64,000 nt of DNA, taken from positions 1,862,001 through 1,926,000 of the forward strand of contig CM049414.1 in the NCBI GenBank assembly GCA_026929865.2, written 5' to 3'. How positions within the stretch are numbered: position 1 is the stretch's first letter; each line of letters begins with the position of its first letter. The position numbers were made by a program, and so were the translations under genes. The stretch comes from Hyperoplus lanceolatus (Eukaryota; Chordata; Actinopteri; Uranoscopiformes; Ammodytidae). The notes beneath the pieces were generated by a model, which saw nothing but the letters and a program-made list of their open reading frames with translations, made no database searches and was not told where the DNA came from. Below, piece by piece: positions 1-64,000 of the stretch.

Positions 1-3000
1 TGGGGCAGTAGCTGTTGTAGTTGGGGCTCCTGTTGTTGTTGGGGCAGCAGTTGATGTAGTGGGGGCAGCAGTTGTTGCAGTTGGGGCAGCAATTGTTGTA
101 GTTGAGTCTGCAGTTGTAGTGGGGGCAGCAATTGTTGCTGTTGGGGCAGTAGCTGTTGTAGTTGGGGAAGCAATTTTTGTAGTTGGAGCTACAGTTATTG
201 TGGTGGGGGCAGTGGTTGTTGTAGTTGTGGCAGCATTAGTTGTAGATGGATCAGCAGTTGTTGTAGGGGCAGAAGTTGTTGAAGTTGGGGCAGCAGTTGT
301 TATAGTTGGGGCAGCAGTTGTAGTTGGGGCTGCAGTTGTCGTAGTTGGGGCAGCGTTTGTTGTAGTCGGGATAGCAGCAGTTGTAATTGGAGCTGCAGTC
401 GTTGTGGGGGCAGCAGTTGTTGTAGTTGGTGCAGCGGTTGTTGTAGTTGGGACAGCAGTTGTTGTAGTTGGGGCAGCAGTTGTTATAGGGGCCGTAGTTG
501 TAGTTGGGGCTGCAGATGAAGTAGTTGGGGCAGCGGTTGTAGTTGGAGCAGCAGTTGTTGTAGTTGGAGCAGCGGTAGTTGTGGGGGCAGCAGTTGTAGT
601 TGGAGCAGCAGTTGTAATAGTTGGAGCAGCGGTAGTTGGGGGGGCAGACGTTGTAGTTGTTGAGTTTGCAGCTGTTATTGGGGCAGCAGTTGTAGTTGGG
701 GCTGCAGTAGTTGTAGATGGAGCAGTGGTTGTCGTTGTAGGGGCATCAGTTGTTCTAGTTGGGGCTGCAGTAGTTGTAGTTGAAGCTGTTGTTGTTGTTC
801 GGGCCGTGGTTGTTGTAGTGGTGGCAGCAGTTGTTGCTTTCGGGGCAGTAGTTGTTGTACTTGTAGCTGCAGGTGTTGTGGGGGCAGCAGTTGTTGTAGT
901 TGAAGCTGCAGTTGTTGTTTTTGGGGCCGTGCGTGTTGTAGTTGGGGCTGCAGTTGATGTTGTGGGGGCAGTTGTTGTAGTTAGAGCTGCAGCGATTGTT
1001 GTGGAGGCAGTGGTTGTTGTAGTTGTTGCAGCAGTTCTTGTAGTAGAAGCTGCAGTTGTTTTAGTTGGGGCTGGAGTTGTAGTTTGGGCAACGGTTGTTG
1101 TGGTGGCAGCAGTTGTTGTAGTTTGGGTAGCAGCTGTTAATGTCGGGCCAGTAGTTGTTGTAATTGTCCCAGCAGTTGTTGTTGGTGTAGCAGTTGTTGT
1201 AGTTGAAACTGCAGATGTTGCAGTGTGGGCAGCAGTTGTTGTAGTCGGAGCTGCAGTAGTTGTAGTTGGAGCTGCAATAGTTGGAGTTGGAGCTGCAGTT
1301 TTTGTTGTGGAGGCAGCAGTTGTTGTAGTTGGGGCAGCAGTTGTTGATGTGGGTGCAGTAGTGATTGTAGTCGGGGTAGCAGTTGTTGTAGCAGGAGCTG
1401 CAGTTGTTATAGTTGGAGATGCAGTTGTTGTGGGGGCAGCAGTTGTTGAAGTTGTTGTAGCAGTTGTTGTGGGGGCTGCGGTTGTTGAAGTTGGAACTGC
1501 AGTTGTTGTGGGGGCTGCGGTTGTTGTAGTTGGTGTAGAGGTTGCTGTAGATGGGGCAGCAGTTGTTGTTGTGGGAGCAGTAGTTGTTGTAGTTGGGGCT
1601 GCAGATGTTGTAGATGGAGCAGTGGTTGTCGTTGTAGGGGCATCAGTTGTTGTAGTTGGGGCTGCAGTAGTTGTAGTTGAAGCTGTTGTTGTTGTTCGGG
1701 CCGTGGTTGTTGTAGTGGTGGCAGCAGGTGTTGCTGTTGGGGCAGTAGTTGTTGTTGTTGGGCCCGTGCTTGTTGTAGTTGGGGCTACAGTTGATGTTGT
1801 GGGGGCAGTTGTTGTAGATAAAACTGTAGCTGTTGTAGTTTGGGAAGCAATTTTTGTAGTTGGAGCTACAGTTATTGTGGTGGGGGCAGTGGTTGTTGTA
1901 ATTGTGGCAGCAGTAGTTGTAGATGGAGCAGCAGTTGTTGCAGGGGCAGAAGTTGTTGAAGTTGGGGCATCAGTTGTTATAGTTGGGGCAGCAGTTGTAG
2001 TTGGGGCTGCAGTTGTCGTAGTTGGGGCAGCGTTTGTTGTAGTCGGGATAGCAGTAGTTGTAATTGGAGCTGCAGTCGTTGTGGGGGCAGCAGTTGTTGT
2101 AGTTGGTGCAGCGGTTGTTGTAGTTGGGGCAGCAGTTGTTGTAGTTGGGGCAGCAGTTGTTGTAATTGGGGTAGCAGTTGTTGTAATTGGGGCCGTAGTT
2201 GTAGTTGGGGCTGCAGTTGTAGCAGTTGGGTCAGCAGTAGTTGTGGAGGCAGCAGTTGTAGTTGGAGCAGCAGTTGTTGTAGTTGGAGCAGCGGTAGTTG
2301 TGGAGGCAGCAGTTGTAGTTGGAGCAGCAGTTGTAATAGTTGGAGCAGCGGTAGTTGGGGGGGCAGACGTTGTAGTAGTTGAGTTTGCAGCTGTTATTGG
2401 GGCTGCAGTAGTTGTAGATGGAGCAGTGGTTGTCGTTGAAGGGTCATCAGTTGTTCTAGTTGGGGCTGCAGTAGTTGTAGTTGAAGCTGTTTTTGTTGTT
2501 CGGGCCATGGTTGTTGTAGTGGTGGCTGCAGTTGTTGCTGTCGGGGCAGTAGTTGTTGTACTTGGAGCTGCAGGTGTTGTGGGGACAGCAGTTGATGTAG
2601 TTGAAGCTACAGTTGTTGTTTTTGGGGCCGTGCGTGTTGTAGTTGGAGCTGCAGTTGATGTCAAGGGGGCAGTTGTTGTAGTTAGAGCTGCAGCTATTGT
2701 TGTGGGGACAGTGGTTGTTGTAGTTGTTGCAGCAGTTCCTGTAGTAGGAGCTGCAGTTGCTTTAGTTGGGGCTGGAGTTGTAGTTTGGGCAACGGTTGTT
2801 GTGTTGGCAGCAGTTGTTGTAGTTTGGGCAGCAGTTGTTAATGTCGAGCCAGTAGTTGTTGTAGTTGTCCCAGCAGTTGGGGTTGTTGCTGTCATGGTTG
2901 GAGCAGCTGATGTTGTAGTTGAAACTGCAGATGTTGCAGTGTGGGCAGCAGTTGTTGTTGTAGTTGGAGCTGCAGTAGTTGTAGTTGGAGCTGCAGTTTT

Positions 3001-6000
3001 TGTTGTGGAGGCAGCAGTTGTTGTAGTTGGGGCAGCAGTTGTTGATGTGGGTGCAGTAGTCATTGTAGTCGGGGTAGCAGTTGTTGTAGCGGGAGCTGCA
3101 GTTGTTATAGTTGGAGATGCAGTTGTTGTGGGGGCAGCAGTTGTTGAAGTTGTTGTAGCAGTTGTTGTGGGGGCTGCGGTTGTTGAAGTTGGAACTGCAG
3201 TTGTTGTGGGGGCTGCAGTTGTTGTAGTTGGTGTAGAGGTTGCTGTAGATGGGGCAGCAGTTGTTGTTGGGAGCAGTAGTTGTTGTAGTTGGGGCTGCAG
3301 ATGTTGTAGATGGAGCAGTGGTTGTCGTTGTAGGGGCATCAGTTGTTGTAGTCGGGGCTGCAGTAGTTGTAGTTGAAGCTGTTGTTGTTGTTCGGGCCGT
3401 GGTTGTTGTAGTGGTGGCAGCAGGTGTTGCTATTGGGGCAGTAGTTGTTGTTGTTGGGCCCGTGCTTGTTGTAGTTGGGGCTGCAGTTGATGTTGTGGGG
3501 GCAGTTGTTGTAGTTAGAACTGTAGCTGTTGTAGTTTGGGAAGCAATTTTTGTAGTTGGAGCTACAGTTATTGTGGTGGGGGTAGTGGTTGTTATAGTTG
3601 TGGCAGCAGTAGTTGTAGGGGCAGACGTTGTTGAAGTTGGGGCAGCAGTTGTTATAGTTGGGGCAGCAGTTGTAGTTGGGGCTGCAGTTGTCGTAGTTGG
3701 AGCAGCCTTTGTTGTAGTCGGGATAGCAGTAGTTGTAATTGAAGATGCAGTCGTTGTGGGGGCAGCGGTTGTTGTAGTTGGTGCAGCGGTTGTTGTAGTT
3801 GGGGCAGCAGTTGTTGTAGTTGGGGCATCAGTTGTTGTAGTTGGAGCTGCAGTTGTTGTTGTTGGGGCAGCAGTTGTTGTTCTTGTGGCTGCATTTGTTG
3901 TCATTGTTGGGGCTGTAGTTGTTGTTGTAGTTGGGGCGGATGTTGTTGTAATTGGGCCAGGACTTGTTGTTGTTGGGGCTGCAGTTGTAATTGGAGCAGT
4001 AGTTGTTGTTGAGGCTGCAGTTGATGTTGTGGGGGCAGCAGTTGTAGTAGGAGCAGCAGTTGTCGTGGTTGATGTGGTTGTTTTAGTCGGGGCTGCAGTT
4101 GTTGTTGGGGCTGCGGTTGTTGTAGTTGGAGCTGTGTTTGTTTTGGGGGCAGCACTTGTTGTTGTGGCTGCAGTTGTTGTTGTTGCAGCCGTACTTGTAG
4201 TTGGTCCTGCAGTTGTTGTGGGGGCAGAAGTTGTGGTCGTTGCAGCTGCAGTTGTTGTAGTTGGAGCAGCAGTTGTTGTTGTTGGAGCGGTTGTTGTAGT
4301 TGAGACAGCAGTTGTTGTTAGTGCAGCTGTTGTCGTTGTTGGGTCTGAAGTTGTTGTTGGGGATACAGTTGTTGTTGTAGTTTGGGCGGCGGTTGTTGTC
4401 GTTGGGGAAGCAGTTGTTGTTGTAGGCGCAGCCGTTGTTGTAGTTGAGGCAGCAGTTGTTGTAGTTGGGGCATCAGTTGTTGTAGATGGAGCTGCATTTG
4501 TTGTCGTTAGGGCAGCAGTTGTTGTTCTTGTGGCTGCATTTGTTGTCATTGTTGGGGCTGTAGTTGTTGTTGTAGTTGGGGCGGATGTTGTTGTAATTGG
4601 GCCAGGAGTTGTTGTTGTTTGGGCTGCAGTTGTAATTGGAGCTGTAGTTGTTGTGGAGGCAGCAGTTGTTGTGGTTGCTGTGGTTGTTTTAGTTGGGGTA
4701 GCAGTTGTTGTTGGGGCTGTGGTTTTTGTAGTTGGAGCTGCAGTTGTTGTTGTTGGTGGAGCGGTTGTTGAAGTTGGGGCAGCAGTTCTTGAAATTGGTG
4801 CTGGAGTTGTTGTAGTTGGAGCTGCAGTTGTTTTGGGGGCAGCACTTGTTGTTGGGGCTGCAGTTGTTGTTGTTGGTTCAGCGGTACTTGTAGTCGGTCC
4901 TGCAGTTGTTGTGGTGGCAGCAGTTGTGGTCGTTGGAGCTGCAGTTGTTGTAGTTGGAGCAGCAGTTGTTGTTGTTGTTGTGGCGCAGCAGTTGTTGTAG
5001 ATGGGGCAGCAGTTGTTGTTGGTGCTGCAGTTGTTGTAGTTGGAGCTGCAGTTGTTTTGGGGGCAGCACTTGTTGTTGGGGCTGCAGTTGTTGTTGTTGG
5101 GGGCAGTTGTTGTTGTTGGGCCGAGTTGTTGTGGTTGGCTGCAGTTGTTGTAGTTGGAGCTTCAGTTGTTGTAGTTGGAGCAGCAGTTGTTGTTGTTGAG
5201 GGACGGCTGTTGTAGTTGGGGCAGCAGTTCTTGAAATTGGTGCTGGAGTTGTTGTAGTTGGAGCTGCAGTTGTTTTGGGGGCAGCACTTGTTGTTGGGGC
5301 TGCAGTTGTTGTTGTTGCAGCGGTACTTGTAGTCGGTCCTGCAGTTGTTGTGGTGGCAGCAGTTGTGGTCGTTGGAGCTGCAGTTGTTGTAGTTGGAGCA
5401 GCAGTTGTTGTTGTTGTGGCAGCAGTTGTTGTAGATGGGGCAGCAGTTGTTGTTGGTGCAGCAGTTGTTGTAGTTGGGGCATCAGTTGTTGAAGTTGGAG
5501 CTGCAGTTGTTGTCGTTGGGGCAACAGTTGTCATTGTTGGCACTGCAGTTGTTGTTGAGGCTGCAGTTGTTGTAGTTGGGGCTGCAGTTGATGTTGTGGG
5601 GGCAGCAGTTGTAGTAGGAGCAGCAGTTGTCGTGGTTGATGTGGTTGTTTTAGTCGGGGCTGCAGTTGTTGTTGGGGCTGCGGTTGTTGTAGTTGGAGCT
5701 GTGTTTGTTTTGGGGGCAGCACTTGTTGTTGTGGCTGCAGTTGTTGTTGTTGCAGCGGTACTTGTAGTCGGTCCTGCAGTTGTTGTGGTGGCAGCAGTTG
5801 TGGTCGTTGGAGCTGCAGTTGTTGTCGTTGGACCAGCAGTTGTTGTTGTTTTGGGCAGCAGTTGTTGTAGATGGGGCAGCAGTTGTTTTGGTGCAGCACT
5901 TGTTGTAGTTGGGGCTTGAGTTGTCGTAGTTGGGGCTGCAGTTGTTGTCGTTGGGGCAACGGTTGTTGTTGTAGTGGCAGCAGTTGTTGTAGTGTTGCAG

Positions 6001-9000
6001 CAGTTGTTGTAGTTGGGGCAGCAGTTGTTGTATAGTTGGGGCTGCAGTTGTTGTAGTTGGGCTGCAGTTGTTGTTGTTGGGGCAGCAGTTGTTGTTGTGG
6101 GCAGCAGTTGTTGTGTTGGGCAGTTGTTGTAGTTGGAGCAGCAATTTTTGTTGTGGGGACAGCAGTTGTTGTTGGAGCAGCAGTTGTTGTAGTTGGGCAG
6201 CAGTTGTTGTAGTTGGGCATGTTGTTGTAGTTGGGCAGCAGTTGTTGTGTGAGTTGGGCAGCAGTTGTTTTTGGTGCAGTAGTTGTCGTTGTTGGTGCTG
6301 CAGTTGTTTTGGGGGAGTTGTGTTGGAGCAGCAGTTGTTGTTGTGTTGGAGCGGTTGTTGTAGTTGGGGCTGCAGTTGTTGTTGTTGCAGCAGTTGTTGT
6401 AGTTGGAGCTGCAGTTGTTGTTGTTGGAGCAGCAGTTGTTGTTGTTGGGCTGCAGTTGTTGTAGTTGGTGCAGCGTTGTTGTAGTGGCGCAGTTGTTGTG
6501 TTGGGGCAGCAGTTGTTGTTGGTGCTGCAGTTGTTGTAGTTGGAGCTGCAGTTGTTTTGGGGGCAGCAGTTGTTGTTGGGGCAGCAGTTGTTGTTGTTGG
6601 GTAGTTGTAGTTGGTGCTGCAGTTGTTGTGGTGGCAGCAGTTGTGGTCGTTGGAGCTGCAGTTGTTGTAGTTGCAGTTGTTGTTGTGTGGGCAGCGTTGT
6701 TGTAGGGGGCAGCAGCTGTTGTTGGAGCAGCAGTTGTAGTTGGGGCAGTTGTTGTTGGTTGCAGTGTTGTGTTGTTTGGGGCTGCAGTTGTTGTTGTTGG
6801 CAGGCTGCAGTTGTAGTTGGGGCAGCAGTTGTTGTAGTTGGAGCTGCAGTTGTTGTTGTTGGTGTGTGTTGGTGTTGGGGGGCAGCAGTTGTTGTTGGTG
6901 CTGGAGTTGTTGTAGTTGGAGCTGCAGTTGTTTTGGGGGCAGCACTTGTTGTTGGGGCTGCAGTTGTTGTTGTTGCAGCGGTACTTGTAGTCGGTCCTGC
7001 AGTTGTTGTGGTGGCAGCAGTTGTGGTCGTTGGAGCTGCAGTTGTTGTAGTTGGAGCAGCAGTTGTTGTTGTTGTTGTGGGTGCAGCGGTTGTTGTAGAT
7101 GGGGCAGCAGTTGTTGTTGGTGCTGGAGTTGTTGTAGTTGGAGCTGCAGTTGTTGTCAGCTTGTTGGGGCTGCAGTTGTTGTTGTTGGTTAGCGGTAGTT
7201 GTAGTCGGTCCTGCAGTTGTTGTGGTGGCAGCAGTTTTGGTCGTTGGAGCTGCAGTTGTCGTAGTTGGAGCAGCAGTTGTTGTTGTTGTGGCCGCAGCAT
7301 TTGTTGTAGATGGGGCAGCAGTTGTTGTAGTTGGGGCATCAGTTGTTGAAGTTGGAGCTGCAGTTGTTGTCGTTGGGGCAACAGTTGTCATTGTTGGCAC
7401 TGCAGTTGTTTTGGGGGTAGCGCTTGTTGGGGCTGCAGTTGCTGTTGTTGGTTCAGTGGTACTTGTAGTCGGTCCTGCAGTTGTTGTTGTGGCAGCAGTT
7501 GTGGTCGTTGGAGCTGCAGTTGTTGTAGTTGGAGCAGCAGTTGTTGTTGTTGTGCAGCGGTTGTTGTAGATGGGGCAGCAGTTGTTGTTGGTGCTGGAGT
7601 TGTTGTAGTTGGAGCTACAGTTGTTTTGGGGGCAGCACTTGTTGTTGGGGCTGCAGTTGTTGTTGTTGCAGTGGTACTTTTAGTCGGTCCTGCAGTTGTT
7701 GTGGTGGCAGCAGTTGTGGTCGTTGGAGCTGCAGTTGTTGTAGTTGGAGCAGCAGTTGCAGTTGTTGTTATTGGTGGAGCGGTTGTTGAAGTTGGGGCAG
7801 CAGTTCTTGAAATTGGTGCTGGAGTTGTTGCAGTTGGAGCTGCAGTTGTTTTGGGGTCAGCACTTGTTGGGGCTGCAGTTGCTGTTGTTGGTTTAGCGGT
7901 ACTTGTAGTCGGTCCTGCAGTTGTTGTGGTGGCAGCAGTTTTGGTCGTTGGAGCTGCAGTTGTCGTAGTTGGAGCAGCAGTTGTTGTTGTTGTGGCCGCA
8001 GCATTTGTTGTAGATGGGGCAGCAGTTGTTGTTGGTGCAGCAGTTGTTGTAGTTGGGGCATCAGTTGTTGAAGTTGGAGCTGCAGTTGTTGTCGTTGGGG
8101 CAACAGTTGTCATTGTTGGCACTGCAGTTGTTGTTGAGGCTGCAGTTGTTGTAGTTGGGGCTGCAGTTGATATTGTGGGGGCAGCAGTTGTAGTAGGAGC
8201 AGCAGTTGTCGTGGTTGATGTGGTTGTTTTAGTCAGGGCTGCAGTTGTTGTTGGGGCTGCGCTTGTTGTAGCTGGAGCTGTGTTTGTTTTGGGGGCAGCA
8301 CTTGTTGTTGTGGCTGCAGTTGTTGTTGTTGCAGCGGTACTTGTAGTCGGTCCTGCAGTTGTTGTGTTGGCAGCAGTTGTGGTCGTTGGAGCTGCAGTTG
8401 TTGTCGTTGGACCAACAGTTGTTGTTGTTTTGGGGCAGCAGTTGTTGTAGATGGGGCGAAAGCAGTTGTTGTTGGTGCAGCACTTGTTATGGTTTGGGCA
8501 TCAGTTGTTGAAGTTGGGCTGCGGTTGATGTCGTTGGGGCAACAGTTGTCGTTGTTGGCTTTGGTTGTTGAGGCTGCAGGTGTTGTTGTTGGGGCTGCAG
8601 CTGATGTTGTGGGGGCAGCAGTTGTTGTTGCAGCGGTACTTGTAGTCGGTCCTGCAGTTGTTGTGGTGGCAGCAGTTGTGGTCGCTGGAGCTGCAGTTGC
8701 AGTTGTTGTTATTGGTGGAGCAGTAGTTGAAGTTGGGGCAGCAGTTCTTGGTGGTGCTGGAGTTGTTGCAGTTGGAGCTGCAGTTGTTTTGGGGTCAGCA
8801 CTTTTGGGGCTGCAGTTGCTGTTGTTGGTTTAACGGTACTGTAGTCGGTCCTGCAGTTGTTGTGGTGGCAGCAGTTTTGGTCGTTGGAGCTGCAGTTGTT
8901 GTCGTTGGACCAGCAGTTGTTGTTGTTGGGCGCAGCAGTTGTTGTAGATGGGGCAGCAGTTGTTGTTGGTGCAGCACTTGTTGTAGTTTGGGCATCAGTT

Positions 9001-12000
9001 GTTGAAGTTGAGCTGCAGTTGATGTTGTTGGGGCAACAGTTGTCGTTGTTGGCACTGCAGTTGTTGTTGAGGCTGCAGCTGATGTTTTGGGGGCAGCATT
9101 TGTAGAAGGAGCAGCAGTTTTTGTGGTTGATGTGGTTAGAGGTGCAGTTGTTTTGGGGGTAGCACTTGTTGGGGCTGCAGTTGCTGTTGTTGGTTCAGCG
9201 GTGCCTTGAGTCGGTCTGCAGTTGTTGTTGTGGTGAGTTGTGGTGTTCGGAGCTGCAGTTGTTGTAGTTGGAGCAGCAGTTGTTGTTGTTGTTGTGGGCG
9301 CAGCGGTTGTTGTAGATGGGGCAGCAGTTGTTGTTGGTGCTGGAGTTGGTGTAGTTGGAGCAGTTGTTTTGGGGGCAGCACTTGTTGTTGGGGCTGCAGT
9401 CGTTGTTGTTGCAGTGGTACTTGTAGTCGGTCCCTGCAGTTGTTGTGGTGGCAGCAGTTGTGGTCATTGGAGCTGCAGTTGTTGTAGTTGGAGCAGCAGT
9501 TGTTGTTGTTTGTGGCCGCAGCATTTGTTGTAGATGGAGCAGCAGGTGTTGTTGGTGCAGCAGTTGTTGTAGTTGGGGCATCAGTTGTTGAAGTTGGAGC
9601 TGCAGTTGTTCTTCGTTGGGACAGCAGTTGTCATTGTTGGCACTGCAGTTGTTGTTGAGGCTGCAGTTGTTGTAGTTGGGGCTGCAGTTGATATTGTGGG
9701 CAGCAGTTATAGTAGGAGCAGCAGTTGTTGTGGTTGATGTGGTTGTTTTAGTCAGGGCTGCAGTTGTTGTTGGGGCTGCGCTTGCTGTAGCTGGAGCTGT
9801 GTTTGTTTTGGGGGCAGCTTTTGTTGTTGTGGCTGCAGTTGTTGTTGTTGCAGCGGTACTTGTAGTCGGTCCTGCAGTTGTTGTGTTGGCAACAGTTGTG
9901 TTCGTTAGACTGCAGTTGTTGTCGTTGGACCAGCAGTTGTTGTTGTTTGGGCGCAGCAGTTGTTGTAGATGGGGCAGCAGTTGTTGTTGGTGCAGCACTT
10001 GTTGTAGTTTGGGCATCAGTTGTTGAAGTTGGGCTGCAGTTGATGTCGTTGGGAATAACAGTTGTCGTTGTGGCACTACAGTTGTTGTTGAGGCTGCAGG
10101 TGTTGTTGTTGTTGGGGCTGCAGCTGATGTTGTGGGGGCAGCAGTTGTTGCAGCGGTGTAGTCGGTCCTGCAGTTGTTGTGGTGGCAGCAGTTGTGGTCG
10201 CTGGAGCTGCAGTTGCAGTTGTTGTTATTGGTGGAGCAGTAGTTGAAGTTGGGGCAGCAGTTCTTGAAATTGGTGCTGGAGTTGTTGCAGTTGGAGCTGC
10301 AGTTGTTTTGGGGTCAGCACTTTTTGGGGCTGCAGTTGCTGTTGTTGGTTTAGCGGTGCCCTTGGTCGGTCCTGCAGTTGTTGTGGTGGCAGCAGTTTTG
10401 GTCGTTGGAGCTGCCAGTTGTTGTCGTTGGACCAGCAGTTGTTGTTGTTTTTGGGCGCAGCAGTTGTTGTAGATGGGGCAGCAGTTGTTGTTGGTGCAGC
10501 ACTTGTTGTGGATTTGGGCATCAGTTGTTGAAGTTGGAGCTGCAGTTGATGTTGTTGGGGCAACAGTTGTCGTTGTTGGCACTGCAGTTGTTGTTGAGGC
10601 TGCAGCTGATGTTTTGGGAGCAGCATTTGTAGAAGGGCAGCAGTTTTTGTGGTTGATGTGGTTAGGGTGCAGTTGTTAGGGGGTAGCACTTGTTGGGGCT
10701 GCAGTTGCTGTTGTTGGTTCAGCGGTACTTGTAGTCGGTCCTGCAGTTGTTGTTGTGGTAGCAGTTGTGGTCGTCGGAGCTGCAGTTGTTGTAGTTGGAG
10801 CGGCAGTTGTTGTTGTTGTTGTGGCGCAGCGGTTGTTTTGTAGATGGGGCAGCAGTTGTTGTTAGTGCTGGAGTTGTTATGATTGGAGCTGCAGTTGTTT
10901 TGGGGGCAGCACTTGTTGTTGGGGCTGCAGTTGTTGTTGTTGCAGTGGTACTTGTAGTCGGTCCTGCAGTTGTTGTGGTGGCAGCAGTCTTGGTCGTTGG
11001 AGCTGCAGTTGTTGTAGTTGGAGCAGCAGTTGCAGTTGTTGTTATTGGTGGAGTGGTTGTTGAGTTGGGGCAGCAGTTCTTGGGAGTGGTGCTGGAGTTG
11101 TTGCAGTTGGAGCTGCAGTTGTTTTAAGTCAGCAATTGTTGGGGCTGCGATTGCTGTTGTTGGTTTAAGCGGTACTTGTAGTCGGTCCTGCAGTTGTTGT
11201 GTTGACAGCAGTTTTGGTCGTTGGAGCTGCAGTTGTCGTAGTTGGAGCAGCAGTTGTTGTTGTTGTGGCCGCAGCATTTGTTGTAGTTGGGGCATCAGTT
11301 GTTGAAGTTGGAGCTGCAGTTGTTGTCGTTGGGGCAACAGTTGTCATTGTTGGCACTGCAGTTGTTGTTGAGGCTGCAGTTGTTCTAGTTGGGGCTCCAG
11401 TTGATATTGTGGGGGCAGCAGTTGTAGTAGGAGCAGCAGTTATGTGGTTGTTTTAGTCTGGGCTGCAGTTGTTGTTGGGGCTGCGCTTGTTGTAGTTGGA
11501 GCTGTGTTTCTTTTGGGGGCAGCACTTGTTGTTGTGGCTGCAGTTGTTGTTGTTGCAGCCGTACTTGTAGTTGGTCCTTCAGTTGTTGTGGGGGCAGAAG
11601 TTGTGGTCGTTGCAGCTGCAGTTGTTGTGGTTGGAGCAGCAGTTGTTGTGGGTGCAGCGGTTGTTGTAGTTGAGACAGCAGTTGTTGTTAGTGCCACTGT
11701 TGTCGTTGTTGGGTCTGAAGTTGTTGTTGGGGATACAGTTGTTGCTGTAGTTTGGGCGGCGGTTGTTGTCGTTGGGGAAGCAGTTGTTGTTGTGGGCTCA
11801 GAGGTTGTTGTAGTTGAGGCAGCAGTTGCTGTTGTTGGGGCATCAGTTGTTATAGATGGAGCTGCATTTGTTGTCGTTAGGGCAGCAGTTGTTGTTCTTG
11901 TGGCTGCATTTGTTGTCATTGTTGGGGCTGTAGTTGTTGTTGTAGTTGGGGCGGATGTTGTTGTAATTTGGCTTGTAGTTGTAGTTGTTGTGGCTGGAGT

Positions 12001-15000
12001 TGTTGTAGTTGGTGCACCGTTTGTTGTTGTAGTTGGGGCTGCAGTTGTTCTAGTTGTCCCAGCAGATGTTGTAGTTGGGGCAGCAGTTGTTGTAGTTGGA
12101 GCTGCAGTTGTTGTTGTTGTTGGAGCGGTTGTTGAAGTTGGGGCAGCAGTTATTGAAATTGGTGCTGGAGTTGTTGCAGTTGGAGCTGCAGTTGTTTTGG
12201 GGGCAGCACTTGTTGGGGCTGCAGTTGTTGTTGTTGGTTCAGCGGTACTTCTGATGGATCCTGCAGTTGTTGTGGTGGCAGCAGTTGTGGTCGTTGGAGC
12301 TACAGTTGTTGTAGTTGGAGCAGCAGTTGTTGTTGTCTTTGTTGTGGGCGCCGCGGTTGTTGTAGATGGGGCAGCAGTTGTTGGAGTTGGAGCTGCAGTT
12401 GTTTTGGGGCAGCACTTGTTGTTCTGGGAACAGTTGTTGTTGTTGCAGCGGTACTTGTCGTTGGTCCTGCAGTTGTTGTGGGGGCAGAAGTTGTGGTCGT
12501 AGCTGTCGCAGTTGTTGTAGTTGGAGCTTGAGTTGTTGTAGTTGGAGCAGCAATTTTTGTTGTGGGGACAGCAGTTGTTGTAGTTGTCACATAATTTGTT
12601 TTTGGTGCAGCAGTTGTTGTAGATTGGGCTGCAGTTGATTTTGTGGAGGCATCAGTTGTTGTAGTTTTGGCTGGGTGTTGATGTTGTTGGGGCAGTAGTT
12701 GTAGTTAAAGCTGCAGTTGTTGTTTTAGGACTTTGTGATTGTTGTAGTTATCGTGGCAGTTTTGTTGGTGCTGCAGTTGTTGTAGAGTGGGCTGCAGTTG
12801 ATGTTGGGGGCAGCAGTTGTAGTTTTTGGCTGGAGTTGTTGTAGTTGGGGCTTTGGTTGTTTATTGTAGTTGGGGCTGCAGTTGTTGTAGTTGTCGCAGC
12901 AGATGTTGTAGTTGGGGCAGCAGTTGTTGTAGTTGGAGCTGCAGTTGTTGTTGTTGGTGGAACGGTTCTTGAAGTTGGGGCAGCAGTCCTTGAAATTGGT
13001 GCTGGAGTTGTTGCAGTTGGAGCTGCAGTTGTTTTGGGGGCAGCACTTGTTGGGGCTGCAGTTGTTGTTGTTGGTTCAGCGGTACTTGTAGTCGGTCCTG
13101 CTGCTCTTGTTGTGGCAGCTTGGTTAACAGTGGGTTGGAGCTGCAGTTGTTGTAGTTGGAGCAGCAGTTGTTGTTGTTGTTGTGGCCCTTGTGATTTATT
13201 TATAGATGGGGCAGCAGTTGTTGTTGGTGCAGCAGTTGTTGGAGTTGGAGCTGCAGTTGTTTTGGGGGCATCACTTGTTGCAGTTGTTGTAGTTGGAGCT
13301 AGTTGTTGTAGTTGGAGCAGCAGTTGTTGTTGTGGGACAGCGGTTGTTGTAGTTGTCACAGTTGTTGTTGGTGCAGCAGTTGTTGTAGATTGGGCTGCCG
13401 TTGATTTTGTGGTGGCAGCAGTTATAGTTGTTTGGCTGGAATTGTTGTAGTTGGGGCATGAGTTTGTTGTTGTTGTTGTGGCAGCAGTTGTTGTAGTTGG
13501 GGCAGCAGTTGTTGTTTGTGCAGCAGTTGTTGTAGTTGGGGGTTGCAGTTGTTGTAGTTAAAGCTGCAGTTGTTGTCAGGACAGCGATTGTTGTAGTTGT
13601 CGTAGCAGTTGTTGGTGCAGCAGTTGTTGTAGAGTGGGCTGAGTTGGTCTTGCGGGCAGCAGGTGTAGTTGTTGGCTGGAGTTCTTGTAGTTGGGGCACC
13701 GTTTGTTGTTGTAGTTGGAGCTGCAGTTGTTGTTGTTGTCACAGCAGATGTTGTAGTTGGGGCAGCAGTTGTTGTAGTTGGAGCTGCAGTTGTTGTTGTT
13801 GTTGGAGCGGTTGTTGAAGTTGGGGCAGCAGTTATTGAAATTGGTGCTGAGTTGGTAGTTGGAGCTCAGTTGTCTTGGGGAGCAGCACTTGTTGGGGCTG
13901 CAGTTGTTGTTGTTGGTTCAGCGGTACTTCTAGTCGGTCCTGCAGTTGTTGTGGTGGCAGCAGTTGTGGTGGTTCAGGGCTGATTGTTGTAGTTGGAGCA
14001 GCAGTTGTTGTTGTCTTTGTTGTGGGCGCCGCGGTTGTTGTAGATGGGGCGGCAGTTGTTGTTGGTGCTGCAGTTGTTGAGTTAGACTGCAGTTGTTTTG
14101 GGGCAGCACTTGTTGTTGGGAACACCAGTTGAAGCTAGTGTTATGGCGTGCTTGTTGTTGGTCCTGCAGTTGTTGTGGGGCAGAAGTTGTGGTCATGTCT
14201 GTCACAGTTGTTGTAGTTGGAGCTTGAGTTGTTGTAGTTGGAGCAGCAATTTTTGTTGTGGGGACAGCAGTTGTTGTAGTTGTCACATAATTTGTTTTTG
14301 GTGCAGCAGTTGTTGTAGATTGGGCTGCAGTTGATTTTGTGGAGGCATCAGTTGTTGTAGTTTTGGCTGGAATTGTTGATGTTGTTGGGGCAGTAGTTGT
14401 AGTTAAAGCTGCAGTTGTTGTTTTCGGGACAGCGATTGTTGTAGTTGTCGTAGCAGTTTTTGTTGGTGCTGCAGTTGTTGTAGAGTGGGCTGCAGTTGAT
14501 GTTGCGAGGGCAGCAGTTGTAGTTTTTGTGGCTGGAGTTGTTGTAGTTGGGGCACCGTTTGTTGTTGTAGTTGGGGCTGCAGTTGTTGTAGTTGTCGCAG
14601 CAGATGTTGTAGTTGGGGCAGCAGTTGTTGTAGTTGGAGCTGCAGTTGTTGTTGTTGGTGGAACGGTTCTTGAAGTTGGGGCAGCAGTCCTTGAAATTGG
14701 TGCTGGAGTTGTTGCAGTTGGAGCTGCAGTTGTTTTGGGGGCAGCACTTGTTGGGGCTGCAGTTGTTGTTGTTGGTTCAAACGGTGCCCCATAGTGGATC
14801 CTGCTGTCTTGTTTTGTAGCAGCAGTTGTGGTCGTTGGAGCTGCAGTTGTTGTAGTTGGAGCAGCAGTTGTTGTTGTTGTTGTGGGCTGTGATTTATTTA
14901 TAGATGGGGCAGCAGTTGTTGTTGGTGTAGTTGTTGGAGTTGGAGCTGCAGTTGTTTTGGGGGCATCACCTTGTTGCAGTTGTTTGTAGTTGGAGCTTCA

Positions 15001-18000
15001 GTTGTTGTAGTTGGAGCAGCAGTTGTTGTTGTGGGGACAGCGGTTGTTGTAGTTGTCACAGAAGTTGTTGTTGGTGCAGCAGTTGTTGTAGATTGGGCTG
15101 CCGTTGATTTTGTGGTGGCAGCAGTTATAGTTGTTTTGGCTGGAATTGTTGTAGTTGGGGCAACGGTTGTTGTTGTTGTTGTGGCAGCAGTTGTTGTAGT
15201 TGGGGCAGCAGTTGTTGTTTGTGCAGCAGTTGTTGTAGTTGGGGTTGCAGTTGTTGTAGTTAAAGCTGCAGTTGTTGTCAGGACAGCGATTGTTGTCGTT
15301 GTCGTAGCAGTTGTTGTTGGTGCAGCAGTTGTTGTAGAGTGGGCTGCAGTTGATGTTGCGAGGGCAGCAGGTGTAGTTGTTGTGGCTGGAGTTCTTGTAG
15401 TTGGGGCACCGTTTGTTGTTGTAGTTGGAGCTGCAGTTGTTGTTGTTGTCACAGCAGATGTTGTAGTTGGTGCAGCAGTTGCAGTTGGAGCTGAAGTTGT
15501 TGTAGTTGGTACAGCAGTTGTTATAGTTGTCACGGCGGTTGTTGTTGTGGGGGAAGTGGCTGTTGAGTTGATTTCATTGTCGAAGTTGGTGACGTTTGAA
15601 GTTGCATTTCTCAAAGAATCTTGAATCTCAATAGAAGAAGGTGCAGATGTGTTTGCAACCTCAATGTCCAGTATATTGTCAACTGACCCGCTTCTGCAGA
15701 ATGAGAAACAATAAATACTGTTTCAAATAAAGGTTTTGTCCAATAAAGTCAAATTTTCACATGAAAAGCCTTAATATATTACCTGAATTCCACCACTTCA
15801 AAGGACCTAGCATCACCGGACATTTTTAAGGAAGAAAGGTCCAAGCTGCAAAAACAAAAAGCACGTTGTAATTTACTTTTTACTTTAAATCATAGGCATT
15901 TTTACATATATTATGTAGACTATCTAATGATTTCTGATATGAAAATGCAAGTTGCTAGTTCTGTTTGAATATTTCATGTTTTTTTCAGATTTGTTTGTAG
16001 TGCGGGGAACAAACTTAGGCCAGGAGACAAAAACACAGGAGGAAACTAAGTGAAGTCTTGCCATCACACCAAAAAAACGCTAGCCGTGTTTGAATTCTTA
16101 ATGTTACAACCCTTGATTCAACAGACCCAGGAGCTGATTGTGTAGAAACATAAATTAGAAGAATGTGAAATAATTTCTAATCCTCTCTGACATAATCAAT
16201 TGAATACAGTACAAATATAGAATGTACATTCAAGCAAATAAACCACCCCTGTGATCTTGTTTTCATTATTAGACCTGCATTTAAGCAGGAGCAGTAACTA
16301 GTAAGTGTCTTTTTTGGTCCCTAACTCATACAACATAATTATAATGAATTGCATTTCATACAGTTTTACCATGTAGATTTCTTCATGGTCTGCTTTCTGG
16401 TTTTATTATTTCTAATCAAATAATCCAGTAGATTGACCAACAAGTGTTCTAAGGTTGAGACTCACATGTGTGTGCATCTTTGACTCGATTCTTAAAAGCT
16501 GTGGATGATGAATCATTTAAGTCCATTGTGAATCTGTCGTGAACAGATTTGAAGGTCACCCTTCGTATTATGGTTATCGTTGGGACAACTGCTGTTGTGG
16601 GGAAGGCAATGGCTGTAGTTGTTGCGATAGCAGTTGTTGTAGAGCAGCAGTTGTTGTTGACGACCACAGCGTTGTTGATTGTGGTAGTGGGTGTGTAAAG
16701 CTTAGGGCAGCAGTTGTCATCCTTAGAGTGTCTGAATTTGTGGATCAACAGATGTTGCTGGTGCAGAAAGCGTTTGTAATTGGAAAGCAAGTTGTTGTGG
16801 TTCAGTGCCATTAATTTTTGTGATTAGAGCAGCCAGGCTGCTGTGTGGTGGCAATTTGTTGAGATTTGGTATCAATTGTTGTAGTTTGGGCTGCAATGTT
16901 GTTATTATGCTTGCAGTTTGTTGTAGTTATTACCCAACATTGGAATTTGGGTTGTCAGTTGTAGCTGAGTTGGTAGTGGAAGCAGCAGTTGTTTTTGGGG
17001 GGCCTGTTGTTGTTGTTTGGGCTGCATTTGTTGCAGTTGTAGCTGCAGTTGTTGTGGGAGCAGCGGTTGTTTTAGTTGGGGAAGTGGTTTTTGTTGGTGT
17101 AGCAGTTGTTGTAGTTAGGGAATCAGTTGTTGTAGTTGGAGATGCAGTTGTTGTTGTTGGGGCAACAGTTGTCACTGTTGGGGCTACAGTTGTTGTAATT
17201 GGGGTGGCAGTTGTTGTCGTTGGGGCTGCAGTTGTTGTTGGCGCAGTGGTTGTTGTAGTTGAAGCAGTTGTTGTTGGAACAATTATTGTGAATTGGGGCA
17301 TCAGTTGTTGTAGTTGGAGCTGCAGTTGGTGTGGTGGAAGTGGACATTTTTGTTGGGCTGGTGTTGTCATCGGGGCTGCAGTAGTTGTTGTGGTGGAGAG
17401 GTTGTTGTAGTTAGGCAGCAGTTCTTGTAGTTGGGCCTGAAGTTGCTGGCCTTGGGGGCTGCTGTTGTTGTGGCAACCTTGGGTTGATGTAGTTAGACAG
17501 CAGTTGTTTAGAGAGCTGCAGTTGTTGTTGTAGCTGTTGTAGTTGCGGGCCCAGCGGTTGTTGTAGTTAGGGCATGGTTATTGTTGATGAAACCGTTGTC
17601 GTTGTTAGGCTGCAGTTGTTGGGGCTACAGTTGTTGTTGTTGTAGTTGAGGCAGCAGTTGTTTTCGTTGGGGCAACAGTTGTGATTGTTGGCACAGTTGT
17701 TGACATTGTTGGGGCTATAGTTGTTGTTGTTTTGGGCTGCATTTGTAATTGGAGCTGCAGTTGTTGTTTTGGCCACAGCGGTAGTGGTAGTCGGACCAGC
17801 AGTTGTTGTTGGGGCTGCGGTTGTTGTAGTTTGAACAGTTGTTGTTCGTGCAGCGGTTGTGGTAGATGGGGCAGCAGTTCTTGAGGTTGTTGCTGCAGTT
17901 GTTGTAGTTGGAGCTGCAGTTGTTGTTGGTGCAGCAGTTTTTGTGGACTCAGCGGTTGTTGTAGTTGGGGCAACAGTTGTTGTTGGGGCAGCAGTTGTTT

Positions 18001-21000
18001 CTGTTGGAGCAGCAGTTGTTATATGTGCAGCAGTTGTTGTTGTGGGTGCAGCGGTTGTAGTAAGTTGAGACAGCAGTTGTTGTTAGTGCAGCTGTTGTCG
18101 TTGTTGGGTCTGAAGTTGTTGTTGGGGCTACAGTTGTTGTTGTAGTTTGGGCAGCGGTTGTTGTCGTCTGGGAAGCAGTTGTTGTTGTGGGTGCAGCGGT
18201 CGTTGTAGTTGAGGCAGCAGTTGTTGTAGTTAGTGTCAGTTGTTGTAGCTGGGCTGTTTGTTGTCGTTAGGGCAGCAGTTGTTGTTCTTGTGGCTGCATT
18301 AGTTGTCATTGTTGGGGCTGTAGTTGTTGTTGTAATTGGGCCAGGAGTTGTTGTTTTTTGGGCTGCAGTTGAAATTTGAGCTGTAGTTGTTGTGGAGGCA
18401 GCAGTTGTTGTGGACGCTGCGGTTGTTTTAAATGGAGCTGCAGTTGTAGTTGTTGGTGGAGCGGTTGTTGTAGTGGGGCATGGATTCTTGAAATTGCTGC
18501 TGGAGTTGTTGTAGTTGGAGCTGCAGTTGTTTTGGGGGCAGCACCTGTTGTTGGGGCTGCGGGTTATTTGTTAATTGGTTCAGCAGTACTTGTAGTCGAT
18601 CCTGCAGTTGTTGTGGAGGCAGCAGTTGTGGTCGATGGAGCTGCAGTTGTTGTAGTTGGAGCAGCAGTTGTTGTTGTGGGCACAGCAGTTGTTGTAGTTG
18701 GGCATCAGGACGTTGTTGTTTTTGTGGGAATGCCGGTTGTAGTTGTTGCAGCTGTATTTGTGAATTAGGGCATCGATTGTTGAAGTTGGAGCTGCGGTTG
18801 TTTGGCCGTTGGGGCAGTTATCGTTGTTGGCGCTGCAGTTGTTGTTGAGGCTGCAGTTTGATGTTGTGGGGGCTGCAGTTGTAGTAGGAGCAGCAGTTGT
18901 TGTAGTTGGGGCTTGAGTTCATCAGTAGTTGAGACGGGTGTTGCTGTAGTTGCAGCAGTGATTGTAGTTGGGGCCAGAAGCGGTTGTAGTTGGAGCTGCA
19001 GTTGTTGTGTGGGCAGTGGTAGTTGTAGTTGGAGCTGGAGTTGTTGTTGTCAGACTAGTAGATGGTGAAGTTGGGGCTGCAGTTGATTTGTGTGGGCAGT
19101 TGTTGTAGTTGGAGCTGCACTTGTTGTGGGAACAATGGTTGTTGTTGTAGGTGCCGCAGCAGCTGTTGTTTGAGCAGCAGTTGTTGGAGGAAGTGGGCTG
19201 CAGTTGATGTTCTCGGGACAGCAGTCGTAGTAGTTGGGCCTGTAGTTGCTTTAGTTGGGGCAGTTTGTTGTTGTAGTGGCAGCAGTTATTTAACAGTTGG
19301 GGCTACAGTTGTTGTGGGAGTGGCGGTTGTTGTAGTTATGCATAGCAGTTGTTTTGGGCAGCACTTGTTGTTGAGGCTGCAGTTGTTGTTCTTGGTTCAG
19401 CAGTACTTGTAGTCGGTCCTGCGGTTGTTGTGGTGGCAGTTGTGGTCGATGGAGCTGCAGTTGTTGCAATTGGAGCAGCAGTTGTTATCGTGGGCTGTAG
19501 CGGTTGTTGTAGATGAGACAGCGGTTGTTGTTGGTGCAGCAGTTATTATAGTTTGTGACATCAGTTTATTTTGTGGAGCTATGGTTTGATGTTATTGAAT
19601 ACATGATTGTGATGGGCAGCAGTTCATTTGTAGTGCAGCAATAATACATTGCAGCAGCATTTTAGTTAGGGCATCAGTTGTGGAAAGTTTGGGCCATTAT
19701 CAGTGCGATGATGATGATCATCAGTTATTCAACATCTGGTTGCAGTCGATGGGACTCAGGTGTATCATTGATGGAGGCTGCAGTTGTCGCCGGAGCAACA
19801 GTTGTTGTAGTTGGGGCTTAGGTTGTATTAGTTGGGGCGGTTGTTGCTAGTAGTTGCAGCAGTGATTGTAGTTGGGGCAAGCGGTTCATGGCGTTCAGGC
19901 TGCAGTTGTTGTGTGGGCAGCAGTAGTTGTAGTTGGAGCTGGAGTTGTTGTTGTCGGGCCAGTAGTTGTTGTAGTTGGGGCTGCAGTTGATTTCGTGTGG
20001 GCAGTTGTTGTAGTTGGAGCTGCACTTGTTGCTGTGGGAACAGCGGTTGTTGTAGGTGCCGCAGCAGCTGTTGTTTGAGCAGCAGTTTTTGTAGAGTGGG
20101 CTGCAGTTGATGTTCTCGGGACAACAGTCGTAGTAGTTGGGCCTGTAGTTTCTTTAGTTGGGGCAACGGTTGTTGTTGTAGTGGCAGCAGTTGTTGTAGT
20201 TGGGGCTACAGTTGTTATTGGGCGTGGCGGTTGTTTGTAGTTGTCGCAGCAGTTGTTTTAGGGGGCAGCACTTGTTGTTGGGGCTGCAGTTGTTGTTGTT
20301 GGTTCAGCAGTAGCATGTTGGTCCTGCAGTTGTTGTGGGTAGCGGCAGTTGTGGTCGATGGAGCTGCAGTTGTTGTAATTGGAGCAGCAGTTGTTGTTGT
20401 TGTGGGCGCAGCCGGTTGTTGTAGATGGGCAGCGGTTGTTGTTGGTGCCGGCAGTTGTTGTAGTTGGGGGCATCAGTTGTTTTGTGGGGGCTGTGGCAGT
20501 GTAGTGTAGCTGCAATTGTTGTGGGGCAGCAGTTGTTGTGGGCACGGCAATTGTTGTTGCAGCAGTATTTTTAGTTAGGGCATCAGTTGTTGAAGTTGGA
20601 GCTGCGGTTGTTGTCATTGGGTAAAGCAGTTGTCGTTGTTGGCGCTGCAGTTGTTGTTGAGGCTGCAGTTGATGTTGTGGGGGCTGCAGTTGTAGTAGGA
20701 GCAGCAGTTGTTGTAGTTGGGGCTTGAGTTGTCGTAGTTGGGGCAACGGGTGTTGCTGTAGTTGCAGCAGTGATTGTAGTTGGGGCAGAAGCGGTTGTAG
20801 TTGGAGCTGCAGTTGTTGTGTGGGCAGTAGTAGTTGTAGTTGGAGCTGGAGTTGTTGTTGTCGGGCCAGTAGATGGTGTAGTTGGGGCTGCAGTTGATTT
20901 TGTGTGGGCAGTTGTTGTAGTTGGAGCTGCACTTGTTGTTGTGGGAACAGCGGTTGTTGTTGTTGGAGTGCTGCAGCAGCTGTTGTTTGAGCAGCAGTTG

Positions 21001-24000
21001 TTGTAGAGTGGGCTGCAGTTGATGTTCTCGGGACGCGCTTGATCGTAGTAGTTGGGCCTGTAGTTGCTTTAGTTGGGGCAACGGTTGTTGTTGTAATTCA
21101 ACGTAGTTGTTGTAGTTGGGGCTGGTTGTTGTGGCGTAGCGGTTGTTGTAGTTGTCGCAGCAGTTGTTTTGGGGGCAGCACTGTTGTTGGGGCTGCAGTT
21201 GTTGTTGTTGGTTCAGCAGTACTTGTAGTCGGTCCTGCAGTTGTTGTGGTGGCAGCAGTTGTGGTCGATGGAGCTGCAGTTGCTGTATTGGAGCAGCAGT
21301 TGTTGTTGTGGGTGCAGCAGTTGTTGTAGTTGGGGCATCAGTTGTTTTTGTGGGGGCTGCAGTTGTAGTTGTAGCTGCAATTTTGTGGGGGCAGCAGTTG
21401 TTGTGGGCGCAGCAATTGTTGTTGCAGCAGTATTTTTAGTTAGGGGCATCAGTTGTTGAAGTTGGAGCTGCGGTTGTTGTCGTTGGGGCAACAGTTATCG
21501 TTGTTGGTGCTGCAGTTGTTGTTAGGCTGCAGTTGATGTTGTGGGGGCTGCAGTTGTGGAGGAGCAGTTGTTGTAGTTGGGGCTTGAGTTGTCGTAGTTG
21601 GGGCTTGCGGTTGTTTGTAGTTGCAGCAGTGATTGTAGTTGGGGCAGAGGCGGTTGTAGTTGGAGCTGCAGTTGTTGTGTGGGCAATAGTAGTTGTGGTG
21701 GAGCTGGAGTTGTTGTTGTCGGGCCAGTAGTTGTTGAAATTTGAGCTGCAGTTGTTGTGGAGGCTGCAGTTGTTTTGGTCGCTGCGGTTGTTTTAGTTGG
21801 AGCTGCAGTTGTTGTTGGTGGGCGGTTGTTGTAGTTGCGGCAGCAGTTCTGAAATTGCTGCTGGAGTTGTTGTAGTTGGAGCTGTAGTTGTTTTGGGGGC
21901 AGCACTTGTTGTTGGGGCTGCAGTTGTTGTTGTTGGTTCAGCAGTACTTGTGATGAGTCTGCAGTTGTTGTGGTGGCTGCAGTTGTGGTCGTGGGCACAG
22001 TTGTTGTAGTTGGAGCAGCAGTTGTTGTTGTTGTAGCGCAGCGGTTGTTGTAGATGGGGCAGCGGTTGTTGTTGGTGCAGCAGTTGTTGTAGTTAGAGGC
22101 ATCAGTTGTTTTGTGGGGGCTGCAGTGGTAGTTGTAGCTGCAATTTTGTGGGGGCAGCAGTTGTTGTGGGTGCAGCAATTGTTGTTGCAGCAGTATTTGT
22201 AGTTAGGGCATCAGTTGTTGAAGTTGGAGCTCGGTTGTTGTCGTTGGGGCAACAGTCATCGTTGTTGGGCGCTGCAGTTGTTGTTGAGGCTGCAGTTGAT
22301 GTTGTGGGAGCTGCAGTTGTAGTAGGAGCTGCAGTTGTTGCAGTTTGGGCTTGAGTTGTCGTAGTTGGGACGCGGTTGTTGCTATGGTGCAGCAGTGATT
22401 GTAGTTGGGGCAGAAGCGGTTGTAGTTGGAGCTGCAGTTGTTGTGTAGGCCGAGCGTGGGTGTAGTTGGAGCTGGAGTTGTTGTTGTCGGGCCAGTAGTT
22501 GGTGTAGTTGGGGCTGCAGTTGATTTTGTGTGGGCAGTTGTTGTAGTTGGAGCTGCACTTGTTGTTGTGGAACAGCGGTTGTTGTTGTAGGTACTGCAGC
22601 AGCTGTTGTTTAGTAGCAGTTGTTGTAGAGTGGGCTGCAGTTGATGTTCTCGGGACAGCAGTCGTAGTAGTTGGGCCTGTAGTTGCTTCTGGATTGGGGC
22701 AACGGTTGTTGTTGTAGTGGCAGCAGTTGTTGTAGTTGGGGCTACAGTTGTTGTGGGCGTAGAGGTTGTTGTAGTTGTCGCAGCAGTTGTTTTGGGGGCA
22801 GCACTTGTTGTTGGGGCTGCAGTTGTTGTTGTTGGTTCAGCAGTACTTGTAGTCGGTCCTGCAGTTGTTGTGGTGGCAGCAGTTGTGGTCGATGGAGCTG
22901 CAGTTGTTGTAATTGGAGCAGCAGTTGTTGTTGTAGGCGCAGCGGTTGTTGTAGATGGGGCAAGCGGTTGTTGTTGGTGCAGCAGTTGTTGTAGTTGGGG
23001 CATCAGTTGTTTTGTAGGGCACAATTTGTAGTTGTAGCTGCAATTTTGTGGGGCAGCAGTTGTTGTGGGTGCAGCAATTGTTGTTTACGCTTAAGTATTT
23101 GTGATTGGGGCATCAGTTGTTGAAGTTGGAGCTGCGGTTGTTGTCGTTGGGGCAGCAGTCATCGTTGTTGGCGCTGCAGTTGTTGTTGAGGCTGCAGTTG
23201 ATGTTGTGGGGGCTGCAGTTGGCATTAGGAGCTGCAGTTGTTGTAGTTTGGGCTTGAGGTTGTCGTAGTTGGGGGACGCGGTTGTTGCTGTAGTTGCGGC
23301 AGTGATTGTAGTTGGGGCAGAAGCGGTTGTAGTTGGAGCTGCAGTTGTTGTGTGGGCAGTAGTAGTTGTAGTTGGAGCTGGAGTTGTTGTTGTCGGGCCA
23401 GTAGTTGGTGTAGTTGGGGCTGCAGTTGATTTTGTGTGGGCAGTTGTTGTAGTTGGAGCTGCACTTGTTGTTGGTGGGAACAGCGGTTGTTGTTGTAGGT
23501 GCGCTGTTGTTTGAGCAGCAGTTCTTGTTGTGAAAGTGGGCTGCAGTTGATGTTCTCGGGACAGCAGTCGTGGTGGTTGGGCCTGTAGTTGCTGGTTGGG
23601 GCAACGGTTGTTGTTGTAGTGGCAGCAGTTGTTGTAGTTGGGGCTACAGTTGTTGTGGGCGTAGCGGTTGTTGTAGTTGTCGCAGCAGTTGTTTTGGGGC
23701 AGCACTTGTTGTTGGGGTGCAGTTGTTGTTGGTTCAGCAGTACTTGTAGTCGGTCCTGCAGTTGTTGTGGTGGCAGCAGTTGTAGTCGATGGAGCTGCAG
23801 TTGTTGTAATTGGAGCAGCAGTTGTTGTTGTGGGCGCAGCGGTTGTTGTAGATGGGGCAGCGGTTGTTGTTTGTGCAGCAGTTGTTGTAGTTGGGGCATC
23901 AGTTGTTTTTGTGGGGGCTGCAGTTGTAGTTGTAGCTGCAATTTTTGTGGGGGCAGCAGTTGTTGTGGGCGCAGCAATTGTTGTTGCAGCAGTATTTTTA

Positions 24001-27000
24001 GTTAGGGCATCAGTTGTTGAAGTTGGAGCTGCGGTTGTTGTCGTTGGGGCAACAGTTATCGTTGTTGGTGCTGCAGTTGATGTTGAGGCTGCAGTTGATG
24101 TTGTGGGGGCTGCAGTTGTAGTAGGAGGAGCAGTTGTTGTAGTTGGGGCTTGAGTTGTCGTAGTTGGGGCAACGGTTGTTGCTGTAGTTGCAGCAGTAGT
24201 GATTGTAGTTGGTGCAGCAGGTTGTAGTTGGAGCTGCAGTTGTTGTGTGGGCAATAGTAGTTGTAGTTGGAGCTGGAGTTGTTGTTGTCGGGCCAGTAGT
24301 TGTTGAAATTTGAGCTGCAGTTGTTGTGGGCTGCAGGTTGTTTTGGTCGCTGCGGTTGTTTTAGTTGGAGCTGCAGTTGTTGTTGTTGGTGGGCGGTTGT
24401 TGTAGTTGCGGCAGCAGTTCTTGAAATTGCTGCTGGAGTTTGTTGTAGTTAGACTGTAGTTGTTTTGGGGGCAGCACTTGTTGTTGGGGCTGCAGTTGTT
24501 GTTGGTTCAGCAGTACTTGTAGTGGGTCCTGCAGTTGTTGTGGTGGCAGCAGTTGTGGTCGATGGAGCTGCAGTTGTTGTAGTTGGAGCAGCAGTTGTTG
24601 TTGTTGTGTGCAGCCCGGTTGTTGTAGATGGGACGCGGTTGTTGTTGGTGCAGCAGTTCTTGTAGTTGGGGCATCAGTTGTTTTTGTGGGGGCTGCAGTT
24701 GTAGTTGTAGCTGCAATTTTTGTGGGGGCAGCAGTTGTTGTGATTGCAGCAATTGTTGTTGCAGCAGTATTTGTAGTTAGGGCGTAGTTGTTGATTGGAG
24801 CTGCGGTTGTGGTGGGGCAACAGTTTTCGTTGTTGGCGCTGCAGTTGTTGTTGAGGCTGCAGTTGATGTTGTGGGGGCTGTAGTTGTAGTAACAGCAGCA
24901 GTTGTTGTAGTTGTGGCTTGGTTGGTCTCGTAGTTGAGGCAGCAGTTTGTTGCTCTCATTGCAGCAGTGATTGTAGTTGGAATGACGGTTGTAGTTGGAG
25001 CTGCAGTTGTTGTGTGGGCAGTAGTAGTTGTAGTTGGAGCTGGAGTTGTTGTTGTGGGCCAGTAGTTGTTGTAGTTGGGGCTGCAGTTGTTTGATGTGGG
25101 CAGTTCATTGTGGTTGGAGCTGCACTTGTTGTTGTCGGGAACAGTGGTTGTTGTTGTAGGTGCGCCAGCAGCTGTTGTTTGGTATGATTGTTGTAGAGTG
25201 GGCTGCAGTTGATGCTCTGGGACAGCAGTGGTAGTAGTTGGGCCTGTAGTTGCTTTAGTGGGGGTGCGGTTGTTGTTGTAGTGGCAGCAGTTGTTGTAGT
25301 TGGGGCTACAGTTGTTGTGGGGGTAGCGGTTGTTGTAGTTATGCACTTAACAGTTAGAGCTGTTCAGACGGGTGCAGTTATGGATGTTGATTAGAAGTTG
25401 TTGTTGGGGCTACACTTGTTGTTGTGGTTGAAGTGACGGTTGTTGTAGTTGGGTTGCAGTTGTGGTAGTTGGAGCTGCAGTTGTTGTTGTGAAGTGTGAT
25501 TGTTGTGGTGTCACGTAACAGTTATTGTTGGTGCAGCAGTTGTCATTGTAAGTTGGAGTTGCAGTTGTGGTAGTTAAAAGCTGCAGTTGTTGTTATGAGG
25601 TAGCGGTTGTTGTAGTTATGCAGCAGTTGTTGTTCAGTGCAGCAGTTATGCGTTGTAGTTAGGGTTGCAGTTGTAAACAGCTGGAGCTGCAGTTGTTGAT
25701 ATTAGGGGTAGCGGTTGTTGTGGTTGTCACAGCAATTGTTGTTGGTGCAGCAGTTGTCGTTGTTAGGTCTGAAGTTGTTGTTGGGGCTACAGTTGTTGTT
25801 GTAGTTTAGGCGGCGGTTGTTGTCGTTGGGGAAACAGTTGTTGTGAGTAGGTGCAGCGGTTGTTGTAGTTGAGGCAGCAGTTGTTGTAGTTGGGGCATCA
25901 GTTGTTGAAGTTTGAGCTGCAGTTATTATTGTTAAGAGCAACAGTTGTTGTTGTGGTAGCTGCTGGTTGTTGAGGCTGCAGTTGTTGTAGTTGGGGCTGC
26001 CGTGTATTTTGTGGGGGCAGCAGTTGTAGTAGGAGCAGCAGTTGTTGTAGTTGGGGCTTGAGTTGTGGCTAGTTGGGGCAACGGTTGTTGTTGATGTAGT
26101 TGCAGCAGTGATTGCAGTTGGGGCGAAAAACGCGTTTGTGGCTGGAGCTGCAGTTGTTGTAGGAGCGTCTAGTAGTTGTAGTTGGAGCTGGAGTTCTTGG
26201 ATAAGTAGTTGTTGTAGTTGGGGCTGCAGTTGATATTGTCAGGGGCAGTTGTTGTGGATTACGACTGCAGTTGTTGTTGTGGGAACAGAGGTTGTTGTAG
26301 TTTCCGCGTAGCTGTTGTTGGAGCAGCAGTTGTTGTAGAGTGGGCTGCAGTTGATGTTCTCGAGACAGTCGTAGTAGTTGGGCCTGTAATTGCTTTAGTT
26401 GAGGTATGGTTGTTGTTGTAGTGGCAGCAGTTTTTGTAGTTGGGGCTACAGTTGTTGTTGTGAAGCGTGTAGAATTTGTTGTAGTTATGTAGCAGTTGTT
26501 TTGGGGGCAGCACTTGTTGTTGGGGCTGCAGTTGGTATTGTTGGTTCAGCAGTACTTGTAGTCGGTCCTGCAGTTGTTGTGGTGGCAGCAGTTGTGGTCG
26601 ATGGAGCTGCAGTTGTTGTAGTGGAGCAGCAGTTGTTGTTGTGGGCATAGCGGTTGTTGTAGATGGGGCCATGGATTGTTGTTGGTGCCTGAGTTGTTGT
26701 AGTTGGGGCATCAGTTGTTTTAGGGGCTGCAGTTGTAGTTGCAACTGCAATTTTTGTGGGGGCAGCAGTTGTTGTAGGCGCAGCAATTGTTGTTGCAGCA
26801 GTATTTTAGTTAGGGCATCAGTTGTTGAAGTTGGAGCTAGGTTGTTGCCGTTGAAGACGGCGGTTATGGATTATTTGGTGCTGGAGTTGTTGTTGAGGCT
26901 GCAGTTGATGTTGTGAGGCTGCAGTTGTAGTAGAAGGAGCAGTTGTTGTAATTGGGGCTTGGGTTGGCCATTAGTTGAGACTGCTTGTTGTTGCTATAGT

Positions 27001-30000
27001 TGCAACAGTGATTGTAGTTGGGGCAGAAGGCGGTTTGTAGTTGGAGCTGCAGTTGTTGTGTGGGCAATAGTAGTTGTAGTTGGAGCTGGAACTGTTGTTG
27101 TCGGGCCAAAAAGTTGTTGAAAGTTGAGCTGCAGTTGTTGTGGAGGCTGCAGTTGTTTTGGTCGCTGCGGTTGTTTCTGGTGGAGCTACCCAGTTGTTGT
27201 TGTTGCTGGAGCGGTTGTTGTAGTTGCGGCAGCAGTTCTTGATGCTGCTGGGTTGTTGTAGTTGGAGCTGCAGTTGTTTTGGGGGCAGCACTTGTTGTTG
27301 GGGCTGCAGTTGTTGTTGTTGGTTCAGCATTTTTAGTGGGTCCACTGCAGTTGTTGTGGTGGCAGCAGTTGTGGTCGATGGAGCTGCAGTTGTTGTAGTT
27401 GGAGCAGCAGTTGTTGTTGTTGTAAGGGCGCAGCGGTTATTTGTAGATGGGGCAGCGGTTGTTGTTGGTGCAGCAGTTGTTGTAGTTGGGGCATCAGTTG
27501 TTTTGTGGGGGCTGCAGTTGTAGTTGTGGCTGCAATTTTGTGGGGGCAGCAGTTGTTGTGGGTGCAGCAATTGTTGTTGCAGCAGTATTTGTAGTTAGGG
27601 CATCAGTTGTTGAAGTTGGAGCTCTTGGTTGTTATCGTTGGGGCAACAGTTTTAGTTGTTGGCTGCAGTTGTTGTTGAGGCTGCAGTTGATGTTGTGGGG
27701 GCTGCAGTTGTAGTAGCAGCAGCAGTTGTTGTAGTTGTGGCTTAGGTTGTCGTAGTTGGGGCAACGGTTGTTGCTATAGTTGCAGCAGTGATTGTAGTTG
27801 GGGCAGAAGCGGTTGTAGTTGGAGCTGCAGTTGTTGTGTGGGCAGTAGTAGTTGTAGTTGGAGCTGGAGTTGTTGTTGTCGGGCCAGTAGTTGTTGTAGT
27901 TGGGGCTGCAGTTGATTTCGTGTGGGCAGTTGTTGTAGTTGGAGCTGCACTTGTTGTTGTGGAACAGTGGTTGTTGTTGTGGGTACGCAGCAGCTGTTGT
28001 TTGAGCAGCAGTTGTTGTGAAGTGGGCTGCAGTTGATGCTCTCGGGACGGCAGTCGTAGTAGTTGGGCCTGTAGTTGCTTTAGTGGGGGCAGTTTGATAT
28101 TGGCAACAGTTGTTGTAGTTGGGGCTACAGTTTTGTAAGGGTAGCGGTTGTTGCTGTTTGTCAGCAACAGTTGTTGTTGGTGCAGCAGTTGTCGTTGGAT
28201 CTGAAGTTGTTGTTGGGGCTACATGTTGTTGTAGTTTGAAGCGGTTGTTGTGGTGGGGTTGCAGTTATAAGTAGTTAAAGCTGCAGCTGTTGTTAATGGG
28301 GGTAACGGTTGTTGTAGTTATGTAGTTGTTATTGGTGCAGCAGTTGTCGTTGTTGAATTCTGAAGTTGTTGTTGGGGCTGGTTGTTGTTGCAGTTTGGGC
28401 TGCGGATGTTGTCGTTAGGAAAGCAATTGTTATAGTGGCGCAGCGATTTGTTGTAGTTGGGGGCAGCAGTTGTAGTAGTTGGGGCATCAGTTGTTTGGGA
28501 TTTGAGCTGCAGTTGTTGTCGTTGGGGCAACAGTTGTTGTTGTTGAGCGCTACAGTTGTTCTTGAGGCTGCATTTGTTGTAGTTACAGGGGCTGCAGTTG
28601 ATTTTGCGGGGGCAGCAGTTGTAGTAGGAGCAGCAGTTGTTGTGGTTGGGCTTGAGTTGTCGTAGTTGGGGCAACGGTTGTTGTTGTAGTTGTAGCAGTG
28701 ATTGTAGTTGGGGCAGCAGCGTTTGTAGCTGGAGCTGCAGTTGTTGTGAGGGCAGTAGTAGTTGTAGTTGGAGCTGGAGTTCTTGTCGGGTCAGTAAGTT
28801 GTTGCTTAGTTGGGACTGCAGTTGATGTTGTGGGGGCAGTTGTTCTTGTAGTTGGAGCTGCAGTTGTTGTTGTGGGAACAGCGGTTGTTGTAGTTGCCGC
28901 AGCAGCTGTTGTAGAGTGGGCTGCAGTTGATGTTCTCGGGACAGCAGTTGTAGTAGTTGGGCCTGTAGTTGCTGTAGTTGGGGCAACGGTTGTTGTAGTG
29001 GCAAAAGTTGTTGTAGTTGGGGTTGCAGTTGTCGTAGTTGGAGCTGCAGTTGTTGTTGGTGCAGCAGTTGTCGTTGTTGGGTCTGAAGTTGTTGTTAGGG
29101 CTACACTTGTTGTTGTAGTTTGGGCGGCGGTTGTTGTAGTTGGGGTTGCAGTTGTCGTAGTTGGAGCTGCAGTTGTTGTTGTGGGGGTAGCGGTTGTTGT
29201 AGTTGTCCAGTTATTGTTGGTGCAGCAGTTGTCGTTGTAGTTGGGGTTGCAGTTGTCGTAGCTGGAGCTGCATTTGTTTTTGTGGGGGTAGCGGTTGTTG
29301 TAGTTGTCGCAGCAGTTGTTGTTGGTGCAGCAGTTGTCGTTGTTGGGTCTGAAGTTGTTGTTCGGGCTACAGTTGTTGTTGTAGTTTGGGCGGCGGTTGT
29401 TGTCGTTAGGGAAGCAGTTGTTGTAGTGGGTGCAGCGGTTGTTGTAGTTGAGGCAGCAGTTGTTGTATTTGGGGCATCAGTTGTTGAAGGTTGTGCTGCA
29501 GTTGTTGTTGATGGGGCAACAGTTGTTGTTGTTGGTGCTGCAGTTGCTGTTGAGGCTGCAGTTGTTGTAGTTGGGGGTGCAGTTGATTTTGTGGGGGCAG
29601 CAGTTGTAGTAGGAGCAGCAGTTGTTGTTGTAGTTGGGGCTTGAGTTGTCGTAGTTGGGGCAACGGTTGTTGTAGTTGCAGCAGTGATTGTAGTTGGGGC
29701 AGCAGTTTATGGTGGAGCTGCAGTTGTTGTGAGGGCAGTAGTAGTTGTAGTTGGAGCTGGAGTTGTTTGTCGGACGGCGTAGTTGTTTAACAGTTAGGAC
29801 TGCAGTTGATGTCGTGGGGGCAGTTGTTGTAGTTGGAGCTGCAGTTGTTGTTGTAGAACAGCAGTTTTGTAGTTACGCAGCAGCTGTTGTAGTTGGAGCT
29901 GCAGTTGTTTTGGGGCAGCACTTGTTGTTGGGGCTGCAGTTGTTGTTGTTGGGGGCTTAGGGCTGACATAGAATGGAGCAGCAGTTGTTGTAGTTCGGGC

Positions 30001-33000
30001 ATCGTTGTTTTTGTGGTGCTGCTGCAGTTGTAGTTGTAGCTGCAATTTTTGTGGGGTAGCAGTTGTTGTGGGCGCTGCAGTTGTTGTATGTTGGGCAGCA
30101 GTTGTTTTTGGTGCAGTAGTTGTCGTTGTTGGTGCTGCAGTTGTTGTGGGGCCTACAGTTGTCGTTGTAGTTGGGGCGGGGGTTGTTGTAGTTAAGGCAG
30201 CAGTTCTTGGTGCAGCAGTATTTGTAGTTAGGGCATCAGTTGTTGATGTTGGAGCTGCAGTTGTTGTAGTTTGGGCAGCAGTTGTTGTTGGTGCAGTAGT
30301 TGTCGTTGTTGGTGCTGCAGTTGTTGTGGGTCCTACAGTTGTGGTTGTAGTTGGGGCGGGGTTTGTTGTAGTTGAGGCAGCATTTGTTGTTGTTGCAGCA
30401 GTTGGGGCATCAGTTGTTGTAATTGGAGCTGCAGTGGTTGTCGTTGGGGCAACAGTAGTCGTTCTTGGGGCTGCATTTGTTGTCATCGTTGGGGCTGTAG
30501 TAGTTGTTGAAGTTGTAGTTGGAGCTGCAGTTGTTGTGGGGGCAGTAGTACTTTGCCGGATTGTCTCAGTAGTTGTTTGTGCAGCAGTTGTTGTAGTTGG
30601 GGTTGCAGATGTAGTAGTTGGGGCTGGAGTTGTTGTAGTTGGGGTACCGGTTGTTGTAGTTGGAGCTGCAGTTGTTGTAGTTGGAGCTGCAGATTTTGTA
30701 ATTGAGGAGCCTAGTTGTTGTAATTGGATCTAGAGTTGTTGTTGTTGTTGGGGCAGTGGTTCTTGTAGTTTGGGCAGCGGTTGTTGTAGTTGTTGCAGCA
30801 GATGTTGTAGTTGAACCGTTTGTTGTTGTAGTTGGGGCATCCAGCTGTTGTAGTTATCGCAGCAGATGTTGTAGTTGGGGCAGCAGTTGTTGTAGTTGGA
30901 GCTGAAGTTGTTGTAGTTGGTACAGCAGTTGTTATAGTTGGCGCAGCGGTTGTTGTTGTGGGGGGAGTGTCTGTTGAGTTGATTTCACTTTCAAAGTTGA
31001 TCACGTTTGAAGTTGCATTTCTCAAAGAATCTTGAATCTCAATAGAAGTAGGAGCAGATGTGTTAACCTCAATGTCCAGTATATTCTCAACTGACCCACT
31101 TCTGCAGAATGAGAAGTAATAAATGCTGTATGAAATAAAAGGTTTTGGCAAATAAAGTAAAATTTTCACATGAAAAGCCTTAAAATATTGCCTGAATTCC
31201 ACACTTCAAAGGACCTGTATCCACGGACATTTTAAGGAAGAAAGGTCCAAGCTGCAAAAACAAAAAGTAAGTTGTAATTTTCTTCTTACTTTAAATGTTA
31301 AATTTAAGGCATTTTTATAAAGCATATTACGTAGACTAGCTAATACATTCTGATATGAAAATGCAAGTTGCTAGTTCTGTTTGAATATTTCATGTGTTTT
31401 TTTTGGTGTGTGAGAAAAAACTGAGGCCAGTAGACACACACACAGGAGGAAACTAAGTGAAGACTTGCCATCACACCATACAACGGCTAGCTGTGTTTGA
31501 ATTCTTAATGTTACAACCCTTGATTCAACAACGTTTGGGACGGTGTGTAAAACATCAATTAAGAGAAGGAAAATTATGTTTTCTAATCCTGTGTGACATA
31601 ATCAATTAGAATACAGTACACATATAGGTATTACATGCAAGACTAAACCTCCCTTATTCACGTCTTCTTTTCATTATCAGTTCCTGGATTTAAGCAGGAG
31701 CAGTAACTTCAATGCCAAGTGTCTTTTCGGTCCCTAATTCATACAACATAATTACAATGTGAATTGCGTTTCATACAGTTTTACCATAACATTCAGTTTG
31801 GTGGCTTGAAATATCTAATAAAATAATTCAGTAGATTGACCAGCAAATTGTTAAATAAGGTTGAGACTTACATGAGTATGCATCTTTGAAACTCGATTCT
31901 TAAAAGCTGTGGATGATGAATCATTTTAAGTCCATTGTGAATCTGTAAGTGAACAGATTTGAAGGTCTGCTCGTATTATGGTTATCGTTGGGACAACTGC
32001 TGTTGTTGGTGCAGCGGTTGTAGTTTGAGGAAAGCAGTTGTTGTAGTGGGAGCAGCTGTTTTTGTAGTTGGGGCAGCAGTTGTTGTTGGTGCAGCAGTTG
32101 TTGAAGTTTGGGCATCAGTTGTTGTAGTTGGAGCTGCTGCGGTTGTTGTAGAGGAGCAGTTGTTGTCGGGACAGTGGTTGATGTTGTTTTAGCTGCAGTT
32201 GTAATTGGAGCAGCAGTTGTTTTGTGGGGGCTGCTGTAGTTTGGGCTGCAGTTGTTGTGGTTGGAGCTATAGTTGTTGTGGGGGCAGCAGTTTGTTGTTG
32301 TGGGAGCAGCGGTTGCTGTAGTAGAGATGCAGTTGTTGTACCTGGAGCTGCAGTTGTTGTTGATGGGGCTGCCATTTTTTGTAGCTGGAGCTGCAGTTGT
32401 TAATGAGCGCAGCGGTTGTTGTAGTTTGGGGCAGCAGTTGTTTTCGTTGGGGAAGCTGCTGTGGTTGTTGTCATTGTTGGGGCTACAGTTGTTGTTTTGG
32501 CTGCAGTTGCAGTTGTTGTTGTTGTTGCAGCAGTTGTTGTACTTGGGGCATCAGTTGTTTTGTTGTTGGGAAAGCAGTTGATGTAGTTGGAGCTGCAGAT
32601 GTTTTGTGAGGGCTGCTGTTGTTGTTTGGGCTGCAATTGTTGTAGTTGTAGCTGTAGTTGTTGTGGCCGCAGCGGTTGTTATAGTTGAGCAGCGTTGTTG
32701 ATGGTGCAGCGGTTGTCGTTGTTCGGGCTGCAGTTGTTGTTGTAGGTGAGGCGGTGGTTGTTGTCGTTGGGGAAGCAGTTGTTGTTGGTGCAGCAGTTGT
32801 TGTAGTTGGGGCATCAGTTGTTGTAGTTGGAGCTGCAGTTGTTGTCGTTGGGGCAGCAGTTGTAATTCTTTGGGCTGCAGTTGTTGTCATTGTTGGGGCT
32901 GTAGTTGTTGTTGTAGTTTGGGCGGTTGTTGTAGTTGGGGCAGGAGTTCTTGTTGTTGTGGTCACTGCGGTTGTTTTAGTCCGGGCAGTTTGTTGTTGGG

Positions 33001-36000
33001 GAAGCAGTTGATGTAGTTGGAGCTGCAGATGTTTTTGTGGGGGGCTGCTGTTGTTGTTTGGGCTGCAATTGTTGCATAGTTGTGGCTGTAGTTGTTGTGG
33101 CCGCAGCGGTTGTTATAGTTGAGGCAGCAGTTGTTGATGGTGCAGCGGTTGTCGTTGTTCGGGCTGCAGTTGTTGTTGTAGTTGGGCGGTGGTTGTTGTC
33201 GTTGGGGAAGCAGTTACTGTTGGTGCAGCAGTTGTAGTTCAGGCTGCAGTTGTTGTAGTTGGAGCAGTTGTTTTTTGGGGGCTGCTGTTGTTGTTTGGGC
33301 TGTAGTTGTAGCTGCAGTTGTTGTGGGAGCAGCAGTTGTTGTTGTGGCCATAGCGGTTGTTGTAGTTGGAGATACAGTTGTTGTTGTTGGTGCAACAGTT
33401 GGCGTTGTTGTGGCTTCAGTTGTTGTAGTTGAGGTGGCGGTTGTTGTCGTTGGGGCGGCAGTTGTTGTTGTGGGCACAGTGGTTGTAGTAGTTGAAGCAG
33501 TTTCTGTTGGAGCAGCAGTTGTTGTAGTTGGGGTATCAGTTGTTGTAGTTAGAGTTGCAGTTTTGTCATTGGGGCAGTAGTTGTAATTGTTGGGGCTGCA
33601 TTTGTTGTTGTTGTTGGGGCGGCGGTTGCTGTAGTTGGGGCAGGGATTTGTTGTTGTTGGGGCAGCAGTTGTCGTTGTTGGGGCTGCAGTTGTGGTTGTT
33701 GGAGCTGCAGTTGTTGTAGTTGGAGGCGACAGTTGTTGTTGTGGACTGCGGTTGTAGTTGGAACTGCACAGTTGTATATGTGTCCAGGAGTTGTTGTGGG
33801 AGCAGCAGTTGATGTAGTTGGAGCAGCAGTTGTTTTTGTGGGGGATGCAGTTGTTGTAGTTGCAGCTGCAGTTTTAGCTCCGGAGCTGCAGTTGTTGTAG
33901 TTTGGAGCAGCAGCTGTTCTTGTATGGGCTGTTGTTTTAGCTGCAGTTGTTTTGGGGGCAGCAGTTGTTGTTGTTGTTGTGGCGCAGTGGTTGTTGTATT
34001 GGGGCCAGCAGTTGTTGTTGTTGCAGCAGTTGTTATAGTTGTGGAAGCAGTTGTTTTTGTGGGGGCAGCGGTTGATGCAGTTGGAGCTGCAGTTGTTGTA
34101 GTTGGAGCAGAAGTTGTGTTTTTGTGGGGGCTGCAGTTGTTGTAGTTGTGGGGGCAGCAGTTGCTGTTGTTGTGGGCACAGTGGTTGTACTAGTTGAAGC
34201 AGTTGTTGTTGGAGCAGTAGTTGATGTAGTTGGGGCCTCAGTTGTTGCAGTTGGAGCTTCAGTTTTGTCATTGGAGACAGTAGTTGTAGTTGTTGGGGCT
34301 GCATTTTTGTTGTTGTTGGGGCGGCAGTTGTTGTAGTTGGGGCAGGATTTGTTGTTGTTGGGGCAGCAGTTGCTGTTGTTTGTGCAGAGGATTGTTGTAG
34401 TGGGGGTAGCAGTTGTTGTAGTTGGGGCTGCAGTTGTTGTGGGTGCAGCAGTTGGTGTTGACAGCGCAGCGGTTGTTGTAGTTGGGCGCGGTTGTTGTCG
34501 TTAGGGCAAAAGTTGTTGTAGTTGGGGCATCAGTTGTTGTAGTTGGAGCAGCAGTTGTTGTTGATGGGGCAGCAGTTGTTGTGGGTGCAGCAGTTGGTGT
34601 TGACAGCGCAGCGGTTGTTGTAGTTGGGGTGGCGGTTGTTGTCGTTAGGGCAAAGTTGTTGTAGTTGGGGCATCAGTTGTTGTAGTTGTTGGAGCTGCAG
34701 TTGTTGCTCTTGATTGACAGTTGTAGTTGTTGGAGCTGCAGTTGTTGTTGTTGTAGTTGGGCGGCAGTTGTTGTCGTTGGGGCAGTGGTTGTTGTAGTTG
34801 AGGCAGCAGTTGTTGTAATTGGCGCTGCAGTTGTTGCATTGGGTCAGCAGTTGTAATTGTTGGGGCTGCAGTTGTTGTTGTTGTAGCTGGGGCAGTTATT
34901 GTAGTTGGAGCCACAGTTGTTGTAGTGTGGCCTGCAGCTGTTGTCGTTGGTGTTAGCAGTTGTTGTAGTTTGTGCAGTGGTTGTTGTAGTTGAAGCTACA
35001 GTTGTTGTGCGGGCAACAGTTGTGGTGGGGGCAGCAGATGTTGTGGGCCCAGCAGTTGTTGTAGTTGGGCCAGCAGTTGTTGTTGTTAATGGCCTAGCGG
35101 TTTTGTAGTTGAGGCAGCAGTTGTTTTTGTGGGGGCCGCGGTTGATGCAGTTGGGGCTGCAGTTGTTGTGGATTGGAGCAGAAGTTGTTCTTGTGGGGGC
35201 TGCAGTTGTTGTAGTTGTGGGGGCAGCAGTTGTTGTTTTGGGCGCAGCAGTTGTTATGTGTGGCAACAGTTGTCGTTGTTGTGGCTTCAGTTGTTGTGGT
35301 TGAGGTGGCAGTTGTCGTTGGGGCAGCAGTTGTTGTTGTTATGGGCTTTGCAGTGGTTGACACTAGTGGAAGCAGTTGTTGTTGGGGCTGCAGTTGTTGT
35401 TGTTGTAGCTGGGGGCGGCAGTTTGTTGTCGTTGGGGCAGGAGTTGTTGTTGGTGCAGTGTTTGTTGTAGTTGAGGCAGCAGTTGTTGTAGTGCAGCTGA
35501 TTGTTGTCGTTGGTGTAGCAGTTGCTGTAGTTTGTGCAGCGGTTATTGTAGTTAAGGCAACAGCTGTTATAGTTGGAGTGGCAGTTGTTGTGGTTGTGGG
35601 GGCAGCAGTTGTTGTTTTGGGTTTTGTGGTTGTTGCAGTGGTTGTTGTGGCAACAGTTGTCGTTGTTGTGGCTTCAGTTGTTGTAGTTGAGGTGGCGGTT
35701 GTTGTCGTTGGGGCAGTTGTTGTTGTTGTGGGCGCAGTGGTTGTACTAGTTGAAGCAGTTGTTGCTGGTGCAGCAGTTGTTGTAGTTGGGGCATCAGTTG
35801 CTGTAGTTGGAACTGCAGTTGTTGCCGTTGGGTCAGCAGTTGTAGTTTTTGGGGCTGCAGTTGTTGTTGTTGTTGTTGGAGCGGTTGTTGTTGTTGTTGT
35901 TAGGGCAGGAGTTGTTGTTGTTAGTGCAGCAGTGGTTATTGTGGTTGGGGCAACTGTTGTTGTTGGATTAGTTGTTGTAGTTGGAGCTGCAGCTGTTGTA

Positions 36001-39000
36001 GTGTGTGCAGTTTGTTGTCTTTGGTGTAGCAGTTGTTGTTTGTGCTGCAGCTGTTGTAGTGTATTCCTGTAGTTGTTGTCTTTGGTGTAGCAGGTTGTTG
36101 TTGGTGCAGCAGTTGTTGTTGTTGGGACTGCTGTGGACATGGTTGCAGGATTCAGGCTACAGTTGTTGTAGTTTGGGGGCAGCAGTTGTTGTTGGGGCAT
36201 CAGTTGTAGTTGTTGGAGCTGGAGTTGTTGTTGTGAGGGCTGATGTTGTTGGGGAAGAGGTTGTCATTGTGGGGGCAGCAGTTGTTGTGGGTGCAGCGGT
36301 TGTTGTATTTGGGGCAGCTGTTGTGGTTTTTGGGGCTGCAGTTGTTGTAGTTCGGGCAGCGGTTGTTGTCGTTAGGGTAGGAGTTCTTGTTGTTGGTGCA
36401 GCGGTTATTGTAGTTGAGGCAGCAGTTGTTGTAGTTGTATCCACAATTGTTGTAGTTGAAGTTGCAGCTGTTGTAGTGTGGCCTGCATTTGTTGTCGTTG
36501 GTGTAGCAGTTGTTTTTGCAGCGGTTGTTTTAGTTGGAGCTGCAATTGTTGTTGTGGGGGCAGCAGTTGTTGAAGTTTGTGCAGCAGAAGTTGTTGGGGC
36601 AGCAGTTGTTGTAGTTGGGGCATCAGTTATTTTAGTCGGAGCTGCAGTTATTGTATCTGGGGCTACAGTTGATGTTGTTGGGTCTGCTGTTGTTGTTGGG
36701 GCAGAGGTTGCCATTGTGGGAGCAGCAGTTATTATTAGCCCATCGGTTGTTGTAGTTGGGCCAGCAGTTGTTGTTGGTGCAGCAGCAGTTGTTGTTGTGA
36801 GGGCTGATGTTGTTGTTGGGGCAGAGGTTGTCATTGTGGGGGCAGCAGTTGTTATGAGCCCATCGTTTGTTGTAGTTGGGGCAGCAGTTGTTGTTGGTGC
36901 AGCAGTTGTTGTAGTTGGGGCATCAGTTGTAGTTGTTGGAGCTACAGTTGTTGTTGTGAGGGCTGATGTCATTGTGGGGGCAGCATTTGTTGTGGGAGCA
37001 GTGGTTGTTGTAGTTGGGGCAGCAGTTGTTCTTGGTGCAGCAGTTGTAGTCGTTGGGGCTGCAGTTGTTTTAGTTGAGGCAGCAGTTGTTGTAGCTGTAG
37101 CTGTAGCTGCAGCTGTTGCCGTTTGGGCCGCAGTTGTTTTAGTTGAGGCAGCAGTTTTTGTAATGTGGCCTACAGTTGTTGTCGTTGGTGCATCAGTTGT
37201 TGTAGTTGGAGCTGCAGTTGTTGTGTGGGCAGCAGTTTGTGTGGGTGCAGCGGTTGTTGTAGTGGGGTCTGCTGCTCTTGTCGGGGCTCTGGTTGTTGTT
37301 TTGGGGGCAACAGTTGTTGTGGGTGCAGCGGTTGTTGTAGTGGGGGCTGCTGTTTTTTTTTGGGCTGTGGTCGTTCTAGTTAGAGCTGAGGTTGTTGTTG
37401 TGGGCGCAGCAGTTGTTGTAGTTAGGGCATCAGATGTTGAAGTTGGAGCTACAGTTTTTGTGGTCGGGGCTACAGTTGTTTTTGTTGATTCTGCTGTTGT
37501 TTTTGGGGCTGCGGTTGTTGTAGTTGCAGCTGCATTTGGTGTTGTTGTGGACACAGCAGTTGTTGTAGTTGGGGCAGCACTTGTTGTAGTTGGGGTTATG
37601 GTTGTTGTAGTTGGAGCTGCAGCTGTTGTTGTGGGTGCAACGGTTGTTGTAGTTGGAGCAGCAGTTGTTTTTGTGGGCGCAGTGAATGATGTAGTTGGGG
37701 CAGCAGTTGTTGTAATTAGGGCATCAGTTGATGTATTTGGAGCTGCAGTTGTTGTAGTGGGGTCTGATGTTGTTGGGGCTGCAGTTGTTGTAGTTTGAGA
37801 TGCAGTTGTTTTTGTGGGGGCAGTGGTTGTTGTTGTTGGAACTGCAGTTGTGGGGGCAGCGGTTGTTGTAGTTGGAACTGCAGTTTTTTGGGGGGCTGCA
37901 GTTGTTGTAGTTGGAGCTGTGGTTGTTGTTGTGGGCGCAGCAGTTGTTGTAGTTAGGGCATCAGATGTTGAAGTTGGAGCTGCAGTTGTTGTAGTCGGGG
38001 CCACAGTTGTTTTTGTTGAGTCTGCTGTTGTTGGGGCTGCGGTTGTTGTAGTTGGAGCTGCATTTGTTGTTGTTGTGGGGGCAGCAGTTGTTGTTGTGGA
38101 CGCAGCAGTTATTGTAGTTGGGGCAGCACTTGTTGTAGTTGGGGCTACGGTTGTTGTAGTTGGAGCTGCAGCTTTTGTTGTTGTGGCGACTGCGGTTGTT
38201 GTTGGGGCTGTGGTTGTTGTAGTTGGAGCTGCAGTTGTTGTAGTGGGGTCTGATGTTGTTGTTGTTGGGGCTGCAGTTGTTGTAGTTTGAGCTGCAGTTG
38301 TTTTTTGGGGGGCAGTGGTTGTTGTTGTTGGGCCAACAGTTGTTGTCAATGCAGCAGTTGTGGTAGTTGGGACATCAGTGGTTGTAGTTAGAGCTGCAGT
38401 TGTTCTAGTGGGGGCTAGAGTTGTTGTTGTTGTGGGGACTGCTGTTGTTGTTGGAGCTGCGGTTGTTGTAGATGGAGCTGTAGTTGTTGTTGTGGGGGCA
38501 ACAGTTGTTGTTGTGGACGCAGCGGTTGTTGTAGTTGGGGCAGCAGTTGTTTTTCTGAGGACTGCTGTTGTTGTTGGGGCTGCAGTTGTTTTAGTTTGAG
38601 CTGCAGTTATTTTTGTTGGGGCAGTGGTTGTTGTTGATTGGGCTACAGTTGTTGTTATAGTTCGGGCGGCGGTTGTTGTCGTCGGGTCAGGAGAAGTTGT
38701 TTTGGTGGCTGGTGTTGTTGTTGGTGCATTATTTGCTGTAGTTAGGGCATCAGTTGATGTATTTGGAGCTGCAGTTGTTGTAGTGGGGTCTGATGTTGTG
38801 GTTGTTGGGGCTGAAGTTGTTGTAGTTTGAGCTGCAGTTGTTTTTTGGGGGGCAGTGGTTGTTGTTGTTATAGCTGCAGTTGTGGGGGCAGCGGTTGTTG
38901 TAGTTGGAACTGCAGTTGTTGTGGGCGCAGCGGTTGTTGTAGTTGGGGCAGCAGTTGTTGTTGATTGGGCTAGAGTTGTTGTTATAGTTCGGGCGGCGGT

Positions 39001-40514
39001 TGTTGTCGTCGGGTCAGGAGAAGTTGTTTTGGTGGCTGGTGATGTAGTTGGGACAGCAGTTGTTGCAGATGGAGCTGCAGTTGTTGTTGTGGATGCAGCG
39101 GTTGTTGTAGTTGGGACATCAGTTGTTTTTCTGAGGACTGCTGCTGTTGTTGGGGCTGCAGTTGTTTTAGTTTGAGCTGCAGTTATTTTTGTTGGGGCAG
39201 TGGTTGTTGTTGATTGGGCTAGAGTTGTTGTTATAGTTCGGGCGGCGGTTGTTGTCGTCGGTTCAGGAGAAGTTGTTTTGGTGGCTGGTGATGTAGTTGG
39301 GACAGCAGTTGTTGTAGATGGAGCTGCAGTTGTTGTTGTGATAGCAACAGTTGTTGTAGTTGGGACATCAGTTGTTGTAGTTGGAGCTGCAGTTTTTCTA
39401 GTGAGGGCTAGAGTTGTTTTTGTTGAGTCTGCTGTTGTTGTTGGAGCTGTGGTTGTTGTAGATGGAGCTGTAGTTGTTGTTGTGGGGGCAGCAGTTGTTG
39501 TAATTGTTGCAGCGGTTGTTGTAGTTGGGGCAGCAGTTCTTGTTGATTGGGCTAGAGTTGTTGTTATAGTTTGGGCGGCGGTTGTTGTCGTCGGGTCAGG
39601 AGAAGTTTTTTCGGTGGCTGGTGATGTAGTTGGGACAGCAGTTGTTGTAGATGGAGCTGCAGTTGTTGTTGTGATAGCAACAGTTGTTGTAGTTGGGACA
39701 TCAGTTGTTGTAGTTGGAGCTGCAGTTTTTCTAGTGGGAGCTAGAGTTGTTTTTGTTGAGTCTACTGTTGTTATTGGAGCTGTGGTTGTTGTAGATGGAG
39801 CTGTAGTTGTTGTTGTGGGGGCAGCAGTTGTTGTAGTTGTTGCAGCGGTTGTTGTAGTCGGGGCAGCAGTTGATGTTGATGCAGCAGTTGTTGTAGTTGG
39901 AGCTGCGGTTGTTGTAGTTGGGGCAGCAGTTGTTGTAGTTGGAGCTGTAGTTGTTGTAGTTTGAGCTGCAGTTCTTGTAGTTGGGCCAGCAGTTGTTGTT
40001 GATGCAGCAGCTGTTGTATCTGGAGCTGTAGTTGTTGTAGTGGGGGCTACAGTTAATGTTGATGTGGGGGCTGCTGTTCTTGTTGTGGGGGCAGTGGTTG
40101 TTGTTCTAGGGGCAGCAGTTGTCGTTGTTGGTGCATACTTTAGTGTAGTTGTTGTTTGGTCTGCAGTTAATTTTGTTGCGGTTGTTGTTATTGGGGCAAC
40201 TATTGTTGTGGGCGCAGTAGTTGTGGGGGCAGCGGTTGTCTTCATTGGGGCAACTGTTGTTCGGGCAACAAAAAGGCCTTCAATTATAAAATACAGCAAC
40301 CATATTTGATGTTCCGCTATTACAAGATTCAGCTAGATCAAGATTCATTGGATAAGAAATACCGGTGCAAATGATTACAAATAAATTATTGTCACATACT
40401 TCCCTACAGCTGTTCCATAATTTTGTTTTCACACACATTAAAAGTTATTGGTTTCATATAACTTAGCTTACCTGTTAGAATCAGGAAACATGATAGGATG
40501 CTTCTCACACCCAT
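1..40514 (-). CDS. Giant secreted or membrane mucin with alternating Thr-rich (PTS) arrays and SEA domains; 3' end outside window
   Basis: Predicted role: an extracellular, heavily O-glycosylated gel-forming or surface mucin. The minus strand shows a signal-peptide exon (40473-40514), a PTS array from 40277 to about 32000, a SEA-like module (about 31.0-32.0 kb), a second PTS array (about 16.6-31.0 kb), a second SEA-like module (about 15.6-16.6 kb) and a third PTS array running off the left edge. The repeat unit is mostly TTTTAAP, so Thr is over half of the residues, with almost no Cys or aromatics. If read through, it exceeds 12,000 residues, the size class of MUC16. No von Willebrand, cystine-knot or transmembrane part lies in the window, so the subclass is open. 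Many indels break the frame between 5 and 31 kb. Splicing is inferred from junction sequence only; two tandem genes or a pseudogene are alternatives, although no second signal-peptide exon is seen. Confidence 0.72.
168..3541 (-). repeat. Higher-order repeat of about 1.69 kb within PTS3
   Basis: The marker aagcaatttttgtagttgga occurs at 168, 1845 and 3541, and each copy is followed by the same ordered variants (acagttattgtggtgg, a run of gcagcgtttgttgtagtcgg, then gtagatggagcagtggttgt). A second marker, tagatggagcagtgg, occurs at 714, 1611, 2414 and 3307, alternating about 897 and 803 bp apart. The unit is therefore a dimer of two subunits of about 0.8-0.9 kb. Copies differ by few substitutions, which implies recent unequal exchange. 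Confidence 0.7.
12161..14745 (-). repeat. Higher-order repeat of about 0.85 kb within PTS3
   Basis: The block ggtgctggagttgttgcagt followed by a Lys-containing segment (KTTAA in the Thr frame) starts at 12161, 12998, 13843 and 14699. A second shared marker, the A/T-rich ctgtgatttatttatagatg-like segment, lies near 13190 and 14888, 1.70 kb apart. This again gives a dimer of about 0.85-kb units. The 13843 copy has lost a base in the marker (gctgagttgg). Confidence 0.6.
15560..16575 (-). CDS. SEA-like domain module, second copy in gene order (three exon pieces)
   Basis: Minus-strand pieces: a PTS2 exon ending PTTAVVPTITIIRRV, FKSVHDRFTMDLNDS, AFKNRVKDAHT with donor gtgagt (exon end 16466); a 63-bp exon 15845-15783 reading LDLSSLKMSGDARSFEVVEF; and an exon starting at 15693 after ttctgcag that reads RSGSVDNILDIEV, then SLRNATSNVTNF and EINST into PTS3. 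The GSV site preceded by FEVVEFR fits the SEA cleavage-loop region. Canonical autoproteolytic SEA domains have GSVVV; here the following residues are Asp-Asn, so cleavage is doubtful. Four N-glycosylation sequons are visible. The phase across the 620-bp intron does not match by one base; a one-base error in the run at GAGTC (about 16486) would explain it. The 89-bp intron has clean gt and ag borders. Confidence 0.68.
16575..30970 (-). repeat. PTS array 2: central Thr/Ala/Pro mucin array
   Basis: About 14.4 kb of the same 18-24-bp coding units between the two SEA modules. Reading the minus strand gives TTTTAAP, TTTAAP and TTTTTAAP units with recurring signature peptides such as TAGPTTSTAEP, TSAAPKTTAA and APTSTTDAP. 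Signature blocks recur about every 0.77-0.91 kb at 20791, 21650, 22416, 23323, 24220 and 24985, and again near 27809, which defines a higher-order repeat. The Thr frame shifts many times to the Asn/Cys/Tyr or Gln/Leu readings through single-base and two-base gaps. Relatively long in-frame parts remain (for example 23091-24254 and 29794-30486 contain extended Thr-rich runs). Around 16.9-19.7 kb and 25.3-26.3 kb the repeats are more diverged and contain extra spacer-like bases. Confidence 0.62.
30970..31985 (-). CDS. SEA-like domain module, first copy in gene order (three exon pieces)
   Basis: Non-repetitive island between PTS1 and PTS2. Exon pieces on the minus strand: the end of the PTS1 exon down to 31872 (donor gtaagt), 31251-31192, and 31101 downwards. 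The last piece reads RSGSVENILDIEVNTSAP and then SLRNATSNVINFESEINST before the Thr array resumes. The order (FTMDL, AFKNRV, LDLSSLK, then GSV followed by a hydrophobic strand) matches a SEA domain, an extracellular module of mucins such as MUC1 and MUC16. Relative to the second copy, this one has net-compensating indels in the first piece, a middle exon of 60 instead of 63 bp with an internal frame break, and a GC rather than GT donor at 31191-31190. It may therefore be decayed or poorly polished. Three N-glycosylation sequons (NTS, NAT, NST) are visible. Confidence 0.62.
31985..40277 (-). repeat. PTS array 1: N-terminal Thr/Ala/Pro mucin array (exon 2)
   Basis: Coding array following the signal peptide. 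From 40277 down to 36157 the Thr-rich frame is uninterrupted (about 1,370 codons), so this is one very large exon. Units are variants of TTTTAAP, with Asp, Ser, Lys, Arg, Val and Asn substitutions. A local higher-order unit recurs around 38663, 38990, 39239 and 39571 (spacing about 250-330 bp). It encodes TSPDPTTTTAARTITTTLAQ-like blocks, with Arg-Thr-Ile and Ala-Gln-Ser markers seen nowhere else in the window. From 36.1 down to 32.0 kb the repeats are more degenerate and the frame breaks several times. The array ends in PTTAVVPTITII, which leads directly into the SEA module. No cysteines occur in the Thr frame, as expected for a rigid O-glycosylated rod. Confidence 0.7.
40473..40514 (-). CDS. 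Mucin exon 1: start codon and first part of signal peptide
   Basis: On the minus strand an ATG (complement of 40512-40514) opens a short exon that ends in a strong donor (AACAG then gtaagc, 40472 downwards). Joined in phase 1 to an acceptor ending in gaag just above 40277, it reads MGVRSILSCFLILTGLFVA and then RTTVAP and the Thr-rich array. This is a textbook signal peptide: basic n-region, hydrophobic core, small residues at the probable cleavage site after VA. The intron is 195 bp (40278-40472). The join restores a Gly codon and runs straight into the long Thr-rich frame, which is the main reason for choosing this start. The single G near 40500 decides the frame and should be checked against reads. 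Transcript data are not available, and an upstream UTR exon may exist. Confidence 0.68.
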
Positions 40515-41049
40515 CCTGTCTGCCTTTCAACCTAACAATCAACACAGAGACTTACTCACACACATAACAATACATCTCTATTAAATGTTAATGTTGGAAT
40601 CCCAGAGAGCATCCAATACAATGAATTATTTGAATTATGCATTGCCGGACACTCAGTCACTCCCTCCCCCCTGATCCGGAACCTTGGAGTCCTCCTAGAT
40701 CCCATTATCTCCTTCAAATCCCACATCAAAAACATCACAAAAGTATATTTCTTCCACCTCCGTAACATTGCACGCCTTCGACCCACTCTCTCCCCCTCCA
40801 CTGCAGAAACACTCATTCATGCCTTCGTCACCTCCAGACTGGATTATTGTAACAGCATCCTCTACGGCCTCCCCTCCACCCACCTCCACAAATTCCAATA
40901 TGTCCGGAACTCTGCTGCCAGATTACTCACACACACCCGCTCAAGAGAACACATCACTCCCATCCTCAAAAAACTTCACTGGCTCCCAATACAGCACCAA
41001 ATTAATTTCAAGATCCTGCTCATCACCTACAAAGCCCTCAATAACCTTG

Positions 41050-41067
41050 CCCCCCCCCCCCCCCCCC
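41050..41067 (+). repeat. Homopolymer run of 18 C
   Basis: Uninterrupted C18 inside the L2-like coding remnant, where related copies encode Ala-Pro followed by Leu-Thr-Asp-Leu-Leu. Probably a slippage expansion of a Pro codon run. It is error-prone in any assembly. Confidence 0.9.
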
Positions 41068-41470
41068 ACCTCACCGACCTCCTCAAACGTCACTCCCCCA
41101 CTCGCCAACTCAGATCATCTGACACAAACCTTCTGACCCCCCATCAAAAGATCAAAGCACCATACCACAGGAGACAGAGCTTTTGCCATTGCTGCCCCAA
41201 CCCTCTGGAACTCCCTCCAAATAAACATCCGAAATGCAGACTCAATCAACTCATTCAAAAGCCAACTCAAAACTCACCTCTTCAAGAAAGCATATGACCC
41301 CTGACCCACCCCCATCACACCTGACCATTCCAAACCTCTTTTGAATCTGTATCTTATTTTTCTGTTGTTTTTGTTTTGTTTTTGTTTTTCTTATGTAGGC
41401 CTATTGTATATTCTATGTGATGTAAAGTGTCTTTGAGTGACCTCCAAAAAAGCGCTATATAAATCTTATC

Positions 41471-41471
41471 A

Positions 41472-41564
<93 letters not shown>

Positions 41565-41573
41565 AATAATAAT
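41471..41573 (+). repeat. (ATT)n microsatellite, LINE tail
   Basis: About 100 bp of ATT/TTA repeats with one ataatt interruption, directly after the gcgctatataaatcttatc 3' end of the L2-like element. L2-clade elements end in short tandem repeats rather than poly(A), so this is the element's own tail, later expanded. Confidence 0.9.
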
Positions 41574-41630
41574 TAGTTTAAATCCAAAACCCATTTAGAA
41601 AACAATAATTTAAAACTAGAATATTCTTCA

Positions 41631-44600
41631 GAATGGAATTATTTGTTTTTCACCCTTGAGAAATTCAGTTTGGGTCCTGTTTTCACTTCTTGGGTTGAAT
41701 TATTAAATGCATGCCCTTCTGCCTCAGTATTAACAAACAGCCGTTACTCAAGTGGTTTTGATCTGCACCGTGGGACCCGGCAGGGTTGTCCTTTGAGCCC
41801 GCTCCTTTTTGCTATTGCAATCGAACCACTTGCGATTGCCATCAGAGGTAACAAACAGATTCAGGAGATATGGAGAGGAGGAATTGAACATAAGGTATCA
41901 TTATACGCAGATGACTTACTTTTGTTTGTCGCCAAGCCAGCCACCTCTTTACCGGAGGCACTTTCTGTGTTGGAGGTCTTTAGTCAGTTTTCTGGCTATA
42001 AACTTAACTTGAGCAAGAGCGAACTCTTTCCGATTAATAAAGAAGCTCTTAAACTTGATTATACAGCTCTCCCACTCAAAGTGGTGACAGACCATCTGAG
42101 TTACCTTGGGGTATGTTTTACCAGAAATTTTAAAAACCTATTTAAATCGAACTTCCTCAAATTATTGGATCAGGCAAAGCAAATATTATCGAAGTGGTCT
42201 CCTCTGGCTTTCTCTCTCATAGGTAGAATAAATTCAATTAAAATGACATTACTCCCAAAGTTCCTATATCTATTCCAATGTCTCCCCATGTTTCTCCCCA
42301 AATCCTTTTTTCAGGCCCTTGACTCTTTAATGATAAATTATATTTGGAATGGTAAATACCCTCGGTTAAGGAAAGCATTTCTTCAAAGACCAAAACAAAC
42401 AGGCGGAATGGCCCTCCCTAATTTCCAATACTATTACTGGGCTGCTAATATCCGTTCTTTAGTGTATTGGGTGCATTTTTACCTTGACGACTCAGCCCCA
42501 GTCTGAGTAACAATGGAGTCCAGCGCTGTTAGCCCATTGTCTCTATCTGCCCTCTTAAGCGCCGCACTTCCACTCTCTTCGGCTATTCCCAACAGTAATC
42601 CCGTGATTAAGCACTCCCTTCGAATCTGGACCCAATTTAGGAAGAATGTTGGAATGCAGAATTTTTCACTTTTCAGCCCAATTGCAGCTATTCATTTATG
42701 TATTCCCTCGACGGTGGATGGTGCATTCAAGATCTGGCATAAAAAAGGCCTAAAATGCATCAGTGATTTATTTATTAATGATCTATTTGCTAGTTTTTCC
42801 CAATTGACAAAACACTTTGGTATCGAAAAGACAAGTTTTTTCAGATTTCTGCAAATCAGGCATTTTACGCAGAAGTTAATTCCCCAATTCCCTTATAAAC
42901 CGCCAGCCAATCATGTCGATTTGTTTCTTTCAGTAAACCACACATTAAATGGCTCAATTTTTGTGTTTTTCAACCTTATTTCAAAGATGCATAGCCCCTC
43001 TTTAGCAGCTATAAGAACCCTGTGGGAGCAGGACCTAGGCTCTGCCTTCACAGATCACATGTGGGATTCAGTCCTGGATCGGATACACTCTACTATGGAA
43101 GTAAATGAGTGTCATTGGATTTTGAAAATAAAAAGCCATTGAATTTTAAGCACTGAATATTTATGCATTGAAATAACGTATCTGAATTTTTTGCAGCATT
43201 GAAATAATGTATCTGCATTTTTTGCCGCATTGAAATAATGTATCTGAATTTTTTGCCTCTGAATTTAACTCATTAAATTTTAAACAACTAATTTTCATCT
43301 TTATTTTACAATGTTCTCAAATTCAAAATCAAATATTCAACGTTAAAAAATTCAACGTGCCAAATTCGACTGCAAAATCCCATGTATGAAATTCAGAGTA
43401 AAACTTTGGGGGCCCAAGGAAGAGCAATCGATCATAGATGCTAGATCGCATTCAACAAAAAGAGCAAGTGGGAATATTAGCTCGTTGCCTTGGATACCCC
43501 TGATTGATGCAGGAAGGCAAATCAGGTTTTAGCCATGTCAAACGGCAATGCAAGTAACGATGGTGCTTTGGTGAGTACAAACATGTTTCTATATATATGC
43601 TAGCCATTATATTCTTCCCTATATAGAAACATGTTTGTACTCACCCAAGCACCATTGTTACTTGCGTTGCCGTTTGACATGGCTAAAACCTGATTTGCCT
43701 TCCTGCATCAGTCAGGGGTATCCAAGGCAACAAGCTAATATTCCCACTAGCTCTCTTTGTTTGAACGCGATCTAGCATCTATGATCGATTGCTCTTCCTT
43801 GGGTCCCCAAAGTTTTACTCTGAATTTCATACATGGGATTTTGCAGTTGAATTTGGCACGTTGAATTTTTTATCGTTGAATATTTGATTTTGAATTTGAG
43901 AACATTGTAAAATAAAGGTGAAAATTAGTTGTTTAAAATGTAATTCAGAGGCAAACAATTCAGATACATTATTTCAATGCTGCAAAAAATTCAGATATGT
44001 TATTTCAATGCATAAATATTCAGTGCTTAAAATTCAATGGCTTTTTATTTTCAAAATCTGATGACACTCATTTACTTCCATACTCTACCTCCATGTGCGC
44101 CCTACATGCTCTTGTGCAATTTAAAGTAGTACATCGTATCTACATATCTAAAACTAAATTAGCTTGTATGTTCCCCGATGTAGACCCGACCTGTGATAGC
44201 TGTAAGAGCGCACCGGCATCACTCTTTCACATGTACTGGTTGTGTCCCACCTTGACTGAGTTCTGGACATCAGTTTTTCAAACAATTTCTGAAGTAATTC
44301 AGCATCAAATTGAGCCGAACCCTTTCACTGCAATTTTTGGCATTGCTCCAAATCCGGACTTGCCTAAAGTGAAGCTGAAGGTACTGGCCTTTACTTCATT
44401 ACTTGCTCGTAGGGTTATTTTACTCAAGTGGAAAGATCCTGCTCCCCCTTCCCACTCACATTGGATTAGAGACATTATGGCATGTATGAATTTAGAGAAA
44501 ATACGTTACACTACCCAGGGATCCGAGAATAAATTTGACAGAATTTGGCGCCCCTTCCTAAATTATTTTAAAAAAACAACAATAATTATAGAAGAGTAGC

Positions 44601-44833
44601 TACCCCCTCCTCTCTTTTATTTGATTTAATGTTATTTCTTTGTGTTTTTTTTGTTTTTTTTCATATTGATTGTTTGTTTTTGTTTCTTGTGGTGTGTGTT
44701 TCGTGTTGTTGGGTGTGAGGGTGGGATGTGGGTGGGGTATGTTCGGGAGAAAAAGGGGGAAAAATTTGTACTCGCTGTGCTACAATTCCGTTGTTACTAA
44801 CATTTAATAAAAAAACCTTTGAAAGAAAGAAAA
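41631..44833 (+). mobile_element. L1-clade LINE, 5'-truncated ORF2 with 3' UTR, split by a foldback insertion
   Basis: Reverse transcriptase homology starts at EWNYLFFTLEKF (41631), inside the RT domain, so the endonuclease and RT fingers are missing. Visible RT motifs: GTRQGCPLSPLLF (about 41772), SLYADDLLLF with the catalytic YADD at about 41904-41915, SGYKLNLSKSE, and LSYLGV. Thumb and C-terminal parts follow (WNGKYPRLRKAFL, GGMALPNFQYYYWA). An in-frame TGA sits at 42504-42506, after which coding resumes to 43087. After the 989-bp insertion the ORF continues from 44089 to a stop at 44597-44599, with a C-terminal CX2CX8HX4C zinc knuckle (CDSCKSAPASLFHMYWLC). The 3' UTR is T/G-rich and ends in aataaaaaaacctttgaaag. 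L1-clade assignment rests on the motif style; the copy is non-functional. Confidence 0.85.
43094..44082. mobile_element. Foldback element, about 1 kb near-perfect palindrome
   Basis: Left arm from 43094 (TATGGAAGTAAATGAGTG) and right arm ending at 44082 (CACTCATTTACTTCCATA) are inverted copies through the whole element, meeting at a loop of about 20 bp near 43598-43619. The 6-bp sequence CTCTAC flanks both ends (43088-43093 and 44083-44088); an 8-bp reading, ACTCTACT versus ACTCTACC, has one mismatch. Removing the element plus one CTCTAC rejoins the host L1 ORF2 in frame (…RIHST then SMCALH…), which proves insertion. Arms differ in length because the left has three and the right two copies of a ~31-bp subterminal repeat (cattgaaataatgtatctga). 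Many TGAAT motifs lie near the ends. No transposase is coded; the superfamily is unassigned. Confidence 0.85.
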
Positions 44834-44947
44834 TTCTTCCGAAACTTAAGACTCCCTACCCCTGGACCCGGCGCCACGGGGTGTCAAGACAGTTGTATTT
44901 TTTGCCCCAAAAAATAATAATAAAAAATATATATATATTATTTGCCC
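44834..44947. other. Short spacer after the L1 3' end
   Basis: Unique-looking sequence with a G/C-rich stretch (tggacccggcgccacgggg) followed by an A/T run and a short (TA)n. Nothing recognisable. Confidence 0.5.
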
Positions 44948-45251
44948 CATACCAGTGACTATCTTTATCCGTTGTTCAAAGCAGACAGCACAGTTTATCA
45001 TGTTTGTGCAGGTTGTGGGAGAGATAGTGTGCATATTATCGGAAAAATTGACTTGAAGCATATAGGAAAAGACCCTTCAGTTGGCTGACAGTTGCATAGA
45101 TAAATGAGAGTGTTTCTCTTGGTGAGAGCGTGTATAAAATGTGTCGAGGACACTTGCTGTCTGGACAGGAGTTAGATACACGGGAACAAATACACAAGCA
45201 CATTCCAGAGTTCACGGGGGAGGAGTTCCCGTTAGTCAAGACCATTTTTAA
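44948..45251 (+). pseudogene. Possible decayed coding segment, unrecognised family
   Basis: Two consecutive readable blocks in different frames. The first (about 44948-45090) reads SDYLYPLFKADSTVYHV, CAGCGRDSVHIIGKIDLKHI, ending at a TGA after GKDPSVG. The second (about 45097-45251) reads VSLGESVYKMCRGHLLSGQE, LDTREQIHKHIPEFTGEEF and PLVKTIFKG, followed by a donor-like ggtaagag. The composition looks protein-like, with a CxxC-type motif, in otherwise AT-rich sequence just past the L1 3' end. I do not recognise the family. It could be a transposase remnant, an old exon of a host gene, or chance. Confidence 0.25.
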
Positions 45252-47529
45252 AGGTAAGAGGTTAGCCATGCCTTCTGCAAGATCTGCAGGGCGGATGTTT
45301 CCGTCCAGAACTGAGGAGTTGGAGGACGGTAAAAGTAATAGATGTTAATAATAAACACAATAGAGGTAGGCAGTAGGCTATTAGACATACAAATGCAGTT
45401 GCAGTGCAGAGACGTCATTATCTGTATCTGTTCAGCCAACAAAAGCATCTGTATATGTATCTGTATTTTGGATATGAAACCGAAAGGCTTTTGTCTGAAT
45501 ATTTTTTCCCAGCAGTTATTGTCCCTTCAGAGCATCAAATTGATTTAATGTTGTCATATAATCAATGATGAAATATATTTCTACCTCATACTGTACTTTT
45601 CATCTGTTTCTCTCTCATAAGTTTAACATACTGTCTGAGCCCCACTACCCCTTTGACTGGGGGACATTGAACATTCAGAAACAGAACAGGACATCACAGT
45701 CATTCATTAACTTGGTCCGTTTTATTTAATTTTTTAATCTCTTTCTCCCTTTTTATTTTTAACTTAACTAAACTAAAGTTTTATGATCTATCGATCTTCG
45801 ATCTAATGGATCTATAGATTAGTTTTGCCCGTTTTATTTCCCTCCTCTCTCTTTCTTTCTCTCCTTCACTCTGTCTCTCTATCTCTCTCTCCCTCTCTGT
45901 CTCTCTCTCTTTTTTAATTTCTAACTTGGTTCAATGAATAATTCATTTGGACTGCATTGATCTACAAGTGATCAATGCACAAAAACAATACTTTTTTCAG
46001 TAGAGACAGAGACAAGAGACAGTGTGCAGGGTTTTTTTTTCTATATTTTTGATGATATTTTGGAAATTCATAAAGTAGATGTCACGTGACTGTATTTCAG
46101 CATAGTTTAAATGCACTGTCAATACTTCCTCTCATCTAATTTTCTTGTATAGCCTGTGTTGTTAAACAGTAGTATGAGCTTGTTATGCTCGGGCGTTCAA
46201 ATAAAGTTCATTAAATCATGTGGCATAGCTGATGTAGCTGTGTAGTGATTTAGCAATTCTATCTCCAGATACTACTATTTTCTCTCCTGTGTAGATAATT
46301 TTCCTGGATAAAAGACTAGGTTCCCCTAGATACAAGTGTGATTACAGAACAATAGTTATTTCAGATCATTGTCCCCAAACTATAGAAATGCGTATCCCTA
46401 ATACACAGTCTAGTTACCATCAATAAAGACTCAATTCTCTGCTTTTATCAGAAGACGCTTTTAAATTTCCTATGAAATCAATCATTCCTTAAGGTTAACC
46501 AAACGTCAGAGAGTCACTAAAGGCATATTTACAGGTACAGATAATCTCATAATGCACAAATTAGATAATAATAATTATAAATATTATACTCAAAACCATA
46601 AAACATCAGCCATTTAAAAGACAAAAGGCAAACAAACTATATCTATTTATTGTCCATTTTGTTTTTTCCTGACCAGCGCACTTGAATGCGTCTGTCGTAA
46701 TTACGACTGCACAAAGTACCATATTTCCAAGTAGCACATGAAGGCAGCATGAGTCTTTATGATACCAATACTCACTACACCTCTGGAGCACCACAAGACT
46801 ACTCTTTAACCGCCTTTAACACTTTATCTGTGAAACTGTTTACAAGAATCAACCAGGCTGAAATATGTTAGGTCCAAACACTGATCCATTTGAGATCAGG
46901 TGCTACAAGCTGACCCTACAAGAACCAATATTGTTTTCATGCTGTATATCTTAATACTAATTTCTATTTGAACTTAAAAATATGTAGCTTGTCTGTTTGT
47001 ATCTAAAACAGTGCTTTTTACCATGCTGAACAAAACGTGTCATTATAATGAAGGGGGAAAACATTAAATGGTTATTTTAATTTGTGAAAGAAAATTGAGC
47101 CATGATTCAACAATATATTAAAACAAAATTAAATAATTTGAGGAACATAATTTAAAACGGAACAGAAAAACATCAACTGGTCCTATGATTAGAAAACAGT
47201 AAATATAATTAGAAAATAGAAAGCAAGTGTACACAGATTTAAAATTGTACTTACCCAAAATGAAGAAAATTGATTTTATATCCCCCCCTGTGCAGACGTC
47301 AGATGTTTGTGTTATTTATCAATATATTTTTTCCCTAAAAAAATATAAATATGTTAGTGTCTTTTAATTCAGTCCTGCAATGTTTGCACACATCCGTTCA
47401 AACAGCTTTTGTGACAGTACACCTCTTTTAAGGCCTATATGTAAGGGAACCCAATATAAGCTGTATGACGTGACTTGTGCGTGATAGCTATTTCAGAAAT
47501 GTTGTGGTACCTTAGTGATGAAAAAAAAA
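45252..47529. other. AT-rich intergenic DNA, no gene seen
   Basis: No ORF with recognisable content. The only structure is a pyrimidine-rich low-complexity tract at about 45840-45915 (CT/TTTC repeats) and short A or T runs. All ORFs here are under 80 codons and have random composition. Confidence 0.6.
45840..45915 (+). repeat. CT-rich low-complexity tract
   Basis: About 75 bp of almost pure C and T (ctctctctt, tctctctatctctctctccc), an imperfect (CT)n microsatellite on the + strand. Confidence 0.85.
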
Positions 47530-47900
47530 CAATCTGTCATTTTGCTTGGCAGAGGACAATAGAATACTAATTTATTTTATCCTGTGAAAGAAGTTACAGG
47601 TGCATTCCAGCTAAGTCAATGTTATAGGTTGCCCCACCGGTCTGACAAGTTATGGAAGGGTTATAAAGGCGGAAAGACAGTCATTTGTTAATAGAATTGT
47701 ATACCAAAACATGTTGAAAGAATATAAAAATAATATTGGGATTTATCAGAGTAAATCTGTAAATAGATAATACAATACACCTAAAGTATAAAGTAATAAG
47801 GTAAATATAAGCACATGAATAGAAAAACATTTCAGTTTAATTTAATTTAATTTCAGTGCAAATCCACGACGTTAATATAATCCAGTATGAATTCTATATA
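47530..47900 (+). repeat. Diverged dispersed repeat, copy A
   Basis: Shares ordered short words with 52587-52970: aatctgtcatt, gcattcca, aggttgc-ccacc, caagttatg, a tatc-gagtaaa block, and ttaatat-a-ccagtatgaa near the end. The order and spacing are similar but the identity is low, so these are probably old copies of one dispersed element or an ancient segmental duplication. No coding capacity and no clear termini. Confidence 0.4.
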
Positions 47901-48093
47901 TATATTAATGAAAAAATAAATAAATTCTGCTTCCAAGTGTCAGTTTAGTAAACGTGCAAATTAACATGCATTATTCCCATAGTACAATTAAATACTGTTT
48001 CACAGTCATATTGGCCAAAGTGTGAAAGTATGATGGAAAAGCAGTATGGACAGCCTGCAAATATTTGTTACTATATAAAATTATTTATAGTAG

Positions 48094-49381
48094 TAGGGGA
48101 GAGTGGCCTAAGTTGTGCATTTTGGAAGTTGTGCCACCCCTTGTTTCTAGAAAACCGTGGAAGAAATTGGAAATGTGACCACATATTTAAAATGAGCCAT
48201 CCATTTGACTCATCCTGTAAAGAAGGGAGACACAAGGAATAAGATATAAGCACATTTAAGCTCAAAAAACTGTGTTTTGCCTTTCAAAGTAAAATTTCCA
48301 TGATCAAGGTTTTTTGATTATTGTGTCTGAACAATTATAGACAAGTTTGAAAACATTTGACACATGTTTTAGTGCTTTATTATGCTACATTTTGAGTCTA
48401 TACAGTTAGCACGATGTCAGCCCTAAATTGCTGCATCATGCTTATTATCCAAATTTCTGGGATTGGGGTGATTTGTGCCAAAGGGCCTGGGTGAGTTATA
48501 AATAAGTAAGTAAAATGTATTTATAAAAGCACATGTATGACAGTTTGCACTGTCCAAAGTGCTGTACATAGTGCATTCAGTAGGTAAACAATGAAGGTAA
48601 AATAACAATAACCAAAATAAAAGACGTAAAGTCCATACATCCACATAAACACAGATAGTAGTGCAGAGGTAAGATAGTTAATGGGGAGGAAACACCAGGG
48701 TGTACATATGGATTTTGAGCCTTGATTTAAAGGCAGAAATGTAGGGGGTATCACATTTGTCAGGCGGCAGTTGGTTCCACAAGCACAGAGCAACTAGTGC
48801 AAAGTACATTTCTGAGAGTTGTGCCAGTGGCATGGCTGTATACGCTGGTCACCAAAAGAAAGTGATTGTCTACAGTAGCTCAAAAGAGAGTGACATCTCA
48901 ATTCCTCTTAACGACACCACTGATGAGAGTTCAGATGGCCAGAAAGATGATAATGGTGACTTTGTCATTGTGAGCTTTGCAGGTAAAACCATTAGATCTG
49001 CTAGGCCTTGTTTAAGAAAATTGTCCTTCAATCTTTGTCAACTATTTACTTTATTTCCTTTAAATAAACCTTAAATAAGTAATTGTCTTATGGATTTGTC
49101 TTGCATTACAGTTTATGAGATGTATAGCAATGGCACAATTTACCCCATGGTATTCTCTCCAACCGCACAACTTACACTTACACCGGGGGCAAGTTGTGCA
49201 ACAAGACAATTTTTTTCCGAAAGCTATATTTCTTCAACAGTTTATTCCAGATCCAAAGTTTTTATTGCCAGGGATGCACAACACCCTGAAATATATGTAC
49301 ATATTTGAGTTGGAGACTTTACTGTCTTACTTTAAAGTCACTTTGAGTGAAAAGTTGCACAATTTAGGCCACTCTCCCCTA
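48094..49381 (+). mobile_element. TIR element flanked by TA, pogo/Tc1-mariner-like, with transposase remnant
   Basis: The first 26 bases from 48094 (taggggagagtggcctaag…) are repeated inverted at 49356-49381 with one mismatch. Taking GGGGAGAG as the true terminus leaves TA on both sides, the target of Tc1/mariner/pogo elements. The motif AGTTGTGC recurs inside both ends (for example 48111, 48127, 48815, 49191), as subterminal transposase-binding repeats often do. Around 48830-48990 a readable block gives MAVYAGHQKKVIVYSSSKES then GDFVIVSFAGKT followed by gtaaaacc-like sequence, reminiscent of a segment in pogo/Tigger-type fish proteins; this is from memory and weak. No catalytic domain remains, so the copy is non-autonomous. 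Confidence 0.7.
48490..48810. repeat. Dispersed repeat fragment nested inside the TIR element
   Basis: Starts with tgtatttataaaagcacatg and contains gtccaaagtgctgtacat, then ggcggcagttggttccacaa. These phrases are typical of a very common fish interspersed repeat whose end carries the tttataaagc-type motif. It interrupts the TIR element between its left subterminal repeats and the transposase-like block. Exact borders and family cannot be set by eye. Confidence 0.45.
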
Positions 49382-51990
49382 TACATAAATAATAATCAAT
49401 TGTTTAAATGAAATTAAAATAGAGCATGATAATGGAATAATACGGATGGATTGATTATCAAATGAAATTATGAATTTGCTACAGTTGAAAGTCGCCCATT
49501 ATGATTGAATGAGCTTCCTAGATTGTGATAGCTAATTGAAAGCTAAATCTGCTTTTGCAACAATCCTAATTTATGTGTTTGAAGTCTCTTGACAGTTCAC
49601 ACTCGGATACAAGAATATTTTTCAACTAACTGTACTGCCTCTGATAGACAGGAAACAATATTTAAGACATTTGTAAAATAAAATAAGAACTTTTTTTTAA
49701 TTTGAGAGAAATGTATTGAAAACTTTTTCAAACTTTTTAGAGTTCAGATATGCAGTATACATATGTTATACTGCGTGTTGTTGAGGGGTTACACAAAGCC
49801 AGTGATTTGCATGTTATGCAAATTAATTTGAATATTCCCTTTATATTCACTGGCAGTACAGCTGCTTAAAGATGAGCATTATGGTGAGGTAAAATTTGAA
49901 TTATGGTTTCTATGGTAATTTAGAGCTTATCCTAAAGTGTATTTTAATGAGTTAAATTAATTTGCAATGCCAAGGTATCCTGCAGTTCTATTTTAAACTA
50001 TTGTTATTATAAAGAGGCATGTAGCTTCATGTCACAGTGATGTATTTGGGAACGTGGTGTTTCCCTATGTTGGTTGTTGCATTGCACTTCCAAATGATGA
50101 CCTTTAAATCAAACAGTGTGTAAGATCCATTGATTGATTACATGTTCCTTGTGGCAGGTTATTCTTGTCTTGCACTTGCAAACAAGCATTAACAATAATA
50201 AGAAATGTGACGTACAAAGGAAAATACAAACCGCAATAGACAAGGTGCAGCTCCATGTTTACACAATGGGATGTGCTTCTCCCTAGCTTAAAAGATATTG
50301 TGAGTCATTGCACTGCAGGTTTGTGTTATTCAACCACAGCAATCTTATGCAATAATAAGATGTTCTCAAATATGTATTACGCCAATGTGACAAGAGTCAA
50401 CCATAGGACAAAACCCCAGCTCAAATTGTTTATATAATGTTGGTTTGCTTCTCTCTAGCTTAAGTTATTTTTAGATATTGAACTCCAGGTTATGGAACAT
50501 GCCGCATAACATATTATTTCCACATAATTCTTACTCCTAACAAGCTATTTCTATTGTATTGGGTATACTACGTTATGAGTAAAATCAGATAATACTTCTA
50601 AGATGTACACCCTCTGTGGAAACACAACCACTGAAGCACGTTTGCATGAATGCCCAAGGAACATTTGGAAAATGATCTAAAATACAGAAGTAAATACAAG
50701 AATGAATAAATGGTGAAGTTAATAATGTACAAAATATGGAAATAAATACATGTAGTAATCAATTTGAAATATTGAATTGTTTATGCTAGCAACTCTCATT
50801 TATTTATTATTTTTTATTCTTTATTATTTTATTTCTAGTATTTACACAATTTTACATTTATACTCAAAGGGGAAATATGTATTGATTTTGCATTAAAACT
50901 TCACAAAATGACACAAGTTGTGAACTAAACACATCACAAATGTTTCCATCAATGTTCAATACCAGAGAAATCTTTTCATTTGACTGAAGTAACGCATCGT
51001 TTCACCTGGTCACCTGTAAATGACGGGGCCGGTCTGCTTCCTGAAAATCCCTGCTAAAACTGTTGAAAACATGGGGGAGTGGGTAATACAGGGGAGGAAG
51101 TCACTCCACAACCGCGCCATAAAGAAAAACAAAAGTTAAAGCTTCACAGCATTGGATTGTTGTTTGTTGTATTGTTTTGTTTGCACCATCATGATAGAAT
51201 ATGTGTATGCCTTGCCCTCTGCTTCTTTTAATTTTCCCTCTGCTACTCTCACCAAAACTGTTCTCATGATCCATGACGTCATCTAACTGTTTTCGGTTAT
51301 TGTTTTGAAAGTAAGCCCAGTAGTTCTGCTCTATATCTAAGAGCCCATAGGGCAGAATATTGCCTATTGTTGTGCGTTTAAGTCATTATACGTCCTCCAA
51401 AATCAGTGAATACTGTATCTTGTCACGATCTGCTACCTGTTGGTACTGCTTGTATGCTGAAAAAAAATCTATTTTTTATACACAGCCTAAGCTCTGTAAA
51501 CTGGCATGATTGCTACTGCATTGGGCCCCCCTTTCTTTTGTTTAAATACTAGTCTAGGCTGTTTATGAACACCAGTTTTTTTTTTTCGGTGCACACACAG
51601 TACAGCCAGATATCGGTTCATGAGGAGATACTAACTGATGTGACTAATTCTGGTCATTTGCCAGGCACACGTTGTTTAAGGAGTGGAAGGCTTTTGGTTC
51701 GCATTTTGTTATCTGTCTTGGACCTTTTCAGACAAAGGCAAATTCTTTAACTAATAATTGCTGTTGAAGTTTAGTGTCCAGATATTTAACCTATTTGGCC
51801 ACATTGCTAAAACTGTATCATCACTATTTAAACTTATCATTGGTGCAACTGCTGACCCCTTCTTCTGTTTCCAGCCTTAGCCTCTGAGCTTAGCAATAAA
51901 CCAGCATTTGTCATTACTATATCTGATGATGGTGTTGCTGTATAGTCAGCTGTCCTCACAGAAGTCTAACGTAGGACAAAAACAGCCTCT
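49382..51990. other. AT-rich intergenic DNA, no gene seen
   Basis: No recognisable coding sequence. A weak local duplication is present: tgtgcttctccctagctta at 50269 and ttgcttctctctagctta near 50445, each followed by a gatatt-g-a-t-ca-gcaggtt-like stretch, about 175 bp apart. Otherwise unique-looking AT-rich sequence. Confidence 0.55.
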
Positions 51991-51999
51991 GTATACACC

Positions 52000-52440
52000 A
52001 GAGCATGAGAAAACCGCAGTCAGTAAAGTCCAAACATACTGAGGTCATCCCGGTTGGTCCCCCCCTTTTCTGCCTTTCAATCTGCCAGAACATTTACAGT
52101 TTAGCCAATAACATTATCCAGGCTGCTATGAATCTAGGGGTTATATTTGATAATACCCTTAACTTTGACAATCAAGTTAAACATGTTGTCCCGTCTTGTT
52201 TTTATCACCTCGGAATAATTCATACATTCCAACAAATTTTAACCACTGCTGATCTACTTTCAGTTGTACTTACTGCAATGCACTTTACTTGGGTATCAGC
52301 CAGGCCTCTCTCCAGCTCTTCCAAAACGCAGCTGTGCCATTTGTTACCGGCACAAAGGGACGAGAACAAATCACTTGGCTCCCAGTTACTTACCTCAAAG
52401 GTGCTACGAGGAACTTTTAAATACTGTATTTCTGAAACAA
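52000..52440 (+). mobile_element. Decayed L2/CR1-type LINE reverse transcriptase fragment
   Basis: The + strand reads KSKHTEVIPVGPP, then MNLGVIFDNTLNFDNQVKHV and FYHLGIIHTFQQILTTADL. These match the segment of L2/CR1-group ORF2 that contains (N)LGV-D..L.F..H. A frame change then follows to a block equivalent to LTYCNALY-GIS-ASL-LFQNAA and TGTKGREQIT-LP. Stops and shifts show it is an old dead copy. It is followed at 52397 by aaaggtgctacgaggaac, the end of a second element type also found inverted at 57240. Confidence 0.65.
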
Positions 52441-52445
52441 AGAAT
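52397..52445 (+). mobile_element. Solo end of a TIR element (aaaggtgctacgagg family)
   Basis: The sequence aaaggtgctacgaggaac, then ttttaaata and tatttctgaaaca, is matched on the opposite strand at about 57205-57247. It is likely one terminus of the same element family as the outer element at 55250-57250. The other end is not apparent here. Confidence 0.45.
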
Positions 52446-52586
52446 GCTATTTTTATATATTTTTTTCTTATGCAGTGCACTGCAGGGGATGGTGTGAAAG
52501 GTATTGCTGATTGTACTGTAACACTGGAAATGTTTTGAAAGCTTAGTGAAGAAAAAACCAATAAGAAAAGATAAATACAATTATAT

Positions 52587-52970
52587 ATCAATCTGTCATT
52601 GCCTTGTCTCAGTGAAATGGCATACTCCCTTCTTTTGTCCTGCCATTTCCTATTGCATTCCACCTATGTGAAAGTTGAAGGTTGCTCCACCAGTTTGCCA
52701 AGTTATGATAAACAAATACAGAAAGTTATAGTGAACTGGTGATGGAGTAGTAGAACACAAGAAAAGAAAAATAAATTATTTCTAATGTAATTGAATATTT
52801 ATACACATATATATACACAATATATGAATATCGGACACAATATTTAGAGTTATCTGAGTAAAGTCATAGCAATAATGTTTATATAGACACATCAAAAGAC
52901 AGGGTTCTCAGTTTGATATGATTAGGCTTTTTGTAAATACATGACATTAATATGACCCAGTATGAAATAT
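52587..52970 (+). repeat. Diverged dispersed repeat, copy B
   Basis: Partner of 47530-47900, with the same ordered words (caatctgtcatt, gcattccacc, ggttgctccacc, caagttatg, atctgagtaaa, attaatatgacccagtatgaa). Both copies lie at similar distances from decayed mobile elements. No termini or coding sequence identified. Confidence 0.4.
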
Positions 52971-53137
52971 CAATATTTGATCAATATTGGATATTAACTA
53001 CAATTAGTTTTATTTTTCAGCCTCAGACAATTAATAACTGCATCATTTTGTTATGGACCAATATTCATATCAATATACAGTATATTAGCAATATAAGCAG
53101 TATGTAACTTTGTTTTGATAGGTGCTATAACACTTTA

Positions 53138-53207
53138 TTATTATTATTATTATTACTAGTTTGATTGATTTGACTAAAATGACTTATAATATATATATAA
53201 TATATAT

Positions 53208-53264
<57 letters not shown>

Positions 53265-53338
53265 CATATACGTATACTGTATGTATACACACATACACAG
53301 ACGTGTCGTGCGTGTGTGTGTGTGTGTGTGTGAGAGAG
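53138..53338 (+). repeat. Compound microsatellite: (ATT)n, (TA)n, (TACA)n, (GT)n, (GA)n
   Basis: A short ATT run (about 53138-53155) precedes an AT dinucleotide tract (about 53186-53262), then tacatacatat variants, a (GT)n run (about 53312-53330) and gagagaga. The (TA)n tract reads as Ile/Tyr repeats in one frame, but that is not coding evidence. Confidence 0.9.
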
Positions 53339-53339
53339 A

Positions 53340-55249
53340 GATGGGTTGAGACATCACAATGATTTATTTCTAGATAAAAAAAACATCAAAATGTGTGTCT
53401 GTTTGCATCACATCATCAAATCTTATACCTTTGGCCATATAAATGGACTGAAGAACAGGTTATCAAACTTGACTTTCCATTTCACATCCCTCATTTTATC
53501 CCTGCACTTGTCTCTTTCATATAGGCCTATTCAAATGAAATATGATTCAATGATTCAGAAATGATTCAGCAGTTATGGAGTGTGTCAGTACTGGACAGGA
53601 GACAGAGTAGGGGACTGGTGAACAGCTCTGTGGGACGGTGTGGGAGGAACCACCTTCTCTTCATTGTTGCCTAGACGAGGGAGATAGTTGAGGATTTTGG
53701 GAGGGCTGTTCCATAATGCAAGTTTACCAAATAAGCCAGGCTTATTTCGGTTTGTCTGACTCACTTTCGGGTTTTTCCAGTTCCATATTTCAAGCTCATT
53801 TACTACAGGAACGTATGCAGGGAAACTAGCCTGGTCCTGGGCAGGCTAATTGTCAGATTAAGCATGAGTTGCAGCTCAAACATAGTTCCAGTAACACAGA
53901 TCCTAAAGGAGAGCAATGATTTTACCACAGTCTCCGGAGTGTTGCCTTATTGTTCTCTCTGATGAGTCTAGGGACAGAGCAGACTCTACCTCATGAACAA
54001 TCTTAAATCATAATCCTCTTCAAGCCCATAGAGTTGGTTGCGGAGAGAGGTGTTGCATGAGCTGCTGAAGACAATGGAAAGCACTACTCTTTAAGCTTCA
54101 CAACCACTTCATAAAGTCATTCCTGACAGCTTCACAAGCTACAATGGCTTTTTATTTTGTTTTACTTCCATTTTGTAAGTTGTGTTTTTTAGTTTATATT
54201 TATTTGATTTTTCATTTCTGCTGCTGCAATGGTGCACACCGAATAAATTAGAGTAATTTAGCATGAACATTCTACATGGCACCTGCTTTGAAAAACTGAC
54301 CTTTGAACCTTTACCTCAACAAAAGGGGCTAGGATCATGGGACCAACTGCTATAGAGAGCTCTTCACCTTGGCTAATGATAGTAATGAAAGAGGTGCTCA
54401 AATATGGTTGAAATACAATTTCACCCATATAAAAATACCCTAGGCTACATATTTAAAATCTGACTAAACTAATGTGTTTTCCATCCCCTCAAAACCCCAC
54501 TGTACTCTCAATTCAGTTCTTACAACTTCCAAGTCTAATAAAAATAATAAAAAGCCTATTGTTTAAACACAACTTCATACAAGTCACCACCATAGTAGTT
54601 TTCCAGGATGGCAACATGGGGTTTGAAAAGAAGTACTCCAAATATCAAATAGCCTAACTAGTACAGCCAAACTAGTACACTGTATCACAATTATTTTTAT
54701 TTTTATAAAAGAAAGTAAAGATGTTGATTTATTTATGATATTTAAGCTATATTTCTGGGAATTGGGTATTTGGCTTAGTAGTTCTTGTTTGCAAAGTACA
54801 CATATACAAATGTATATTTATTATACAGGTCCAATATCAAATACTGTATAGAGTGAAGCCAAATAGGTAATCACAAATTGTGATGAATTATATGAAGAAA
54901 AAGTAAAGATGTTAATTAATTTAAATAGTTTAGCCAAGAGAGTTATTATTCAAATGACAACAATTATATAATATATTTCTACCAAGTCTGTTCTGAAAAA
55001 CAGCAATACATTCTATTCTACACACTTTACCTATAAGCTCTGAAATGTTCAGGAAACATAGGGTAAAAGTGAAAGCCACAAAAGGTTTCTATTAGTTTCC
55101 ACGCTACTTGGAAACTTTAGTGAATACTTTTAATATATAAAAAAGAAAGGTCTAAAGATAGTGTACTGCATGTCATGTAACTATCGTAGAGAAACGCATC
55201 ATTACTAATTTGAATTATATCCATCTATCAGTGTATCCAATTGGTTAAT
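53340..55249. other. Intergenic DNA, no gene seen
   Basis: No ORF with protein-like content beyond about 70 codons. The stretch 53590-54060 is somewhat less AT-rich and contains cttatttcggtttgtctgac-like unique sequence, but I see no motif, splice-bounded exon or RNA gene in it. Confidence 0.5.
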
Positions 55250-57250
55250 TTAAAGGTGCTCAGAGAGCTTTCAGTTGGTGTTAGTTCTAGCACCCCCTTT
55301 GGACAAAAGCAGTAGTGATTTTACTACACGAGCTGTAGTTCCTCGGTGAGCGTACCTATGACAAAGGCATTAGGAAAAACTATATAAAAAAAGTAGGGCT
55401 GCACGATATTGCCCAAAATGATTATCACGCTTATTTTGGTCAATATTGATATCACTATATTTTACCACGATTATTCAGTAATTGTAGTGAGTAAAATATT
55501 TTTATTGGATTGTCACGTAAACATAACAGCGCTTTCATATCCATGTGATTGGCTAAGCAATATTACTGATAATGTACATATATTTGCATAAATATAATAA
55601 ATATTTACCTGAAGTCAATGCATTTCCACAAAGAAAATATAAATCAAAATATTGCACCAAAACTTTACTCAAAATCAAATCAACAGAGCACTGCTTTAAC
55701 TTTTCCTTGTGCTACATTTCTGTTGAATAACACATCTTTGTTTCCTCATCTGACCTCATTGCATCTCCTAAAAGCAAAATATAAAATATTTTACTCCATT
55801 CATTGTACCTGTATGATGGATGTGTCTAAAACTTGATTTTGAACTAAATAAAATTGTGCCCACAATGTATAACTAAAATAAGTATATTATGAGCTGCTCC
55901 CTGTCAAAATAAATCACAACCTATATGGCTCTACTATGTCGGAATTTTATTTGAAAGGACGGAGACGGGAAGTGGCAGGTAACACTCAGCAACACGTTAG
56001 TTAAATGTTGCTGCCTCTCATGCCTTTACTGCCAACGCGAGGTTTCATCTTCCCTTCAGGTCGTGTGTACGCTGAGGCACTGACTGTATGGAGTTATTAG
56101 CAACCCTGGGAGCTTGTCTAATAACTGGAATAGTCATTGCAAACCCACTAGGTTCTTATGTAATGAAAACGTAGTTCAATACGCCAGTAAATGGGAACGA
56201 CCAAGGATATGAACTAGCAACGGTGGAATAGTCTACTCGCCCAGCTAGACTGCTTCAGCTGACTGAAGGCTCCGGCTCAGCTGTTAGCCACAGAGCTACT
56301 GTTTTGCTAACACAACTCAAGACTCGCACACTGTACAAACAGTAAATGTAATCGGCCAACATGCTTAAGAAGAGCTCCATCTAGCTAACAAAGCATTATC
56401 CCCCAAAATCTATAACACAATTCACGGAGAAAATGACTGCCGAACATTTACATGGCGGGCTGCAGCCTGAAGCAAAACGTACTCACGTCGTCTTGCTGGA
56501 GTCCTGTCGGACATTAACCATGACTCCTGTGTTCCCTGCTCTCCTGATACATGCAAAGACGTGTTAAAAAAGTATTCCATTGTTTTCTGAACGAGTAGCC
56601 CTGTTTGTGGACGTCTATCCATCAAAACTATGACGTAGGTCCTTAGGTGACCCGTTCGCTATACATTATACTCTTGACAGCGGTCTGTCTGGCTGGCTGG
56701 ATAACAGACCTGGCAAAGTGTCATGTAATAATGGGTTATAAATCCGGTCCCACACAAAAAAAGAGACTAACAAGCGGGGATGTATGTGATTTCACAAGCG
56801 CAGATGTCTGCTCTCGCTCGCGCGATAAGCAGCAGCAGCTTGCTTCTTCGCGCGGCTCTTGGAGTGCTTTTTTTCTTTATATGTCCGTCTATGCGGGCAG
56901 AAAATTGTTCACACTTTGGGGGCGGAGCCACTGGACTTTGATTGACAGCTCTCGGGGAACCTGGGGTTGCCAGGTTGGAGCATGAACAGGCACATGATCA
57001 GCGAGTGGTTTGGGGAGGGATTGATTTGCTTCGCAGCTGAGCACACATTTAAAATATCGCACATTCATGTACACGTCATCGTGGGAAGCCGATATCGTCA
57101 TCGCGATGAAAATTCGATATATTGTGCAGCCCTAAAAAAAAGCATTATTTGCACTGATGGTCTAGTTTGCTGTTACATGTAATTTATGATCATCAGAGGA
57201 AAAATTTGACTGTTTCAGAAATATTAAAAAGTTCCTCGTAGCACCTTTAA
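55250..57250. mobile_element. TIR (MITE-like) element, split by a hAT-like insertion
   Basis: The 11-bp sequence TTAAAGGTGCT at 55250-55260 is inverted at 57240-57250 (AGCACCTTTAA). The flanking arms (55261-55385 and 57143-57239) are short and non-coding, so without the nested element this would be a MITE of about 250 bp. The right arm is homologous to the isolated end at 52397. Its target duplication is not clear. Confidence 0.55.
55394..57134. mobile_element. hAT-like non-autonomous DNA transposon with 8-bp TSD
   Basis: Begins TAGGGCTGCACGATATTG at 55394 and ends …TATTGTGCAGCCCTA at 57134, an inverted match. Both sides carry the identical 8-mer AAAAAAAG (55386-55393 and 57135-57142). An 8-bp TSD with a TAGGG-type terminus is the hAT signature. 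The A-rich target means the TSD is slightly less convincing than a complex word, but the position is exact on both sides. The interior (56.0-57.0 kb) is more G/C-rich, with ORFs of at most 112 codons lacking a transposase motif. A possible exon-like segment on the minus strand ends near 56485 at a gtgagtac donor. Confidence 0.8.
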
Positions 57251-57966
57251 GTTGTAATCCATTGCATTTGAGTTCCGTTATTGTTAGTGGCTGTAAATGT
57301 AATTGCAGGCGCTTCCGGACCAGAGTTTCTTTCAAAACCGAACATTATTGACTGTATGAAGTCAGTAGATTGGCAGTTCTTACTTGCGGAATGCTTTATT
57401 TGTCTGCTCTGATCCAACATTATGACCCAGGAGTTATGAGACGTACACTACAGTGACGCCCACGCATGCCTGCTGCGTTCGATTGTATGTTTAAATCGGA
57501 AACTTCCAACACAATTTTGAAAATGTGGGACCTAGGAACACTTTTTTATTAAAACAAATTGACAAACTCACAATTAGTTAGATAAGAACTTAACAGACAA
57601 TAAACTAGATGGTAATCCTACAGATTACAACTTTAAATTACACGTGATAAATGTGGAGCTAAGTGACTGTTGAAAGGACATCAGATGTAAAATCACAGCT
57701 CTATGTCAAATGTAATGAAATAATGAACATGGTAATGTTACAATATTGTCATGGAAGAATGAATTCACCTCTGTACCATTACACCAATTGTTAACCGAAT
57801 GACTCATTTGGGGACATTAAGAGAACAGAAATCAAATAACCGGAGAGCATGATTTACTTCTAAATTTAAAGATTAATCCAGGTTTTGCCAGGCCACAAAC
57901 ATCCCTTACCACAAGCTATACAAAACAGCAAGTATGCTTTCTGTCATTCAAATATCATGCTCATTT
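57251..57966. other. Intergenic DNA, no gene seen
   Basis: AT-rich with no recognisable ORF or repeat termini. Confidence 0.5.
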
Positions 57967-57967
57967 T

Positions 57968-58435
57968 CAGGTTAAAAATTGGAATTTGGGTTTCTACTGA
58001 GACGGTTTTCATGGTGTAGTGTCCAAAAACCCTTTATATTTCTCACCGTGCCATTGCTAAATTTCCTTTGTTCAGCCTCCATCTGAAACGCTCTTTAAGC
58101 GCTGCCTTTCAAAAAGCCCAGTCTGTTCTGATTGGTCCTGAATCTAACTGCAGGTTTGGATTTAACTGCCAGTTAGATTCAGGGGGATCTGTGGGATGTG
58201 GCTTATCAAAGGTGGAGAGGTATCAATACAGTAAATCAGGTTGGTAATGAGGTGGCGTGGCTTTTCCTCTTATGGCATCATAAGGGGAGATAAATCTGTT
58301 TGGGGTTTTTGAAAACAGGTTTTCAGAAAGGTCGAGCTCGAACGAAAAGAGAGAGATTTTTTTTCTCATTCTGGGATCGTCTAGTCACACGTTGAAATAC
58401 ATTGAAAAAGTGCATTTTTCACAATAGGTGACCTG
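57968..58435. mobile_element. Possible MITE-like fish repeat
   Basis: Left end caggttaaaaattggaattt and right end aaaatgcac…ggtgacctg read inverted give imperfect TIRs (CAGGT--A---ATTG shared). The interior has the style of a widespread fish repeat (gcctccatctgaaacgctct, cagtctgttctgattggtcc), including an internal inverted pair around ctgaatctaactgcaggttt and aactgccagttagattcagg. No TSD identified. Confidence 0.4.
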
Positions 58436-61400
58436 TGATGTAGTTTCCTATGTTGTAACAACGCTACACTCTGGCTTGGAGGGATCCCTCTTCGTCACGC
58501 TGTTAATCTGTGAGCGACGTCACTTCAATACACTGGAGTGAAGTAAAGGACAGCCTTGTCCATTCACCCCAAGCTATTTCAGAGGCAACAATTAAAGTTG
58601 GGAATTAATCACTGTCTAAGCAGCAAGGAACCCTTTGATAATTTTTGTATGACAGGGCACAAGTATAATTTTCTCTGATATGAATTAACACTGTTTGACC
58701 TCATTCCTCCTAACTTAACTAGGAAACACTTTAATCACTTAAATTAACTTTGCTCGTAATAATAAGAATGTAGAGGCTTAATAGACTGTTGGGCTTGAAG
58801 AGGGCCAGTTCAAAACAGGGTTTGAGCTTTACATGGCTCACAGACATGAGGGCATCCTGTCCTGACCTTTCCTTTAGATAGTGCTCTTCACTGTCAGTTT
58901 ACAAAACACATGTATTTTCTTACACAATCTTGTTTTTCATGTAACAATTCAAAAAGGGTTTTAATTTATCAATTTCTATTCCCTGATCATGTGTTATAGT
59001 CTGCAATGAAGACTTCAATGTCACCTATTATGCTAAAGGCACCGTTTCATGGTTTGTCAACATCAATGTGTCAATCAATGTGTCCCCAGTAGATTCCAAA
59101 CTTCTAAGAAAAGACAACCTTCATTCTTTTTCTCATTCTCGACCTTCACATTTGCATCCCCATATGATGTCAAACAATGTCCCTATATGTCACATTGGTA
59201 TCATAGCACCCCTGAACCTGCTTCCTGAAACGGAAAACCTACAGTTCCCACTAACTCATTGCGAACAAACTCTGAGTTGCCTCAAAACCCCCTTCTTGAA
59301 ATACCCCCCTGATCTCAGCCATGGTTGATTAGTGGAAATAAAATAGAGGACGGGCATCTACACGCGTTAGGAGCAGATATCCCAAATATGTTGAAGCAGC
59401 GCATCACTAGCGTTATGCACGACAGCCATCGCGGGCATCACACGTATCTTTAGAGTCACTTGCTCTAATGTTACTGCCCCGACAGATAGCAGCCAGGAAA
59501 ATTCCACTGACCACAATAGGTTCAACCGGTTAAATGTATGCAACATCTTGTTGGACAGAGGAATGGACTGGAACAGAAATTCTGCCTGGGACTTTGGGAA
59601 GGATAGGCCTTTTAAGTGTGTGTGTGACAAGTGCATGAATAACACTTTTATGAAGTCATTTTTATAGTAGGCCTAATAATACTACTACATATTGTAAAAC
59701 AGCAAAAACTACAATACAGTCCTATAAATCAAACAAATAGTGTGCCACTTTTTGAAATAAACACCAATGGCATCATATCATTAAAATCTACAGTAAGCAA
59801 ATATAGCCAGAAGCAAATAGAGACACAAACAGCCGAATGCTATAGTTATAACGGTCACTGGAGACCCCAAGCAGAACATAATGAAAGAGACCACCATCAA
59901 ACCAAAATGATACATTAATAGTATGTAAATAATGCAGTCTGAGAGAAAAAAATAACTGATTCTAATAATTGTAGGAGAGTTAAAGTTAACATGCTAAATG
60001 CGAAAAATTGAGTGATGAGGAACACATTGATTGGAAAAGTAAAACAATTGAGAGATATAATAAAAATACCAGTGAGATATGACCAGACTGGTAGGATGAG
60101 GGTTAAAAACCGAATAAACAATATTCCTCTCCACAAGGACTGCACACTTATGTGAGAAGCTTTTGTGTATCCTGTGGTACTGACATGAGACTTCTCAAAA
60201 TTATTTTTAAGAGAATTCAAACTGCAGCCTATATTAACACTGATGGTGATGGAATGCAATGAGTAGTCTCAATTTCATTAAGTATTTCCACTCTGCTCAT
60301 TACCACAGCACTTCCCAATAGACAGAAAGAAGCAATCATCATCCTGTGTCTATCCAGCGGTCCACAGGCAAAGTTGGCACACCAGTGTAGTTAGCAGTAG
60401 TTTGGCCGCACACCATCGACCGCTCTGCTCCTTTATTGATGAGAGGATGATCTGGGGGCGCTATGCTATCTGTAGCCCACCTGGCTGATTGATTTACTTG
60501 GATTCACTCAAAGACAGAGATGTCTATGTTTGATGGTTCAGAGATTACACAGTTACAAAAAAGAGACACCACTTTCAACTTTTCTCTAGATTGGGAAAAC
60601 GTGGATGTTTGAACCTCAATCCTGAGAGAGTAGAAAGCAGGGAGGGGCTTTGAAATGGATGGTTTTAATATGTACTGTTTTTCTATCCAGGAAATAATGA
60701 TGTGCTACGGGCTCATGAATTTAAAAAAAAGATGCAACTCTTCCTTTTGTCACAGGGAATGAACAAAACAGCATGATTTTCGTGGCCACCGTTCAACCTT
60801 GAGCTAATGGAAGGTAATGCACACTGTTTTAGCCACAGTAAAACTACAGCCTACCTTTTAAGGCGAGACACTGCAAGTGAAAAGGATCACATTTTCAAAA
60901 TCATGAAACTATTACAGTTGACTACTTACATTAAAACAAAACATTATTTTCAGAGATGTTTGAATAAATATGCAAATATGGCAATATTCAATTATTTATG
61001 TGTGGATTTGCATCTCTTTAAAAACCAAAAATCTAGATGTTTGGTAAAGCCAGAGTTAAAATCCTTAAATCTTTTTGCAACGTATTAGTGTCCAAACTTC
61101 TACAGATCAGATTAGCATTTTTATAAATAAAAAATGCATTTTCTGCATGTTTTTATGAACAAATTGCATCATAAATCAGACAGTACACATATGAAAAAAT
61201 ACTTCAGTAAAACCTTCAGCATATGCAAGAATGATAACTCAGTTGAAAAAAAAAATTCTGTTTGAAAAAAGATATTTTGAGACAAGGTTGTATAGTAGAC
61301 ATGTACAGTGAAAACAGACAAGTATTAGTAAAATAGACATGTGAATGTAGTTTTAAACTGTTTATTTATACGAATATGAAAGATGACATGTTATGGAAGC

Positions 61401-63593
61401 AAAATAGACAAAAATCTCAAAATGGACCAGTGCTTGAAATAAACAATGTTTTTGCCTGCAGTGTATCGCTTTAACACTCCAGCCTCTACTGAGTGATCCA
61501 AGCATTAAGGAAGATGACACATTGGTACTCTGGATGACTTGTAGAAATCCTACTAAGCCTGACGACCCTTGATACCATTTGAAAGCTAAGCCTCTTTCGC
61601 AACATCTTCATGAAAACTGCCATTGTACAGATCACTTTCCAATTAAGAGGGTAAAAATAGAGGCAGACATATCTATTTGGCTTAGAGCTAGTCATTACAC
61701 CTAAATCCTATTGCCCTGTCAGCGTCTTCTAGAGAGCATTGCTTTGGCAAACGCAAAACTGTTTTGGCTTAAAGAATGACTCAGGTAATGCAGCTTGTAT
61801 TTGACGTCCTGAAAGAAAGCAATCTACGGCAATATTTTCAGTTTTCAGATAGTGCTTATATTTCCCTTCTAGGCACTTTTCCTCGTTTTAAAACACAGTT
61901 CTGAGAGCCTTGACGAGGGCAGGGATACCCATAAGAGATGGCATGTCAGGGTGAGGAATAGGCTAACTAATGAACACTCTTATAATCCTTTGGCTCAGGC
62001 CTAATGGGGCATTTATAGGAAGACAATGCATCTTGTGGAACATAATCCTACTCTTCCTTTACACTCTCATTTATAGGAAATCATGTTACAAGGGGAGCAC
62101 AATTAGCTATAAAGCAGTGATACAGATCCACAGACCTTTTTTACTCAAACAATATCGCACTTCAGAGCATGCATGCATCTGCAGTGCTACTACATTATAA
62201 TACTCACAGTCTCAATTCATTCAATTTGAATCCATTATGATAGAGCTACATCTCAGCTGTATACAGCCCACAATTTTCTTCAGATAATTTTTTCTTTAAT
62301 TAATTGTAAGGGAATTTGTTAACGTTTCTTTGATGAAATACCTTTTTTTTCTCTTCTTCAGAGCAACAAGCTCTAATCTGCAGTGGATGTGATTGATACT
62401 ATGTTTCCATTGATGCCGTGAACAATGGTAGCCCATCCATCGTGTATTTCTGCTTGGGACTATTAGGCCCTGCTTCCTGGCTACTGGCCCGATTTGCTTT
62501 CACCTCGAGGAGATGTTACAGACTTCAGTGTAGATGTTTTGGGGATACATAGAGATACATTTGTTCCCCTCCCAAAAATATGAATATGTTTCAGTCGCTT
62601 CTATCCCAGCACAAGTTAATGCAGATAGTGTAGTAATGTAAGTATAGCTAGCGTGCTTGTTTAGCCCAATACACTTCACTTTTTAACCTTCAGGGTATCA
62701 GAATTAAATTGTATCAAGTGTCTTCATTTCCAATGTTGGCATTTCATTACCAATTTTAAAATGTCAAGTAAGTTAACACTGGTGCTCTGTCATGAACAGT
62801 GAGACGTGATTCCTAAATTAACATCAGCATATCATTGTTTTGAATGTGCAGATAGTTTTGAACAGTACAGGAGAATAAATATTCAAAAGCTATACAGAAT
62901 GCCTGAGAGACTTACTGCATTATATTTGTGTGTCCGGGAACTTGAATTCCCTTTATTTCCGTCATAAATTAATGTAGAAAAAATCCGAATCGGTGCATAA
63001 AAATTCACCACAATGCAGGAAATTAATTTTTGATGCTCTAAATGCTCTGTGCACCCCCCAACCGAATACTGAAATAAAACCTACACCCATGGTTGCAGTC
63101 CCAACGATGTGTTCTCCCAACGTCCTGGCTAACTGGTGTCCTCTGTCTTCCTTTTTATTTTACTATGACCTCATCTGCGATAGCTTTATATATGCCTATA
63201 CCCCCTGTGTGTTCAATTGATGAATATTTATGCCAGTGAATAATAACAAGAACATCTTTGTCAAATGGCTGCCGGCTGTCTCAGCTGTGTAGCGGGTATA
63301 AAAACCCCAAGCTGCAGCCCTTCTCTTTTCACTGTTCTGAATATTATTTTTCTTGTAAAAGACTTCTCACAGTATACAGCCAAGGAAAATTAATCACATA
63401 TCTGTAGAGCAAGGTGACGTGGCTCCAATTGATTTTACATGTCACACTGCCCTACCATGAGAAAAGTCATGTGCTTTATTTGTCTGAACCCCTAAAACAC
63501 AACTAATGTAATGGCACCTGGGTTATTAGAGGTTGCGTAATGTTATACGTATCCCATACCATAATACCATAATACCAGTGACACATGTTTTTA
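58436..63593. other. Long AT-rich intergenic stretch, no gene seen
   Basis: All ORFs are under 115 codons with compositions expected by chance; the longest (minus, 59915-60259) is hydrophobic and AT-driven, without a family signature. No tRNA, rRNA or snRNA pattern is seen. Parts of 61.4-62.6 kb are less AT-rich and look unique, so they could include conserved non-coding sequence, but this cannot be judged without alignments. Confidence 0.5.
63297..63304 (+). promoter_or_regulatory. TATA-box-like motif
   Basis: TATAAAAA in a locally G/C-rich context (gtagcgggtataaaaacccc), about 40 bp downstream of ggctgccggctgtctcagct. This resembles a core promoter pointing to the right, but no exon can be identified downstream within the window. 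In AT-rich DNA such a motif occurs by chance. Confidence 0.15.
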
Positions 63594-64000
63594 AAGCCTG
63601 CTGGAGGTTAATTTTATTTGCTGACGACACAAACGTCTTCTATTCGGGGAAAGATCTGAATAATATGGTTGAGATCGTAAACATTGAATTGACTAAGTTA
63701 CATGGGTGGTTAAACCGAAATAAGTTATCACTAAATTTAGAAAAAAACTAAATTCATGATGTTTGGCAGGAGAGCATCAGATGTCGCTGTAAAAATCAAG
63801 GTAAATGGGATTGAAATTCAAAGGGTCAAGCAACACGAAGTCCTAGGGGTAATAATTGACGATAAATTAAGCTGGAAACCACAAGTTAGCCATCTCAGGG
63901 GAAAAATAGTCAGGAGTATTTCACAACATTGTTTCAATCAAAAGTCCTTACTTGTATTATACTGGAGTTTAGTTTCCCCACATCTGCATTACTGTGCTGA
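63594..64000 (+). mobile_element. Non-LTR retrotransposon RT fragment (jockey/CR1/Rex1 type), runs off right edge
   Basis: The + strand encodes LILFADDTNVFYSGKDL with the catalytic FADD, then LHGWLNRNKLSLNLEK. After a one-base frame change in an A7 run (about 63743-63750) it continues KFMMFGRRASDVAV, then VLGVIIDDKLSWKPQVSHL, and LVSPHLHYCAE at the edge. This order (FADD, NKLSLN-KT, LGV-D-L-W--H) is the RT palm-to-thumb region of the CR1/jockey-related LINEs common in fish. The 5' border lies near 63594, inside the RT, so the copy is 5'-truncated. One visible frameshift makes it non-functional. Confidence 0.8.

Follow-up and report, generated by a model that had tools for sequence, protein, structure and literature searches.

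A giant mucin gene punctuated by SEA modules, with a putative GPI-anchor signal and relatives, in the genome of Hyperoplus lanceolatus

The window, which is the whole stretch of 64,000 nucleotides analysed here (C20:1862001-1926000; a C20 position equals 1862000 plus the window position), carries a mucin locus on its minus strand. The locus comprises a signal-peptide exon, three threonine-rich arrays of about 38 kb in total and two SEA modules of three exons each. With 160 kb of sequence to the left of the window included, the whole gene extends over about 43.7 kb (C20:1858841-1902514, minus strand). Its modules follow each other in the order signal peptide, PTS1, SEA1, PTS2, SEA2, PTS3, SEA3, short PTS, SEA4 and a signal resembling those for GPI attachment. 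They lie in this order in the DNA, their splice sites and phases fit, the arrangement recurs in paralogs and the tail is conserved. It is probable that the modules constitute one giant cell-surface mucin gene. The gene would be transcribed, and its product would be O-glycosylated on thousands of Thr and Ser residues and held at the outer leaflet by a GPI anchor. The best reading of the data is a real, expanded family of giant mucins that are punctuated by SEA modules and bear a putative GPI anchor. The most surprising feature is the GPI-like end, which is common to the family and is sited just outside the window. All genome searches refer to the 806.7-Mb assembly.

Organization of the gene within the window

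The following parts of the gene are located in the window. Positions are window positions, and a slash marks an exon boundary.

40472..40514, minus strand: exon 1, with the ATG at 40514, the signal peptide MGVRSILSCFLILTG and a phase-1 donor GTAAGC
31970..40277, minus strand: PTS array 1 (exon 2), with a clean frame between about 40200 and about 36300 and a broken frame between about 36300 and 31970
31872..about 31967, minus strand: SEA1 exon 1, the 3′ end of the PTS exon, donor CAT/GTAAGT
31192..31251, minus strand: SEA1 exon 2, acceptor TTTTTGCAG/, donor reading GC, not GT, frame broken inside
about 30970..31101, minus strand: SEA1 exon 3, fused to PTS array 2, reading FR/SGSVENILDIEV...
16560..30970, minus strand: PTS array 2, with frame breaks along its whole length, 173 shift events in 14386 nt
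16466..about 16557, minus strand: SEA2 exon 1, donor CAT/GTGAGT
15783..15845, minus strand: SEA2 exon 2 (LGPFFLKN... SFEVVEFR), donor AG/GTAATA in phase 2, frame broken inside
about 15560..15693, minus strand: SEA2 exon 3, fused to PTS array 3, reading SGSVDNILDIEVANTSAPSSIEIQDSLRNATSNVTNFDNEINST
1..15560 and on past the window edge to about -677, minus strand: PTS array 3, often broken from about 15000 to about 5000, clean below about 3300

The signal-peptide exon of the preliminary description was borne out on the minus strand. The acceptor AAG/G at 40277 takes up the phase-1 donor of this exon, and the junction MGVRSILSCFLILTG-GLFVA-RTTVAP is in frame. As judged by eye, the start of exon 2, GLFVA, completes the hydrophobic core of the signal peptide. 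The three arrays of TTTTAAP-type units, likewise described before, were recovered at their total of about 38 kb on the minus strand by both tandem-repeat and strand-skew analysis. Tandem Repeats Finder reports positions 1-40135 as a single field of 21- and 42-nt units. The strand skew is strong up to 40 kb with dips at 15-17 and 31-32 kb, and the SEA-like exons are found in these dips when the minus strand is read in three frames. In two clean stretches the arrays consist of 48-49% T, 21-24% A, 10-11% P and 4-5% S. By composition and tandem repeats, they thus represent the long, repetitive, Pro/Thr/Ser-rich domain that defines a mucin (PTS protein).

The two SEA modules have the same orientation, as had been proposed, and each consists of three exons. 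In SEA1 and SEA2 the small second exon ends in EFR with a phase-2 donor, and the third exon, SGSV..., opens the next PTS exon. SEA exon 3, PTS and SEA exon 1 form one exon, which is followed by the small SEA exon 2. Because this unit repeats in phase, its duplication can enlarge the gene, which explains how giant mucins can lengthen. Aligned through exons and introns, SEA1 and SEA2 are identical at 859 of 983 bases, differ at 124 and show 24 gap runs. A SEA profile search of the joined exon pieces had been suggested as a check, with the absence of any hit as the refuting outcome. Both modules gave matches, but both remained under the curated Pfam cut-off (PF01390, 26.4 bits): SEA2 scored 25.6 bits (E 1.4e-5) and SEA1 15.3 bits (E 0.022), with exons joined by hand and X placed at frame breaks. 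The low scores are likely due to the frame breaks inside the exons, since spliced paralog modules reach 30.0, 34.6 and 38.4 bits.

No VWD, C8 or cystine-knot exon of the gel-forming mucins was noticed among the exons read in the gene, and the search for RNA families and tRNAs found none within the window. Just upstream of the mucin signal exon, at window positions 41577-42503 (plus strand) with further open frames to 44599, a LINE-like reverse transcriptase is located (Pfam RVT_1, E 2.3e-16). A 31-nt unit is present three times at 43165-43257, and its reverse complement twice at 43951-44011, 0.7 kb further on.

The C-terminal end of the gene

Extension of the sequence to the left, as advised in the preliminary description, led to the C-terminus. 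The gene ends 3.2 kb left of the window, and its last exon resembles a GPI signal rather than a transmembrane segment with a cytoplasmic tail. The features beyond the window edge, in window coordinates, are as follows.

about -678 to -1380, minus strand: SEA3, spliced, Pfam SEA 31.4 bits, above cut-off, without a GS site
about -1620 to -1765, minus strand: short PTS between SEA3 and SEA4
about -1766 to -2970, minus strand: SEA4, Pfam SEA 30.1 bits, above cut-off
-3074 to -3159, minus strand: last exon, separated from SEA4 by a 103-nt intron whose splice sites and phase fit, with the stop codon at C20:1858841

The last exon reads ...SGGVCHTISLVTASCLGLLSWLLSSQS up to the stop codon, its final residues being ISSGGVCHTISLVTASCLGLLSWLLSSQS, and encodes no cytoplasmic tail. 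Its hydrophobic maximum ends 5 residues ahead of the stop. The helix and cytoplasmic tail that follow the last SEA domain in transmembrane mucins of the SEA type are thus not seen in this exon. GPI-anchored proteins possess an N-terminal signal peptide and, at the C-terminus, an omega site of small residues, a spacer and a hydrophobic end. By inspection and hydropathy, a putative signal peptide and candidate C-terminal features of this type are seen here. The gene end, as predicted from its sequence, suggests a lipid anchor instead of the membrane-crossing tail of known membrane mucins.

Tails were surveyed at 10 of the 14 loci obtained in one paralog search and at the additional locus L024. 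Eight of the 10 terminal-type loci (L030-L036 and L042) have related tails with a consensus of about SGVSHKISLVTASCLGLLSWLLSSQ. L024 ends in SSGACFIRLDLIHLLLGLLIFTLI before its stop codon, which brings the count to 9 of 11 loci. At L037 and L038 a tail was sought and none was found; in L037 another repeat exon follows. The hydropathy maximum over 15 residues lies between 1.84 and 2.34 and ends 0-6 residues from the C-terminus in the eight tails measured, a set from which L035 was left out because its tail equals that of L034.

A second modular mucin-like locus occupies C20:1720.3-1741.8 kb (plus strand; about -141700 to -120200 in window coordinates). Here, cysteine-rich modules punctuate the PTS exons, which are flanked by module halves of the types CQTC... 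and FGCTS...CC-GNFCN. The joined module matches Pfam UPAR_LY6 with 16.9 bits at E 0.009, which does not reach the cut-off of 24.8. The last PTS exon of this neighbour is open for 1223 residues and ends in TASGACCIRLGLIHLLLGLLILNLF before the stop codon. Its tail resembles that of the SEA mucin L024 at 18 of 24 residues by eye and at 10 of 13 in BLASTP. Ly6/uPAR proteins are classically GPI-anchored. The likeness of the tails therefore favours a GPI anchor for L024 and, less directly, for the window gene.

Relatives in the same genome

Searches of the genome with SEA exon 3 peptides returned at least 10, at least 23 and at least 22 matches in overlapping sets. The SEA3 exon gave at least 33 matches, many of them weak (E up to 0.21) and partly overlapping the other sets. 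The relatives are located on C23 (13.19-13.31, 15.55 and 21.65-21.78 Mb), C10 (13.08-13.10 Mb), C2 (34.62 Mb) and C20. On C23, frames of 1003, 1191 and 1774 residues are open from SEA exon 3 into the PTS. The earlier proposal that SEA modules punctuate giant PTS exons is supported by this same layout in the C23 paralogs. The paralog SEA modules score 30.0, 34.6, 38.4, 36.7 and 36.8 bits against Pfam SEA, all above 26.4. When the genome was searched directly with the Pfam SEA model, the single match was L001 (C4:5648115-5648231), at 29.5 bits and over the cut-off. A chance or purely low-complexity origin of the locus was rejected, since SEA modules, splice sites and module order all recur in the paralogs.

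The relatives differ in their repeats and in the spacing of their modules. L033 and L037 (C23:13.250-13.255 Mb) combine the same type of SEA module with surrounding repeats of the AGAST type, not the TTTTAAP type, which suggests that repeat motif and SEA module vary independently. L044 (C23:21673001-21675600) consists of tandem units of 765-768 bp, each made up of a three-exon SEA3-type module plus a short linker (about 20 residues). The unit copies are 97-100% alike, except for one stretch at 81%.

In a tree of 13 modules, SEA1 and SEA2 are sisters (95/95) and are joined by C23:13284 (100/99). SEA4 is paired with the terminal module of C23:21783 (81/97, not starred). Two placements are exceptional: the terminal module of L024 groups with the internal modules C23:13288 and C23:13299, and the internal module C23:13250 groups with terminal ones. 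The exon-3 identity is 88% between SEA1 and SEA2 and 63-67% between these two and C23:13284. For SEA4 it is 69-83% to four terminal modules and 45% to the terminal module of L024. The tree and the identities imply that internal units multiplied within genes and that most terminal modules are of one kind across loci. With a profile of six modules, five sequences were found at E up to 1. The best match of solved structure is the SEA domain of ADGRF1 (E 2.5e-6), and 1ivz, which we take to be the SEA domain of mouse MUC16, follows at E 0.033.

Frame breaks in the arrays

On the minus strand, the best frame stays open over 1-3300 and about 36300-40300 and changes frequently in between. Shifts were decoded with a codon model that had been trained on the clean stretches, with the SEA modules left out. 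This yielded 302 shift events, of which 47 fall in array 1, 173 in array 2 and 82 in array 3. The product had been put at more than 12,000 residues; a figure of roughly 13,000 was obtained, but because of these events it is a nominal length, derived from a partly noisy assembly. The frame breaks themselves are absent from the preliminary description. Counted in 1-kb bins, there are no shifts in bins 0-2 and 37-39 and one each in bins -1, 3, 4 and 40. Bins 5-36 contain 0 to 21 shifts per kb, about ten per kb, and the two lowest (15 and 31 kb) correspond to the SEA modules that were left out.

T, A, P, S and V make up.864 and.907 of the in-frame codons in the clean parts; in the noisy parts their share is.914 (array 1),.882 (array 2) and.911 (array 3). 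When errors were simulated on clean sequence, indels alone at 1-2% gave shares of.883-.886, and the addition of 10% substitutions gave.817-.824. In-frame stops in these noisy parts occur at 0.25 per kb in array 1, 0.97 in array 2 and 0.10 in array 3. The simulated rates are 0.03-0.05 per kb for indels alone (1-2%) and 1.0-1.1 per kb with 10% substitutions. Array 2 thus looks like decay by its stops and like noise by its codon content. Under neutral decay, substitutions should outnumber indels. Error is therefore the better explanation, though not the sole one, and faulty assembly most likely accounts for the frame shifts from about 5 to 36 kb. Decoding of paralogs gave 1 event in 4970 nt for L028, 2 in 1551 for L020, 0 in 1533 for L022 and 3 in 1517 for L027. 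The C10 paralog L029 is also frame-noisy (82 events in 7280 nt), so some family members may be decaying. At 5570-5900 of L028 there is a homopolymer-rich stretch resembling an assembly fault, and behind it come copies of a SEA3-type module that are almost identical and spaced by about 1.08 kb.

Two other accounts of the broken frames were weighed. According to one, the locus is a decaying pseudogene of a former SEA mucin, with its middle now frame-broken. The 302 events over the three arrays, the broken frames of the SEA1 and SEA2 exons, the GC donor at SEA1 exon 2 and the stop rate of array 2, which matches the simulation with 10% substitutions, are what such a pseudogene would show. However, the events are mostly confined to about 5-36 kb with edges inside uniform arrays, the frames at both ends are clean over 3-4 kb, the in-frame codon content is undiminished, and no damage is seen in SEA3, SEA4, the splice sites of these two modules or the tail. 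Frame decoding and simulation make a pseudogene quite improbable, with the stop rate of array 2 speaking against this outcome. According to the other account, mis-assembly of tandem repeats has inflated the size of the arrays and the number of internal SEA modules, and the real gene is of far smaller size and may contain just one internal SEA. The noise of the middle 31 kb and the assembly oddities in L028 would fit such inflation. SEA1 and SEA2 differ, however, at 124 of 983 aligned bases, including multi-base blocks. This is far above an error rate of about 1%, and they are therefore distinct copies; several internal SEA modules are found in paralogs, too. We consider inflation of this kind as doubtful as the pseudogene. 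The preliminary description had correctly spotted a real and unusual mucin gene, the frame of which is most likely blurred by the assembly. The case illustrates how assembly can give giant PTS exons the appearance of pseudogenes, which they probably are not.

Putative autoproteolysis and proposed mechanism

The consensus of autoproteolytic SEA domains is a G-S[VI] cleavage motif in a loop of the FR-x-GSVVV type. The motif FR-x-GS[VI] was found in all 13 type-1 modules compared, including SEA1, SEA2 and SEA4, and is absent from SEA3. Cysteine was sought in the same 13 modules, and none contains it. Since FR-x-GS[VI] has the form of an autoproteolytic site, SEA1, SEA2 and SEA4 could each be cut in folding. 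The SEA domains of transmembrane mucins are described, in passages of two reports, as being cut during folding, held together non-covalently and unfolding under force (PMC6705488, PMC9578598).

After cutting during folding, the halves of each cleaved module would likewise be held non-covalently. From the motif in 13 of 13 modules and the lack of Cys, we infer a lipid-anchored chain whose segments are linked by several breakaway joints. The molecule may be pictured as a rod of sugar-coated segments of thousands of residues, coupled by SEA joints, from which outer segments could come off under shear. SEA3, which has no GS site, would act as a non-cleaving spacer. We tentatively propose, as a possibility we would rate at somewhat less than even, that these genes encode lineage-expanded, GPI-anchored giant mucins in which self-cleaving SEA modules split the O-glycosylated chain into non-covalent segments, with outer lengths being shed under shear. 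The relatives would range from MUC16-like SEA arrays with short linkers to modules thousands of residues apart. The Ly6/uPAR-like neighbour is punctuated likewise and has the same kind of tail, as if the genome built giant lipid-anchored mucins from interchangeable modules. If this is true, barrier and signalling would be uncoupled in a lipid-anchored mucin of about 13,000 residues with dispersed SEA modules, and the suggested function of SEA domains as force-sensitive couplings would become testable with several couplings per molecule.

Comparison with known mucins

The window gene might instead encode a transmembrane mucin or a counterpart of MUC16. In that case the true last exon with helix and cytoplasmic tail would have been missed, and the short hydrophobic exon would represent either an alternative end or a bare helix. 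Many SEA modules and giant PTS regions are akin to MUC16 in kind (PMC4046138, in part), and the units of about 767 bp with short linkers on C23 point in the same direction. Against this, the tail exon follows SEA4 after an intron of 103 nt with fitting splice sites, phase and stop codon, and related tails recur at 8 of 10 terminal-type loci. The MUC16 repeats described in PMC4046138 are tandem SEA domains of about 156 residues with two conserved cysteines. This pattern was not found: SEA1 and SEA2 are about 15 kb apart, Cys is present in 0 of 13 type-1 modules, and ADGRF1 is the best solved match (E 2.5e-6 versus 0.033 for 1ivz). A missed transmembrane end is therefore unlikely, and a GPI-like end is preferred. 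The preliminary description had contrasted the locus with MUC16, where SEA repeats cluster near the membrane. The contrast holds for SEA1 and SEA2, which are separated by PTS exons, but SEA3 and SEA4 are situated directly before the C-terminus, so SEA modules also cluster near the membrane in the window gene.

Among the papers listed in a literature search, assessed by title and start of abstract and mostly outside subscription journals, none dealt with a GPI-anchored SEA mucin of fish or with PTS exons punctuated by SEA modules. For Fugu, the passages of PMC1552070 report only Muc13 and a MUC1-like transmembrane mucin, and human MUC16 is called there the sole mucin known with multiple SEA domains. 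The label "uncharacterized threonine-rich GPI-anchored glycoprotein PJ4664.02-like" is used in fish annotation and occurs once in a sparid transcriptome table (PMC10864312, in part); the likeness is by name only. The label suggests that Thr-rich proteins of such appearance are already present in automatic annotation.

The SEA domain of ADGRF1 is the closest solved one by profile, the FR-x-GS stretch included, whereas ADGRF1 itself is a receptor and not a mucin. With MUC1, MUC3, MUC12, MUC13 and MUC17, the window gene shares a PTS region followed by a SEA domain beside the membrane anchor. These mucins, however, have a transmembrane helix and a cytoplasmic tail and typically one SEA domain, as described in part of PMC6705488. 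In sea bream Muc13 and I-Muc, the SEA domain is located beside the helix, and the tails are within 26-52 aa (PMC3680472, in part). The giant PTS exon of human MUC3B is given as 39,267 bp in a passage of PMC9578598. MUC16 is described in part of PMC4046138 as a 12,068-residue N-terminal region followed by up to 60 SEA repeats of 156 aa and a membrane-spanning C-terminus. It resembles the window gene in combining a giant PTS region with many SEA domains in one membrane-tethered mucin, and a C23 relative of the window gene has tandem SEA units with short linkers. In contrast to MUC16, the SEA modules of the window gene are also found thousands of residues apart between PTS exons, and its end looks like that of a GPI-anchored protein.
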